Source: Cinnamomum chago (taxonomy: Eukaryota; Streptophyta; Magnoliopsida; Laurales; Lauraceae). Taken from it: a stretch of 64,000 nt of DNA. The notes beneath the pieces were generated by a model. The model did not search any database. It saw only the letters and a program-made list of their open reading frames with translations, and was not told the origin of the DNA. Of this stretch, positions 1-64,000 are shown one piece after another; the stretch's first letter is position 1, and each line of letters begins with the position of its first letter. The stretch lies in NCBI GenBank assembly GCA_038049695.1, contig CP142458.1, positions 46,777,001 through 46,841,000 on the forward strand, written 5' to 3'. The position numbers and the translations under genes were made by a program.

Positions 1-412
1 ACTCAGGTGTGTAGTGGCTACACACAGTAAGGTCTGAGTCATGGACACTTGAAACATTATACATGTTCATAACTGAGAGATGGAGTTGGACACTTCATCT
101 TGGTATAAGTTATAATGAGATACTCTCCTGTATTCAGGGTGACTTACCTTAGTCACGGAGGTCTTTCCGGATTTATCTCATTAGTGCATGTGTCATGCAT
201 TGAACAAGACCACTTGAAGGTGTGATCTCTAAAATAGTACTATCACAGAGAGAGATCAACTCACCTCTTGCTACTGAGTGACCAGTGCTCTTAATCTTGA
301 GCATTTGTGGATGAACTGACGAAGTCAAGTTCTTGTACTTTAATTCACTATGGGTGAGATCCTGTTCATGGGTCAACAGCTCTGTGTTTTGGGTGCTTGG
401 GCTTGATTAGTT

Positions 413-417
413 GGGAC
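413..417. repeat. Target site duplication of the SIRE element, left copy
   Basis: GGGAC directly precedes the terminal TG of the element at 418 and is repeated at 8904-8908. The uninterrupted paralogous LTR near 52485 has a single copy of this sequence, which confirms it as the insertion site. Confidence 0.95.
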
Positions 418-706
418 TGAAAGTCCAAGATCGAATCCTAGAGGGGGGGGGGGTGAATAGGGTGAGCTCAAAGTCCTAGACCAATTTTAATTCTTTTCAC
501 TTTTAAGTCACTTATGCATTGGAGAATAATAATGAAATCAACTAAACAAGCATAATCCATAAAATGAAAACATAGAGGCAATCACCATAACACAAGCACG
601 TATAGTGGTTCGGCCAAAATTGCCTACATCCACTCCCGGTACACCTACCGGTATCCACTAATTCCACTTAAGGTTTAGGATCACCTCAAACCTTACAACC
701 AACACT

Positions 707-778
707 ATGCTTTTCAAGGCTTAGCATAAACCTTTACAACATATGCTTTTCAAGGCTTAGCATGAACCTTTACAACAT
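707..778. repeat. 36-bp direct repeat, two units, in SIRE LTR
   Basis: Two adjacent units, 707-742 and 743-778, carry ATGCTTTTCAAGGCTTAGCA followed by an ACCTTTACAACAT-like tail. The same pair is in the 5' LTR at 7616-7687. A homologous unit is expanded to five copies at 61427-61597 in the related element. Confidence 0.85.
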
Positions 779-1418
779 GGAACTTTTCTCTTAAACAATA
801 TGCCTAATAATGCATGGATAAAGAGAACAATGAAGTGCAAAGAAATGCCTCTTAATAGGCTAGTTTGAAAATGAAGCTCAAGTTCTAGAACAATGCATGA
901 AAATGACAAAGTCTATGTGAAATGCATTTTCTAGAAGATTACTCTTTCTCTTTTAAAAGATATGAACTTAAATGATGCAAAGATGTTTAACATATATTTG
1001 AGAAAGAGTTGTATGTCTAACACAAGTGATTCATAATGAAAAACAACTTGTTTTCAAAAAGATGATCTAAAGGCTAACAAGTTGATTTTTGAATCAAGAA
1101 ACTAAAATCATGTGTAACTTAGACAATATGTTGCATTCATAAGTCTCATGTGATTTTTAAAGAACTAAGCATGTTATGAAGGTCAACATCTTAATAGGAA
1201 AGCAACTTGTTTATCATGCATTGGAAAATAGATCAAAGATTCAAAACAAAACATGATTTTGAAAAGAGTAGGATTAAAGGAAGCACACCCATTTGAAGAT
1301 CAAAGGTTGAAAAAGAGGAATGGCTTCATAATCCTTGTGAAAGTGCTCCTAAGAAGTTGCTTAGCCTTGGCCTCAAAGGTCTCTCCAATATCAGCAACTT
1401 TTACCAACCAAAAAGCCA

Positions 1419-1427
1419 CTTTTTATA
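1419..1427 (-). promoter_or_regulatory. TATA box in SIRE 3' LTR
   Basis: TATAAAAAG on the minus strand, the duplicate of the 5' LTR box. If used here it would transcribe out of the element toward position 1. Confidence 0.55.
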
Positions 1428-1453
1428 AAGATAAAGTTGCCAACGGCTAGTCC

Positions 1454-1594
1454 TCGGTCGACCGAGAAACAGGTCTCGGTCGACCTAGAAGGCACAACGG
1501 ATATAAATCTGACCGTTGGAGCTTCAGTTCAGAATTCTGCAGAAATGACCTGCAGTTGTCTCGGTCGACCGAGAGGCAGGTCTCGGTCGACCGA
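1454..1594. promoter_or_regulatory. Paired palindromes TCGGTCGACCGA in U3 of SIRE
   Basis: Four copies of the 12-bp self-complementary word start at 1454, 1476, 1561 and 1583. The copy at 1476 has one mismatch (CCTA end). Spacing within each pair is 22 bp. The proximal pair lies about 27-68 bp upstream of the TATA box on the minus strand. The 5' LTR has the same arrangement at 8363-8503. A duplicated palindrome at this distance from a TATA box suggests a transcription-factor site, but the binding factor is unknown. Confidence 0.6.
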
Positions 1595-1994
1595 GACCAC
1601 TGCCTGAAACTGCCCAGAAATTTGACAAATGAGAGAAACTTGAGGCTTTAGAGGGCACCTTCCAAAGGACTTTCAAACACATCTACCAAGCATTAAATCA
1701 TGACTAAAAGAAGATGAAAACTGAGATTTTAAAGCCATGAAAACTCCAAAACACAGTAATGAATTTAAAGCTAGAAACTTTGGAAAGCTTGGAAGGAGTT
1801 TTGAAATCAAAAACTCTATGAACTGAAGAGGCAACCTGAACAAGTAAACCATCCATGATATTTGATAAAACAAGGATTCAAGAAGAAGAAATATGCATGA
1901 TGCTCCTATGAATAAAGCCATGAATGAATGAGAGAACAAGCTATATGAAAGTGAATGCATCCTATCAAATTGCAACAAAACTAAAACTCTAACA

Positions 1995-2009
1995 ATCTCC
2001 CCCTTTGCA
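1995..2009 (-). other. Polypurine tract of SIRE
   Basis: On the minus strand TGCAAAGGGGGAGAT directly abuts the 3' LTR start TGTTAGAG. This is where plus-strand DNA synthesis would be primed. Similar purine tracts recur at 2245-2256, 2281-2290 and 2305-2316. Confidence 0.9.
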
Positions 2010-2433
2010 ATTTGATGGCTACTCTTGAAGCTTGAACTCTCTTTCAATTTCCTCTTCAGCTAGAACTCTTGAAGCTTGAACTTTTGATGCTTGAACTTTG
2101 GATATTTAAGGAGCTTTGGATAATTAAGGAGCTTTGGATATTTGGGAGCATTTGGATCTTTTGGAGCTTTGGATTTTCCTTGTAGGAGCGACGACAAAAG
2201 ACGACCAACCTAGAAGCTATACACAAAATGCACTCTAGGCAAAGCTACTCCCCCTCAATCAAAGCAACCCTTTTTAAATCTTCTCCCCCTCACTTGGTGA
2301 GCTCTCTCCCCCTTTGACATCTAATTGCAAAGGAGCCCGCCCATCAAAGATAAAACACATAACCTTGTTAGTAGCACCTGCTTATAAGAGATATAAAACT
2401 AAGATTAGAAACAGGTGAGAAGCCAACAAGAAG
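2010..2433 (-). other. 3' untranslated region of SIRE
   Basis: This is non-coding sequence between the gag-pol stop and the polypurine tract. It holds three extra purine-rich tracts and four units of an 18-bp repeat (2096-2166, CTTTGGATATTTAAGGAG-like). It is too short for the env-like ORF found in some SIRE elements. Confidence 0.75.
2096..2166. repeat. 18-bp tandem repeat, four units
   Basis: Units 2096-2113, 2114-2131, 2132-2148 and 2149-2166 share CTTTGGATA and GGAG ends. The last two are more diverged. Confidence 0.8.
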
Positions 2434-5400
2434 TTAGAATTCAGGGCAAGGGCCAATGCCCAATTGATGTCTCAATTTAATGAAACGATCATTTCCAAGG
2501 GGTTTAGTGAACAGATCAGCCAATTGGGTATCTGTAGGGACAAACAATAGCTCAATAGTGCCTTGGTCAGCATGATCACGCAAGAAATGATAGCGAATGT
2601 CAATGTGTTTAGTGCGTGAGTGTTGAACAGGATTTTTTGAGATACTGATGGCACTGGAGTTGTCACACATGATAGGCATGCATTGTTGTGGAACATTATA
2701 GTCTAATAAGGTTTGTTTCATCCACAACAGCTGGGCACAGCAGCTACCTGCAGCAATATATTCAGCTTCTGCAGTAGACAAGGATACAGAATTTTGCTTT
2801 TTGCTATGCCAGGCTACTAAGCAATTTCCTAAGAAATAACAGCAGCCACTAGTGCTCTTCCTATCATCTATGGATCCTGCCCAATCTGCATCACTATATC
2901 CAATTAATTGCAGAGTTGAGTCATGAGGATACCAGATACCATAATGAGAAGTCCCATTAATATATTTTATGATACGCTTAACAGCTTTAATGTGAGACTC
3001 TCGGGGGTCAGATTGATACCTAGCACATATCCCAACGCTAAACGAGATATCAGGGCGACTAGCAGTGAGGTAGAGAAGGCTTCCTATCATGCTCCTATAG
3101 AGTTTTTGGTCTGCTTTCTTACCCTGAAGGTCACTAGAGATTTTAGTAGAGGATCCCATAGGATTGCAACTAGTCTTAGATTCTCCTAATCCAAACTTTT
3201 TCACTATTTCTAGAGCAAACTTGGATTGACTAAGAAATATACCTTGATCAGTCTGACTAACTTGTAATCCTAGAAAGAACTGAAGGGGTCCTACCAAACT
3301 CATTTCAAACGTGGAGCTCATTAACTTAGAAAAACCTTGAGCAAGATGATCAGATGTTGATCCAAAAACAATGTCGTCCACATATATTTGAGCAATGAGA
3401 ATATCTTTACCAACCTTTTTAATGAATAGAGTCTTGTCCACATTCCCACACTCATATCCATTTTCAAGTAAGTGACTTGTCAGCTTTTCATACCAGGCTC
3501 TTGGGGCTTGTTTCAATCCATAAAGAGCCTTTTTCAACTTAAAAACATATTCTGGGTGATGAGGATCCCCAAAGCCTTGAGGTTGAGTAACATACACATC
3601 TTCCTCAATTTCACCATTCAAAAAGGCACTCTTCACATCCATTTGAAACAGTTTAATCCTCATGCTGTTGGCATAAGCTAATAGAATTCGAATAGACTCC
3701 AATCGAGCTACTGGGGCAAAGGTTTCCTCAAAATCAACTCCTTCAACTTGAGCATACCCTTTGGCTACAAGTCTAGCTTTGTTCCTTATAACATTTCCTG
3801 ATTCGTCCAGCTTATTCTTGAAAATCCATTTGGTGCCAATTTGACTTTTGCCTTCAGGAAGAGGTACAAGATCCCACACATCATTCTTTCTAAACTGATT
3901 TAGCTCATCTTGCATGGCATCAATCCATTCAGACTTGGTTTCTGCTTCAGAGAAATTCTTGGGCTCAATTTGTGAAACAAATGAATAGTGAGCACACAGA
4001 TTATGAACCTGTCTTCTTGTCATGACTCCTTTTGAGATATCTCCAATGACATTATCCAGATGATGATTTCTTAAAAGCTTTGTGGGCATAGAGGGGACTG
4101 AGGGAATCTCTTCTTCAATTTCAGATGAAATAGGCTGCTCAACTGAGATCTCTTCTTCATCATGAGGATTTTTCTTAATTTGATTAGCCTCATCAACTAC
4201 AACATGAGCTGATTCCATGACAGCCATAGATCTAAGATTGAAAACTCTATAAGCCTTGCTTTTATCAGAATATCCTAAGAAGATCCCTTCATCAGATTTA
4301 GAATCGAACTTTTCAAGCTGCTCTCTATCTCTTAAAATATAGCACTTGCTACCAAACACCTTAAGATACCCCAGATTAGGTTTTCTTCCAAAATACAGCT
4401 CATAAGGGGTTTTGTTAGTGTTCTTTGTCAGATAAACACGGTTAATAAGATAGCATGCGGTATTGACAGCTTCAGCCCACAAGTTTCGCGGGAGATTTTT
4501 CTCATTAAGAAGGGTTCTGGCCATTTCTTGAATAACTCTGTTTCTCCGTTCAGCTACTCCATTTTGCTGAGGAGTTTTTGGAGCAGAGAATTGATGACTG
4601 ATCCCATGGCTTTCACAGAAGTCTGCAAATCTTTCATTTTCAAATTCACCTCCATGATCACTTCTTATCTTCTTAATTTTGCAGTCCTTCTCAACTTGAA
4701 TTTTCTTGCAAATCCTTATGATATTATCTATTGCATCAGATTTAGCATGAAGAAAGGCAACCCATCCAAATCTCGAATAATCATCAACCATCACTAGGAT
4801 ATACTTTCTTCCACCAATACTTTGAACAGGCGCTGGTCCAATGAGGTCCATATGAATGAGTTCAAGGGGACGAGCTGAGGATATATCTTTTATACCTTTA
4901 AAACTTTTCTTGATCTGTTTACCCATTTGACAAGCTTTGCACAATTCAGATTTGTAGTCATCTAATTTGGGTATTCCTCTAACAATTTCTTTCTTTGATA
5001 AGATCCTCATCAGTTTGTAATTTATATGTCCCATTCTTTGATGCCACAACTGATTTTCTTGAACTTTAGACATTAAACACATGGATTCATTCTCACAACA
5101 TTCTTCTATGGTGTAGATGTTATCTTTAGTACGTAATCCAGTCAGTAGAACTTTGTGGGATTTCTCATCCAGAACTTTGCAGGATTTGCTATCAAAGACA
5201 ACTTTGTTTCCTTTGTCACACAACTGACTTATGCTCAAGAGATTATGCTTTAAACCATCCACAAGGAAAACATCTTTTAAAGTAGGCATTTGATCTCCTC
5301 CAACACAGCCTTTTCCTATAATCTGAGCTTTCCTATTATCTCCAAAAGACACATTACCTCCATCATAGTCCTCAAGAGTGATAAATCTAGAACGGTCTCC

Positions 5401-7251
5401 AGTCATATGCTTGGAGCATCCACTGTCCAAAAACCATCTAGAGTTTTCTTTAACTTTAAGAGCGGTTCGAACTAAGAAATTCTTGACACCTTTCTCTTTT
5501 TCAATCCAAGTAGCCTTAATGAAAGTGGAAGTAGAGGTCTTGGGAACAAATTTGAAATGAGCTCTAGAACTATGTTTTTGAGACATCCTAAACTTAAAAG
5601 GACAGTTAGGAACTAGATGACCTATTTGATTGCAAAAATGACAAGTCCATCTAGAGGAAAAGAAGATTTTACCTATAGGTTTGAGATGAGTCCTAGTATT
5701 ATGTTGAAAGCTATTCTTCTTGCTACTAGAGGAGCATTCAAAACCTATACCATTCTTGTTACCAAAGACTTTATTCAAACCTAACATTTGATAGAATTTG
5801 TCATTGCCTAAGGTAAATTTTTCAACAACATGTTTTCCCTTTTCAAGTTTCATTTGAAGAGATTCTGATTCTTGTTGACTAGATTCCAGCAGACTTTGTA
5901 ATTTATGAATTTCTTTTTCAGCTTTAGCAAGATTGTCATTAGAAGTAGTCAACTTGGATTGAACATTTTTTATCTCATTGTCTTTCAAGATTAATTGATC
6001 TTTTAAAACATCTAGATCATTCACAAGCCTTTTAGATTCACTTTTTAAGCTTTTATTTTTCTTGGTTATGACTTCACATAGTTCATATAGTTCCTCATAG
6101 GCTTGATGAATATCATTGTCATTATCCTCTTCATTTACTTCTTCTATTAATACATTATGATCATTGATTTCTTCAATGGGAGTGAAGAGAAGCCAAGAAG
6201 TGGAATTATCATTATCTTCATCATTTTGAGGTTCATTATTGTCACTACTTTCATCTTCATCATCATCCCAAGTTATGTTCAAGACTTTCTTTCCTTTCTT
6301 ATCTTTCTTTTCAGATTCTTTAGGTGAGGGACAATTTTGAGCGATGTGACCAAAGCCTTTACAGTTGTAACATTGCACATCTCTTTTGGAAAAAGATCCC
6401 CTTGAGTTCCTTTGAAAATTTTCATTTCTAGAATCCTCAACATGTTTATAGTTCTTTTTATTTCTAAGGATATTTTTAAACTTCTTAACAAGCAAGATGG
6501 CATTTTCATCCTCACTCTCACTCTCATTATCATTTTCTTTGTGTTGGGAGCTAAGAGCTACACCTTTCTTCTTGCTAGGGACTTCAAAATCTAGTTCATA
6601 AGTAAGAAGATTTCCTCTAAGTTCTTCTATTTTGATCTTGTCCACATCTTTGCTTTCAGTTATAGCAACTATCTTAGGTTTGAACCTTTTGGGAAGAGAT
6701 CTTAATATTTTCCTAACAGCTTTGGACTCATCCATCTTCTCTCCTAGACCTATGAGGGAATTAACAATCTCCATGAATTTAGTATAGAACTCATCAAATG
6801 TTTCTTCCTCTTGCATTTTGAGTTCTTCATACTTAGTTGACAACATTTGGATTTTAGCTATTTTGACTTGATTGGTCCCTTCATGAGTGGTCTCTAAGGT
6901 ATCCCACACTTCCTTAGCAGTAATACAATTTACTACCCTATTGAACTCTTCTTGGGACAAGGCACAAAACAAGGCATTTTTAGCTTTAGCATTTAGATTT
7001 GCCCTATCTTTCTCTCCTTGAGTCCAATCTTTCTTAGCCTTACCCTTGATAGCTATGACATGTCCTTCAGAATCTTTTTCAGTGATAATGGGTTCATGAT
7101 ACCCTTCTTCAATGATACTCCAAACATCTATACTTTGAGATTCAAGAAAGACTTGCATCCTAATTTTCCAATACCGGTAATGTGAGCCATTGAACAAAGG
7201 AGGTCTATTGGTGGCATGACCTTCTCCTAAGTGGGATTGCATGGTGAACAC
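2434..7251 (-). CDS. gag-pol: Gag-Pol polyprotein, SIRE-type copia, intact
   Basis: One 1,605-residue reading frame encodes the whole retrotransposon polyprotein. Domains in order: copia-type gag (about 15-220); CCHC zinc knuckle 294-307; acidic linker and coiled coil (about 370-475); second CCHC knuckle 537-550; aspartic protease with DSG at 609-611; GAG-pre-integrase zinc-binding region (H737, H742, C771, C774); integrase core with D802, D865 and E901 (35 residues between the last two); copia RT with D1205 and YVDD 1290-1293; RNase H with D1454/D1456, E1495/E1497 and D1530. All catalytic residues I can identify are present. Start ATG at 7251 is about 65 bp after the primer site and begins [11 protein letters not shown], typical of the lineage; Met4 is an alternative start. 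There is no gag/pol frameshift or stop, so the Gag:Pol ratio must be set another way. Confidence 0.97.
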
Positions 7252-7314
7252 AAAAGCTAAAACTCACTCTAAGGATTCTAACTCTAGGTGGTTAGACCTA
7301 ATCAAGAGCACCTA

Positions 7315-7327
7315 GGCTCTGATACCA
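7315..7327 (-). other. Primer binding site, initiator Met tRNA type
   Basis: TGGTATCAGAGCC on the minus strand lies 2 bp inside the 5' LTR boundary at 7330. This matches the 3' end of plant initiator methionine tRNA, as known for most copia elements. Confidence 0.93.
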
Positions 7328-7329
7328 AT

Positions 7330-8903
7330 TGAAAGTCCAAGATCGAATCCTAGAGGGGGGGGTGAATAGGGTGAGCTCAAAGTCCTAGACCAATTTTAAT
7401 TCTTTTCACTTTTAAGTCACTTATGCATTGGAGAATAATAATGAAATCAACTAAACAAGCATAATCCATAAAATGAAAACATAGAGGCAATCACCATAAC
7501 ACAAGCACGTATAGTGGTTCGGCCAAAATTGCCTACATCCACTCCCGGTACACCTACCGGTATCCACTAATTCCACTTAAGGTTTAGGATCACCTCAAAC
7601 CTTACAACCAACACTATGCTTTTCAAGGCTTAGCATAAACCTTTACAACATATGCTTTTCAAGGCTTAGCATGAACCTTTACAACATGGAACTTTTCTCT
7701 TAAACAATATGCCTAATAATGCATGGATAAAGAGAACAATGAAGTGCAAAGAAATGCCTCTTAATAGGCTAGTTTGAAAATGAAGCTCAAGTTCTAGAAC
7801 AATGCATGAAAATGACAAAGTCTATGTGAAATGCATTTTCTAGAAGATTACTCTTTCTCTTTTAAAAGATATGAACTTAAATGATGCAAAGATGTTTAAC
7901 ATATATTTGAGAAAGAGTTGTATGTCTAACACAAGTGATTCATAATGAAAAACAACTTGTTTTCAAAAAGATGATCTAAAGGCTAACAAGTTGATTTTTG
8001 AATCAAGAAACTAAAATCATGTGTAACTTAGACAATATGTTGCATTCATAAGTCTCATGTGATTTTTAAAGAACTAAGCATGTTATGAAGGTCAACATCT
8101 TAATAGGAAAGCAACTTGTTTATCATGCATTGGAAAATAGATCAAAGATTCAAAACAAAACATGATTTTGAAAAGAGTAGGATTAAAGGAAGCACACCCA
8201 TTTGAAGATCAAAGGTTGAAAAAGAGGAATGGCTTCATAATCCTTGTGAAAGTGCTCCTAAGAAGTTGCTTAGCCTTGGCCTCAAAGGTCTCTCCAATAT
8301 CAGCAACTTTTACCAACCAAAAAGCCACTTTTTATAAAGATAAAGTTGCCAACGGCTAGTCCTCGGTCGACCGAGAAACAGGTCTCAGTCGACCTAGAAG
8401 GCACAACGGATATAAATCTGACCGTTGGAGCTTCAGTTCAGAATTCTGCAGAAATGACCTGCAGTTGTCTCGGTCGACCGAGAGGCAGGTCTCGGTCGAC
8501 CGAGACCACTGCCTGAAACTGCCCAGAAATTTGACAAATGAGAGAAACTTGAGGCTTTAGAGGGCACCTTCCAAAGGACTTTCAAACACATCTACCAAGC
8601 ATTAAATCATGACTAAAAGAAGATGAAAACTGAGCTTTTAAAGCCATGAAAACTCCAAAACACAGTAATGAATTTAAAGCTAGAAACTTTGGAAAGCTTG
8701 GAAGGAGTTTTGAAATCAAAAACTCTATGAACTGAAGAGGCAACCTGAACAAGTAAACCATGCATGATATTTGATAAAACAAGGATTCAAGAAGAAGAAA
8801 TATGCATGATGCTCCTATGAATAAAGCCATGAATGAATGAGAGAACAAGCTATATGAAAGTGAATGCATCCTATCAAATTGCAACAAAACTAAAACTCTA
8901 ACA
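7330..8903 (-). repeat. 5' LTR of the SIRE element
   Basis: This 1,574 bp LTR is nearly identical to 418-1994. Substitutions seen by eye are near 8391, 8632 and 8767, and the G run is 8 instead of 11. It is directly followed (minus strand) by the primer binding site, so its promoter would drive the element. Confidence 0.95.
8328..8336 (-). promoter_or_regulatory. TATA box in SIRE 5' LTR
   Basis: On the minus strand this reads TATAAAAAG. The same box is at 1419-1427 in the 3' LTR. Two palindrome pairs (8363-8396 and 8470-8503) lie just upstream. A TATA box at about the same distance downstream of the same palindrome pair occurs in the related element at 60788. Confidence 0.65.
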
Positions 8904-8908
8904 GGGAC
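8904..8908. repeat. Target site duplication of the SIRE element, right copy
   Basis: GGGAC directly follows the terminal CA at 8903. Together with 413-417 it defines the exact insertion boundaries. Confidence 0.95.
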
Positions 8909-9779
8909 GTGCAAATGCAATATGGAATCTATGCCATTGTGTAATGGAATGATCGTCCCCTTAGAATTATCCGATTAATCATCAGAATCTAAGATCTTAG
9001 TATATGGATGTTCCATATGGATATTAAACTTGTGGGTCGCTCCCTGGATCAAGAGAATGATATCCGGATGATGATTAAGTCAAGGGTACGAAGTTCTAAG
9101 GTTGAGATGTAATCAAGAAGGTAGATAGTACATCGGTTAACCTACTTGATTATGGATGTTACATAGAGGGGCATTATGGTCATTGTACTTGGTAGGTCAA
9201 AGACAATCGTCTATTTATGATGAGCTTTATTTGCAATTTAATATTTGTCCCTGGAGTGCAACCATAACTCTCTAGTGGAATGAGTTAGGGTTAAAATGAT
9301 CTTAATGTTGCTATGGGGTTAGCATGGACATTTTGGTCATTTTGGGAGCCAAGGGCAAATATGTCTTTTGGTCCCTCTTCTAGCCACTTTCCTATATTGG
9401 CATGGTTTCCTAATTTAATTAAATGATATGTGGTTGAATTATTTTGTGGAAGAATAATTTTGAGTTTAAATTCTAATAGGCTCTTGATGGCATACATGAA
9501 TTTAACTCTAGCTAAATTATTGACTAGTGGGCCATGGTGTGTTTAGCTATCTTGTGGGCCAGCCATAAGTGGAGCCCCTTGTGTGAGGTTTCCAAGTTTG
9601 ATTAGGTATCTTTACTTGGAAGGAAAGACTCCTCTTTGGGTAAGAATTCCATTGATCAAAGGTTACTAATTTTAGTGTCTTTAATTAGTAAGTGTTGCAC
9701 AACTAAAGGGGAGGTTGCTATTCTTTTTAGGGATTGACATTCCTATTGGAAAGAGTATTCCTTAAAGGAATCAAATCTT

Positions 9780-9790
9780 TATATATATAG
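9780..9790 (+). promoter_or_regulatory. TATA box of copia-B LTR
   Basis: The string TATATATATAG lies in the middle of the copia-B LTR and is followed by GGGGAG. It is the best candidate for the LTR promoter. The equivalent position in the minus-strand LTR copy reads TATAAATA at 51604-51611. Confidence 0.5.
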
Positions 9791-10362
9791 GGGAGTCTCC
9801 TTTGGGCGTGCAACACACAACACAAGAGATCAAGTGGCTGGAATAAAACCCTAGGGGCGTGAATCACTAGGAGGATACATTGGCCGCCCAAGAGCAAGGA
9901 GAAGCTCACTCACGCCCAACCCTTGCTGCCCTCTTCTTCTTCATTGGAGAGGAGATCAGGTCCTTGTCTTGATTCCACAAAGTGTAGTTCAGAAAACCCT
10001 TCTTAGGATTCCATAGTTTGATCCCACCATCAACACCAATCAGATTGGGAAGTGGAATAGGAGAGAAGATCAAAGGAAAAATTCTGCAACAAATTTCTGC
10101 ACCTGTATTGCTGATTGCAGGCTGAGTTCAGACCTTTGAAGGCTTTCTTTTCAGAGTTTAGAGGCACTCAAATCATCAAGGTATTAGTCCTCTAACATCT
10201 CCTTACATTTAGACACATGTTGATAATGATTTCATGGAGTTATATGCATGTTTTCATGGCTGAAATCAGATCTGAATTCTAGTTTTTTAAAACTTGCAAA
10301 TCAAAGGCAGCCATGGACGTCCTCTTGAGTATGAGTTCAGATCAGTAATGCATTATCTTTCA

Positions 10363-11389
10363 AAACTTTTGTCTAATAATTCTTGTAACTAAATCTTCAA
10401 TTCTCCCAATTCTGCCGAAGCCATACGATATGGTGCAATCGAAATCAGAGCGGTCCCTAGTAACAACTCAATGGTGAAGTCAATCTCTCTAATGTGTGGC
10501 AAACCTGGAATCTCCTTCGGAAAAACATCTGGAAATTCCCAAACAATAGGGATCTCCTCCACCCCTTGGGACCGTTTATCCTCCATGATAAACGCCAAAT
10601 AGGCATCACATCCACTTTTCAATAGTTTATCAGCCTTCAGTGCTGAGACAAACCCTGTACGAGGATTTATCCTCTCTCCCTGAAACAACACTCCTATTGA
10701 TGTCTCATCTAACTTAAAGGTAAGGGTTTTATGGAAACAATCCATCGTGTCATGGTACCCTGCCAACCAATCCATCCCTAGGATGACATCGTAATCATGC
10801 ATCTCCAATAAAATCAGGTTTGCAGGTAAGACCACTTCTCCTATCTGAACTGTACAACTAGGATAAAATGATCTATAAATAACTTGTTTACCTATTAGGG
10901 TTGACACGGTCAAAATGAACTCAAGTTCTCTAGCATGCACATCTATCAATTTAGAAAATTCGTGGGATAGAAATGAATGTGTAGAGCCAGGGTCAAATAA
11001 AATCCTAGCTTTAATCCCACAAACAAGAAGTGTACCTTCCACTACATTGCCTGCTGCTTCTGAATCCGCCCTATTGACCGCATAGATTTGCCCTTGATGT
11101 TGTGGTCAATTCTGAGCCTGCTGTGGCCTGCCTTGTGGGGCATTTCTGTTCTGTTGCGGGGGACGTTGATTCTAATTCTATCCTTGTTGACGGGCCTGAT
11201 GCTGCTGTTGTGGTCAATGCTGCTGCTGTGGTGCTTGTTGCTGAAGTGGCATTGCCTGATTTTGGATAACTATTGCATTCTGTGGCGGTGTTGGACGTTG
11301 TGCTCCCTGCCGTTGCTGATTCTGCCTATTCTATCTTAGACAGTCCCTCAACTGATGGTTCATGGAACCGCATCAGAAGCATGCTCCTG
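10363..11389 (-). pseudogene. Tekay-type gag end, protease and RT start, truncated
   Basis: Reading on the minus strand from 11389: a zinc knuckle (C-F-stop-C-G-S-M-N-H, with an Arg codon changed to stop), a Gln-rich stretch, then a 217-residue open frame (11042-10389) with retropepsin motif DPGSTHSFLS, the GMDWLAGYHDTMDC region and the linker to RT ending at GELKI. The remaining RT is cut off by the copia-B LTR ending at 10362. It resembles the plus-strand element at 39510-42782 more than its neighbour at 16803-24784. It may be the continuation of the gag fragment at 27545-28041, with about 500 bp missing between them. Confidence 0.85.
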
Positions 11390-11634
11390 TAAGTTGTTGG
11401 CGTATTGGTCGTGTCCGACTCATTCTGATTACTGCCTGAAGCATTATTGTTTAGAAACTTTCTTGGAGGCATGATGCTGTAAAACAAGGTGTTAGTACAC
11501 AATAATCATGGTATAAGGGTTTCTAAGGTCCTATACCAAACGAATCTATCGAATTCACGAATCCTCGCCACGTTCCTAAGACCTTTCTAGTGTCTTTTAA
11601 GTGTCTGAAACAAGTCCTGCTCTGATACTAGTTC
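11390..11634 (-). other. Primer site, leader and gag start joined to an LTR on its downstream side
   Basis: Minus strand: a primer site TAGTATCAGAGC at 11619-11630 follows the LTR boundary at 11635. A leader and an ATG at 11472 encode about 27 Gag residues (MPPRKFLNNNASGS start) matching the start at 24622. At about 11389 this joins abruptly to the zinc-knuckle region of a different Tekay subfamily, out of frame. So the LTR at 11635-16802 is followed by 5'-type internal sequence on one side and 3'-type on the other. Confidence 0.8.
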
Positions 11635-12290
11635 TGTCGCGACCCCGGAACGGATCCCGAGCCCGCGATGTTGATTTATTTGGTTGGTGTTTGTTTTCCC
11701 ACAGGTTCCCGCGGTGAGGATTCCCGAACACGCAGAATCTGTCTCACACGATCAAGTTTGTGGAAGCGTGCAGTAAATCACATCAGTATAAGCACCAAAA
11801 TTTTTTTAAGTGCTATGACAAAATAATATCAAGACATAGTATCACAAGAAAGAAGTTAACATGGCATTCCCATCATAATTCAAGTTATGAGACTAACACA
11901 AAAAGGTAGTTAAGTTTAGTTACATCCCATAAGAGGCCAATAAAGGCCAATACAATTCTCAAAATGACAAAGGAAACCCATGACAAAATGAAGCGCAACT
12001 CAAGAACCCGCCCGAAGTCAAGTTGACATCGTCGGGTTGCCACTGTCGGACTGCGGGTGGCTCAAGAGCCTCCTCCGAATGCTCCTCCTCAAAGGCAATG
12101 TCACCTGTACCTGGGCACCAACATACAAAGATCAAACACGACGGTTTGGCAGGTAATCAATTTAAGCATGAGCATGTAAGTAAGTGTTTAAATAATCATA
12201 TAAAGACATTTTGTTGAATTGTAAACAGTTACATGACTAAGGTACATTTCAAAATACGACCAAAGGTAGCATGAATACTTAGAATATCAT

Positions 12291-12295
12291 GAATA
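12291..12295. repeat. Target duplication of Tat-type solo LTR, left
   Basis: GAATA before the TG at 12296, repeated at 14716-14720. The paralogous LTR near 25440-25446 has the uninterrupted site with one GAATA. Confidence 0.93.
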
Positions 12296-12462
12296 TGTTG
12301 ACACCAAAAATGTCACTTTGCCTCTTCACACCAAAAGCTACATGGAGCCGCATCCTACCAAAAATAGGCAGGCGCCACTTCAAGCATCAGATCTTGTCAG
12401 AATCAAACAAAAACGGCAAGGTCATTCAAAACAACCAAAAGAGAGGTACACATGAAGTTTCA

Positions 12463-12951
12463 GGCCATTCCGACATTATTTGGCCTAGCTTCACTTCTCC
12501 AACAGCTAAGCAGCAGCTCCCTGCGGCGGACCACCCCGGGTCCATGGCACCTAATTCGGAGCTTGCGGATCATCTCAAAATGACTCCAATAGGCTCCTCG
12601 TCGAATTTCAGGTCAAACGGACATCGTTTGACCAGAAGTCAAAGCTCGGCATCTCTCTCGCAGGAGAAACAAAGGCAAGCATTTGCATGGCCCCAAACGG
12701 CTTCAAAACTCAAACGAAAGCCTATGGTTGGTCTTATCTACTGATGAGGGAGTCACACGTCGAATTTCAGGTCAATCGGACATCGTTTGACCGAAAGTCA
12801 AAGCTCGGCATTTCCCTCGCGGTGAAATCAAAGGCAAGCATTTGCATGACCCCAAACGGCTTCAAAACTCAAACGAAAGCCCATGGTTGGTCTTATTTAA
12901 TGCTCAAGAAGCTTCACCTCAAAATTCAGGTCATTCCGACATCGTTTGACC
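12463..12951. repeat. Four 23-bp dyads at 148-159 bp spacing
   Basis: Dyads at 12463-12485, 12611-12633, 12770-12792 and 12929-12951. The clearest has arms GGTCAAACG and CGTTTGACC around GACAT. Each sits in a longer degenerate repeat unit of about 150-160 bp. Similar arrays are at 30319-30941 and 59295-59577. Confidence 0.85.
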
Positions 12952-13166
12952 CTGTTTCAGCTTCTGGCGGAAAATCAGCAGTTCTGCGCTCGGCTTTTCC
13001 CGGAAAATCAGAAATTTTGCAAACCAATTTGCAAGGATTCTCATCATGTTTTTCAGAGGGAAATCAAGCCAAAAGTGTGGAGAAATGTCATAGAAAACAA
13101 ACAAAAAAAACGGAAGCGAAAAACGACGAAAAACGGCCAGAAACGGGCCCCGGGAAGCAATTTTCC

Positions 13167-13215
13167 CCCAGGGTCGCAGAGCCCCGCGACCCTGGGCCAG
13201 GCCTGCGACCCTGGG
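13167..13215. repeat. Palindromic word CCCAGGGTCGC cluster
   Basis: CCCAGGGTCGC at 13167-13177 is followed by its exact reverse complement at 13186-13196 and again at 13205-13215. All are spaced 19 bp apart. A transcript or single strand could form an 11-bp stem. Confidence 0.85.
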
Positions 13216-13897
13216 AGGTCCGGGGCGCCGATTTCGCCCCGGGACCCCCCGTTTCGTCCATTTTCGCGAGACGAGTTGTTCTGTCCCTGTGATTTTTCCA
13301 GATTCAGACTTTTGAGGCTCCAAATTCGCCGATATTCGCCAAGATCACAGGAATTCTTCCAAGAACTTCAAAAACTTCGTTGATCGCCAGCTGAACAACC
13401 AAAAAGTGCACTTTCTGCCCGCCCGATCGCGAAATCGACTGGACAGATGCTGCCGGGCCGCTAGTATCAACCAATGTCTGAAACTACATGATCATCTGAT
13501 GTTGATTTACATAAGGATCCATCGATGATCATCGCAAAGGGAATTCCAAGAGACGCAACATGGCCCGCGACTCTTCAGCTACCAAGGTGGCCACTTAGTG
13601 CAATCAATTGGCCCGTTTATGGCAAGTTAATGCGGTCATTAACCCATTATCTTGAACGGCCCAATCAGAAGCCTCCGTTCAGGAGTTACAAGTCCAAGCA
13701 ATCATGGCATTCAAGCCATGAAACTCCTAACATAATGGAGATTAAAGGCGATTAAATGCCCATGACTCTCCTCCGGCCAATGAAATCCAAGGGTCAGGAG
13801 TTACAAAACAAAAAGCAATTAAACTTGTAACTCCTCCCTTAATGAGCTTTATTACCATAAAGGCTCATAAATCACTCCTAAAGGCTACCAAAAGGCC

Positions 13898-13907
13898 TAT
13901 AAATAGG
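13898..13907 (+). promoter_or_regulatory. TATA box of Tat-type LTR
   Basis: TATAAATAGG, a near-consensus plant TATA box. The homologous position in the copy at 30160-32742 is TATAAAAAGG at 31921. Confidence 0.65.
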
Positions 13908-14397
13908 AGTCCTCTCCAAGCATTCCAGGAGGGGGGACACACACAGAAAGAGCCAGAAAATCATTCAAAAATCCTTGGAGAAATCTCTACAACCCTGCTC
14001 CTTCAAGAAAACTCTGCTGCAACAAGTTCAACAAGGTGATTGAAGCCCCTTGGGGGGCCACCCCCCCTCAAAGACCACCTATCCTTCTATCCAACATGGC
14101 TAGATGCGGCTTTTCAGCCCGTCTACTCAGCCTTTTACCGGATATAGGACCTTATCTTGGTCCTTATCCTCTAAAAATCTGAGGTTGGAGCCAAGCCAAG
14201 AAATCAAGCACTATGTTCTCATCTGAAGGACGATGGCGGAGCCCATACATGACTCGCGACCATCGATCTGAACGAGCCCTCCCACAATCGCATGAGAAGT
14301 TAGATTCCTTTTTCTTACTTTTCTGTTGTAAATTGTATTTTTTCTAAAGAGACAAAAAATCACATCTCTTGTCTTTCATTATTGATAAGATTTGTAA

Positions 14398-14472
14398 ATC
14401 GCCTTTCATGGAAAAATCGCCTCCAACGGCACCAAACCGCCTTCTACGGCACAAAAACGCCTTTCACGGCAT
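14398..14472. repeat. About 20-bp repeats of a CGCCTTTCACGGC-like word
   Basis: Four to five units of CGCC(T/C)...ACGGC separated by A-rich spacers. The reverse-strand fragment at 48721-49097 has the same units (GCCGTGAAAGGCG). Each unit is an imperfect short inverted repeat. Confidence 0.7.
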
Positions 14473-14715
14473 TCAAACAAAACTGTCTCTTTTATTAAAA
14501 TATGTATGCAATGGAAAACTAGAAAAAAGTTTCATTTCCCTTTTTACTTGTGAAGGTGGATCTCCGGATCACCATTTCTAAATTCCAAGTATTAAAGAGA
14601 AATTGGCATACCCGTACAAAAAAACTGATGCCCGCTTTTCCTTTTTCCCTCCACCATACCCCGTCAGCCCCGGGGCGGAGGCAGCTTTGGAAAAAGACAA
14701 AAGCCGGGACCATCA

Positions 14716-14720
14716 GAATA
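14716..14720. repeat. Target duplication of Tat-type solo LTR, right
   Basis: GAATA directly after the terminal CA at 14715, matching 12291-12295. Confidence 0.93.
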
Positions 14721-15425
14721 GTTACATTCCACAATGAGCCCATCCTTTCTCTATCATTTATAATGAAAAGAGCAAGCACGCACGACAAGCACGGTATACA
14801 TAATATAATCATGACACGATTCCCACATATACGGGGATTCCGGCCGCGGAACTGGACACGCACAATGTGTAATAAAATACACGACCAATCTGCAGATAGT
14901 CCACATGTTTAAGGACCCACAGATAGTGGATCAAACTGAAAGGGCAGTCCAAGCTCAGTGGTGTTCACTTAAATTCATGAATGCACAGAACACAACGAAA
15001 CACATATTAAACCAAATCAAGTTTGAAGGGGGAAATCACTTATCATAATTAAACAAGACACGGCTAGCAAGTGGCATAAGTATATATATGCAAAACACGC
15101 TTAAGAAGTGACCTCCTTTTTATCCTTGAAAACATTTTCAAACAAGCTTATACTTAACTACAAAATGAGTACACGATAATACTTGTTGCATCAAAACTAA
15201 AGTTCGAAAGCAAAGTCTATCAAGCGTATTTAAAGGTCTTTGGTTGACCCTTGAGTAATTGAAACCCAAATATTAAAATTGCAAAGAGAATTGGGTGCCC
15301 CCGGTGTTAAAGACATCTCAGGTTTCAATCGTACAATGTCAGGCTAAAAGTCCCATAACATATTCTAGTTTTCATTCTTGTAGAAATCCTTCTAAAACAG
15401 CTCATATTGGAGTTTCGGTCACCTG

Positions 15426-15595
15426 TCGGTCGACCGAGGTGGGGTATGTCGGCTAGCCGACAGCTGACCGACGAGCTGACCGACAGATTTTCCCAGAAAA
15501 TCTCAGCTCTCTGGAAAGAGAGCCGAACTGAGTTCGATTGGTTGTCGGTTGACCAAAATTCCGATAGCTGACCGACGAGCTGACCGACACTGCGC
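15426..15595. repeat. Palindrome cluster in Tekay 3' LTR
   Basis: TCGGTCGACCGA (15426-15437) and TCGGCTAGCCGA (15449-15460) are both perfect palindromes 23 bp apart with different centres. Several GCTGACCGAC repeats follow. The other LTR has a homologous but rearranged cluster at 26161-26300. Confidence 0.8.
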
Positions 15596-16310
15596 GGATA
15601 GTGCATTTCAAGTTAGATTTTTACATTTCTTCTTCCCTTCTTCTTATTTCTCCTTCAACCTGCACTTCCCTGGGTCTACAAGCTCTCCAAGTGATAAAAT
15701 ACACATTTCATAGCACAACTTGAGACATCACATTCTCATTCTTCAATCTAAAACAAAATCCCCAAAATCTCCATTCAAGACCATAGATTTCCAATGAAAT
15801 GAGAAGAATGAAAAGAAAATAAATCAAATGCACACATGCTATATTCCATCCTAGATTGGTTACTTGCCTTAGTCCAAGATGTCATAAAACTTCTTCAAGC
15901 ACTTCCACTCAAGCTAATCCAAAGACTACAAAACCCATGAAAACCATTCAAAACTCACTGAAACTTGAAAACAAGAAACCCATTTTCACAAAAGGGTTTG
16001 CAACATGAAAAACAAGATCTTTACGAAGCAAAAAGGATCCATTAAAAAGATGGGTTGGAGCTCTTACCTAGAAAAGGCCAAACAAGAGGGAAGGAAGAAA
16101 ATGGAGATCTTGCCCAACTAGAAACTTCAAGAAACTTGTATCAATGGAAAGCTTGGGATGAGAGGAAGAAGATTATGGTCTTGGAATTCCATTTGGAGTC
16201 TTCTAGCTTGATCATTCAAGAGAAATAAAGTGGAAAGGAAAGGGCTTCCTCCTCTTGGCTACTCTAGGGTTAGGGTTTGAGAATGAAAAGAGGGAAAGAG
16301 AAGGAGTTGG

Positions 16311-16317
16311 CTTAAAA
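16311..16317 (-). promoter_or_regulatory. Putative TATA-like box, Tekay 3' LTR
   Basis: TTTTAAG on the minus strand. It is weak as a TATA box. However, a donor-like TAGGTAAGAG (16061-16070) lies about 247 bp downstream, the same spacing seen in the other Tekay-type LTRs here. The copy in the 5' LTR is at 27035-27041 with its donor at 26785-26794. Confidence 0.35.
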
Positions 16318-16802
16318 CCCTAGCAAATGGGCCCAATGAGCCTAAACTTGCATTAACAAAAACATGATCTTGCGGGCCTCGAATGAACTCGACGAAGAAG
16401 GATAAAATGATCCTCGAAATATCTAGTTTCCAAAAAGTATATTTTTGGCATGGTTTTGAGATTTTGAAATTTGTGTCCAGATTTGTGCATAAAAGACAAT
16501 TTTACCCTTTTTGGGCCAAAACTTGGATTTTGGGCTTCAAACACGAATGGGCTGAAAAATGAAAGTTGTAACAACTAATAAAACCATTCAAATGAAATCA
16601 AAATCACAATTAAAAACGGAAACCAATACGATCTTCCCAAGCTTACACGTTCACTCAGGCCTTCCTGAGCGTGTCTGACTAATTCTTACGTTCTCAAAAT
16701 TCCCAACGCTAATTATTTCTAACCCAACAATAACTAAAACCACTTAAGACTAAATCCACACTAAACACTCACTAATCAAATTAGTTTGGGTCGGGGTCAA
16801 CA

Positions 16803-16867
16803 TCCTCCACCCCTTAGGATATTTGGTCCACCAAATAAAATAGACATTTACCTCTGGTAAAAGCTAT
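16803..16867 (-). other. 3' non-coding end and polypurine tract of the Tekay element
   Basis: On the minus strand the tract AAGGGGTGGAGGA ends next to the LTR start TGTTGACCCC at 16802. Confidence 0.8.
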
Positions 16868-17472
16868 GGATACTTCCTCTGCACTTGATCTCTCAATTCC
16901 CATTTGGCTTCCTCTGGCTCGTGATTTTCCCAAAGTACCTTGACCCAATGAATAGTCCGATTCCTCAATTCTTACTCTTTGGTATCAATGATCTTGATCG
17001 GCTTTTCCACATACGAGGCATCTTCTCGAATTTCCAAAGGTTCATGTTGTAGTATATGTGAAGGACTAGAGACGTATTTCTTGAGCATAAAAACATGAAA
17101 TACATTGTGCACCCCGGAGAGTTCCGACGGTAACGCAAGTCTATATGCGACATCTCCAATCTTGCTCAAAATTTCATACGGACCAATAAATCTTCTTGAC
17201 AATTTGCCCTTCTGTCTGAATCTCAAAGTTCCTCTAACTGGTGAGATTTTCAAGAACACTTTGTCACCCACTTGAAACTGCAATTCTCTTCGACGAGTGT
17301 CTGCATAACTCTTCTTCCTACTTCGGGCGATCTTCAAACGTTCCTGAATTAGCTTGACCTTGTCACTTGTCTCTCCAACTAATGTCGGTCCATGAAAACT
17401 ACGTTCACCGACTTCTTCCCAGTAAACCGGAGTTCTGCATCTTCTGCCATAGAGTGCCTCGAAAGGTGTCAT
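16868..17472 (-). pseudogene. pol: Integrase C-terminus and chromodomain
   Basis: The frame begins at MTPFEALYGRRCRTPVYW, the conserved end of the gypsy integrase core, and continues through the RFIGPYEILSKIGDVAYRLALP domain. It stops at a TAA after IIDTKE (about 16973). Past the stop the same frame reads ELRNRTIHWVKVLW and NHEPEEAKWE before a second stop. This is the pattern of a chromodomain, which in chromoviruses directs integration to heterochromatin. The stop therefore splits the chromodomain. Confidence 0.88.
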
Positions 17473-18189
17473 ACCGATGCTAGAGTGGTAACTATTGTTA
17501 TAAGCAAATTCACAAAGCTATAAGCACTCATCCCACTGAACCTTGAAATCCAATACACAAGCACGCAACATGTCTTCAAGAGTATGTATCGTCCTTTCTG
17601 ACAGACCATTTGTCTGAGGATGATATGCTGTACTGAACTGAAGTTTGGTACCCATGGACTCATGAAGAGTTTTTCAAAACTTTGAAACAAACCTGCTGTC
17701 TCTGTCTGAAGTGATGGACATGGGTTGACCATGTTTACTAACAATCTCATCAACAAATAACTTTGCTAGTGGTGCCATATGCATCATATTCCCTGTCTTC
17801 ATCGGAATGAAATGAGCAAACTTTGTTAGACGATCTACAATAATCCAAATTGCATTATTTCCCTTCTTGGTATTTGGCAAATCTGAAAGAAAATCCATGG
17901 TAATGTGCTCCCATTTCCACTCCGGAATCTCCAACGGTTGTAGTAAACCTGGGGGCTTCTGATGTTCTGCTTTAATCAACTGACAAGTCAAACAACGGGA
18001 CACAAAAGCTGCTATCTCTCTCTTCATATTATTCCACCAAAATCTATTCTTTAAATTGTGGTACATCTTCGTGCTATCCGGGTGCATAGAATATTTTGTG
18101 CTGTGAGCTTCATTCATTATATCATTCTTCAAGTCATCCACATTTGGTTCACACAACCGGTCACAGAAATACAGTACTCCATTCAACAT
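17473..18189 (-). pseudogene. pol: Gypsy integrase zinc-binding and catalytic core, frameshifted
   Basis: The minus-strand frame 18189-17674 has the HHCC region (ending SRCLTCQLIK) and the core with D in HITMDFLSDLP and D in TSDRDSRF. A stop at about 17674 interrupts it. The rest of the core, including the AYHPQTNG-like region, reads in another frame toward 17473. It is inactive through at least one stop and one frameshift. Confidence 0.88.
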
Positions 18190-18987
18190 CTTGAAATCTG
18201 GACGTTATGTGATATGTTCTACTATCCTTGCCAAGTCTGGGTCTTGCAGCTTACTTTCCTTGATCTTCTGGATGAGGGTAGGTTCTGATATTGTCATGTT
18301 TGCTAACATTGCACGCAGTTTCAGGGTTTGTACTTCTACACCCAACTCTTCAAACTGCTGTAAAACACTAATTCCTCTCAAACTGGCCATGACCACTGAT
18401 TTTCTGCTCAATGTATCAGCTACAACATTCACTTTGCCTAGATGCTACTTGATTGGGATGTCATAATCCTTGATATACTCCATCCACCATCTCTGTCTCA
18501 TGTTTAAATCCTTCTGCGAGAACAAATATTGCAAACTTCGGTGATCCGAATGAACTTCAAATTTCTCTCTGTAGAGGTAGTGTCTCCACATCTTCAAAGC
18601 GAAAACAACTGCCGCCAATTCCAAGTCATGAGTTGCATAGTTCTTCTTATGATCCTTCAACTGTCTTGAGCCATAAGCAATCACTTTGCCATCCTGCATC
18701 AATACACAACCTAGTCCCACATTCGAAGCATCTGTATAAACAATAAATCCGCCGCTGCCCGATGGTAATGTAAGAATTGGAGTTGTGGTTAACTTTCCCT
18801 TCAACTCTTGAAAACTTGTTTCACACTGTTCGGTCCAAACAAATGGGACATTCTTCCTGGTCAAATTTGTCAACGGTGCTGCGATGGATGAAAAACCTTG
18901 GACAAATCTTTTGTAATAGCCTGCTAACCCCAAAATGCTTCTGATTTCAGTCACACTATTTGGTCTCACCCAATTAACAACTGCCAC
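18190..18987 (-). pseudogene. pol: RT connection and RNase H of the Tekay element
   Basis: Frame 18987-18445 covers the end of RT ([16 protein letters not shown]) and RNase H ([42 protein letters not shown]). Frame 18432-18205 covers the tether to integrase (NVVADTLSRKS). Stop codons separate these blocks. Confidence 0.9.
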
Positions 18988-19047
18988 TATCTTGGCTGGG
19001 TCAACTGCTAAACCTTCTCTGGAGATGATGTGGCCTAGAAAAGCAAC

Positions 19048-19690
19048 TTACTCTAACCAGAATTTGCACTTACTGAGTTTTGCATAAAGCTGGTTGTCCC
19101 TCAAAAGCTGTAATGCTGTCCTCAGATGTTCTTCATGTTCCTTCTTACTCTTGGAATACACAAGGACGTCATCAATGAATACTACTTTAGAGTGATCCAA
19201 ATATGGTGCAAAGACTTTATTCATAAGAGCCATAAAGACTGCGGGTGCATTCGTCAAACCAAAGGGCATCACTAAGAACTCGTAGTGTCCGTATCTTGTT
19301 CTAAAAGCCCTTTTCTGAACATCTGAGTCTCTAACTCTCAACTGATGGTACCCTGATCTCAAGTTTATCTTGGAAAAATAGGCTGTTCCTTGCAATTGAT
19401 CAAATAATTCTTCTATCCTTGGCAGTAGATACTTGTTATTCACGGTCACATGGTTCAATTTTCTGTAGTCAATGCACATTCTCAGACTTCCATCTTTCTT
19501 TTTCACAAATAACACTGGTGCTCCTCAAGGTGAAACACTTGGCCTAATAAAACCTTTGCTCAACAAATCCTGCAACTGGAATTTTAATTCACCCATTTCT
19601 GCTGGAGCCATTCTGTATAGTGCAATAGAGATCGGAGCCATCCCTGGAAGAAGTTCAATTGTGAACTCAATTTCTCTAATTGGTGGTAAT
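19048..19690 (-). pseudogene. pol: Reverse transcriptase core with a catalytic Asp to Asn change
   Basis: The open part, 19515-19048, has [20 protein letters not shown], the palm region and [11 protein letters not shown]. The first catalytic block reads [13 protein letters not shown] where the family, including 41602-42771 here, has [11 protein letters not shown] required metal-binding Asp is therefore Asn. A stop follows FWLE at about 19047, and another lies near the start of the domain at 19525. Confidence 0.9.
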
Positions 19691-20062
19691 CCTGGGATTT
19701 CTTATGGAAAAACATTCTGAAATTCACACACAATGGGGATATCCTCCACCCCTTGGGACCGTTTATCCTCCGTGATAAACGCAATAAATGCCTAACATCC
19801 ACTCTGAATTAATCTGCTTGCCTTCAACACTGAAATATATCCTGCCTGAGTTTTCCTCATGTTGCCCTGAAATATCAATTCTGCTTGTGGTCCTTGGAAT
19901 CTGAATGTTATGGTTTTACTAAAACAATCCATGGTGGCATGATATGCTTGTAACCAATCCATGCCTAAAATGATATCAAAATCATGCATGTCCAAAATAA
20001 TGAGGTTGGTCAGTAAATTAACATCTCTTAACAAAACTGTACAGCTAGGGTAATGGGTTCTA
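19691..20062 (-). pseudogene. pol: Protease C-terminal half
   Basis: The minus-strand frame 20034-19792 has NLIILDMHDFDIILGMDWLQ and continues toward RT. The first half of the protease lies at 23182-23345, on the other side of the solo LTR inserted at 20063-23176. Confidence 0.85.
20058..20062. repeat. Target duplication of Tekay solo LTR, left
   Basis: TTCTA before the TG at 20063, repeated at 23177-23181. Confidence 0.93.
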
Positions 20063-20573
20063 TGTAAGACCCCGACCCGAGTGAACCTGATTAGTGCTAA
20101 TTAAGTTGCGTGTTAGTGCTAAGCTTGATTAGTGATTTTGGCTAAGTTGGTTTGGAATAGCTTTTGTTATAGTTTTGGAGTAGTTTAGTGGATTTTGATT
20201 GCTTTGTGCTAGTAGGGCCCTTTGGGGGTTCCTTTTCATGACTTTGCATGTGCTCGAGGATTTATCGGAGATTTTTGTATTTATGGTTTTAATCTCGTTT
20301 TATTGGTATTGTTATTCCATACAACTTTCATGTTGATCCCGTGTCCATCTGAGATCCCGAAACCCGATTGCATAGCCTTGAGGGCAAGACAGTCATTGCA
20401 CACAAAATCTGTACCCCAAAACTTGTATTCCCGAAACCCGCGAAACTTATACTTTTTAGAAACTAGATATTTCGACGATCATTTCTTATTTCTTCGTCGA
20501 ATTCATCCGAGGTCCCGAAAGAGATGATTTCAGCCCAATTAGAATTCTAGTGGTGGAGCCCACTCCCCACTTG

Positions 20574-20582
20574 TTTATAAGG
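20574..20582 (+). promoter_or_regulatory. TATA box of Tekay solo LTR
   Basis: TTTATAAGG followed by AGAACC and a pyrimidine-rich leader. A donor-like CAAGTAAGT lies about 252 bp downstream. Confidence 0.55.
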
Positions 20583-21420
20583 AGAACCTTCTTCTTCTTC
20601 ATTTCCTTTTTCCAGCACAAGAGAGTGAGAACCTAGGGTTTCATTGCCTTCTTCTTCTTACTCTTGCTTGCAATCACTTAACTCACCACCAATCTTGCAC
20701 AACTTGAGTAGTGGAGATCATCACCTTCTTCCTCATCACCCTAGCTCTCCATTGACACCATTGCTTGAGAAAACCATTCATCACAAGACTTTCTTTGAGC
20801 TTGCCATTGCCATTAGAGGACCTTGCAAGTAAGTAATCCCTTTCATCTTCTAGATTTGTTGTCTCCTAGCCCTTGATAAGCTCCATTTGCATTATTGAAA
20901 GTTCTTTCATTTTCATTCTTTGTGTAACCCATTTTAGGGTTGTTTTGGGGATTTTTTATTGTAGCTTGGAAGTGAGCTTGAGAAGTGATTAGAGGCTTGA
21001 TTTTTGGCTAGCTTGGACATAAGGCAAGTGAATGATTGGGTGTTTTAAGTTTTAAATGGTTGGTGAAGTATTTATGGATTTTCATGTTTTCATTAATATG
21101 TTTATGGTTGAAATAAATGTTCTTGATGGGGTATTAAAGGATGTATTTATGGTCATAAAGACATGTTAGCTCATAGCAATTAATGTTTTCTTGTTTTGTC
21201 TTGAATATGTATATTGTGTGAAATGGTTTCCTTCTCCTCTTTGCTTGTATGGAAGGTGATATGGATGGAGGAGAATGTGATGGATGTGGTTGGAGATTTG
21301 AGGTCATTTGATTGGAGATTTATACTCCTCATTTGATGTATGAAAGTGGTTAAGAAGGGGTTGTAAAAAGGAAGAGTTATTGTGGAGCTGAACTGGTCTG
21401 AATTCAGGTTCTGGACAGTT

Positions 21421-21689
21421 CGCTCGAGCGACCATGACACTTCGCTCGAGTGACCTGTCCAGGAAAGGGTTCGGAGCATTCCAGTAGCTTGGTCGCTCGA
21501 GCGGACCCCTAGTCGCTCGAGCGGACATCCCAGAACTCATTCCAGAGAATTGTTCGTTCGAACGCATTTAAATATTCCCTCGACCCAATGAGTTCGTTCG
21601 AGCGACCTCCACTTCGCTCGAGCGAACCCACCCAGACAACCATTCCAGCGAGCGACTCGCTCGAGCGAACCCTCCAGTCCGCTCGAGCG
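21421..21689. repeat. Array of nine CGCTCGAGCG-type palindromes
   Basis: Copies start at 21421, 21443, 21494, 21514, 21555, 21595, 21615, 21658 and 21680. Most adjacent copies are 20-22 bp apart, arranged as pairs. The copy at 21555 is CGTTCGAACG, changed in both arms so that the palindrome is kept. The flanks are otherwise not repetitive, so this is not a simple satellite. Confidence 0.9.
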
Positions 21690-22269
21690 ATGCGGTTCGT
21701 CTGGCATAGGCTATGTTTGGGACAATGTTCAACTGTTTCAATGGTTGGGTCTATTCTCTGGGAACCCCTCTATATCAAGGAGATTTATTAAGCATTGTAT
21801 GAGGCCATTTGAGGAAGAAACCATATCACAAAGATTTCATTCGAAGTTTTGGAAATTCAAGGTGCATAAGGAGCCCGGAATGTCTTCTAACTCGAGGAGT
21901 ACCAAGTCTTTACTATAATTGACATACGGGACCCCTACACACTAAATAGATCTTGAAACCAGTATTTTACCCGAAATTGTTATAGTTCATTGTTTCACTT
22001 CATTCCAAGATTTATATTATATGATTTGTTTACCCAAAAGCATGATAGTTACACTAGTAACAGTTATTTGTCCCGAAATGTATTGCCCGACAGGAAATGA
22101 CAGTGTGCCCTTGAGCACCCCGTCTTGCTCGTTTATTTATTGTACTTGATTTACTTGCTTATGTCTCGATTTGTTATTTGCCCTATGAGTTGGCATCACT
22201 AAGCTTGGATACCTTGTCGGTTTGATCCACCGACTTGGAGATCCCTTCCCGTCCCGCCAGCTGCAGTTT

Positions 22270-22341
22270 GGATCCCGATACCCGGTCTATTACTGTGGTC
22301 CCGTCCCGATACCCGGTTCGCTACCGTGGTCCCGTCCCGTA
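22270..22341. repeat. CCCGATACCCGGT tandem repeat
   Basis: Roughly 34-bp units of CCCGATACCCGGT...TACNGTGGTCCCGT, two units plus a partial. Equivalent blocks occur at about 36040-36112, 38590-38690 and 46595-46660, and in reverse at 29020-29125. Confidence 0.7.
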
Positions 22342-23176
22342 TATTTATATTGTATATATGATTTACGTTGAATCTCCTCACCTTGTGTGACTGAGATCAA
22401 CGTCCCGTTATACTGTTGTCACCTTAGTGACAGAGGACTTAGCTTTATGTGATTTCCATCTTGCTAGTTCCCGATTCCTTGGTTACCTTATATGTTTTAT
22501 CTTATTTGCCCGTTTTCTAACAAATGATTTATCTACTTTATGAGAGTTCTTGTTTAAACAGATTTCTATGATTTTTAAGGTATTTCCTTTATTATTATAT
22601 GTTGTTGTATCTTTCATTCTCTTGTCAGACCGTTGTGTCTGACCCATTTGCTTTGGTACTCAGGTCCCGTTGCCGGTTTCCTTGAGGAGGAGCCGGAGGA
22701 GGCGGTAGGTGAACCGCAACCTCTAGTCGAGTGGCGTGCTGACGATGTCGTGTAGACATCGGGTTGTTATGAGAAGCGTAACATTTTGGGGAAAACTATT
22801 TAACCATCCATTGGGTGATTATTTTGTTTATATTGGCCTTTGTTGGCCTCTAATTTTGGAGAATGTATATAAGTGATCTTTTGTTAAACTTTAACTTACT
22901 TTTGGGAAACATATTATTTGATCATTGCTCATTCTGATACAGTAATTTATACTTGATGTTAGTGCTTTCATGACTAGAGATAGTCTTCACTATTGATTTG
23001 CTACACGCTTCCGCATTCAAAAAGAAATATATGTTTATGGTTATGATATCCTCACAGCGGACACCTGTGGGAAATTAAATAAGTGTATGTTATCATTTAA
23101 ACAGATGTGACGTGGATCATCATTTAGTCCCGACTCCGGATCGGTTCCTTCGGGGGCCCGGTCCGGGGTTGCGACA

Positions 23177-23181
23177 TTCTA
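23177..23181. repeat. Target duplication of Tekay solo LTR, right
   Basis: TTCTA directly after the terminal ACA at 23176. Confidence 0.93.
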
Positions 23182-23345
23182 CACACAACTTGTTTCCCTA
23201 CTAGTGTGTTTACTATCAGAATGTAATCCAATTCACTATGTGTTGCATCAATCATCTTAGCAAAAGTAGGAGATGAAAACGAATGTGTGGATCCAGGATC
23301 AAATAAATTTGAGCTTCTACCCCCCAAACAAGAAGTTTACCTTCC
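23182..23345 (-). pseudogene. pol: Protease N-terminal half
   Basis: Minus-strand LFDPGSTHSFSSPTFAK holds the retropepsin active-site Asp. The frame runs into the solo LTR at 23181 after VGKQVVCR. The gag frame upstream reads into this region out of phase, so a frameshift separates gag and protease. Confidence 0.87.
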
Positions 23346-24622
23346 ACCATGTCTCCTGCAGCTTCAGCATCCGCACGGTTGAGATAAAATAAACGTCCAT
23401 GCATTTGTAGTCTATTCGGTGCTTGACTTTGCCTTCCTTGGGCATGTTTGTTCTGTTGTGGAGGATGAGCATTCTGATTCTGTGTTGGTGGCCTAGCCTG
23501 CTGCTGTTGCTGAGGTGGTCTAACCTGATTCTGAACTGGTGCTTGATTCTGAGGAGCTGCTTGTCTCTGCTGTTGGTTTCTGTTTCCTTGATTCTGAAGT
23601 TGTGGACAATCCTTGATTGCATGGTTCATAGACCTACATTTGAAACAGACACTTGTGGCCTTACGACATTCATGAGTTTCATGGTTCTTGTCATAGTGGC
23701 CACAACCCTGCCTCACTTGACTGTGCTCTTGCTTCAGTTTCTTGTTATGGTGCTGCTTCTGATTCTGCTGCTGGTAGTACTGCTTCCTGTCTTGAACGAT
23801 CAGGTTGTTAATATCTTTAAACTTATTTGCCCTTTTGACCGCCTCATCATATGTAGCTGGTGGAATTACCCCTATTGCATCCCTCATGATAATTGGGTTC
23901 AGTCCTTCCAAGAACTTTGTTATCTTCTTCTGCTCAGTGTCAATCAACTCGGTAGCATATCTAGCCAATCTCTCAAACTTGGTGACATAGTCTAGCATAG
24001 TCATGCTGCCTTGCTTGAGCTACTGGAATTCAATAGCCTTCTGTCTCTTAACATGGGAGGGAATGTACTTATCCTGGAATTGTATCTTGAATGCTGCCCA
24101 TGCATCTTCATTAGCCATTACCGTGTATGGGTCCTTAACTGTTTGCCACCACCGATCTACAAGCCCATAAAACAGTGAAGCTGTGGGTTGACTTTCTATC
24201 TCCCCGTGCACGTAAAGACATCAAAGATTTTCTCGGTGTTAGCCAGCCAATCGTTTGCAATTAACGGGTCCTCATTGCCCGAAAATTCCTTTCGGTGCTC
24301 TCTTCCTGAACCTCTTAAATAGTGCATTAGGGTCATGATCCTTATTATGGATAACAATCTGCGGACCCAAAGGTCGAGGTTGTGGAGCTAGATCTCTGTT
24401 CTGAAGAACTTCCAAGAGTTGCCTCTGGACTTGAGTCATTTCTTCATCTTTCTTTGCTATCTGTTCTTGAAATTTTTCTTGAGTCTTATTTGTCTGCCTT
24501 TGTTATTCTATCATAGCTTGCATGAGTTCTTGAAATTGTGTAGCTGTTGGCGTATTGGTCGTGTTTGACTAATTCTGATTACTGCCTGAAGCATTATTGT
24601 TTGGAAACTTTTTTGGACGCAT
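23346..24622 (-). pseudogene. gag: Gag of the Tekay element, degraded
   Basis: The start ATG at 24622 (MRPKKFPNNNASGS) is in a frame that soon reaches stops. Recognisable blocks are YGLVDRWWQTVKDPYTV (24211-24020), then 24004-23252 with FERLARYATELIDTEQKK, a degenerate first zinc knuckle and a complete second knuckle CFKCRSMNHAIKDC. A Gln/Asn/Pro-rich tail leads to protease. At least two stops lie before the zinc knuckles. Confidence 0.88.
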
Positions 24623-24784
24623 GATGCAGTAAAACAAGGTGTTAGTACACAATAATCATGGTATAAGGGTTTCTAAGGTCGTATACCAAACGAATCTATC
24701 GAACTCAAGAATCCTCACCACGTTCCTAAGACCTTTCTAGTTTCTTTTAAGTGCATGAAACAAGTCCCGCTCTGATACCAGTCT
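24623..24784 (-). other. Leader and primer site of the Tekay element
   Basis: TGGTATCAGAGC on the minus strand at 24769-24780 lies 4 bp inside the 5' LTR boundary. The leader between it and the gag ATG is about 150 bp. Confidence 0.88.
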
Positions 24785-27544
24785 TGTCGTGACCCCGGAA
24801 CGGATCTCAAGCCCGCGACGTTGATTTGTTTGGTTGGTGTTTTTTTTCCCACAGGTTCTCGCGGTGAGGATTCCCGAACACGCGGAATCTGTCTCACACG
24901 ATCAAGTTTGCGGAAGCGTGTAGTAAATCACATCAGTATAAGCACCAATAAAATTTTAAGTGTTATGACAAAATAATATCAAGACATAGTATCACAAGAA
25001 AAAAGTTAACATAGCATTCCCATCATAATTCAAGTTATGAGACTAACACAAAAGGTAGTTAAGTTTAGTTACATCCCACAAGAGGCCAATAGAGGCCAAT
25101 ACAATTCTCAAAATGACAAAGGAAACCCATGACAAAATGAAGGGCAACTCAAGAACCCGCCCGACGTCTAGTTGACATCGTCGGGTTGCCACTCTCGGAC
25201 TGGGGGTGGCTCAAGAGCCTCCTCCGGATGCTCCTCCACAAAGTCAACGTCACCTGTACCTGGGCACCAACATACAAGGATCAAACACGACGGTTTGACA
25301 GGTAATCAATTTAAGCATGAGCATGTAAGTAAGTGTTTAAATAATCATATAAGGACATTTTGTTGAATTGTAAATAGTTACATGACTAAGGTACATTTCA
25401 AAATACGAGCAAAGGTAGCATGAATACTTATAATATCATGAATAGTTACATTCCACAATGAGCCCATCCTTTCTCTATCATTTATAATGAAAAGAGCAAG
25501 CACGCACGACAAGCACGATATACATAATATAATCATGACACGATTCCCACATATACGGGGATTCCGGCCGCGGAACTGGACACGCACAATGTGTAATAAA
25601 ATACACGACCAATCTGCAGATAGTCCACATGTTTAAGGACCCACAGATAGTGGATCAAACTGAAAGGGCAGTCCAAGCTCAGTGGTGTTCACTTAAATTC
25701 ATGAATGCACAGAACACAACGAAACACATATTAAACCAAATCAAGTTTGAAGGGGGAAATCACTTATCATAATTAAACAAGACACGGCTAGCAAGTGGCA
25801 TAAGTATATCTATGCAAAACACGCTTAAGAAGTGACCTCCTTTTTATCCTTGAAACCATTTTCAAACAAGCTTATACTTAACTACAAAATGAGTACACGA
25901 TAATACTTGTTGCATCAAAACTAAAGTTCGAAAGCAAAGTCTATCAAGCGTATTTAAAGGTCTTTGGTTGACCCTTGAGTAATTGAAACCCAAATATTAA
26001 AATTGCAAAGAGAATTGGGTGCCCCCGGTGTTAAAGACATCTCAGGTTTCAATCGTACAATGTCAGGCTAAAAGTCCCATAACATATTCTAGTTTTCATT
26101 CTTGTAGAAATCCTTCTAAAACAACTCATATTGGAGTTTCAGTCACCTCTCGGTCACCTGTCGGTCGACCGAGGTGGAGTATGTCGGCTAGCCGACAATT
26201 GACCGACAGATTTTTCCAGAAAATCTCAGCTCTCGGGAAAGGGAGCCGAACTGAGTTCGGTTGGCTGTCGGTCGACCGAATGGGAATTTCGGTCAGCCGA
26301 CAGCTGACCGACACTGCGCGGACAATGCATTTCAAGTTAGATTTTTACATTTCTTCTTCCCTTCTTCGTATTTCTCCTTCAACTTGCACTTCCCTGAGCC
26401 TACAAGCTCTCCAAGGGATAAAACACACATTTCATAGCACAACTTGAGACATCACATTCTCATTCTTCAATATAAAACAAAATCCCCAAAATTTCCATTC
26501 AAGACCATAGATTTCCAATGAAATGAGAAGAATGAAAAGAAAATAAATCAAATGCACACATGCTATATTCCATCCTAGATTGGTTACTTGCCTTAGTCCA
26601 AGATGTCACAAACCTTCTTCAAGCACTTCCACTCAAGATATTCCAAAGACTACAAAACCCATGAAAACCATAAAAAACTCACTCAAACTTGAAAACAAGA
26701 AACCCATTTTCACAAAAGGGTTTGCAACATGAAAAACAAGATCTTTAGGAACCAAAAAGGCTCCAATAAAAAGATGGGTTGGAGCTCTTACCTAGAAATG
26801 GCCAAACAAGAGAGAAGGAAGAAAATGGAGATCTTGCCCAACTAGAAACTTCAAGAAACTTGTATCAATGGAAAGCTTGGGATGAGAGGAAGAAGATGAT
26901 GGTCTTGGGATTCCATTTGGAGTCTTCTAGCTTGATCCTTCAAGAGAAATAAAGTGGAAAGGAAAGGGCTTCCTCCTCTTGGCTGCTCTAGGGTTAGGGT
27001 TTGAGAATGAAAAGAGGGAAAGAGAAGGAGTTGGCTTAAAACCTTAGCAAATGGGCCCAATGAGCCTAAACTTGCATTAACAAAAACATGATCTTGCGGG
27101 CCTCGAATGAACTCGATGAAGAAGGACAAAATGATCCTCGAAATATGTAGTTTCCAAAAGGTATTTTTTTGACATGGTTTTGAGATTTCAAAATTTGTGT
27201 CCAGATTTGTGCGTAAAAGATAATTTTACCCTTTTTGGTCCAAAACTTGGATTTTGGGCTTCAAACACGAATGGGCTGAAAATGAAAGTTGTAACAACTA
27301 ATAAAACCATTCAAAAGAAATCAAAATCACAATTAAAAATGAAAACCAATACGATCCTCCCAAGCTTACACCTTCACTCAGGCCTTCCTGAGCGTGTCTG
27401 ACTAACACTTACGTTCTCAAAATTCCCAAAGCTATATCTAGGACTAAAGCTAATTATTTCTAACCCAACGATAACTAAAACCACTTAAGATTAAATCCAC
27501 ACTAAACACTCACTAATCGAATTAGTCTAGGTCGGGGTCTAACA
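24785..27544 (-). repeat. 5' LTR of the Tekay element
   Basis: This 2,760 bp LTR runs on the minus strand from TGTTAGACCCC to GGTCACGACA. It holds the empty site for the Tat-type solo LTR (near 25440). Its palindrome cluster is at 26161-26300: TCGGTCGACCGA at 26161 and 26268, TCGGCTAGCCGA at 26184. A TTTTAAG box is at 27035-27041 and a donor-like TAGGTAAGAG at 26785-26794. Confidence 0.92.
26161..26300. repeat. Palindrome cluster in Tekay 5' LTR
   Basis: TCGGTCGACCGA (26161-26172), TCGGCTAGCCGA (26184-26195), TCGGTCGACCGA (26268-26279) and near-palindrome TCGGTCAGCCGA (26289-26300). Pair spacings are 23 and 21 bp. Compared with 15426-15595, one pair has been lost or changed by GACCGACGAGCTGACCGAC duplication. 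Confidence 0.82.
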
Positions 27545-28041
27545 CCGTCTTCCACCATATTTCTGTTGAACCGGTAAAGAGAGATGTTGAAAGTTTCATT
27601 CGTTCTCCTCCGGTGCATTAGAAGATCTCGAAGATGTTCTCTGTATGCTCTAACCAATCATCTGCAGCCAATGGATCCTCTGTGCCTAGAAAGTCCTTCA
27701 GTGCTCTTTTCCAAAACCGTTCAAAGAAAGCATTCGGGTCTTTGATTGATGACTATTGCGGGTTGGGCATGAACCGGTTCGGGCCTTCTTTGCAATACCT
27801 CTAATAGTTGCCTCTGCATATCTGCCAATTCTCTGGCATGATCTTCCTCTCTCTTTGCCATTTGCTCCTGTAGCCTAGCCTGATTCTCATTAGCATGACG
27901 TTGTTGACCAATCATTGCCTGCATCATCTGTTGGAACTGATTCTGCATAGTATTGTCAACAGTATCCTCTTCAATCGGTCCTGTATGATCACTGTTACTT
28001 GCAGTGGGATTGCCGTTTATCGGTTGCTTACGGGGTGGCAT
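27545..28041 (-). pseudogene. gag: Tekay gag N-terminal fragment
   Basis: The ATG at 28041 opens MPPRKQPINGNPTASNSDH, followed by a coiled, charged segment (QLLEVLQRRPEPV) and, with frame breaks, the EDPLAADDWLEHT-like region and MVEDG near 27545. There it is cut by the neighbouring LTR. It closely resembles the gag at 39670 on the plus strand. Confidence 0.87.
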
Positions 28042-28198
28042 GATGCTGCAAAATAAGTTGTTAGCACATAATAATCAAATGAAGGGTCACATATTGCTCA
28101 CACGATACTAGCTAACGAAGAGTCTAACGAATCCTCGCCACGTCCTTAGGATTTCTAGTTTCTTTTAATTGCCTGAAACACGTCTTTGATACCAGTTC
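28042..28198 (-). other. Leader and mutated primer site
   Basis: The minus strand reads GAACTGGTATCAAAGACG from the LTR boundary, so the primer site is TGGTATCAAAGAC, altered from TGGTATCAGAGC. A short leader to the ATG at 28041 follows. Confidence 0.75.
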
Positions 28199-30159
28199 TG
28201 TCGTGACCCTAGACCGGTTCCACAGAACAAATCCGGGATCGGGACTAATGTGAAGTGATGGTGAGGAGGTGCACACATTTATTTAATTTCCCACAGGTGT
28301 CCGCGGTGAGGATATCACAACAACATAGTACATTTTTGTTTAGTGTGGAAGCGTGTAGGAAATCAAATTAGAAATTCAACTCTAGTCATAAAGGCGATAA
28401 CACATGTATAAACCAAGTATCAGAATGAGCAATGATCACTAGTGTTTTCCCAAAAGAAGTATTAAAGTTTATACAAAAGATCATTTGATTATGTTTCCCA
28501 AAAATAGAGGCCAACAAGGCCAACATAAACAAAATATAGTTCTCAAAAGAATAATTATCCACAACCCAAAATGTTACGCATCTCCAACTACCGAATGTCT
28601 AGATGACAACATTGGCATGCCACTCAACTAAATGTTGCGGTTCTCTGACCGCCTCCTCATGCTCCTCCTCGGGGTAACGGACATCGGGACCTGAGTACCA
28701 AAAATGGGTCAAACACGACAGTTTGATAGATGGGTGAAAAGATATGACAATATAATAATAAATGAATTTACCTTTAAAAGCATTTAAACCAGTTTAAATA
28801 ACAATTTTCATAAAAGAGATAAATCATTTATTCAAAAGCAAGTATGCAATGTAAATCATATAAGGTGACCAAGGAAACGGGAAATAAGAAAGATGACAAC
28901 CACACAAACCTAAGTCCTCTATTACCGAAGTGACAAGAGCATATCGGGACGTTGATCTCAGTGACCGAAGTGAGGGGATTCAACGAAATATACATATACA
29001 TATAATAATACGGGACATGATCATGGTAGCGAGCCGGGCATCGGGAACCATGGTGGCGAGCCGGGTATCGGGAACCACGATAGCAATTCGAGGTATCGGG
29101 ACAAGACCACGGTAATAACCGGGTAGCAAGATCCAAACTGGAGCTGGCGGGACAAGAGGGGGATCTCCAAGTCAGTGGATCAGACCAACAAGGTTATCCA
29201 AGCTTAGTGATGCCGACTCATAGGTCAAATAACAAAATTCAAAACATGTATAAAATACATCAAGTACAAGTATGTAAACAAGCGGGACAGGGGTGCTCAA
29301 AGGCACAACTGTTATATCAATCCGGGCATGTATATCGGGGCTAGCAAATTGCTACAGTTGCAATTTCAATGTTTTTAGGAGTGCATAGGAAATTCGGGGA
29401 TAATGAAATGCAATGAACTTTCAAAATCTCAAGACAAGTATCGGGGTTAAAGACTAATTCAAAGTGAATAGGGATCCCGTATGTCTATATCCATAAAGAC
29501 TCGGTACTCCTTGAGTTTGGGGACATTCCGGGGTCCTTATACACTTCGGGGATTTCAAAACTATAATGAATCTTTATGAAGTGGTTCCTTTCTCAAACGG
29601 GCTTCATATAGCGTTTCCCCATATCTCCATCTCATTGGGGCTCTCAACAAACCTCTCCCAATCATTCAAACATTTCATTTTTACTTCCAAAGTAGCCCCA
29701 GGTGAATAGTACCCATCGCTCGAGCGGACCTGGAGTTTGCTTGAGCGGTGAGCTCTCTGGAATGACTTTCTGGGTGGGTTCGCTCGAGCGAAGTTGAGTT
29801 CGCTCGAGCGAACTCATCCAGTTCAGGTTGGCTCGAGCGAAATTTTAGTTCGCTCGAGCTAACCATTCTTTGGAATGGGTTCTGGGAGGGTTCGTTCGAG
29901 CGATATAAGGTTCGCTCAAGTGAACTGTCCACTAGAATGGTTTGAACCCCTTTCTGGACACTTCGCTCGAGCGATCTGCAAGTTCGCTCGAGCGAACTGT
30001 CTAGAAACTGGTTCCGGGACAGTTTTGCTTCTCCTCCTTTCCCATCCTTTTACAACCCCTTTTTGAGCCCCTTCCATACACCAAATGAAGAGCTCAAAAA
30101 CCTTTCCAAACCATCCTTAAATCTTCTACAACATTCATTCCATCCTCCTACAATCAAAT
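28199..30159 (-). mobile_element. Truncated Tekay-type LTR (5' LTR of the gag fragment)
   Basis: The plus-strand left boundary is TGTCGTGACCC. The sequence matches the reverse complement of roughly the last 1.95 kb of 20063-23176, including a CGCTCGAGCG array (29717-29993) and CCCGATACC-type repeats. The first part of the LTR is missing because the Tat-type LTR starts at 30160; the remainder would lie beyond that element. Confidence 0.9.
29717..29993. repeat. Array of ten CGCTCGAGCG-type palindromes
   Basis: Copies begin near 29717, 29738, 29781, 29801, 29830, 29851, 29893, 29913, 29963 and 29984. They form five pairs with 20-22 bp spacing and larger gaps between pairs. Some copies have single changes (GGCTCGAGCG, CGCTCAAGTG). 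Confidence 0.9.
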
Positions 30160-30318
30160 TGTTGACACCAAAAATGTCACATTGCCTCCTCAACATCAAG
30201 AAGCTGCATCCTACTACAAAACGAGCAATGCTACTTCAAGCATCAGATCTTGCCAGAATCAAACAAAAACTGCAGGATCCTTCAAGACAGCCAAAAGAGA
30301 GGTTCACATGAAGTTTCG

Positions 30319-30941
30319 TGTCATTCCAACATCATTTGGCCTAACTTCACTCCTCCGGCAGCCAAACTGGAGTTCTTGGCGGCGACGGGGTAGAAGACAT
30401 CAAAACTTCGATTAGAGCCTACGGATGGTCTCAAAATAACTCCAAAAGGCTCCATGCCAAATTTCAAGTCAAACCGACAACGTTTGACCCTCCATCAACT
30501 CTCGAGCAGTAAAATCAAGCCTCTCGACGGCGAGAATCACCGAGGCCATCACTCATCAAACAGAGCACGTGGGTGGCTTCAACATGCTTTTAAAGGGCTG
30601 CACACCAAATTTCACTTCATTCTGACAACGTTTGACCCGACTTTGGCGCTCCGAAATAAAATCAAGGCTACCGGCGGCGGAGCACCTCGGGACCATGACA
30701 TCCAAAACGGAGCCAACAGATCGTCTCAAAATGACTCCAAAAGGCTCCCTATCAAATTTCAAGTTAATCAAACATCGGTTGACTGCACATTAACGAGGGC
30801 ATCTTTTTCACGGCGAAATCAAATCTACTGGCGACGGGACCCCACACGGCTTCAAAACTCAAACGAAAGCCCATGGTTGGTCCTATCTACTGCTCAGCGG
30901 GCTTCACCTCAAATTTCAGGTCATTCCGACATTGTTTGACC
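30319..30941. repeat. Five 23-bp dyads at 147-157 bp spacing
   Basis: Positions 30319, 30467, 30614, 30762 and 30919. The last has arms GGTCA and TGACC extended by partial pairing around the CGACAT core. Spacings are 148, 147, 148 and 157 bp. Confidence 0.85.
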
Positions 30942-31151
30942 TAGTTTCGACTCTTGATGGAAAATCGGCTACAAAGTCTTTGGCGTTTCCAAAAAAAAAA
31001 TATAGGAAACTTTGTGCTCCGATTTGTATGGATTCTTGTCAGGTTTTCTTTAGGACAATCAAGCCAATAAATGAGGAGAAAAATACAGGAGAAAAAAGCA
31101 TAAAAAGACCAAAAAACGGCAGAGAAACGGCGACTGAAAAAGGAAAAATCC

Positions 31152-31225
31152 CCATGGTCGACGGCACCCTTGGCCCGGCGACCCCAACCCATGGTCGCCG
31201 GCGACCATGGAAATCCGGGTCGCCG
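31152..31225. repeat. Palindromic CCATGGTCGCC cluster with a perfect 22-bp palindrome
   Basis: CCATGGTCGAC begins near 31152. At 31189-31210 the 11-mer CCATGGTCGCC is immediately followed by its exact reverse complement, a perfect 22-bp palindrome. A further GGGTCGCCGG lies at about 31217-31226. Confidence 0.9.
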
Positions 31226-31920
31226 GATTTGTCGTCGGGTGGCCCGTTTTTCGCCCTTTCCGCTTTTCGAGAGTTCTACCCTTGTGGTTTTCTGAAAATT
31301 TGATTTTTTATGCTCGAAATCGACTGATCTTCATCAACATTTCGGATCCGCTGTCAAGAGCATGTAATCATCATTGATCGCTCCAAGATCACCAACCGGC
31401 TGACCAAGAAAGTACACTTTCTGTCTGACCGATCGAGAAATCAACAAGACATGTCACCGGCCCGCTGGTATCAACCAATGTCTGAAGTTGCATCACCATC
31501 CGACATCAAACAACATGTGGATCCATCGGCGATCATCACAGCAAGAATTCCAAAAGACATGGCACGGCCCGCGACTCTTCAAATGCCCTCGCGACCACTT
31601 AATGCTGTTAATTGACTCGTTTTATGACAACTTAATGCGGTCATTAACCCATTATTTTGTACGGCCCAATCAAAATCAAGCAAATGGGAGTTACAAATCC
31701 AAGTAATCATGGCATTAAAACCATGAAACTCCCCTCATCATGGAGATTAAGGGTGATTAAATGCCCATCATTCTCCACCGGCCAATCATAAGCCAAGGAA
31801 TAGAAGTTACAAAATCAAGAATTAAAACTTGTAACTCCTCCCATCATGGAACATCAATGCCATCAATTCCCTCATCATGGGTCATCAATCCCATAAATCA
31901 CCCCATGGCTAACAAGAGCC

Positions 31921-31930
31921 TATAAAAAGG
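31921..31930 (+). promoter_or_regulatory. TATA box of Tat-type 5' LTR
   Basis: TATAAAAAGG, at the homologous position to 13898. Confidence 0.6.
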
Positions 31931-32742
31931 GGGTAATTCCAAGAGATCCAGAGACAGACATATACACACGAATAGAGAGAGATACGTAGACAGAGAGAGA
32001 TCCATACTCACAGGCAAGGAAGAAAAACTATGAAGAAATCCTGCCACTCTGTTGCTGAAACATTACAAGGTGATCGAAGTCCCTTGGGGGGCCATCCCTT
32101 CAAGGTCTCCTCCCTCCTTCTATCCAACATGGCCTAAACGCGGCTTTTCAGCTTGTTTACTCGCTTTTTCATTGGATATAGGACCTCCCCTTGGTTTTTA
32201 TCCTCTAAAAAATTTGAGGTCCAAGCCAAGCCAAAGAATCAAAGCATCAAGTGTTCTCATCTGAAGGACGATGGCGAAGTCGATACATGACTTGCGACTG
32301 TCAATCTGAACGAGTCCCCGCAATCTCCTGAGAAGTCAAATCCCTTTTCTTACTTTTCTATTGTATTTTGTATTCTTTGTAAAGAGATAAAAAGATCACA
32401 TTTCTTGTCTTTCATTATTGATGAGATTTGTAAATCGCATTTCACAGCACAAATAGCACAAAAATCACCTTTCACGGCAAACAAAATGAAATCGTCTCTC
32501 ACGGCATTTAAAAATTGTGTATTTTTTTTAAAATATATGTGCAACAGAAAGTTAGAAAGAAGAACTGATTTCCTTTCTACTTGTGAAGGTGAATCTCCGG
32601 ATCACCACTTCAAATTTCAAGTAGAATAGAAAATCTGGCATACCCGTACAAAAAATGTTGACGACTCGCTTTTCCTCCTCCGCCATACTCCCGGCAGCCC
32701 CAGGGGTGGGAAGGAGAGGATGAAAGGTCGGAGCCCCCATCA

Positions 32743-33044
32743 AGTTGGCACACCCGGTGGGACACGTTCATTTGAGAACGCGATGCTTGAATTCGTAGGC
32801 TCCTTTCTAGTTGGTGGCCTATGTTGGATCTTGCATAAAAAAAAACATGAGATGAGATTTTTGGAAATTTCTACCTTTGAATTTATCTCCACTCTTTCTC
32901 ATTTCCAAAAAGAAAAAAAGAAAAAAATAAATCAAATTTCTCTTTCTTGGATTTAATTTTGAGAAACTTTGATCCTCTCCTCTTCGAACTTGATAGCTCA
33001 CAGAAATGTTCACAGCTATTGTTCTTATCGGGGAATGGGCCATC
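32743..33044 (+). other. Primer site and leader of the Tat-type element
   Basis: AGTTGGCACACCCGGTGGGA directly follows the LTR end, in the place of a tRNA primer site. I cannot name the tRNA with certainty. The A-rich leader beyond it has no ORF and is cut by the Tekay LTR at 33045. Confidence 0.7.
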
Positions 33045-33549
33045 TGTAAGACCCCGTCCCGAGTGACCTCGATTAGTATTAGTTAAGTTGTGTTTTAGTT
33101 CTAAGTGAGTTTAGTGGATTTTGGTTAAGTTGGGTTTGGAATAGCTTTTGATATAGTTTTGGGGAAGTTGGATTGCTTGTGATTAGTGGGGCCCTTTGGG
33201 GGTTCCTTTTTATGACTTTGCATGTGCTTGGGGATTTATCGGAGATTCTTGCATTCATTGTTCTAATCTTGTTTTATTTGTATTGTTAATCCCTACAACT
33301 TTTATGTTGATCCCGTGCCCGTTTGAGATCCCGAAACCCGATGTCATAGCCTTGAGGGCAAAACAGTCATTGTGCACTAAATCTGTACCCAAAACTTGAT
33401 ATTCTCGAAACGCGTGAAACATATACTTTTTGGAAACTAGATATTTCGGCGATCATTTCTTCCTTCTTCGTCGAATTCATCCGAGATCCCGAAAGCTAAG
33501 ATTTCAGCCCAAAGAGTGCCTTAAGTAGTGGGACCCATTTCCATTTGCT

Positions 33550-33558
33550 TATATAAGG
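33550..33558 (+). promoter_or_regulatory. TATA box of plus-strand Tekay LTR
   Basis: TATATAAGG, followed 248 bp later by CAAGTAAGC. Confidence 0.6.
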
Positions 33559-33838
33559 AGAACCCATCTTCCTCATTTCCCTTTTTCCAGCACAAGAGAG
33601 AACCTAGGGTTTCCATTTTATTCCTTCTTACTCTTGCCTCCCATCACCAAATCCACCACCAACCTTGCACAAATTGAGAGGTTGAGATCACCATCTTCAA
33701 CCTCATCACCATAGCTCTCTATTGATACCATTGCTCGAGAAAACCCTCTATTCCAAGATCTTCTTTGAGCTCACCTTGCCCATATGGGGAACCTACAAGT
33801 AAGCAACCTTCCCCATCTGTTAGATTTGTGTTTCTTTG

Positions 33839-33843
33839 ATCTT
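33839..33843. repeat. Target duplication of inner solo LTR, left
   Basis: ATCTT before TG at 33844, repeated at 36944-36948. Confidence 0.93.
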
Positions 33844-36800
33844 TGTAAGACCCCGACCCGAGTGAACCCGATTAGTGCTAATTAAGTTACGAGTTAGTAC
33901 TAAGCTTGATTAGTGATTTTGGCTAAGTTGGATTTGGAATAGCTTTGATTCTAGTTTTGGGCTTCTGTGAATGCTTTGATAACTAGTGGGGCCCTTTGGG
34001 GGTTCCTTTTCATGACATTGCACATGTTTGGGGATTTATCGGAGATTTTTACATTCATGGTTTTAATCCCATTTTATTGCTATTGTTATTTCATTCAACT
34101 TTCATGTTGATCCCATGTTCATTTGAGATCCCGAAACCCGATTTCATAGTCTTGAGGGCAAACAGTCATTGTACACAAAATCTGTACCCAAAATTTGATA
34201 TTCCCGAAACCCACGAAATATATACTTTTTGAAAACTAGATACTTCGACGATCATTTCTTCCTTCTTCGTCGAATTCATTAGAAGCCCCAAAAGAGATGA
34301 TTTCAGTCAAACAAGTTCCTTTAGTAGTGGGACCCAACTCATTTGTTAACAAAGGGAAGTCATTCTTCATTCATTTCATTCTTCATGTTCCAGCACAAGA
34401 GGAGAGCCTAGGGTTTCCTTGCAACTCTTCTTCTTCTTGCTTCTCCATCTCCAATCCTCACCAATCTTGCACCAACATCTAAATGGAACCCACCATCCTC
34501 TTCCTCAACTTGCAAGCTTCATCTTGATACCATTTTTGGAGAAATCTCCCAGCCTTGAGATCTTCTTTGAGCCAGCTCTCTTCATTTGAAGGTCATCCAA
34601 GTGAGTAATCCTTCCCATCTTCTAAATTAGTGTTCCTCTAGCCCTAGAGAAGCTACATTTGCATTATCGTTTTCATTCCTTATGTAACCCATTTTAGGGT
34701 TGTTTTGGGGGTTTTTTATTGTAGTTTGGATTTGAGCTATAGAGGTGACTTGAGGCTTGGTACAGCTAGCTTGGACTTGAGGCAAGTGAATGATGAAGTG
34801 TTTTAAGTTTTAAATGGTTTGGGGAAGCATTTATGGATTTTCATGCTTTCATTAATGTGTTTATGGTTGAAATAAATGCCCTTTTTGCACCTTGATAGTC
34901 TTATTTAATGTTTTGTAAACATGTTGGTTTAGCATTTATTGTCTTTTGGATATATCCTAAATGAATGTTTGTGAAATGGTTTCCTTCTTCCTTCCTTTGT
35001 ATTGGACTTGATATGGAAGAAGTGATGGAGTGAACACATGATGGGGTTTTGAAGAAGTGTAGATAGAGGCATTGGAGGAGCTCTTAGCTCAGTTATATTG
35101 CAGGGACCAAGTGGAAGTGGGGAGAATGATTTTGAGGAGGAGAAATGGCTCAAATCTGAACACAGTGGGTGTTTCCTGCACCTGACGGTCAGCCTGCGGT
35201 CACCCGGCGGCTAGCCGCCTGGTGACTGGCGGCTAACCGCCAGCTAGCCGAAATGTCACGGTTGCTTTTCCAGAGAGCACACTTCTCCACCTGAAAACTC
35301 GGTCAGCTCCATGGTTAGCTAGCGGCTAACCGCCGAACCCATCGGCGGCTAACCGCCAGCTAACCGCACTTGGCGGTTAGCTTTCCAGTAAGATGCATTT
35401 CTGCAGCCCAACCGCGGTCAGCTGCGCGGTCAGCCAGCGGCTAGCCGCCCATCCCAGCGGCAGCTAACCGCCAGCTGACCGCCAGGTAACCGAAATTCCC
35501 CAGGTTTCGAAAAGCTCCTCGCTCGAGCTTTGTCGATCAAAGGAGATTCACTAGGCATTGTATGAGGCCATTTGAGAAAGAAACCATATCACGAGGATGT
35601 CATTCGAAGTTTTGAAAATTCAAAGTGTATAAGGAGCCCGGAATGTCTTCAAACTCAATGAGTACCAAGTTATCATTACAATCGACATACGGGACCCCTA
35701 TTCACCTTAAACAAATCATGAAACCAGTATTTTTTTACAGAAATTGTTATAGTTCATTGTTTCACTTCATTCCAAGATTTGTGTTATATGATTTGTTTTC
35801 CCGAAAGCATGATAGTTACACTAGTAACAGTTATTTGTCCCGAAATGTATTGCCCGACATGAAATGACAGTGTACCCTTGAGCACCCCCGTCTTGCTCGT
35901 TTATTTATTGTACTTGATTTACTTGCATATGTCCCGATTTGTTATTTGACCTATGAGTCGACATCACTAAGCTTGGATACCTTGTCGGCTTGATCCACCG
36001 ACTTGGAGATCCCTCTCCCGTCCCGCCAGCTGCAGTTTGGATCCCGATACCCGGTCTAATACCTTGGTCCCGTCCCGATACCCGGTTCGCTACCGTGGTC
36101 CCGTCTCGTATATTTATATTGTATATATGATTTGCGTTGATTCTCCTCACCTTGTGTGACTGAGATCAACATCCCGTGATACTGTTGTCACTTTAGTGAC
36201 AGAGGACTTAGCTCTATGTGATTGCCATCTTGTTAGTTCCCGATTCCTTGGTTACCTTATATGGTTTTACATTATTTACCTGTTTTCTAACAAGTGATTT
36301 ATCTACTCTATGAGAGTTCTCGTTTAAACAGATTTCTATGCTTTTCGAGGTATTCCCTTTATTATTATATGTTGTTGTATCTTCTCATCCTCTTGCCAGA
36401 CCGTTGTGTCTGACCCATTGCTTTGGTACTTAGGTCCCGTTGCCGGTTTCCTTGAGGAGGAGCCAGAGGAGGCGGTAGGTGAGCCGCAACCTCTAGTCGA
36501 GTGGCGCGCTGACGATGTCATGTAGATATCGGGTTGCTAAGAGAGGCGTAACATTTTGAGGGGAACTATTTAACCATTCATTGGGTTATTGTTTTGTTTA
36601 TATTGGCCTTTGTTGGCCTGTAATTTTGGGAAATGTAATTAAATGATAAGTGTATAACCTTAACCTACTTTGGGTAACATGCTAATGTTCATTGCTCATT
36701 CTGATACAGTAATTTATACTTGATGTTATTGTCTTCACGACTATAGATAGTCTGACTATTTGATTTGCTACACGCTTCCGCACTCTATAGAAATGTTCAG

Positions 36801-36943
36801 TTATGGTTGTGATATCCTCACCGCGGACACCTGTGGGAAATTAAATAAATAAATGTATGTATGTATGTTTTAAATAAACTGTTGATGTTCACTTAGTCCC
36901 GATCCCGGATCAGTCACGTGGGGCCCGGTCCGGGGTCGCGACA
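33844..36943 (+). mobile_element. 3.1 kb Tekay-type solo LTR nested in a related LTR
   Basis: This 3,100 bp LTR begins TGTAAGACCCCGACCCGAG and ends GGTCGCGACA with a perfect ATCTT duplication. It inserted into a related LTR of the same orientation, about 795 bp from the start and 40 bp after that LTR's donor-like site. Its own TATA region is degenerate (GTTAACAAAGG near 34345), but a CAAGTGAGT donor-like site remains at 34598-34606. The palindrome array (35206-35475) uses GGCGGCTAGCCGCC, not CGCTCGAGCG. Confidence 0.95.
35206..35475. repeat. Array of GGCGGCTAGCCGCC-type palindromes
   Basis: GGCGGCTAGCCGCC at 35206-35219 is a perfect 14-bp palindrome. Further copies are near 35228, 35322, 35344, 35437 and 35457, mostly GGCGGCTAACCGCC with one central mismatch. 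Pairs are 20-22 bp apart. Weaker CAGCTAGCCG and GGTTAGC half-words lie between them. Confidence 0.88.
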
Positions 36944-36948
36944 ATCTT
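36944..36948. repeat. Target duplication of inner solo LTR, right
   Basis: ATCTT directly after the terminal ACA at 36943. Confidence 0.93.
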
Positions 36949-37529
36949 GAAGAAGTCCCATTCTCATTATTGTAAGATTTCCCTTTCTATTTCATTGTTT
37001 GACCATTTTAGAGTTTGTTTTTGGGGATTTTGTTCATAGCTTGGATATTTGGCTTAGAAGAGTATAAGAGCTTGATTTCCTTGATTAGAAGACCCAAGGC
37101 AAGTGGATGAGTTAATATTATGAGCTTTCAATGGTTTTCTTGAGGAATGTGGTTGATTTGTCATTTCCATTCATATTTATTGCTTGCATTGATTTTTGAA
37201 ATAAATGCTTTGAATGAACCTTGCTAAGTCATTTAATGTTTTGGAAACATATTGGTTTGGTACTTGTTGTCTTTTGGATATATCTTAAATGAATGTTTGT
37301 GATTGGTTTCTTTTCCTCTTGTGGTTGTTGTGGTTAAGAAAGAGGAGATGGAATGAACACATATTGGAGTTGTGGAGAAGTGTAGATAGAGGTATTGGAG
37401 GAACTCTTAGATCAGGTTTATTGCAGGGATTAAATAGAAGTGAGGAGAGTGGTTTTGAGGAGGAAAAATGGCTCAAAACTGAACACAGTGGGTGTTTCCC
37501 GCACTTGGCAGTCAGCCAGCGGTCACCTG

Positions 37530-38010
37530 TCGGCTAGCCGTCTGGTGACTGGCGGCTAACCGCCAGCTAGCCGAACAGTCGCGGTTACCTTTCCAGAGAG
37601 CAACAATTTCCTCCTGAAAGCACGGTCAGCCTCACGGTTAGCAAGCGGCTAACCGCCTAACCCATTGGCGGCTAACCGCCATCTAGCCGAACAGTCGCGA
37701 TTACTTTTCCAGAGAGCAACATTCTCCTCCTGAAAGCACGGTCAGCCTCACTGTTAGCAAGCGGCTAACCGCCAGCTAGCCGAACAATCGCGGTTACTTT
37801 TCCAGAGGGCAACATTTTCCTCCTGAAAGCATGGTCAGCCTCACGGTTAGCAACCGGCTAACATCCGAACCCATCGGCGGCTAACCGCCAACCAACCGAA
37901 CCATTTCGGTTACATTTTCAGTAACCTATCTTTCTGTCAGCCAACCGCAGTCAGCCGCGCGGTCAGCCAACGGCTACCCGCCTAACCCAACGGCGGCTAA
38001 CCGCCATTTG
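37530..38010. repeat. Expanded GGCGGCTAACCGCC array with about 94-115 bp higher-order repeat
   Basis: GCGGCTAACCGCC-type words recur near 37551, 37645, 37667, 37760, 37874 and 37992. They lie within three to four copies of a longer unit containing TTTCCAGAGAGCAACA and CTCCTGAAAGCACGGTCAGC (unit starts near 37574, 37689 and 37783). Confidence 0.85.
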
Positions 38011-39512
38011 ACCGCTAGGTAACCGAAATCACCCAGACGACAATGATGAACTATTTAAACGTGTTGGGACTATTCATTGAGGTCCCCTCTATGTCAGGGA
38101 GATTTATTAAGCAATGTATGAGGCCATTTGAGAAAGAAACCAAATCACGAAGATGTCATTCGAAGTTTTGAAAATTCAAAGTGTATAAGGAGCCCGAGAT
38201 GTCCCCAAACTCAAAGAGTACCAAATTATTATTAGATCGACATACGGGATCCCTATTCACTTCAAATAAATCTTGAACCCGATACTTTACTCGAAATTTC
38301 AATTGTTTATTGTACTTTATCGATCCTGAGAGTTATACTACATGCCTTGTTTTCCCGAAAGCATTGAAGTACACTTACAATTGTTACTTGTCTTGAAGTG
38401 CATTGCACCACATGAAACAACAGTGTGCCCTTGAGCACCCCCGTCCTGCCCGTTTATTTATTTGTACTTGATTTACTTACATATGTCTCGATTTGTTATT
38501 TAACCTATTAGTCGGCACCACTAAGCTTGGATAACCCGGTTGGTCTGATCCACCGACTTGGAGATCCCCCTCTTGTCTCGCCAGCTGCAATTTGGATCCC
38601 GCTACCCGGTTATTACCGTGGTCTTGTCCCGATGCCGCAGATTGCTACTGTGGTTCTCGATGCCCGGCTCGCTACCGTGGTCATGTATAGTATATGTATA
38701 TGTATTTATAAGATCCATTGTTTCTCCTCACCTCGAGTGACTGAGATCAGTGCGTAGTTATTGTTCTATCACTTTAGTGACAGAGGACTTAGCTTCGTGT
38801 GGTTGCCATCTTGCTTGTTTCCCGTTTCCTTGGTTACTGTACATGTTTTACAATGCCTACTTGTATTTGAATAAATATTTTATCTCGTTTATAGAAATTG
38901 TTATTTAAACAGGTTTAAATGGTTTTGAAGGTAAAATTCATTTATTATCATATTTTCATTGTATTTTACCCATTTTCCAAACCGTTGTGTTTGACCCACT
39001 CTTTGGTACTCAGGTCCCGTTGTTGGTTATCCCGAGGAGGAGCACGAGGAGGCGGTCGGAGAACCGTAGCAATTAGTCGAGTGGCATGCTGATGATGTCA
39101 TTAGACATTGGATTACTAGATAACATTTTGGGAAAACTTTAACCATTCTTTTGGGGATTGGTATTTTGTTTATATTGGCCTTTGTTGGCCTCTAATTTTG
39201 GGAAATGTAATTAAATGATCTTTGTATAAACTTTAACTTACCTTTGGGTAACATGCCAATGATCATTGCTCATTCTGATACAGTACTATACTTGTGTTAT
39301 TATCTTTATGACTAGAGATGGATTGAATATTTGATTTGCTACCCGCTTCCGCACTTAATCGAAATGTTCATATATGGCTGTGATAATCCTCACCGCGGAC
39401 ACCTGTGGGAAATTAAATAAATGTATGGCATTAAACCGATGTGGTACATCATCATCATTAGTGTCCCAATCCTGGATTAGTCCTTCGGGCCCGGTCCGGG
39501 GTCACGACAGAC

Positions 39513-39524
39513 TAGTATCAGAGC
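39513..39524 (+). other. Primer binding site of the plus-strand Tekay element
   Basis: TAGTATCAGAGC, 3 bp after the LTR end. It is one change from the consensus TGGTATCAGAGC; the same variant occurs at 11619-11630. Confidence 0.85.
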
Positions 39525-39669
39525 GAGACGTGTTTCAAGCAATTAAAAGAAACTAGAAATCCTAAGGACGTGGCGAGGATTCGTTAGACTCTTTGTTAGC
39601 TAGTATCGTGTGAGCAATGTGTGACCCTTTATTTGATTATTATGTGCTAACAATTTGTTTTGCAGCATT

Positions 39670-40917
39670 ATGCCACCTCGTAAGCGACCGATAAACGACA
39701 ACCCTTCTGCAAGCAATAGTGATCATATAGGGCCACTTGAAGAGGATAGGGTTGATAACAACACGCCAAATCAATTTCAACAAATGATATAGGCAATGCT
39801 TGACCAACTGCGTCAGGCCAATGAGAATCAAGCTAGATTGCAAGAGCAAATGCTTAAGAGAGAGGAAGATCATGCAAGAGAATTGGCAGAAATGCAGAGG
39901 CAGTTGTTAGAGGTATTACAGAGAATGCCCGAACCGGTTCAACCCCAACCCCCTATTGTCATCAATCAGAGGCAACCTGACCCAAATGCATTATTTGAGT
40001 GGTTTCGGAAGAGAGATCCGAAAGAGTTTCTTGGGATAGAAGATCCATTAGCTGCAGATGACTAACTAGAGCATACGGAGAACATCTTTGAGATCTTCCA
40101 GTGCACCGGAGGAGATAGAGTGAAACTAGCATCATCTCTCTTTAGCGGTACGGTGGACAGATGGTGGAAGACGGTTAGGGAGGAATACAGGACTATGGCT
40201 GATGCAGAGGTTTGGACAAACTTCAAGAGGCAATTCCATGATAAGTATGTACCCGCCCACTTTAAGAAACAGAAGGCAATAGAATTCCAGCAGCTTGTGC
40301 AAGGAAGTATGACGGTCCTCGAATACCTCACTAAGTTTGAGAGATTGTCTAGATATGCTCCGGAATTGGTGGATACGGTGGAGAAGAAAATTGCAAAGTT
40401 CCTAGAGGGACTTAACCCTTTCATTGAGAGAGATGCTACCGGAGTAGTACCACCTGCAACTTTCGATGAAACTGTCAAGAGGGCCTATAAGTTTGAGAAC
40501 TTTCACAACAAGATCTTTACAGTCCAAGGCAAGGGACAAGCTCATCAGCAGAACTACCAGCAGAAGAATCATCAGAACAAGAAGTATTGGACAGAACCAA
40601 ATACTCCAAATCCATTGGTGTGTGCCCACTGTGGGAAGAACCATGAGAGTGCACAGTGCCGCACACTGACAGGAGCGTGCTTCAGATGTGGTTCCATGAC
40701 CCATCAGATGAGAGATTGTCCAAGGCAGAATAGACAGAATCAGCAGCAGCAGCAACAAGGGGCACAACGTCCAGTACCACCACAAAATGCAATCATTATC
40801 CAGAATCAGGCAAGGCCACTCCAGCAACAAGCACCACAACAGCAGCAACATAGACCACAGCAACAACAACAGGCTCGTCAGTAGGGACAAAACCAAAATC
40901 AGCATGCACCGCAATAG
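39670..40917 (+). pseudogene. gag: Gag, Tekay type, with stops
   Basis: The ATG at 39670 opens MPPRKRPINDNPSASNSDH. Stops occur at 39790-39792, 40063-40065, 40882-40884 and 40915-40917. The middle block 40120-40884 is open for 254 codons and has the gag core (FSGTVDRWWKTVREEY, FERLSRYAPELVD) and two zinc knuckles, CAHCGKNHESAQC and CFRCGSMTHQMRDC. A Gln-rich tail follows. Confidence 0.92.
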
Positions 40918-41583
40918 CATAGGAATGCACAACAAGGCAGGCCACAACAAGCTCCAAATAGGCCACAACATCGAGGGCAAATCTACGCGGTCAATAGAGC
41001 TGATGCAGAGGCAGCGAGAAATGTAGTGAAAGGTACACTTCTTGTTTGTGGGATAAAAGATAGAATTTTATTTGACCCTGGCTCTACACATTCATTCTTA
41101 TCCCATGAATCTTCTAAGTTGATTGATATGCATGCTAGAGAACTTGAGTTCATTTTGACTGTGGCAACCCTAGTAGGTAAACAAGTTATTTGTAGAACAT
41201 ATTACCCTAGTTGCACAGTTCAGATAGGAGAAGTGGTTTTAACCACAGATCTCATTCTATTAGAGATGTTTGATTTTGATGTCATCCTAGGGATGGATTG
41301 GCTGGCATGATACCATGCCACAATGGATTGTTTCCATAAGACCCTGACTTTCAAGTTAGATGAGACACCAGCAGGGGTGTTGTTTCAGGGGGAGAGGAGG
41401 AGTCCTCGTACATGGTTGGTCTCAGCATTGAAGGCTGATAGACTATTGAGAAGTGGTAGTGAAGCATATTTGGCGTTTATCACGGAGGATAAACGGTCCC
41501 AAGGGGTGGAGGAGATCCCAATTGTTTGGGAATTCTCGGATGTTTTTGCGGAGGAGATTCCAAGTTTACCACCCATCAGATAG
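40918..41583 (+). pseudogene. pol: Aspartic protease, Tekay type, with stops
   Basis: The active-site motif is DPGSTHSFLSHES in the frame ending at a TGA (41308-41310), where the neighbour at 10389-11042 has Gly. The second block, 41323-41583, has MDCFHKTLTFKLDE and EEIPIVWEFSDVFAEEIP, and ends in TAG where the neighbour has Glu. Both stops are single-base changes by comparison with the paralogue. Confidence 0.9.
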
Positions 41584-41601
41584 ATTGATTTCACTATTAA
41601 G

Positions 41602-42771
41602 TTGTTACCAGGGACCGCTCCGATATCTATTGCACCGTATAGAATGGCTCCTGCAGAGTTGGGGGAATTGAAGACTCAGTTGCAAGAATTGTTAGACAAA
41701 GGTTTTGTGAGACCGAGTATTTCACCTTGGGGAGCTCCAGTCTTGTTTGTCAAGAAGAAGGATGGTTTGATGAGAATGTGTATAGATTACAGAAGATTGA
41801 ATCAAGTGACCATCAAGAACAAGTATCCATTACCAAGGATAGATGACTTGTTTGATCAATTGCAAGGTGCATCATATTTTTCGAAGATTGATTTGAGATC
41901 CGGTTACCATCAGCTGAGAGTCAGAGAATCAGATGTGTTGAAAACAGCTTTCCGGACAAGATATGGTCACTATGAGTTCCTAGTGATGCCATTTGGGTTG
42001 ACTAATGCACCGGCAGTGTTCATGGCATTGATGAACAAGATATTTGCACAGTATCTGGATCAGTTTGTTGTAGTATTCATAGATGACATTTTGGTGTACT
42101 CCAAGACCAGAGAAGAGCATGAAGAGCATTTGAGGATAGCATTGCAACTCTTGAGAGAGAATCAGCTGTATGCGAAGCTCAACAAGTGTGAATTTTGGTT
42201 GGAGCAAGTAGCATTTTTGGGGCACATCATCTCCAAAGAAGGATTATCAGTGGATCCGTCCAAGATTGAAGCGGTAATGAGTTGGGAAAGACTGAAGAAT
42301 GCGTCAGAAATCAGAAGTTTTCTGGGTTTAGCAGGTTATTACAGGAGGTTTGTGCATGGTTTCTTGTCGATTGCGTCACCTTTGACGAAGTTGACAAGGA
42401 AGAATGTGCCATATGTGTGGACAGATCAGTGTGAAGATAGTTTTCAAGAGCTAAAGAAGAGATTGACTACATCACCAGTCCTTACTTTACCATCCGGAAG
42501 TGGCGATTTTACCATTTTTACCGATGCTTCAAATGTTGGACTTGGTTGTGTGTTGATGCAAGAAGGGAAAGTGATTGCATATGGATCACGACAGTTAAAA
42601 GATCACGAGAAGAACTATGCCACCCATGATCTTGAGTTAGCAGCGGTTGTTTTCGCGTTCAAAATATGGAGACATTACCTCTATGGAGAGAAGTTCGAAG
42701 TCCACTCCGATCACCGCAGCTTGCAATATTTATTTTCTCAGAAGGAATTGAACATGAGGCAGAGAAGATGA
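41602..42771 (+). pseudogene. pol: RT and RNase H, Tekay type, open but truncated
   Basis: A 389-codon frame has RT motifs [30 protein letters not shown] (Asp near residue 97) and [11 protein letters not shown] (159-162). The connection and RNase H ([47 protein letters not shown]) follow. It ends at TGA where the family has Trp ([11 protein letters not shown]). The catalytic residues visible are intact, but the element is cut off a few bases later. Confidence 0.92.
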
Positions 42772-42782
42772 ATGGAATAAAT

Positions 42783-43142
42783 ATCCTCCTTTGTCTTGCA
42801 TATGTCGTATACATCCTTTATGTCATGGATGCCTAAATCTATGTGAAGGTGCTGGTTCAGTGCCACGGTGCCCATGATGATCTTGTAGGCATTAGCACTA
42901 ACTGGCAGGGAGTAAGATTCCAGGAACTAAGGCAGGCCCGAAGCAGTGGGTGCAACGGGAATCTGACCCCTCCCTCTACAACCGCTATGAGCGGGATGGG
43001 CATCCAACCGTCAGCGTATGACCGGCGGACGTGGTCCATGGGATCAGCCTTCCAGAAGAAGACATCGTCCGGTATCCCAAAGGCAGCCCTAAGGCCTTCT
43101 ATGGACTTGGGGGGTGTCGATCCAGTGGCTGTAGATCCCCAT
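42783..43142 (-). pseudogene. Antisense accessory ORF resembling the plant 'putative gypsy type transposon' family
   Basis: From an ATG at 43142 the minus strand reads MGIYSHWIDTP, then after a frameshift at a run of six C it reads IEGLRAAFGIPDDVFFWKAD and continues through AVVEGGVRFPLHPLLRACL and LTPCQLV. After a second frameshift it reads NAYKIIMGTVALNQHLHID. The GVRFPLHPLL...LTPCQL..NAYKI pattern resembles the domain called putative gypsy type transposon (PF04195) by memory of the family. Tat-lineage elements often carry an extra ORF antisense to pol near the 3' LTR, and the position before a polypurine tract at 43688 fits. No similarity search was possible. Confidence 0.5.
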
Positions 43143-43687
43143 GGCAGCTAGAAAAAGAAGAGAGGTGAAGAAGGGAAGGGACTGGATGAAAGCAGAAGGA
43201 AGTGGAAGACGCAGAGGACTTACTTACGCAGGAACCTAGAATGGGGACGGGCAGGGGAGCACTATGAGAAGACGAAGACTCTGCTCTGAGTGTTTAGCTT
43301 TGGTTCTTAGGGTTCTTAGAAGCGCTCTTTCGAAAGTGCAAAGTAAGAAAGGGGAAGAAGATGAGGACGCATCTACTTATTGGGCAAGGACGCCCCCTGA
43401 TGGCGCCATTTCCAAAAATTCAAAAAACGTCTCTTTGGGGACCGCGCTCATGCCCCGTTCAATAGCATGGCCAACCAGTTGGCGACGCGTGTCATCGGCG
43501 GTTCGTCTCCTGCAATGATTTAAGCATAGCATTTATTGCAATTAAATTGCCCCTGGCGTACGAAGAGAAGTTGAATGAGCGCCACGCGTCAATTGCTAAC
43601 GTCAGAACGGAAACCTCTGGCGATCTTTTGTAATTATAGCTCCCGACCCCAAGGGATTCGAGATCCCTCAAGATCCCAAGGAGTTAG
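43143..43687. other. Non-coding 3' region of a Tat-type fragment
   Basis: No supported gene. The sequence is GC-richer than its neighbours. A minus-strand donor-like CTGCGTAAGTAAG near 43224-43236 lies just upstream of the antisense ORF. Confidence 0.5.
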
Positions 43688-44224
43688 AAGCTAGGGGCAA
43701 TTGTGTGGGGCATCCCTTAATGCTCAAGTTAAACAAAGACTGACGATGGTCCCTACTGGAGTTCCATTTCGGCTACGTGCGTCTCATCACGGAAACTGGA
43801 TGGTTTGCCGAGATCAACACTGGTGACCACCGTCTCGGCCATATGCTACGACAAGAAGCTGTGTCAGAAGGGAATGCGCATCTCGGCCAAAGCCGAGGTG
43901 ATAAGTTCTGCCCGAGACGTGAGACGAGCATAGACCGCCACACCCGACATATGGACACGTGGCAGGGTCTGGGCACGCGCTGATGGGACATATACACCAT
44001 CCACGCCGTCCACTTTCACCAAATCCCCTACAAAGCCACATCCGATGGCAGCAGCCATATCGGGGCAGGGTCCAAGAAAGGATACGATGGGACCCCAGCC
44101 GCTAACAAGTCAAGGCGAGATCAGGCTCAACGTGACTAGCATTTAATGCAGCATGGGCTAATTGTACCCTCATTTAATGCAATGTGGGCTATGCTGGACC
44201 CCCATTGATGGCTCTATGGGCTAA
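43688..44224 (+). mobile_element. Polypurine tract and truncated 3' LTR, Tat-like
   Basis: AAGCTAGGGGCAAT (about 43688-43701) resembles the polypurine tract of Tat/Athila elements and directly precedes TGTGTGGGGCATCCC, a plausible LTR start. About 520 bp of LTR-like sequence follows until the next LTR at 44225. The LTR contains a CTCGGCCAAAGCCGAG palindrome near 43882 and two direct repeats of GGGCTAAT(T/G)GTA(C/T)CC near 44155 and 44217. The second copy may form part of the boundary. Confidence 0.5.
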
Positions 44225-44742
44225 TGTATCCCTAGAACCCGACCCCTAATTTCCTGGATTAGTGTTGTTTTAATTGTAGATTAGTTTCTTTTAGTGGGAT
44301 TAGTGCTTGTTGGGTGGATTTTGTGAGCTAGAATGGTTTTTCACTAGTTTTGGGGAGTTTTGAGTGCCTTTGTGATTAGTGGGACCCTTTGGGGGTTCTT
44401 TTAGTGACTTTGCGCGTGATTGGGAGATTATTCGAAACTTCCGATATTTCTTGTTTTAGCCTCATTTGACTTATTTTGTTAACCTCTACAACTTTCATGT
44501 TCACTCCGTACCCATTCGAAGCTCCGAAAATCAGTTTTTCCAACCCTGAGGGCAAAATCGTCTTTTCACGTTGAATCTGGACCCAAATTTCGAGATCTCA
44601 GAACCATGCCAAATTTATACTTTTTGAAAACTGGATTTTATGAGAAGCATTTTTCTCTTCTTCGTCGATCACATCCGAGGCCCAGAAATTGATGTTTTAT
44701 CCTTGACAAGTTTTGAATGTGGTGGGGCCCACACCCACCCAT

Positions 44743-44750
44743 TATAAAAG
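44743..44750 (+). promoter_or_regulatory. TATA box of the diverged Tekay-like LTR
   Basis: TATAAAAG, with a donor-like AAAGGTAAAG about 254 bp downstream. Confidence 0.6.
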
Positions 44751-45621
44751 ATGACTCTCCCCTCTCCCCTCACTCATTCGTTGCAGCCAAAAGGGGAGCT
44801 CTGCAACTGAGCTTCCCCTTCCCTTTTCTTCTTGTTTTCTCCTCCCCTTTCATGGAGGAAACCCTTGCCATTTGGAAACCCAACCATGCCATCTTCTTCC
44901 CCATCTCTCTAGCTTCCCATGGATGTTATTTTTGTGCAAAACCAAGGTGGGCAGCCCCTACTTCAAGCTTCTTCTTGTTGATTGATGACCCTAAAGGTAA
45001 AGACTCCTTCCCATTTTCCTTTTATGCGCAATGGCTTTCCCTTAGGTTCTATTTCCTAGTTTGATTTGAGCTCATTCCTTGTCTTTCATTGTTTGACCCA
45101 TTTTAGGGTTTGTTTTGGGGGGTTTTTGTAGAGATTGTTGATCTTGAGCTTAAGAGGTGATTAGAGGCTTCGTTTTGCTAGATTGGAACCCAAGGCAAGT
45201 GGATGAATGGATAAGTTTTTGAACATTTACATGTTTCATGGAAATCTCTTGTTTTACACTATTGGTTCTTAATGATTTTTACATGTGTTTTCATAGTTTT
45301 CCTTGCCTTGATTTCTATTTCTTTTGAAATACATATTGATGAGTTGATTTCTCTATTATACATCTTGATAAATGTATCCATTATGTTGTAAAAGGGTAGA
45401 TGAATCTTATGGATAGTGGTTTTCTTTTCCTTGATGTTTGAATGTGAAGAAGAAGGTGATTGGAGTTAATGTTCATTGAAGTTTTGAGGGGAGTTTTATT
45501 TTAGTTTGGATGGTTGTTGAAGTGAGGAAAAGCTCAGTTTGTATAAGTGTTGAAAGGATGAAAAAGAGGAGGACCTATCCCACTGTAGAACAAAACCTGG
45601 GTTCTGTTCCGCAGTGTACCC

Positions 45622-45789
45622 GGTCGACCCCACGGTGGCTCGGTCGACCTGGGACACAGGGTCAAACACTGTTTTACCATTTTCAGTTACAACTCCCGGT
45701 CGACCGGCCATGGGCTCGGTCGACCGGGCACACAGGGACCAGGTCGACCGAGCCTTGACCAGGTCGACCGGGCCTTGACCAGGTCGACT
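45622..45789. repeat. Array of seven GGTCGACC palindromes at 20-bp spacing
   Basis: Copies start at 45622, 45642, 45698, 45718, 45742, 45762 and 45782 (the last GGTCGACT). Intervals are 20, 56, 20, 24, 20 and 20 bp. Spacers differ in sequence except for CTTGACCA between the last copies. Confidence 0.9.
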
Positions 45790-46937
45790 GGGACAGCTGA
45801 GAAATCCTTGCTGGAAGGGATTTTTACCCTGTTTTTGGATGGGCTTAGGTGGGACTTTGGCTGCCCTTTTCGGACTCATTGGACTATATGTGAGGATGTC
45901 TTGAGCCGACGTTCTTCACGGTTAGTTCAGTTGCATCGGAATCCAATCCAATTCAATCTTGAACGGTATGGACAACGCGATATCCTCCTTATATCTATAC
46001 GCAAAGTCTATTTCCTTGGGTATCGCAAAATTCTATCCATTTTGGTGACTGTGTAGGTTGTACGATGCTTCAGGATTAACATCATACTTAGGATGGATTG
46101 TTTATAGTTTTGATTTTTAACCGTACCGTCTAGTACAATCTATAAGCTCACTTTAAAGTTTTGAAATTTGTAAAGTGTATAAGGAGCCCGAAATGTCTTC
46201 AAACTGAAGGAGTACCAAGTCATTATTATAATTGACATACGGGACCCCTATTCACCTTAAATAAATCTTGAAACCAATATTTTTACACGAAATTGTAATA
46301 GTTCATTGTATTCCCTCATTTCCGAGATTTATATTACATGACTTGTTTTCCCGAAAGCACTGAAGTTACACTAGTAACAATTATTTGTCCCGAAATGTAT
46401 CGCCCGACATGCAACGACAGTGTGCCTTTGAGCACCCCCGTCTTGCCCGTTTATTTATTGTACTTGATTTACTTGCATATGTCTCGATTTGTTATTTGAC
46501 CTATGAGTCGGCATCACTAAGCTTGGATAACCTTGTCGGTTTGATCCATCGACTTGGAGATTCCCCCTCCCGTCCCGCCAGCTGCAGTTTGGATCCCGAT
46601 GCCCGGTTTATTACCGTGGTCCCGTCCCGATACCCGGTTCGCTACCGTGGTCCCGTCCCGTATATTTATATTGTATATATGCTTTACGTTGAATCTCCTC
46701 ACCTTGTGTGACTGAGACCAATGTCCCGTTATACTCTTGTCACTTTGGTGATAGAGGACTTAGCTTTTTGTGATTGCCATCTTGCTAGTTCCCGATTTCC
46801 TTGGATACCCTACATGTTTTATATTGCTTATTTGTTTTCCGGTAAATGATTCATTCCTTTTATGAAAGTTATTATTTAAACAGGTGTTAAGATTTCCAAG
46901 GTAGATTCAGTTATTGTTATATTGTTTCCCGTTCCTT

Positions 46938-47345
46938 GTACACACACATGTTTTAAATGAATACCCGATTTGTTAGATATCCGTGTTTTCAAATATGTTT
47001 TAAATGACAATTGTTTTGTCAGATCCCTAAGTTTACACATGTTTTAAATGAATGCTCGATTTATTAAATATTCATGCTTTTACATATGTTTCAAATGGAC
47101 ATTTGTTTTGCCAGGTTTCTATGGTTACACATGCTTTAAATTAATACCCGGTTTGTCGAATATTCATGCTTTTACATATGTTTCAAATGAACGTTTGTTT
47201 TGCCAGACCTCTACACTTATACATGTTTTAGACGAACACTCGATTGTCAAATATCTATACTTTTATAGATGATTTAAATGAACATATGTTTTGTTAGATC
47301 TTCATGTTTTACCCATGCTTGAAACGAATACATGTTTTGTTAGAG
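46938..47345. repeat. About 91-bp tandem repeat, 4.5 units
   Basis: Units begin near 46940, 47035, 47126, 47219 and 47311 with TACACATGTTTTAAATGAAT-like sequence and contain ATTTGTTTTGCCAGA. The repeat is absent from the related LTRs, so it expanded in this subfamily. Confidence 0.85.
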
Positions 47346-47952
47346 ATCCACGATTTTTCAACCGTTTAATTATATGCAGCATTTGACCAAATAGCATGAT
47401 TTATCTTATGTTTTATGCTTCAGTATATTTATTATCTTTTCATCCACCTGCCAGACCGTCGTGTTTGACCCACTAATTTTGGTACTCAGGTCCAGACTTC
47501 TTCGTCCCGAGATGAGTGCTTTTGTTGGCTGTGGAGCCATGTGTTGCAGGTTGTTTTGTTGGCCATGTCATGTAGACATTGGGCTTGACATTGGAGCTAC
47601 GTCATATATGGGGTAGTGGTTAATAGCTTATTGTTGTATGGCTTCTATTAGCCTTTTCTTGGGATTCTTAATTAATGTATATTGATAATTGTAACTTGAA
47701 CATATATGGGAATGTAATATTCTGTTATTGTCAGCTCTGTACTTGGTTGTAATAGTTTATTCCTGTCTGAGATGATTCTTGATATAATAGTTATATGCTA
47801 ACGGTTGAGTGCGACACGGAATCCGATAGCCACGGACTCCGGGTCACAATTCCACGAAAGCTTCCACAAAATATTCAGAATGTGTTGGAATGTGTTGTCT
47901 TCACACACGCGGATCTTGGGAGAAAAATATAACTATCCTTAATCTCATTCGC

Positions 47953-47979
47953 GCCCCCGAGGTTCTGATTCGGGGGCGT
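47953..47979. repeat. Terminal hairpin of the diverged Tekay-like LTR
   Basis: CGCCCCCGA and TCGGGGGCG are perfect 9-bp inverted arms separated by 9 bp, ending 4 bp before the LTR terminus. Confidence 0.8.
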
Positions 47980-47983
47980 GACA

Positions 47984-48720
47984 TGCCACTTCCTCCTCAG
48001 ACCATTCCATGGCCAAACCTGTAGAAAAAGAGCCTCCATGCTCCCCATTCATCACATTCATAACAAATCATGCTTCCTATCAATGTAACACCTCTAAGGC
48101 TACCAATTACAATTAATCCAAACCATTTCACACTCTAACCTAGCATGTTAAATCCCCAAACCACAACCAGAAGCAAAACTTGAAATTAGGGTGTTCTAAT
48201 AAGAAACAAAGCCAATCAATAGAAAACATACACACATGCTTAATTAAAAAATGCAAATCTACTTACCTCAACCAAGAAGAAGATGAAAATGGGAAAAACT
48301 TGAGAAAAAGCCTTCTACCACGAAATTCACCAATCTAACCCAATCAAATACAACCTAAAACGCAAAGGAGAAGGAAAAAAGGAAAAGATCAAGATCAAAC
48401 CTAATCTAAACAAAAGAGAAGAAGACAGGAAAGGTGATGGTAGGAAAAGGCTTACCGACTAATATCAATGGAAAGAAGAGATTGAGAGGATGAAGATGAG
48501 CGGTTCGGATCTTCGAGGAAGATATTCCCAAGTAGAGTTTTGGGGCTTTGAGAAGATGAGGAAGAAGAAGGGCTGCTGGACCTTTGGTTGCAGAGATTAG
48601 AAGTTGAAACAATTAGAGTTAATCCCTGCTTAAGAAGAAGGGAAGGAGGAAAAGACTGATTTGTCCTTAAGTGGGTCTGGTAAAGGAATGACCACTTGAA
48701 GGGTTTCTAATCGTCGGATT
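47984..48720 (-). mobile_element. LTR fragment, Tekay-like, minus strand
   Basis: This non-coding segment resembles in layout the promoter and leader half of the Tekay LTRs read in reverse: A-rich segments, a donor-like TGAGGTAAGT on the minus strand at 48261-48270, CTTCTTCC-rich leader, and a TTCAAGTGGTCATTCC end. Direct alignment with 24785-27544 is only patchy. It is bounded by an LTR end on each side. Confidence 0.5.
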
Positions 48721-49097
48721 TGATGGGGGCCCGACCTTTTGTCCTCTCCTTTCCAACCCTAGGGCTGCTGGGGTCTGGTGGAGGAGGAAAAACGAGCCAT
48801 CAACATTTTTTGTACGGGGTATGCCAGATTTTCTATTCTACTTGGAATTTGAAGTGGTGATCCGGAGATTCTCCTTCACAAGTAGAAAGGAAATCAATTC
48901 TTCTTTCTAACTTTCCATTGCACATATATTTTAAGAAAGAGACACAAATTTTTTAATGTCGTAAGAGGCGATTTCGTTTTGTTTACCGTGAAAGAGGATT
49001 TTTGTTTGCCGTGAAAGGCGGTTTTGCGCCGTGAAAGGCGATTTACAAATCTCATCAATAATGAAAGACAAGAAATGTGATTTTTTTATCTCTTCAC
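48721..49097 (-). mobile_element. 3' end of a Tat-type LTR, minus strand
   Basis: It starts TGATGGGGGC, the reverse complement of the CCCCCATCA terminus at 32742. It matches the last 370 bp or so of 30160-32742 in reverse, including GCCGTGAAAGGCG repeats. It is cut at 49098 by copia-B sequence. Confidence 0.88.
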
Positions 49098-49488
49098 TGA
49101 AAGTTCATGCTATAGAGATCTGAACTTGGACGTCCATGGCTGATATGGTTTTTCTTGTTTTTAAAACAAAACCAAATCTGATTATTCAGCCATGAAATAT
49201 GCATAAAAACTCCATGAAATCATGATCAACATGTGTATAAAGAAAGGAGATGATAGAGGACTAATACCTTGATGATATGAATGCCTCAAATCTCTGAAAA
49301 GAAAGCTACAAAGGTCTGATCTCAGCCTGCAATCAGCAATGTAAGTTGCAGGAATTTCTGCAGCAGATTTTTCCTTTGATCTTCTCTTCTATTCCACAAC
49401 CCAATCTGATTGGCTCTGATTGTGGGATCAAAATATGGATTCCAAGAAGGGTTTTTTGAACTACACTTTGTGGAAAAAGTCCAGGACC
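49098..49488 (-). repeat. Partial copia-B LTR (3' portion)
   Basis: TGAAAGTTCATGCTATAGAG at the left end matches the terminus of the LTR at 51056 and retains the canonical TG that the latter has lost (TA). Similarity ends at about 49488. Confidence 0.88.
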
Positions 49489-49638
49489 TAACTCAGAGAG
49501 AGTCATGTCCATCTTGCTCATGTTGAAGTTGAGCTTGAACTGGTTGAAAGACTCCGGCAGAGTTTCGAGAATCATATCAGTCTAACTCCCTGCATCAATC
49601 TCAGCCCCTAGGATCTCAGCTTCATTGAAACAATCCAT
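49489..49638 (-). pseudogene. gag: Misplaced copia gag fragment
   Basis: The minus strand reads CFNEAEILGAEIDAGS, stop, then MILETLPESFNQFKLNFNMS and KMDMTLSEL. This is the middle of the copia gag domain (the LETLPESF region). It lies downstream of RNase H and upstream of LTR sequence, the wrong place for gag, so it marks a rearrangement. Confidence 0.87.
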
Positions 49639-50969
49639 CCTTCGCAGCTTCCGATGCCGCCACATACTCTGCTTCCATGGTAGAATCAGCAGTACAATCT
49701 TGCTTGACACTTCTCCATGATATAGCCCCTCCTGATAGAGTAAAGACGTATCCCGAGGTAGACTTTCTGCCATCTACATCCGACTGGAAATCAGAGTCTG
49801 TATACGCCAGTGGCGTTAGATCATCTGCTCGGTAGGTTAGCATATAATCTTTCGTTCTCCGAAGATACTTGAATATATGCTTAACAGTTGTCCAGTGCAT
49901 ACGTCCAGGGTTTGATTGATATCTACTAACCATGCCAACGGCAAAGCAGATATCTGGTCTAGTACACAACATTGCATACATGAGGCTTCCAACAGCTTAT
50001 GCATATGGTATTCTCCTCATGCTGTCTATCTCCTCAGGTGTTTTCGGACATTGATTCCGAGATAGTGGTACTCCATGTCTAGAAGGTAGCAAGCCCTTCT
50101 TGGAGTAATGCATGTTATACTTGACCAATATCTTCTCAATATACGAAGATTGGGATAAGGCTAACATCTTGTTCTTGCGATCTCGCAAAAGCTTGATCCC
50201 TAAGACATAGCTCGCCTCACCCAAATCCTTCATCTGAAATTCAGATGATGACCAAACCTTAGCAGACGACAACATGCCAACATCATTTCCAATGAGTAAT
50301 ATGTCATCCACATATAGGACTAAAAATGCAACTGCGTTTCCACTCCCTTTCTTATACACACATGGTTCATCAATGTTTTGATCAAAGCCAAAGGATTTGA
50401 CTGCCCGATTAAACTTGATGTTCCATGCCCTAGATGCTTGCTTAAGTCCATAAATGGACTTTTTAAATTTACAGACCATGTTCTCTTGGCCACCAGCAAT
50501 GAACCCCTCTGGTTGCATCATATAGATGCATTCGTCAAGACTTCCATTTAGAAAAGTTGTCTTGACATCCATCTGCCATATCTCGTAGTCATAATGACAT
50601 GCGATGGCTAAGAGAATTCTAATGGATTTAAGCATAGCCACTGGTGAAAAGGTTTCCTCATAATCGATACCCTCTTTCTGAGTATATCCTTTCGCCACCA
50701 TTCTTGCTTTGAAGGTTTCAACCTTCCCATCCACTCCTCTCTTTCTCTTGTAGATCCACTTGCACCCTATGGGTTTGATCCCTTCAGGTGCATCCACAAG
50801 TTCCCAGACTTGATTGGAATACAGAGAATCCAATTCAGATTTCATCGCTTGCTGCCACATGTCAGCATCTATATCCGTTACTGCTTCATCGTAACTAGTA
50901 GGATCCTCAACCAGATCCTCGGAGTCTGTCATAAAGGACACTCCTAGATATCTATCTGGTGGTCTAGAA
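49639..50969 (-). pseudogene. pol: Copia RT and RNase H, left copy
   Basis: Frame 50941-49997 (314 codons) has KWIYKRKRGVDGKVETFKA, GIDYEETFSPVAMLKSIR, the first catalytic Asp in WQMDVKTTF, IYGLKQASRAW and YVDD at residues 210-213. A TAA then replaces Ser in the IPYA-AVGSLMYAMLCTRPD motif. The frame resumes at 49981 with RNase H (YTDSDFQSDVDGRKSTSGYV, STMEAEYVAASEAAK) and runs into the gag fragment. The first part of pol (protease, integrase, start of RT) is deleted. Confidence 0.93.
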
Positions 50970-51055
50970 GGGTGCCACCATGCCCTTAACTAAGATAGGA
51001 TTAATATTAACACATCATGGGATCATGATTTCACATGGAGTGGCTCTGATACCAC
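50970..51055 (-). other. Leader and primer site of copia B
   Basis: TGGTATCAGAGCC on the minus strand is at 51042-51054, 1 bp from the LTR boundary. The leader joins RT directly at 50969, so gag, protease and integrase are missing. Confidence 0.88.
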
Positions 51056-53049
51056 TAAAAGTTCATGCTATAGAGATCTGAACTTGGACGTCCATGACTG
51101 ATATGGTTTTTCTTGTTTTTAAAACAAAACCAAATCTGATTATTCAGCCATGAAACATGCATAAAAACTCCATGAAATCATGATCAACATGTGTATAAAG
51201 CAAGGAGATGATAGAGGACTAATACCTTGATGATATGAATGCCTCAAATCTCTGAAAAGAAAGCTACAAAGGTCTGATCTCAGCCTGCAATTAGCAATGT
51301 AAGTTGCAGGAATTTCTGCAGCAGATTTTTCCTTTGATCTTCTCTTCTATTCCACAACCCAATCTGATTGGCTCTAATTGTGGGATCAAAATATGGATTC
51401 CAAGAAGGGTTTTCTGAACTACACTTTGTGGAAAAAGTCCAGGACCTGATCTCCTCTCTCCAATGAAGAAGAAGAGAGCAATGGGCTGGGCTTGAGTTTT
51501 TCTACTTGACTTGGGCGGCCAATGGAGCTCCTATTAATCCACGCCTAGGGTTAATTCCTCTCTCTTTTTTTCATGTGTTGCACGCCCAGGGTAGTGTCTC
51601 ATTTATTTATAAAGTTCACATTCCTTTAAGAGTCCTCTCTCTAATAGGAATAATAATCCCATAAAATAAGCAACCAGCCTCCTTAGTTGTGCAACACTTT
51701 CTAATTAAAGATACTAAAAAATAGTAAACTTTAATTATAGGAATTCTTACCCAAAGAGGAGTTCTTCCTTCCAAGTAAAGATACCTAGTTAAACTTGGAA
51801 ACCTCACACAAGGGGCTCCTCTTATGGCTGGCCCACAAGATAGATAAACACACCATGGCCCACAAGTTAATAATTTAGCTAGAGTTAAATTCATGTATGC
51901 CATCAAAAGCCTATTTGAATTTAAACTCAAAATTATTCTTCCACAAAATTAATTCAACCACATATCATTTAATTAAATTAGGAAACCATGCCAATATAGG
52001 AAGATGGCTAGAAGAGGGACCAAAAGACATATTTGCCCTTGGCTCCCAAAATGACCAAAATGTCCATGCTAACCCCATAGCAACATTAAGATCATTTTAA
52101 CCCTAACTCATTCCACTAAAGAGTTATGGTTGCACTCCAGGGACAAATATTAAATTGCAAATTAAGCTCATCAGAAACTGACGATTGTCTTTGACCTACC
52201 AAGTACAATGACCACAATGCCCCTCTATGTAACATCCATAATCAAGTAGGTTAACCGATGTACTATCTACCTTCTTGATTACATCTCATCCTTAGAACTT
52301 CATACCCTTGACTTAATCATCATCCGGATATCATTCTCTTGATCCAGGGAGCGACCCACAAGTTCAATATCCATATGGAACATCCATATACTAAGATCTT
52401 AGATTCTGATGATTAATCGGATAATTCTAAGGGGACGATCATTCCATCACACGATGGCATAGATTCCATATTGCATTTGCACGTCCCAACTAATCAAGCC
52501 CGAGTACCCAAAACACAGAGCTGTTGACCCATGAGCAGGATCTCACCCATAGTGAATTAAAGTACAAGAACTCGACTTCGTCAGTTCATCGACAAATGCT
52601 CAAGATTAAGAGCACTGGTCACTCAGTAGCAAGAGGTGACTTGATCTCTCTCTGTGATAGTACTATTTTAGAGATCACACCTTTAATGGTCCTGTTCAAT
52701 GCATGACACATGCACTAGTGAGATATATCTGGGAAAGACCTCCCGTGACTAAGGTAAGTCACCCTGAACACAGGAGAGTTTCTCACTATAACTTATACCA
52801 AGATGAAGTGCCCAACTCCATCTCTCAGTTATGAACAAGTTTATTGTTTCAAGTGTCCATGACTCAGACCTTTCTGTGTGTAGCCACTACACACCCAAGT
52901 CATTTACTAGAAAACAATTGGCCTTACACAACCACACATATACACAAGTAATAAGAGAAAAATGTCATTATATTAAATAACCAATAAATATCCAGTAACA
53001 GAGATGTGAGTGCAGTCAGTGGGCTTTAGGGCATACACCAATCCCAACA
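51056..53049 (-). repeat. Full copia-B LTR shared by two internal domains
   Basis: This 1,994 bp LTR runs on the minus strand from TGTTGGGATTGG to CATGAACTTTTA (canonical CA mutated to TA). A polypurine tract lies at its right side (53050-53062) and a primer site at its left. It matches 1-10362 (minus the SIRE insertion) in reverse orientation. Confidence 0.93.
51604..51611 (-). promoter_or_regulatory. TATA box of copia-B LTR
   Basis: TATAAATA on the minus strand, at the position equivalent to 9780. Confidence 0.45.
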
Positions 53050-53375
53050 ATCTCCCACTTGCACTAAAGATCACTACGACCTAACCTAACTCCCATAGAC
53101 TCAACATGTGAAGTAAACACTTTCTCAATGAGAGTCTTAGTAAATGGGTCAGCTAAGTTATTTGCTGAGGCAATCTGCTCTACCACTATTTCTCCATCCT
53201 GTATGAATTCCCGGATCAAGTGGTACTTTCTCTTAATATGCTTGCCTTTTTTGTGATTCCTGGGCTCTTTGCAGTTAGCTACTGCACCAGTATTGTCGCA
53301 GTACATGAAAAATCGGTTTTTGCACTGCAAGAACTACTCCCAATTCCAATAGGAATTTTCTGAGCCATACTGCTT
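53050..53375 (-). pseudogene. pol: Copia RNase H C-terminus and polypurine tract
   Basis: AGTGCAAGTGGGAGAT on the minus strand abuts the LTR. Frame 53330-53064 encodes the end of RNase H (MYCDNTGAVANCKEPRNHKK, HIKRKYHLIREF, LADPFTKTLIEK). A frameshift near 53330 separates it from the block to the right. Confidence 0.9.
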
Positions 53376-54706
53376 CCTTCGCAGCTTCCGATGCCGCTAG
53401 ATACTCTGCTTCCATGGTAGAATCAGCAGTACAATCTTGCTTGACACTTCTCCATGATATAGCCCCTCCTGATAGAGTAAAGACGTATCCCGAGGTAGAC
53501 TTTCTGCCATCTACATCCGACTGGAAATCAGAGTCTGTATACGCCAGTGGCGTTAGATCATCTGCTCGGTAGGTTAGCATATAATCTTTCGTTCTCCGAA
53601 GATACTTGAATATATGCTTAACAGTTGTCCAGTGCATACGTCCAGGGTTTGATTGATATCTACTAACCATGCCAACGGCAAAGCAGATATCTGGTCTAGT
53701 ACACAACATTGCATACATGAGGCTTCCAACAGCTTATGCATATGGTATTCTCCTCATGCTGTCTATCTCCTCAGGTGTTTTCGGACATTGATTCCGAGAT
53801 AGTGGTACTCCATGTCTAGAAGGTAGCAAGCCCTTCTTGGAGTAATGCATGTTATACTTGACCAATATCTTCTCAATATACGAAGATTGGGATAAGGCTA
53901 ACATCTTGTTCTTGCGATCTCGCAAAAGCTTGATCCCTAAGACATAGCTCGCCTCACCCAAATCCTTCATCTGAAATTCAGATGATGACCAAACCTTAGC
54001 AGACGACAACATGCCAACATCATTTCCAATGAGTAATATGTCATCCACATATAGGACTAAAAATGCAACTGCGTTTCCACTCCCTTTCTTATACACACAT
54101 GGTTCATCAATGTTTTGATCAAAGCCAAAGGATTTGACTGCCCGATTAAACTTGATGTTCCATGCCCTAGATGCTTGCTTAAGTCCATAAATGGACTTTT
54201 TAAATTTACAGACCATGTTCTCTTGGCCACCAGCAATGAACCCCTCTGGTTGCATCATATAGATGCATTCGTCAAGACTTCCATTTAGAAAAGTTGTCTT
54301 GACATCCATCTGCCATATCTCGTAGTCATAATGACATGCGATGGCTAAGAGAATTCTAATGGATTTAAGCATAGCCACTGGTGAAAAGGTTTCCTCATAA
54401 TCGATACCCTCTTTCTGAGTATATCCTTTCGCCACCATTCTTGCTTTGAAGGTTTCAACCTTCCCATCCACTCCTCTCTTTCTCTTGTAGATCCACTTGC
54501 ACCCTATGGGTTTGATCCCTTCAGGTGCATCCACAAGTTCCCAGACTTGATTGGAATACAGAGAATCCAATTCAGATTTCATCGCTTGCTGCCACATGTC
54601 AGCATCTATATCCGTTACTGCTTCATCGTAACTAGTAGGATCCTCAACCAGATCCTCGGAGTCTGTCATAAAGGACACTCCTAGATATCTATCTGGTGGT
54701 CTAGAA
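53376..54706 (-). pseudogene. pol: Copia RT and RNase H, right copy
   Basis: Sequence and frame match 49639-50969, including the TAA in IPYA-AVGSL. A difference seen by eye is Val to Leu in MEAEYLAAS near 53398. Unlike the left copy, RNase H continues normally (SEAAKEAVWLRKFLLEL). It is cut at 54706, at the same base where the left copy changes to leader sequence. Confidence 0.93.
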
Positions 54707-54707
54707 A

Positions 54708-54773
54708 TTCTCACCCACAAATCCAAAGGTTCTCACCCACAAATCCAATGGTTCTCACCCACAAATCCAAAGG
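54708..54773. repeat. 22-bp tandem repeat, three units
   Basis: Units 54708-54729, 54730-54751 and 54752-54773 share TTCTCACCCACAAATCCAA and differ at one base. The last unit is in frame with the integrase tail that follows and would read LTHKSKGK, so the repeat expanded from pol coding sequence. Confidence 0.93.
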
Positions 54774-54912
54774 AAAACTTAAACCAAAATGGGAGGGGTC
54801 CTTAGATCATCGACAAGGTTTTCTCCAGCGGCGCATATGCTCTCCTAAACATGAAAGGTGACAAATGTATGCTACCCATCAGCGACAAGTTCTTAAAGCA
54901 GTACTACCCTTG
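54774..54912 (+). pseudogene. pol: Tat/Ogre-type integrase C-terminus
   Basis: The plus strand reads KLKPKWEG and then, after a frameshift, KVFSSGAYALLNMKGDKC, followed by MLPISDKFLKQYYP and a TGA. The KWEGP...SGAY.L...PI...LK.YYP pattern is the usual end of Tat-lineage integrase. It establishes that a plus-strand Tat/Ogre-type element ends here. Confidence 0.8.
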
Positions 54913-55379
54913 AAGACTTCCTTCAACCTATCAAAGCGATGCCTGCATGGCAAAGCCTATTTTTAGGTATTTGTTCATCAAACCCACCTCTCTTGAAAAC
55001 TCCCATCTTTATGTTGAAATTTCCAAAAGAATCAATGATGTTTTGCAAATCCTTTCATTTCATGACAATACCTAAGTTATGTCATCCTTTCAAAACAATG
55101 CTTATTCTCATAGTTTCATTGTTCAAAATATATTTTAAAGAATCAAAATAAAAGTCATTTCAAAAATCCAAGTTTACGAGGTTTTTCCTTGACTTGACTA
55201 AAATTTTCGACCCTTAAACCCAAAATTCATGGTTTGAAACAACAATCAAAATTTAGGAATTTTCACCCTAATCCACCATTAAATTGACAAAAATCCTAAG
55301 TTTTACTACCAAAATTTTTTAAGTCAAAAGTTTACAACCCTCGTTTCTTAAAAAAAAAAAAGGTTTTCAAAATCCGGGC

Positions 55380-56010
55380 GGGGGGGAGCGACATTAAGTT
55401 GATACTCGCAAAATTCAAAAATTGGAAGGATGTGATTCACATTAGACACTTCCAAATTTAAAAATTGCGACGAAGACACATTCTGTTGAAACTCGTAAAC
55501 CATAATTCCAAAATTCATGGAGACGTAACATTTCAGTTGATATCTGCAACTCAACACCAAAATCTCAAAAGAACAAAACAAAACTTCAAAATCGTGAGGA
55601 AGCGACATGCCATCGATACTCACAAAGAAAATCTTCAAAAAAAAAAATCACGGAGACACAATATTTCAGTTATTATCCATAACTCAAGTTTCAAAAGCCT
55701 AGAGCTTAAAAAAAAATACCCTCAAATTTCAAATATCGTGGGGAAGTAGCATTCAGTCGATACCCGCAAAACAAAATTTTAAACCACAAGGAAGCGACGC
55801 CCAGTTTATACTTGCACATAAGTTCGTGGTGAACCGACATTCCATCTTTACTTGCACATAAGTTCGAAGTGACGCTTAGTGGATATTTGCACCCAAATTC
55901 ACGAGGATGCGACATTCCATCGATGCTCGCAATCGAATGAGAAAGGAAGAGACTTTCTATTGATACTTGAGAAACCATTCAACAAGGAGATGATGCTTAG
56001 TCGATACTTG
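55380..56010. repeat. Degenerate repeat of AAGCGACATTCAGTCGATAC
   Basis: About ten diverged units of GCGACATT-AGT-GATACTCGCA at intervals of 30-80 bp, for example near 55387, 55605, 55745, 55795, 55832, 55910 and 55990. Confidence 0.65.
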
Positions 56011-56035
56011 CATTTTGAAAGCCAAAAAGCCAAAA

Positions 56036-56693
56036 TTCAGCTTTTATGCCAAAAATCAAAAGTTCAGGCTTTCATGCATAAAATAATAATAATAATAAAA
56101 ACCAAAATTCGGCTTGCTCGCCAAAAACCAAAAATCTAGCTTTTATGCAAAAAATAAAAAAAACAAAAACAAAACAAAATTTGGCTTTTAGGCCAAAAAA
56201 TAAAAAATCCAGCTTTTATGCCAAAAAAATTAAATTTTCAGCTTCCGCGCCAAAAGATTCAAAATTTGACTTTCACGCCAAAAAACCAAATCCTTAGCTT
56301 TCATGCCAAAAAATAAAATCTTGTTTCCATGCCAAAAAAAAAAAAAAAAAACTGCTTTCATGCAAAAAATAAAAATCTGGCTTTTATGCCACGAGCAAAA
56401 ATTTGGCTTCCATGCCACAAACATTTGGCTCTTATGCCACAAACAAATTTTGGCTTCCATGCCACAAAAACTTGGCTCTCATGCCACAAAATTTTTTTGG
56501 CTCTCATGCCACAAACAAGCATTGGCTCTCACGCCAAAATACCCTAATTTGGCTTTTACGCCCCCAAAAGAAAAAAAATATGCCTTTCATGCTAAAACCA
56601 AGCCTTTTGGCTTCTATACCATTCTAAAATTCGGCTTTCGAGCCATCCATCCAAAAACTGGGCTTTTTGCCACAAAATCTGGCTTTCACGCCA
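56036..56693. repeat. Minisatellite of GGCTTTCATGCC-like units
   Basis: About 24 units recur every 22-33 bp, each a GGC(T/C)...(A/G)(T/C)GCC word separated by A-rich spacers (CACAAAA, CCAAAAA). Most units keep the GGC/GCC ends while the middle varies. Confidence 0.85.
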
Positions 56694-58445
56694 AATCAAT
56701 CTTTTAACAAAAACTTTTCACAAAATGATAACCTTTTTTTTATCAAGTTTTCAAACAAACATTCTCATTTAACTTTTACTTAGATTTTTTTTCAACAAAG
56801 ATTGAGTGAAAGGAGGGAACAAAAAAAGAGGGAAAAGTACTATAAAAAAAGAAATGATAAAGCACTTGAAAAAGTGTACTGAAAATTATATATACATGGG
56901 TTACAAAAAAAAAAGAGTTTATCAAGAAGAATCAAGAGTTCAAACAAGCATGGTCTTCAACCAATGCTTGAACTCTTGAAGCAATCTCTTGGCCTCAGCC
57001 TTCAATGCTTATAGGCCACACATTCTCCAAATTCTTCTCCGCATACTGAACCTTCTCCAAGGCTTGTTGTACGACCACATTGGAAGATCTTGTTGATCAG
57101 CGAGGTGTATCGGTGACAGGCCCTTTACCCTTGTTTGTTTAGAGGAACCACCTAAAAAGGTTGGAAAAGAAAAGCCATCATCAAAATGACAAGAATTTCA
57201 CTAAGACAAAAATCCTAACGAAATTTCGGCATTGTTACGGGGCAATTCCGAAGAAAAGGAAAATGCCCAAAAAAGATGGAAAGTTTGAAGATGAACTCAA
57301 TATCACTACGAGCTCATATTCAAGGACCGATCCTCAAAGAAAGCTTGGACTCAAACATTGCTATGAGACCAAGCACTCTTCTCAAATCTCCGCAAAATTG
57401 GAGAACTCAACTTTGCTCTGAGCTCGGAACTCCAAAACTTGCAAAACTTTCCAGGTAAACATCATCTTGCCATTCTCCCAATTCAATTCACAAACTCATG
57501 CGTTGCAAAAACAGTTTCATGCATTAGATGCTAGGAAACAGTTAATCAAAGTTTGACCAATTCCAACCCAACTTGGTCAAAACCAATCAAACTTTGTTAA
57601 AGTCAAAAATTCATGTTGACTTGACCTAGAAACCCTAGCCCTTTTATTTGATGCATCCAAAAAAAAATGCATGAACATATTAATTTGCATAGCCTCATTA
57701 TCATGGTGAGCGAAAAAAAAAACACAAAAGAGAAGGAAACCTCTTAAAAAAAAATTAAAAGAGGAATTTTCAAAAAAGAAAAAAAATAGAAAAAAGCGGG
57801 GCCCACGATCATGGCCCACTAGGCCACATGGCTATACGGCCAAGTCCGTACGGCCACAAAAAAAAAAACCAAAAAAAAGAAAAGAAAAGAAAGAAAGAAA
57901 ATTGTGAGAAAAAAGGGGGAAAAAGAGAAAGGAAAGAAAAAAAAAACTAGAAGAAAGGTTTCTTTTCTTGATCCCTACTTCGACATGGAGTTTTCTTAAA
58001 GAAGAAGACTTGTTTGAAGCCATTGATGAAGATGAAGATGAACTTGAAGATCTTTGGAGAAGGGAAGCTCTTTGTCCTAAAGAACTCTTAGGATCTTTGC
58101 AAAAAAGAAAGCAATAAGTGCAAGGCAGCCAATCTCTCTTTGCTTTTATAGAGGAGATCAAACCAAAGAAGGAAACAAGGAAAAAGGAAAGGAGGTAAGT
58201 GCTAAAAATTAGAAACTTCCTAAAAGAAAGAAAGTTTGAGAGATTCTCTCCCAAAGAAAAATAGTTTGAAAGATTCTCTCCAAGAAAATATATTTTGAGA
58301 TATTCTTTACCTAATGGATATATTTTGAGATATTCTCTACAAAAGTGACCCCACATGAGATCTAAGCCATCTTTAAAGGTTTAAGATCCCATGGGTTAGC
58401 CCACATGAGCCAGGTTTGACCACTTAGACACTAAAAGGGGCTTCC

Positions 58446-58551
58446 TACCAATTGTGCCCACCCAAAGTTTTGGAAATCCTCGTCCAGCAAAAACCCTCTC
58501 ACTAAGAGCATACCAATTGTGCCCACCCAAACTTTTGGAAATCCTCGTCCA
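58446..58551. repeat. Direct repeat, two units 64 bp apart
   Basis: TACCAATTGTGCCCACCCAA and TTTTGGAAATCCTCGTCCA occur together at 58446-58487 and again at 58510-58551. Confidence 0.9.
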
Positions 58552-59102
58552 TGCCTCCTTTGAGTTGATTAGACCACCAAAAAAAATAAAAACCAAAGCC
58601 TTATGAGCTTCCAAAATTCAAACCATTCCCACATCATGTATCAAATTGAGCCAAAACCTTGAAATTGACATTTCACAAAAATCCAAATCACTCCAATGGA
58701 CCCGAAATAGTCCCAAAGAGTGACCAAAATCCAAATCCTGACCCCCTAGCTTGCCACATACAACTTGTTAGGTTACAAGGTCAAAAATAAAAGAAATAAA
58801 AAAATTCTCTCGATTGTCTAATGCACCATATAAAGCCTTCAGGTTCACAAGGTAAGAAAAATCCAAAATCCAAAATCCAAAATCCCAAAAACCCAAACCC
58901 AAAACCCTTATGTCATTTTCAAAACTTTGCCTTGAGATCATACATGATCCCTCTCACCGCCATAAAAAAATCCCTTGGAGACTCAAAACACTACTTTATC
59001 AAAAGAGAATTGTTCAAGAGTTTTGATCAAAAGCTCTCTTTCAAAGCTCAAAAGTTCCCTTCGAGGCAACTGACTACAAAACTAATGCAACTCATCACTA
59101 TA

Positions 59103-59116
59103 CCTCAGGGGGCATT
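59103..59116 (+). other. Polypurine tract of the Tat/Ogre-type element
   Basis: CCTCAGGGGGCATT directly precedes the LTR start. The purine core is AGGGGG. Confidence 0.75.
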
Positions 59117-59294
59117 TATTGACACCAAAAATGTCACTTTGCCTCTTCATATACTTTCAAAATCAAATAAGCTTTATGAAACTACATCAAGCCAAGATGG
59201 GCGAAGCTGTTTCAAGCATCAGATATTATCGAAACCATCTAAAAACGTTAAGATCCTTCAAAATAGCGTTAAGAAGGGTGCATAGGAAGTTTTG

Positions 59295-59577
59295 GGCCAT
59301 TTCGACATCATTTGGCCTGACTTCACTATTCCAACGGCCAAAAAAGGAGCTCCTGCCGGCATTGAAGATAGGGACCTTGTTTCACAAAACGGAGCAAACA
59401 TTTGGTCCCAAAATGCTACTAGAAGGCTCTACATCAAATTTCGGGCCATTCCGACATTGTTTGGCCCAAAGTGCAAAATCGGAGACATCAAATCTTCAAT
59501 CAAAGCATGTGAATGGTCTCAAAATACTTCCAAGAGGCTCTATGTCAAATTTCAAGTCAATCCGACAATGTTTGACC
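59295..59577. repeat. Three 23-bp dyads
   Basis: Positions 59295-59317, 59444-59466 and 59555-59577 at 149 and 111 bp spacing. Arms are GGCCA and TGGCC in the first two and GTCA and TGAC in the third. Confidence 0.82.
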
Positions 59578-59868
59578 TGACATCAACCTTCAAGCAACAA
59601 AGCCAGGCCTCCCGACGACGGAAACCATCGGGGCACATTGATGGTCTCAAAATGCTTCTATAGGCACGTCAAAAGAGGCAAGGACTATCATCGGGTCCTA
59701 TCCCAGGAAAAGACTTGATGGAGTAATAAAAATGTAGAAAGAAAGATTCGTGATGAGGGAGGGCTAGGAATACGTCCTTGCCTCATGGGTTTTGCTTCCA
59801 TCTATTGAAAAAAGGTAGAGGGACGGAGGCAAGGAGAATAAATGGAGTTTGACACATGCGAAGAAGCC

Positions 59869-59876
59869 TATAAATT
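59869..59876 (+). promoter_or_regulatory. TATA box of Tat/Ogre 3' LTR
   Basis: TATAAATT preceded by GAAGCC. Confidence 0.45.
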
Positions 59877-60630
59877 GAGGACACTTATCCCAAGGAAGGA
59901 GGATGAAAGATTGGGAGAGGATTACCAGATAGCAAAAATCTCATCTAGGGTAAGAAGGGGAAGAGGCGAGCAAGATCTCAATCTTCTCCTTCCCCTCTAA
60001 TGACAAAAGCCCATCTTCTGTAATTTCTCTGTAATAGGAGTACAGGCAGTCCTAGAACTGGACAAACCAAAAGCTTAGTGTAAAGCCCGTGGTCTCTGGT
60101 TGTTGAAATAGAATTGTTATACGCACACACATTTCTTCTTCATCTTACTTGTTAGGGATTTTGTATTTGCAATTTGATGGATGCATTTTCACTTTAGCAT
60201 CATTTGATTTACACACACTTGCATTGATTTAAAATATCTTGAAATCTTGATTTATACATGCATTGGTTTTTAGATTTGGAAAAGTATTTGTTTTATGCAT
60301 GTTTTGGTTCTAAACTTGGATGCAATGGTTTTAGAATACAAACTCTGTTGAAAACCTATTTCCTTGTGCATTATATTTGGAAAATCATCTTGAGAATTTA
60401 GGTTTGAGCTTTGCATACATTCATCCTTTCAGAATCATTTTTGTATGCATTTGTTTTAGAAATCAAGCTAGCCTTTGATTTTAAAGTTTCGAATCTTTTA
60501 GGCTTTTTATGGTTCATGTTTTAAAAACCCTTAGAATGATTTAAAACATGTTTTCAAGCTTGATTTAATGGCCCAAAAAATTCCCAACCAAAATTACTTT
60601 AAAAAAAATACATTTTTGGGAAAACAGGAC

Positions 60631-60680
60631 TTTTACCGGCGGACAAAACCACTTTTACCGGCGGTCTCTGTGTCCGCCGC
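60631..60680. repeat. TTTTACCGGCGG pair with inverted TCCGCCG
   Basis: TTTTACCGGCGG at 60631 and 60653 (22-bp spacing), then TCCGCCGCTAAA at about 60673, partly inverted. Confidence 0.8.
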
Positions 60681-60728
60681 TAAACGCAGTTTTTCAAATG
60701 GTCATATTTCTGACCGTTGTGTGGTCTA

Positions 60729-60758
60729 GGTCGACCGAGGCCTGTTTCTAGGTCGACC
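60729..60758. promoter_or_regulatory. GGTCGACC pair upstream of TATA
   Basis: GGTCGACC at 60729-60736 and 60751-60758, 22 bp apart, each followed by GAG. ACTAGCCGTTGG follows, as in the SIRE LTR, and the TATA box is 30 bp downstream. Confidence 0.6.
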
Positions 60759-60787
60759 GAGAGACTAGCCGTTGGACTGTTTTTTGT

Positions 60788-60794
60788 TATAAAG
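60788..60794 (+). promoter_or_regulatory. TATA box of SIRE-related LTR
   Basis: TATAAAG, aligned with the SIRE box at 8328-8336 by the shared upstream block. Confidence 0.6.
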
Positions 60795-61426
60795 TCCATT
60801 CATTTCCAACCTTCTTTTAGGCTTGAACCATGAACCTTTGAGACCATTTTGGAGCCAAAGAAAGGGGAAGAAGTTGGAAAGGCTAGAGGGCTATTTGGAA
60901 ATCAAATACTTGAGTTTTTAAAAGGTACATCATTATAGTTATTTTGATTTCCATTCAAATGAAATTCATGCATGTTCAAATCCTTTGTATTTTCATATAT
61001 GCATGATTTCAAGCCTTTAAAGAGTTGTGTTGCAAACTCAATATCATCTTTGGTAAATTAGATTGGTTTGCAAACTCTCTTATCCTAATCACATGTGTTC
61101 TTAGACTTTTATATTCATACAACTTGTTTGTCTCATTTCTTCAAAGTTGTTTGAAACTTTTATGTGATTAGTTTTTCTCTTCAATCATCATTTTATAAGC
61201 TTTGATTTTAAAATGCATCATGCATTCATTTAAGAGATTCATTGTTGAAATAGATTGAAGTAGAACATTCATACACTTGTGCACACACTTTAACTTGTTT
61301 TAGTGTATGATTGTAATTGGAATTAAACTTTCATATTAGCCTATTTAAGAGGCAATTTCATTGAGCTTAATTTGTATCTCTTAGAGTGATCTTTTGTGAA
61401 GACACTTTCTTAGAGAAAACTTTACA

Positions 61427-61597
61427 TGTAAGGTTATTGCTTAGCCTAAGAAAAGCATCTTGTAAGGTTATTGCTTAGCCTAAGAAAAGCATTTTGTAAA
61501 GGTTATTGCTTAGCCTATAAAAGCACATTGAGAGGTTGTTGTTTAGCCTAGAAAAACAACATTTGTAAGGGTTATTGCTTAGCCTAGTAAAAAGCAT
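61427..61597. repeat. 34-bp minisatellite, five units
   Basis: Units start near 61427, 61461, 61495, 61529 and 61564 with TGTAAGGTTATTGCTTAGCC and end AAAAGCAT. The homologous repeat in the SIRE LTR has two units. Confidence 0.88.
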
Positions 61598-61817
61598 AAA
61601 CAGTGGAAATCCGGTGGGGTGATTGGATCACAAGCCGGTAGTGGACGTAGGCATTGAGGCCGAACCACTATAAACCTTGGTGTTGTGGTGCTTGCATTTG
61701 TGGTGATTCATTTATTAGCTTCCGCATATTGTATGGTTAATCATTACATGTGACTAGTTTTTGTTAAGTAATTAAAATTTGTCTTAATTGGTCACAATTG
61801 TAGCTCACCCTATTCAA

Positions 61818-61848
61818 CCCCCCCCCCCCCCCGCCCCCCCCCCCCCCC
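61818..61848. repeat. C15-G-C15 homopolymer tract
   Basis: Fifteen C, one G and fifteen C, located 28 bp before the LTR end. The equivalent tract in the SIRE LTRs has 11 and 8. The length may be unreliable in assembly. Confidence 0.9.
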
Positions 61849-61878
61849 TCTAGGGTTAGGATCCCAAGGACTTTCAAT

Positions 61879-61891
61879 TGGTATCAGAGCC
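61879..61891 (+). other. Primer binding site, initiator Met tRNA type
   Basis: TGGTATCAGAGCC, 2 bp after the LTR, with the same spacing as in the SIRE element. Confidence 0.93.
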
Positions 61892-61976
61892 AAGTGCTCT
61901 ATCTTATAGGATCAAGTGTTTGGAACTCTTGATTAGGTGTAAAAACCTAGAGTCAAAACCCTAGAGTTGTCCTTTT

Positions 61977-63392
61977 ATGAAAATCATTAGAATGGACTCT
62001 ACTATGCTAGACTTTGTAGATTCTTCTAGACCCCTCATTCTTCCTTCTATTGGATATTCAAACCCTCAATTAAATGAATACCGATTTGATTCAAAAGAGG
62101 AAGAAAATGAGTATGATGAAGATGATCTTCAACAAGCCTATAATGAATTATATACATTATCTTCAAAGCTTGATAAGAGAAATAAAAGTTTAAAAGAAGA
62201 ATCAAATAGACTAAACAAAGAGCTAGTCTCTTCTAAAGATGAACTTAGAGAGAAAGAAGAAGTAATAAAATGTCTAGACTCTAAGTTCATGATCTCTTTA
62301 AATAATCTATCCAACATTCAAGACGAACTAAAAGAATTAAAGATGGATTATGATAATGTCAATAAGGAAAATTTAATTCTAAGAGATCAAATAAAAAGGC
62401 AAGACAAAGACTTTAACAATTTAGAAGCCAAGTTGATTAAAAGTAAGTTAAAAACCCAAGAGCTTGGATCTAATGTTGTTAATGAACTAAAGCTTGAATT
62501 AAAACTTGCCAATGAAGAGCTAAGCAAATATAAGGAAATTGAAAATGAACTTTCTAAAGTCAAAAATGAAAATTCAATCCTTATAACCAAAGTCACTCAA
62601 CTTGAAAGCTATAAACAAAAGTATGAGTGCAAGTTTACCCAAAGTGAAGATAGACTTGAAAAATTATTTAAATTGGGTAAACCTCATGGAGATAGGACGG
62701 GTCTTGGATTTAATAGGAATATGTCATATGACCCTAAATTCACCAACACTTTTGTGAAAGGTGAGTCCTCATTCTCTAGCACTCTTTCTCAAATGTCCAA
62801 AACAAAATGTCATTATTGTGGTAAAGAAGGACATTTCAAATTTGAGTGCAAACTAAGAAGAAGAAGCCTTGTGTCCAAACCCATCTTTGAACTAAAAAAT
62901 GTAGAATCAAAATCTATGAAGGGTAAGACACTAAAAATCAAGGAAGGCTCCAAAAAGATTAAACAAGTTAAATCATTTAAAATGGAGTCTCCTAAGATAG
63001 ATTCTAAAAAGCTTAAACAAGTTAAACCAAGCTTGAAAGAATCTAAGAACCAAAAGCTTCTCAACATATCTCCCTTATATCAACCCATGAAAGAACTTTT
63101 GAAGAAAGTTGCTAAGTTAAATTTAAAATTCAAAAGTCAAGTGAAGAGAGAAAATAAGAAGAAAAGAAAAGTGAAGCAATCCCCTAAGAAACAAACTCAC
63201 CAACATCAAAAGACTAATCACCAATCTAAGCCAAATTTAGTCAAATCTAAATATCATGGTGATAAGTTCAAATTGAAAATTTATCAAGCTAAATCTCCTT
63301 TAGTTGGTGAGAATTCCAAACTAGACCTCAAAGTTCAACCCTCTCAAGACCTTAGGTGGATTCCTAAAGTTATTTACCTAGACAAACCTTAG
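61977..63392 (+). CDS. Coiled-coil and zinc-knuckle protein of a SIRE-related element
   Basis: An intact 471-codon frame starts at the first ATG, about 85 bp after the primer site; Met6 (MDSTMLDF) is an alternative. Residues 41-49 are acidic. Residues about 50-232 form a long heptad-rich coiled coil beginning LQQAYNELYTLSSKLDKRNK. A CCHC knuckle is at C278, C281, H286 and C291. Residues 293-440 are Lys-rich with no recognised fold, ending PSQDLRWIPKVIYLDKP. The coiled coil plus knuckle matches in layout residues 370-550 of the Gag-Pol at 2434-7251 ([20 protein letters not shown]). The main gag domain, the first knuckle and protease are absent. It may be a Gag-derived nucleic-acid-binding protein of a non-autonomous element; the function is not known. 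Confidence 0.85.
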   Translation: MKIIRMDSTMLDFVDSSRPLILPSIGYSNPQLNEYRFDSKEEENEYDEDDLQQAYNELYTLSSKLDKRNKSLKEESNRLNKELVSSKDELREKEEVIKCLDSKFMISLNNLSNIQDELKELKMDYDNVNKENLILRDQIKRQDKDFNNLEAKLIKSKLKTQELGSNVVNELKLELKLANEELSKYKEIENELSKVKNENSILITKVTQLESYKQKYECKFTQSEDRLEKLFKLGKPHGDRTGLGFNRNMSYDPKFTNTFVKGESSFSSTLSQMSKTKCHYCGKEGHFKFECKLRRRSLVSKPIFELKNVESKSMKGKTLKIKEGSKKIKQVKSFKMESPKIDSKKLKQVKPSLKESKNQKLLNISPLYQPMKELLKKVAKLNLKFKSQVKRENKKKRKVKQSPKKQTHQHQKTNHQSKPNLVKSKYHGDKFKLKIYQAKSPLVGENSKLDLKVQPSQDLRWIPKVIYLDKP

Positions 63393-64000
63393 GACCTTGA
63401 ACCTCCTTGACCAACCTATTCTTTAATAGTTAAATCACTTTGTTGGTCATGTTGCATTTGCATTTTTGTTTCTTTTAGTTACATCTATTAAAATGCATTG
63501 CTTCTTTATGATCGATTGATTTTGTCTTCATGCACCATTCTAAGTTACATATCATGGTTTCCAAAATCTTTTGATTATAATTTCATCATGTTAGATTTGC
63601 TTTTTGCTCACATTTAGCTTTATGTTTTGCATTGCATTTCTACATGATTAATTGATTGTGATTTTAAAAGCTTTTATAGCTAGATTTTTCATGATCAATT
63701 GGTGTTGAATCATTTGTGTAGATGTCATAGTAAGATTATTTGAACAAATGATTTGAATCAATTCAAGTTTTTCCATGGATTTCTAAGTTATACTTTTATA
63801 TGGAAAATCATTGTTTTGAAAAATCAACTTGTATGTGTTTCTTTTAAGTAATATCTCTTAAAATACAATGTTGATAATTGATCTTCAAAATCATTCTTTT
63901 TATGCACATTGTTGGATTTTGTTTATCAAAATGATTTGAAGATTGTTTGAATGGAAATGCTCTATAACCTCATTAGTTATAATCATCTAAGCATGTTCCA
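63393..64000 (+). other. AT-rich non-coding sequence downstream of the ORF
   Basis: No gene, integrase or protease motif is visible in the 608 bp to the window edge. Short ATGATTAATTGATTGTGATT-like and TGATCAATTG-like strings recur. Whether pol follows outside the window cannot be seen. Confidence 0.6.

Follow-up and report, generated by a model that had tools for sequence, protein, structure and literature searches.

Palindromic motifs in LTR retrotransposons

The closest described counterparts of the arrays considered here are the repeated motifs of Sirevirus LTRs, which are element-specific palindromes, mostly with a CGG-CCG core, clustered shortly upstream of the TATA box, forming CpG islands and reported to be Sirevirus-specific in comparison with classic Ty1/copia elements (Bousios et al. 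2010, PMC2829016). The initial annotation of the present locus knew of no description of such arrays as a class, which is incorrect as far as Sireviruses are concerned. In the sections of that paper available to us we met no mention of helical spacing. A Vitis Sirevirus element carries the word CGGTCGACCG (PMC2829016), the same word as in three Tekay-type LTRs (D, F and G) and the resident Sirevirus of the locus. The 2016 work on maize Sireviruses, as related in the accessible parts of PMC10760457 and PMC5311732, described rapidly evolving clusters of palindromes within the regulatory regions of LTRs; those elements are Ty1/copia and their palindromes were read through small RNAs, and the arrays described below are likewise palindrome clusters in LTRs. 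For Tekay or other Ty3/gypsy LTRs, no description of palindrome arrays was found in the portions of the literature searched. The BI/BII boxes in U3 of Tnt1 are repeated or symmetrical, differ between subfamilies and lie upstream of the promoter in few copies; unlike the arrays studied here, they are not known to have CGS-N4-SCG dyads. PMC2829016 likewise cites the symmetry of Tnt1 box I. A role of the arrays as insertion targets for other elements was set aside, because the accessible part of PMC6911290 reports that insertion sites favour palindromes only slightly, and not at all in the case of Tekay.

Retrotransposons of the analysed window

The window, i.e. the whole 64,000-nt stretch analysed, comes from Cinnamomum chago (Lauraceae; GCA_038049695.1, CP142458.1, positions 46,777,001-46,841,000, forward strand). 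It contains seven LTRs labelled A-G, which the initial annotation had named Tekay from sequence only, and three copia LTRs labelled cop1, cop2 and cop3. Domain search assigned Ty3-type gag, protease and RT domains to the array-bearing Tekay-type elements, which are thus not Ty1/copia Sireviruses; in a relative with 92% RT identity (L001), the Pfam Chromo domain at the integrase C-terminus scored 21.8 bits against a cut-off of 25.1. LTR boundaries were derived by self-BLAST. On the plus strand, LTR A (20063..23176) starts with TGTAAGACCCCG, ends with GACA and lacks an internal region of its own downstream in the window. LTR B (33045..33839 and 36948..39509, then a primer-binding-site match at 39513-39524) is interrupted by LTR C (33844..36947, 3′ end approximate), and LTR D occupies 44225..47983. 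On the minus strand, LTR E (28199..30150, upper end approximate) has its 5′ part replaced by another repeat, LTR F (24785..27544) starts with TGTTAGACCCCG, and LTR G consists of a 5′ piece (14712..16811) and a 3′ piece (11635-12295).

A Ty1/copia Sirevirus lies at 418..8903 on the minus strand, with LTRs at 418-1994 and 7330-8903 and an ORF at 2434-7263. It has four AGGGGGAG polypurine tracts, the terminal one being AGGGGGAGAT, followed by TG (AT/TG junction), as well as the CA/ATTGG/TATCAGAGC 5′ junction and the polyC signal. A second Sirevirus-type LTR is on the plus strand (60280-61876, start approximate). Similar arrays in these two Ty1/copia elements, in all three LTRs, had been overlooked initially.

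Palindrome arrays and their words

Self-complementary clusters had been placed at one position of the Tekay-type LTRs, and we find them between about +1.2 and +1.85 kb, counted from the LTR start, in A, C, D, F and, by summing its two pieces, B; the clusters noted on the minus strand are likewise present in F, E (start lost) and G (split by an insert). Array A (21421..21689, plus) has six exact copies of CGCTCGAGCG and eight dyads at ≤1 mismatch, with CGTTCGAACG at 21555. Array E (29717..29994, minus) has a layout near that of A, with five exact CGCTCGAGCG and ten dyads at ≤1 mismatch. Array B (37531..38003, plus) has seven exact dyads (CGGCTAACCG, CGGCTAGCCG) and 17 at ≤1 mismatch, some of them overlapping, and is partly built of tandem units of 93-116 bp; such units are also found in array C (35186..35481, plus), where five dyads of the same two words are exact and 14 are at ≤1 mismatch. 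In array D (45621..45770, plus), six GGTCGACC words form three pairs, 20 bp apart; two are exact CGGTCGACCG and four have one mismatch. Array F (26162..26310, minus) combines CGGTCGACCG, CGGCTAGCCG and CGGTCAGCCG, with four exact dyads and six at ≤1 mismatch, and array G (15427..15555, minus) has CGGTCGACCG, CGGCTAGCCG and two one-mismatch dyads, four in total. The Sirevirus arrays comprise CTCGGTCGACCGAG-type words in the 3′ LTR (1453..1598, minus) and an array in the 5′ LTR (8362..8507, minus), with only 3-4 copies per LTR, below the published 8. Of the Tekay arrays, A, E, C and B reach that number at ≤1 mismatch, and D, F and G stay below it. The second Sirevirus-type array (60728..60759, plus) consists of a AGGTCGACCG pair spaced by 22 bp, which by eye precedes GTTATAAAG.

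Within arrays the words are largely uniform, and three kinds account for the seven Tekay-type LTRs: CGCTCGAGCG (A and E), CGGCTARCCG (B, C and part of F and G) and CGGTCGACCG (D and part of F and G). One private word per subfamily, as proposed initially, is not what we observe: A and E have the same word, as do B and C, which also have CGGCTAGCCG in common with F and G, and the copia LTRs carry CGGTCGACCG, or a one-base variant, in common with D, F and G. Nor is GGCGGCTAACCGCC, listed as a self-complementary word, fully so, its centre being CTAA. The notion that position is conserved while sequence is not holds in part, since all arrays have dyads of the form CGS-YYRR-SCG and all but one of the seven Tekay arrays share the spacer TTCCAGAGAG. 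There are 37 exact matches to this form in the ten array regions and none in the rest of the window, for a motif that was picked after the arrays had been seen and to which cop3 contributes no exact match. The core is CGG-CCG in B, C, D, F and G, and CGC-GCG instead in A and E. CGG-N4-CCG occurs 28 times in 2,435 bp of arrays versus five times in the other 61,565 bp of the window, and the variants with N2, N3, N5 or N6 centres are absent from the arrays. The Tekay arrays resemble the Sirevirus motifs in being CpG-rich repeats of a palindromic word, and differ from them, as described in the accessible text, in residing in Ty3/gypsy LTRs, downstream of the predicted TATA box, and in the CGC-GCG core of A/E.

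That the palindromes arose by chance is practically excluded. Perfect-palindrome density of whole LTRs, taken alone, does leave several of them unremarkable: compared with 500 dinucleotide shuffles, A, E, cop1 and cop2 (0/500 each) and F (1/500) have extreme values, those of D (24/500), C (25/500) and G (44/500) are borderline, and B (217/500) and cop3 (53/500) show no enrichment. Against chance, however, stands the published Sirevirus core: for CGG-N4-CCG, the best 350-bp window per LTR piece exceeded all 1000 local shuffles in C, B, F, G, cop1 and cop2 and all but one in D, and genome counts, given below, come with a control of zero. With any gap of 0-8 the core is weaker in D (36/1000) and G (39/1000). 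CGG-N4-CCG is absent from the best window of A and E because their word is CGC-N4-GCG, and cop3 has no exact match.

Spacing and conservation of the words

With one window array taken per family (six in all), all 26 spacings of ≤30 bp between neighbouring words are 10-12 or 20-24 bp; outside that set, array B has spacings of 8 bp (twice) and 15 bp (twice), and E one of 29 bp. When genome loci were added, 47 of 53 spacings of ≤24 bp were 10-12 or 20-24 bp, and the 74 spacings of ≤62 bp gave R(10.5) of 0.56, as high as none of 20,000 uniform draws; this set omits L037, L014, L015, L016, L019, L025 and L026, of which L014 and L015 have spacings of 19 and 16 bp. Long-range helical phasing was rejected, spacings of >24 bp being unphased (7,429/20,000 draws as high). 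Genome-wide, 15,368 of 15,538 CGGTCGACCG pairs 10-40 bp apart fall at 18-24 bp (control count 0), although these pairs probably stem from amplified families and are then non-independent. Mixed CGGTCGACCG-CGCTCGAGCG pairs are nearly missing from the genome (0 forward, 1 reverse match); CGCTCGAGCG itself is common, 195 kb containing 11 exact copies.

Words are better conserved than spacers in two of the three Tekay pairs tested, A-E (73/80 versus 140/183) and C-B (67/70 versus 71/87), and no better kept in F-G (p 0.80); for cop2-cop3 the values are 12/16 and 18/20 for words versus 100/138 for spacers. Some Tekay arrays have common spacers (C-G, z 9.9 against mononucleotide shuffles), and 16 comparisons of copia with Tekay array spacers detected no homology (lowest 17/300). 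These data bear on the idea that the arrays have no function and result from the tandem duplication and homogenisation of a single chance palindrome in each family. The 93-116 bp units of B and C are what such a process would leave, yet unrelated families have the same form and word amid unrelated spacers, close CGCTCGAGCG pairs recur at other loci (L028 and L046) and words outlast spacers in two of the three Tekay pairs above, making this origin very unlikely.

Relatives came from a contig search, which returned 12 loci in bacterial-labelled records that look like eukaryote contamination; a sequence scan of viral contigs found none. Two loci (L003 and L004), with pol about 65-67% identical to the window at the DNA level over longer matches, lack exact dyads and carry a single one-mismatch dyad apiece, outside the LTR, and the array is therefore not universal among related elements. 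Another, L037, has scattered dyads within GC-rich repeats, perhaps rDNA.

Promoter position, RNA and silencing

In LTR A, a core promoter is predicted at 20557..20610 (plus; about +495 to +548 of the LTR), with AGCCCA, TTTATAAGG and a pyrimidine patch. A site near +510 is common to A, B, D and L046, with strict TATA matches in B and D and a comparable site in L003. The Tekay arrays lie roughly 0.7-1.3 kb downstream of this predicted TATA, and no strict TATA follows them within about 350 bp in the examined pieces. Candidates right after the array (CTATATCAAGG in A) were discarded, not being conserved in B or C; looser sites do occur there, and one of them, TATATAT 50 bp after the L046 array, makes a second promoter past the Tekay array possible. 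In the Sirevirus at 418-8903, by comparison, the array is directly upstream of the TATA box (TTTATAAAAAG near 8335 in the 5′ LTR, the same in the 3′ copy), the Sirevirus-type arrays here stop some 27-30 bp short of TATA, and among the loci all seven cop-like arrays have a TATA 27-30 bp after the last dyad (L014 and L015 being nearly alike).

Between promoter and array, LTR A has a putative splice donor, GTAAGTA (20829..20835, plus; LTR +767). Donor-like GTRA is found at the matching place in all nine LTRs or LTR pieces, in L003 by distance alone, GTRA being frequent anyway. An intron in the Tekay leader is not claimed, no consistent acceptor having been found. Since the array is past both the predicted TATA and the donor-like site, it would be part of the leader of unspliced RNA, where the words could be hairpins for dimerisation, packaging or self-RNA recognition of Tekay genomic RNA. 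Of the ten arrays, nine were folded, and each of them beat shuffles in the sense strand (z −3.3 to −12.1), z for the seven controls from the flanks ranging from −1.5 to 0.8. However, folding is equally strong antisense (z −4.3 to −13.2), symmetric change of both arms is seen in one of 21 A/E copies (CGTTCGAACG), counting ≤3 mismatches, and there is no obvious RNA reason for spacings of one and two turns. Moreover, the same word recurs in other Tekay subfamilies and in Sirevirus-type elements, there upstream of TATA and without spacer homology, which makes a private packaging code unlikely. We thus regard an RNA-level role as unlikely, and the private self-recognition code (kissing loop or packaging) suggested initially finds no support, CGGTCGACCG being in Tekay D, F and G and in another superfamily, with neighbours mostly 1-2 helical turns apart.

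Base composition brings in silencing: the CpG-dense arrays could act as sources of hairpins or as targets of methylation, supplying small RNAs or reading out methylation, and the words would change fast because they are targeted. CpG observed/expected is 0.89-1.33 in arrays versus 0.51 in the rest of the window, and by this measure all seven Tekay arrays are CpG-rich islands (profiles were drawn for A, C, D and F). LTR A has no CpG from +460 up to the array and 31 inside it, cop1 has 14 of its 19 LTR CpGs inside the array, and palindromes of maize Sireviruses are small-RNA hotspots according to the accessible parts of PMC10760457 and PMC5311732. Silencing would account for small-RNA output, but not for fixed neighbour spacing or word retention, and as the main explanation we consider it quite improbable.

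A probable shared binding-site device

The explanation we favour, and hold to be somewhat probable, is that the arrays are DNA-level cis-regulatory modules, in which cooperative binding of host dimers drives or tunes LTR transcription. Dimers of a host DNA-binding protein would bind the rows of CGS-YYRR-SCG dyads and cooperate with the dimer on an adjacent site, at a distance of one or two helical turns, and array occupancy would drive or tune transcription from the LTR. Tekay chromoviruses may use the same kind of device as the Sirevirus repeated motifs, independently; lying downstream of the predicted TATA, the Tekay array would work as an enhancer located downstream or within an intron. Sites inside the transcribed part are unusual for enhancers, which counts against the enhancer reading. 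The arrays look more like a binding-site device common to several families than like a code private to each, and among the ideas put forward initially, a binding site coevolving with a factor appears, from sequence, to fit best.

AP2/ERF proteins have the half-sites RCCGAC, RCCGCC or ACCGAGA. Among half-sites of exact dyads, RCCGAC accounts for 8/12 in F/G, RCCGCC for 18/24 in B/C and ACCGAGA for 10/12 in copia, and AP2/ERF-like half-sites for 0/22 in A/E. Many half-sites of B/C, F/G and the Sireviruses thus resemble AP2/ERF cores, and those of A/E do not.

More tentatively, it is conceivable, though we would not expect it, that unrelated LTR retrotransposons of one plant genome have converged on a small shared CGS-YYRR-SCG alphabet read by a host dimeric factor family, with one word per master element, matching neighbours 1-2 turns apart, families switching words in concert under factor or silencing pressure, and Sireviruses and Tekay on opposite sides of the promoter. 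The near-absence of mixed pairs offers a concrete genomic mark of either homotypic cooperation or words changing in concert. If this interpretation of the arrays holds, a motif reported as Sirevirus-specific would be a cross-superfamily device. A single host factor, or a small family of factors, may then govern much of the retrotransposon load of the plant, and the tight spacing and the word alphabet would make that factor findable.

Elements that carry the arrays

Judged by sequence, the window consists of plant DNA. Among the best 120 of 7,988 RT matches identity was 56−75%, and the named ones came from eudicots, bar one Corynebacterium record, which is probably contaminated. Plant-like retrotransposon contigs were also present in records labelled Streptomyces, Mycobacterium, Geminicoccus, Solirubrobacter and Labilibacter (L001−L004 and L009), labels likely to reflect contamination. 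The window contains a nest of Ty3/gypsy elements, whose LTRs measure about 2.8−3.8 kb and open with TGTAAGACCCCG or a variant, together with two Ty1/copia elements. Initiator-tRNA-Met-type primer sites follow four of the Ty3/gypsy LTRs. The lineage name Tekay is the assignment of the initial annotation; we found Ty3-type gag, protease and RT domains and, in the relative L001, a weak chromodomain match (21.8 bits, under the cut-off of 25.1). Palindrome arrays occur in seven Tekay-type LTRs (A−G; A starts at 20063, D at 44225) and in the Sirevirus-type LTRs cop1 (418−1994), cop2 (7330−8903) and cop3 (60280−61876). A related repeat of about 70% identity lies at 12296−14675, inside LTR G, where it includes a tandem part of 159 bp (12599−12951), and at 30160−32705, in the lost start of LTR E.

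Form and enrichment of the palindromic words

The word clusters were recovered in the window by an ungapped palindrome list, and a dyad scan returned a single form, CGG or CGC followed by YYRR and the complement, as in the array words CGCTCGAGCG, CGGCTAACCG, CGGCTAGCCG and CGGTCGACCG. CGG-N4-CCG occurs 28 times in the 2,435 bp of arrays versus five times in the remaining 61,565 bp; with an N2, N3, N5 or N6 centre it is absent from the arrays. CGC-N4-GCG occurs 11 times in arrays and not at all in the rest of the window. The exact form CGSYYRRSCG, defined post hoc with the arrays already seen (the CGG-CCG core being prior knowledge from Sireviruses), is found 37 times within the ten array regions (A 6, E 5, C 5, B 7, D 2, F 4, G 2, cop1 3, cop2 3, cop3 0) and never outside them. 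When the CGG-CCG core was scored in 350-bp windows, no more than 1 of 1000 local shuffles equalled the best window in seven of the ten LTR pieces; in A, E and cop3 this test gave no core matches. Allowing any gap of 0−8 gave weaker results for D (36 of 1000 shuffles) and G (39 of 1000). The perfect-palindrome density test proposed in the initial annotation was decisive in A, E, F, cop1 and cop2, and not in the remaining LTRs.

Word and spacer conservation was compared in the pairs A−E, C−B, F−G and cop2−cop3. Words were better conserved than spacers in A−E (73/80 vs 140/183, p 0.006) and C−B (67/70 vs 71/87, p 0.007), with no difference in F−G (p 0.80) and no clear one in cop2−cop3. Arrays are CpG-rich, and the stretch between core promoter and array, from about +460 (counted from the LTR start), nearly lacks CpGs: it has 0 in A (20522−21410), one each in C and F, and four in D. 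In the Sirevirus-type LTRs, 14 of 19 (cop1), 13 of 18 and 13 of 20 CpGs fall inside the array. Decay after insertion is unlikely to account for the cop1 pattern, because the two LTRs of that element are 99.6% identical.

Sharing of words and homology of arrays

A different word had been proposed for each subfamily, which did not hold: CGCTCGAGCG is common to A and E, CGGCTARCCG to B and C, both CGGCTAGCCG and CGGTCGACCG are present in F and G, and CGGTCGACCG, or a variant that differs by one base, occurs in D and in the Sirevirus-type LTRs. Nine of the ten window matches to the spacer TTCCAGAGAG (at most one mismatch) lie inside arrays A, E, B, C, F and G. With words masked, arrays aligned beyond mononucleotide shuffles in C−G (z 9.9), B−G (5.6), C−F (4.4) and B−F (3.8), which indicates that the Tekay arrays are partly homologous and that their words have changed. 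The A−C alignment (z 5.2) falls in the upstream flank, and A−F, A−B, A−G, E−B and every pair with D gave none beyond the shuffles. Masked copia and Tekay arrays likewise had no clear alignment in 16 comparisons (lowest 17/300), so the word common to both is best read as convergence. Further arrays lie at L034:8550−8982, L028:2172−2326 and L038:3671−4113 in the genome; the surrounding stretches have no BLAST match (E up to 1e−10) to the window LTRs, and additional families therefore appear to use these words. L003 and L004 are without the array. In L003, which has a Tekay-like element from a different species, the TATA comes after a non-palindromic tandem repeat (5740−6056), and a search of the LTR parts examined gave no CGS-SCG dyad.

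Spacing of neighbouring words

When a single array was taken from each family of the window (A, C, D, F, cop1 and cop3, with spacings entered by hand from the dyad scan), 26 distances of at most 30 bp between neighbours were obtained, every one of them 10−12 or 20−24 bp. Among the arrays outside this set, distances of 8 and of 15 bp each occur two times in B, and a single distance of 29 bp occurs in E. A second set combined five window arrays with 15 genome loci, after removal from each locus of the pair by which it had been selected; its 74 distances, up to 62 bp, gave R(10.5)=0.56, a value reached by none of 20,000 uniform draws. Fifty-three of them are at most 24 bp (47 at 10−12 or 20−24, two at 19, four at 14−18); those above 24 bp are on their own unphased (7,429 of 20,000 draws as high).

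Genome-wide counts were made in the species' own assembly (1.06 Gb, 14 contigs; the window is C8:46777001−46841000). Pairs of CGGTCGACCG with gaps of 0−30 numbered 15,538, of which 15,368 had gaps of 8−14, versus 0 for the reversed-pattern control; among 50 plus-strand places listed, 49 were at 20−23 bp and one at 30 bp. The mixed CGGTCGACCG−CGCTCGAGCG pair with gaps of 8−14 had 0 forward matches and one reverse match, CGCTCGAGCG being at least as frequent as CGGTCGACCG (11 vs 7 exact copies in a by-place sample of 195 kb). Amplified families are the probable source of these pairs, and the counts therefore do not represent independent events.

Arrays and predicted promoters

Tekay arrays lie at about +1359−1627 in A, +1343−1638 in C, +1397−1546 in D and +1235−1383 in F. 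A TATA-like sequence near +510, with a GCCCA, GACCCA or GGCCCA element before it and a pyrimidine patch after it, is clear at the homologous place in A, B, D and L046, four of the eight LTRs or LTR pieces compared from this genome, and degenerate in C, L045, F and G. In L003 such a sequence lies at +478, among three strict matches. About 220 nt past the predicted TSS, a splice-donor-like GTRA was present at the corresponding place in 9/9 LTRs or pieces (A, B, C, D, F, G, L045 and L046 at +745 to +773, with the LTR A copy at 20829; L003 at +638), with no consistent acceptor found across the nine. Since both sites precede it, the Tekay array is probably downstream of the TSS; looser TATA-like sites that follow certain arrays (by eye in A, and at a distance of 50 bp in L046) count against this placement. 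Telobox-like AAACCCTA or TAGGGTTT lies near the predicted TSS, at +534 to +572, in A (20634−20641), B, C, F and G, and at +880 in D a telobox-like sequence is also seen. GCCCA-type elements lie upstream of these sequences, an arrangement as in growth-related plant promoters.

In all seven cop-like genome arrays (L014, L015, L016, L018, L019, L027 and L045) a TATA follows the last dyad by 27−30 bp on the element's strand; L018 has extra candidates on the opposite strand. The same order is seen in cop1 (strict TATA at +567) and, by eye, in cop3 (GTTATAAAG), where the strict scan flags only a different site. In the two groups, array and promoter seem to stand in opposite order. By eye, TCCAACGGTCA (8419−8429, minus strand) and TCCAACGGCTA (60766−60776, minus strand), which we take to be MSA-like (mitosis-specific activator), adjoin Sirevirus-type arrays.

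Precedents and possible function

The initial annotation knew of no description of such arrays as a class; the available text of PMC2829016, however, already describes this type in Sireviruses, with the word CGGTCGACCG among those from Vitis, and its authors report that they could not find a site in common for any single factor. Portions of PMC10760457 and PMC5311732 present such palindromes as small-RNA hotspots in maize Sireviruses. In the open-access literature searched, as far as its text was accessible, we found no report of them in Tekay or other Ty3/gypsy LTRs. Hence the type is known; its carriers and position are new, and the rules for spacing and for uniformity of the words are drawn more sharply.

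Dimerisation of RNA through array transcripts, as first suggested, seems improbable to us, and we retain it because unspliced RNA would carry the Tekay array in its leader. RNA folding was strong in the nine arrays folded (sense z −3.3 to −12.1 vs −1.5 to 0.8 for flanks), but the antisense strand folded just as strongly, which is what arrays of palindromes would be expected to show.

Half-sites that resemble AP2/ERF cores make up 8/12 in F/G (RCCGAC), 18/24 in B/C (RCCGCC) and 10/12 in copia arrays (ACCGAGA). Such cores occur in 0/22 half-sites of A/E, and we therefore name no factor. According to the accessible part of PMC11656987, DREB1D sites are LTR-associated and ERF069 sites mostly absent from LTRs. 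Dimeric DNA-binding proteins may cooperate on rows of symmetrical putative sites of uniform word, one or two helical turns apart. Given the symmetry, word uniformity, helical-turn spacing and use by unrelated elements, we lean towards regarding the arrays as the trace of such cooperative binding.
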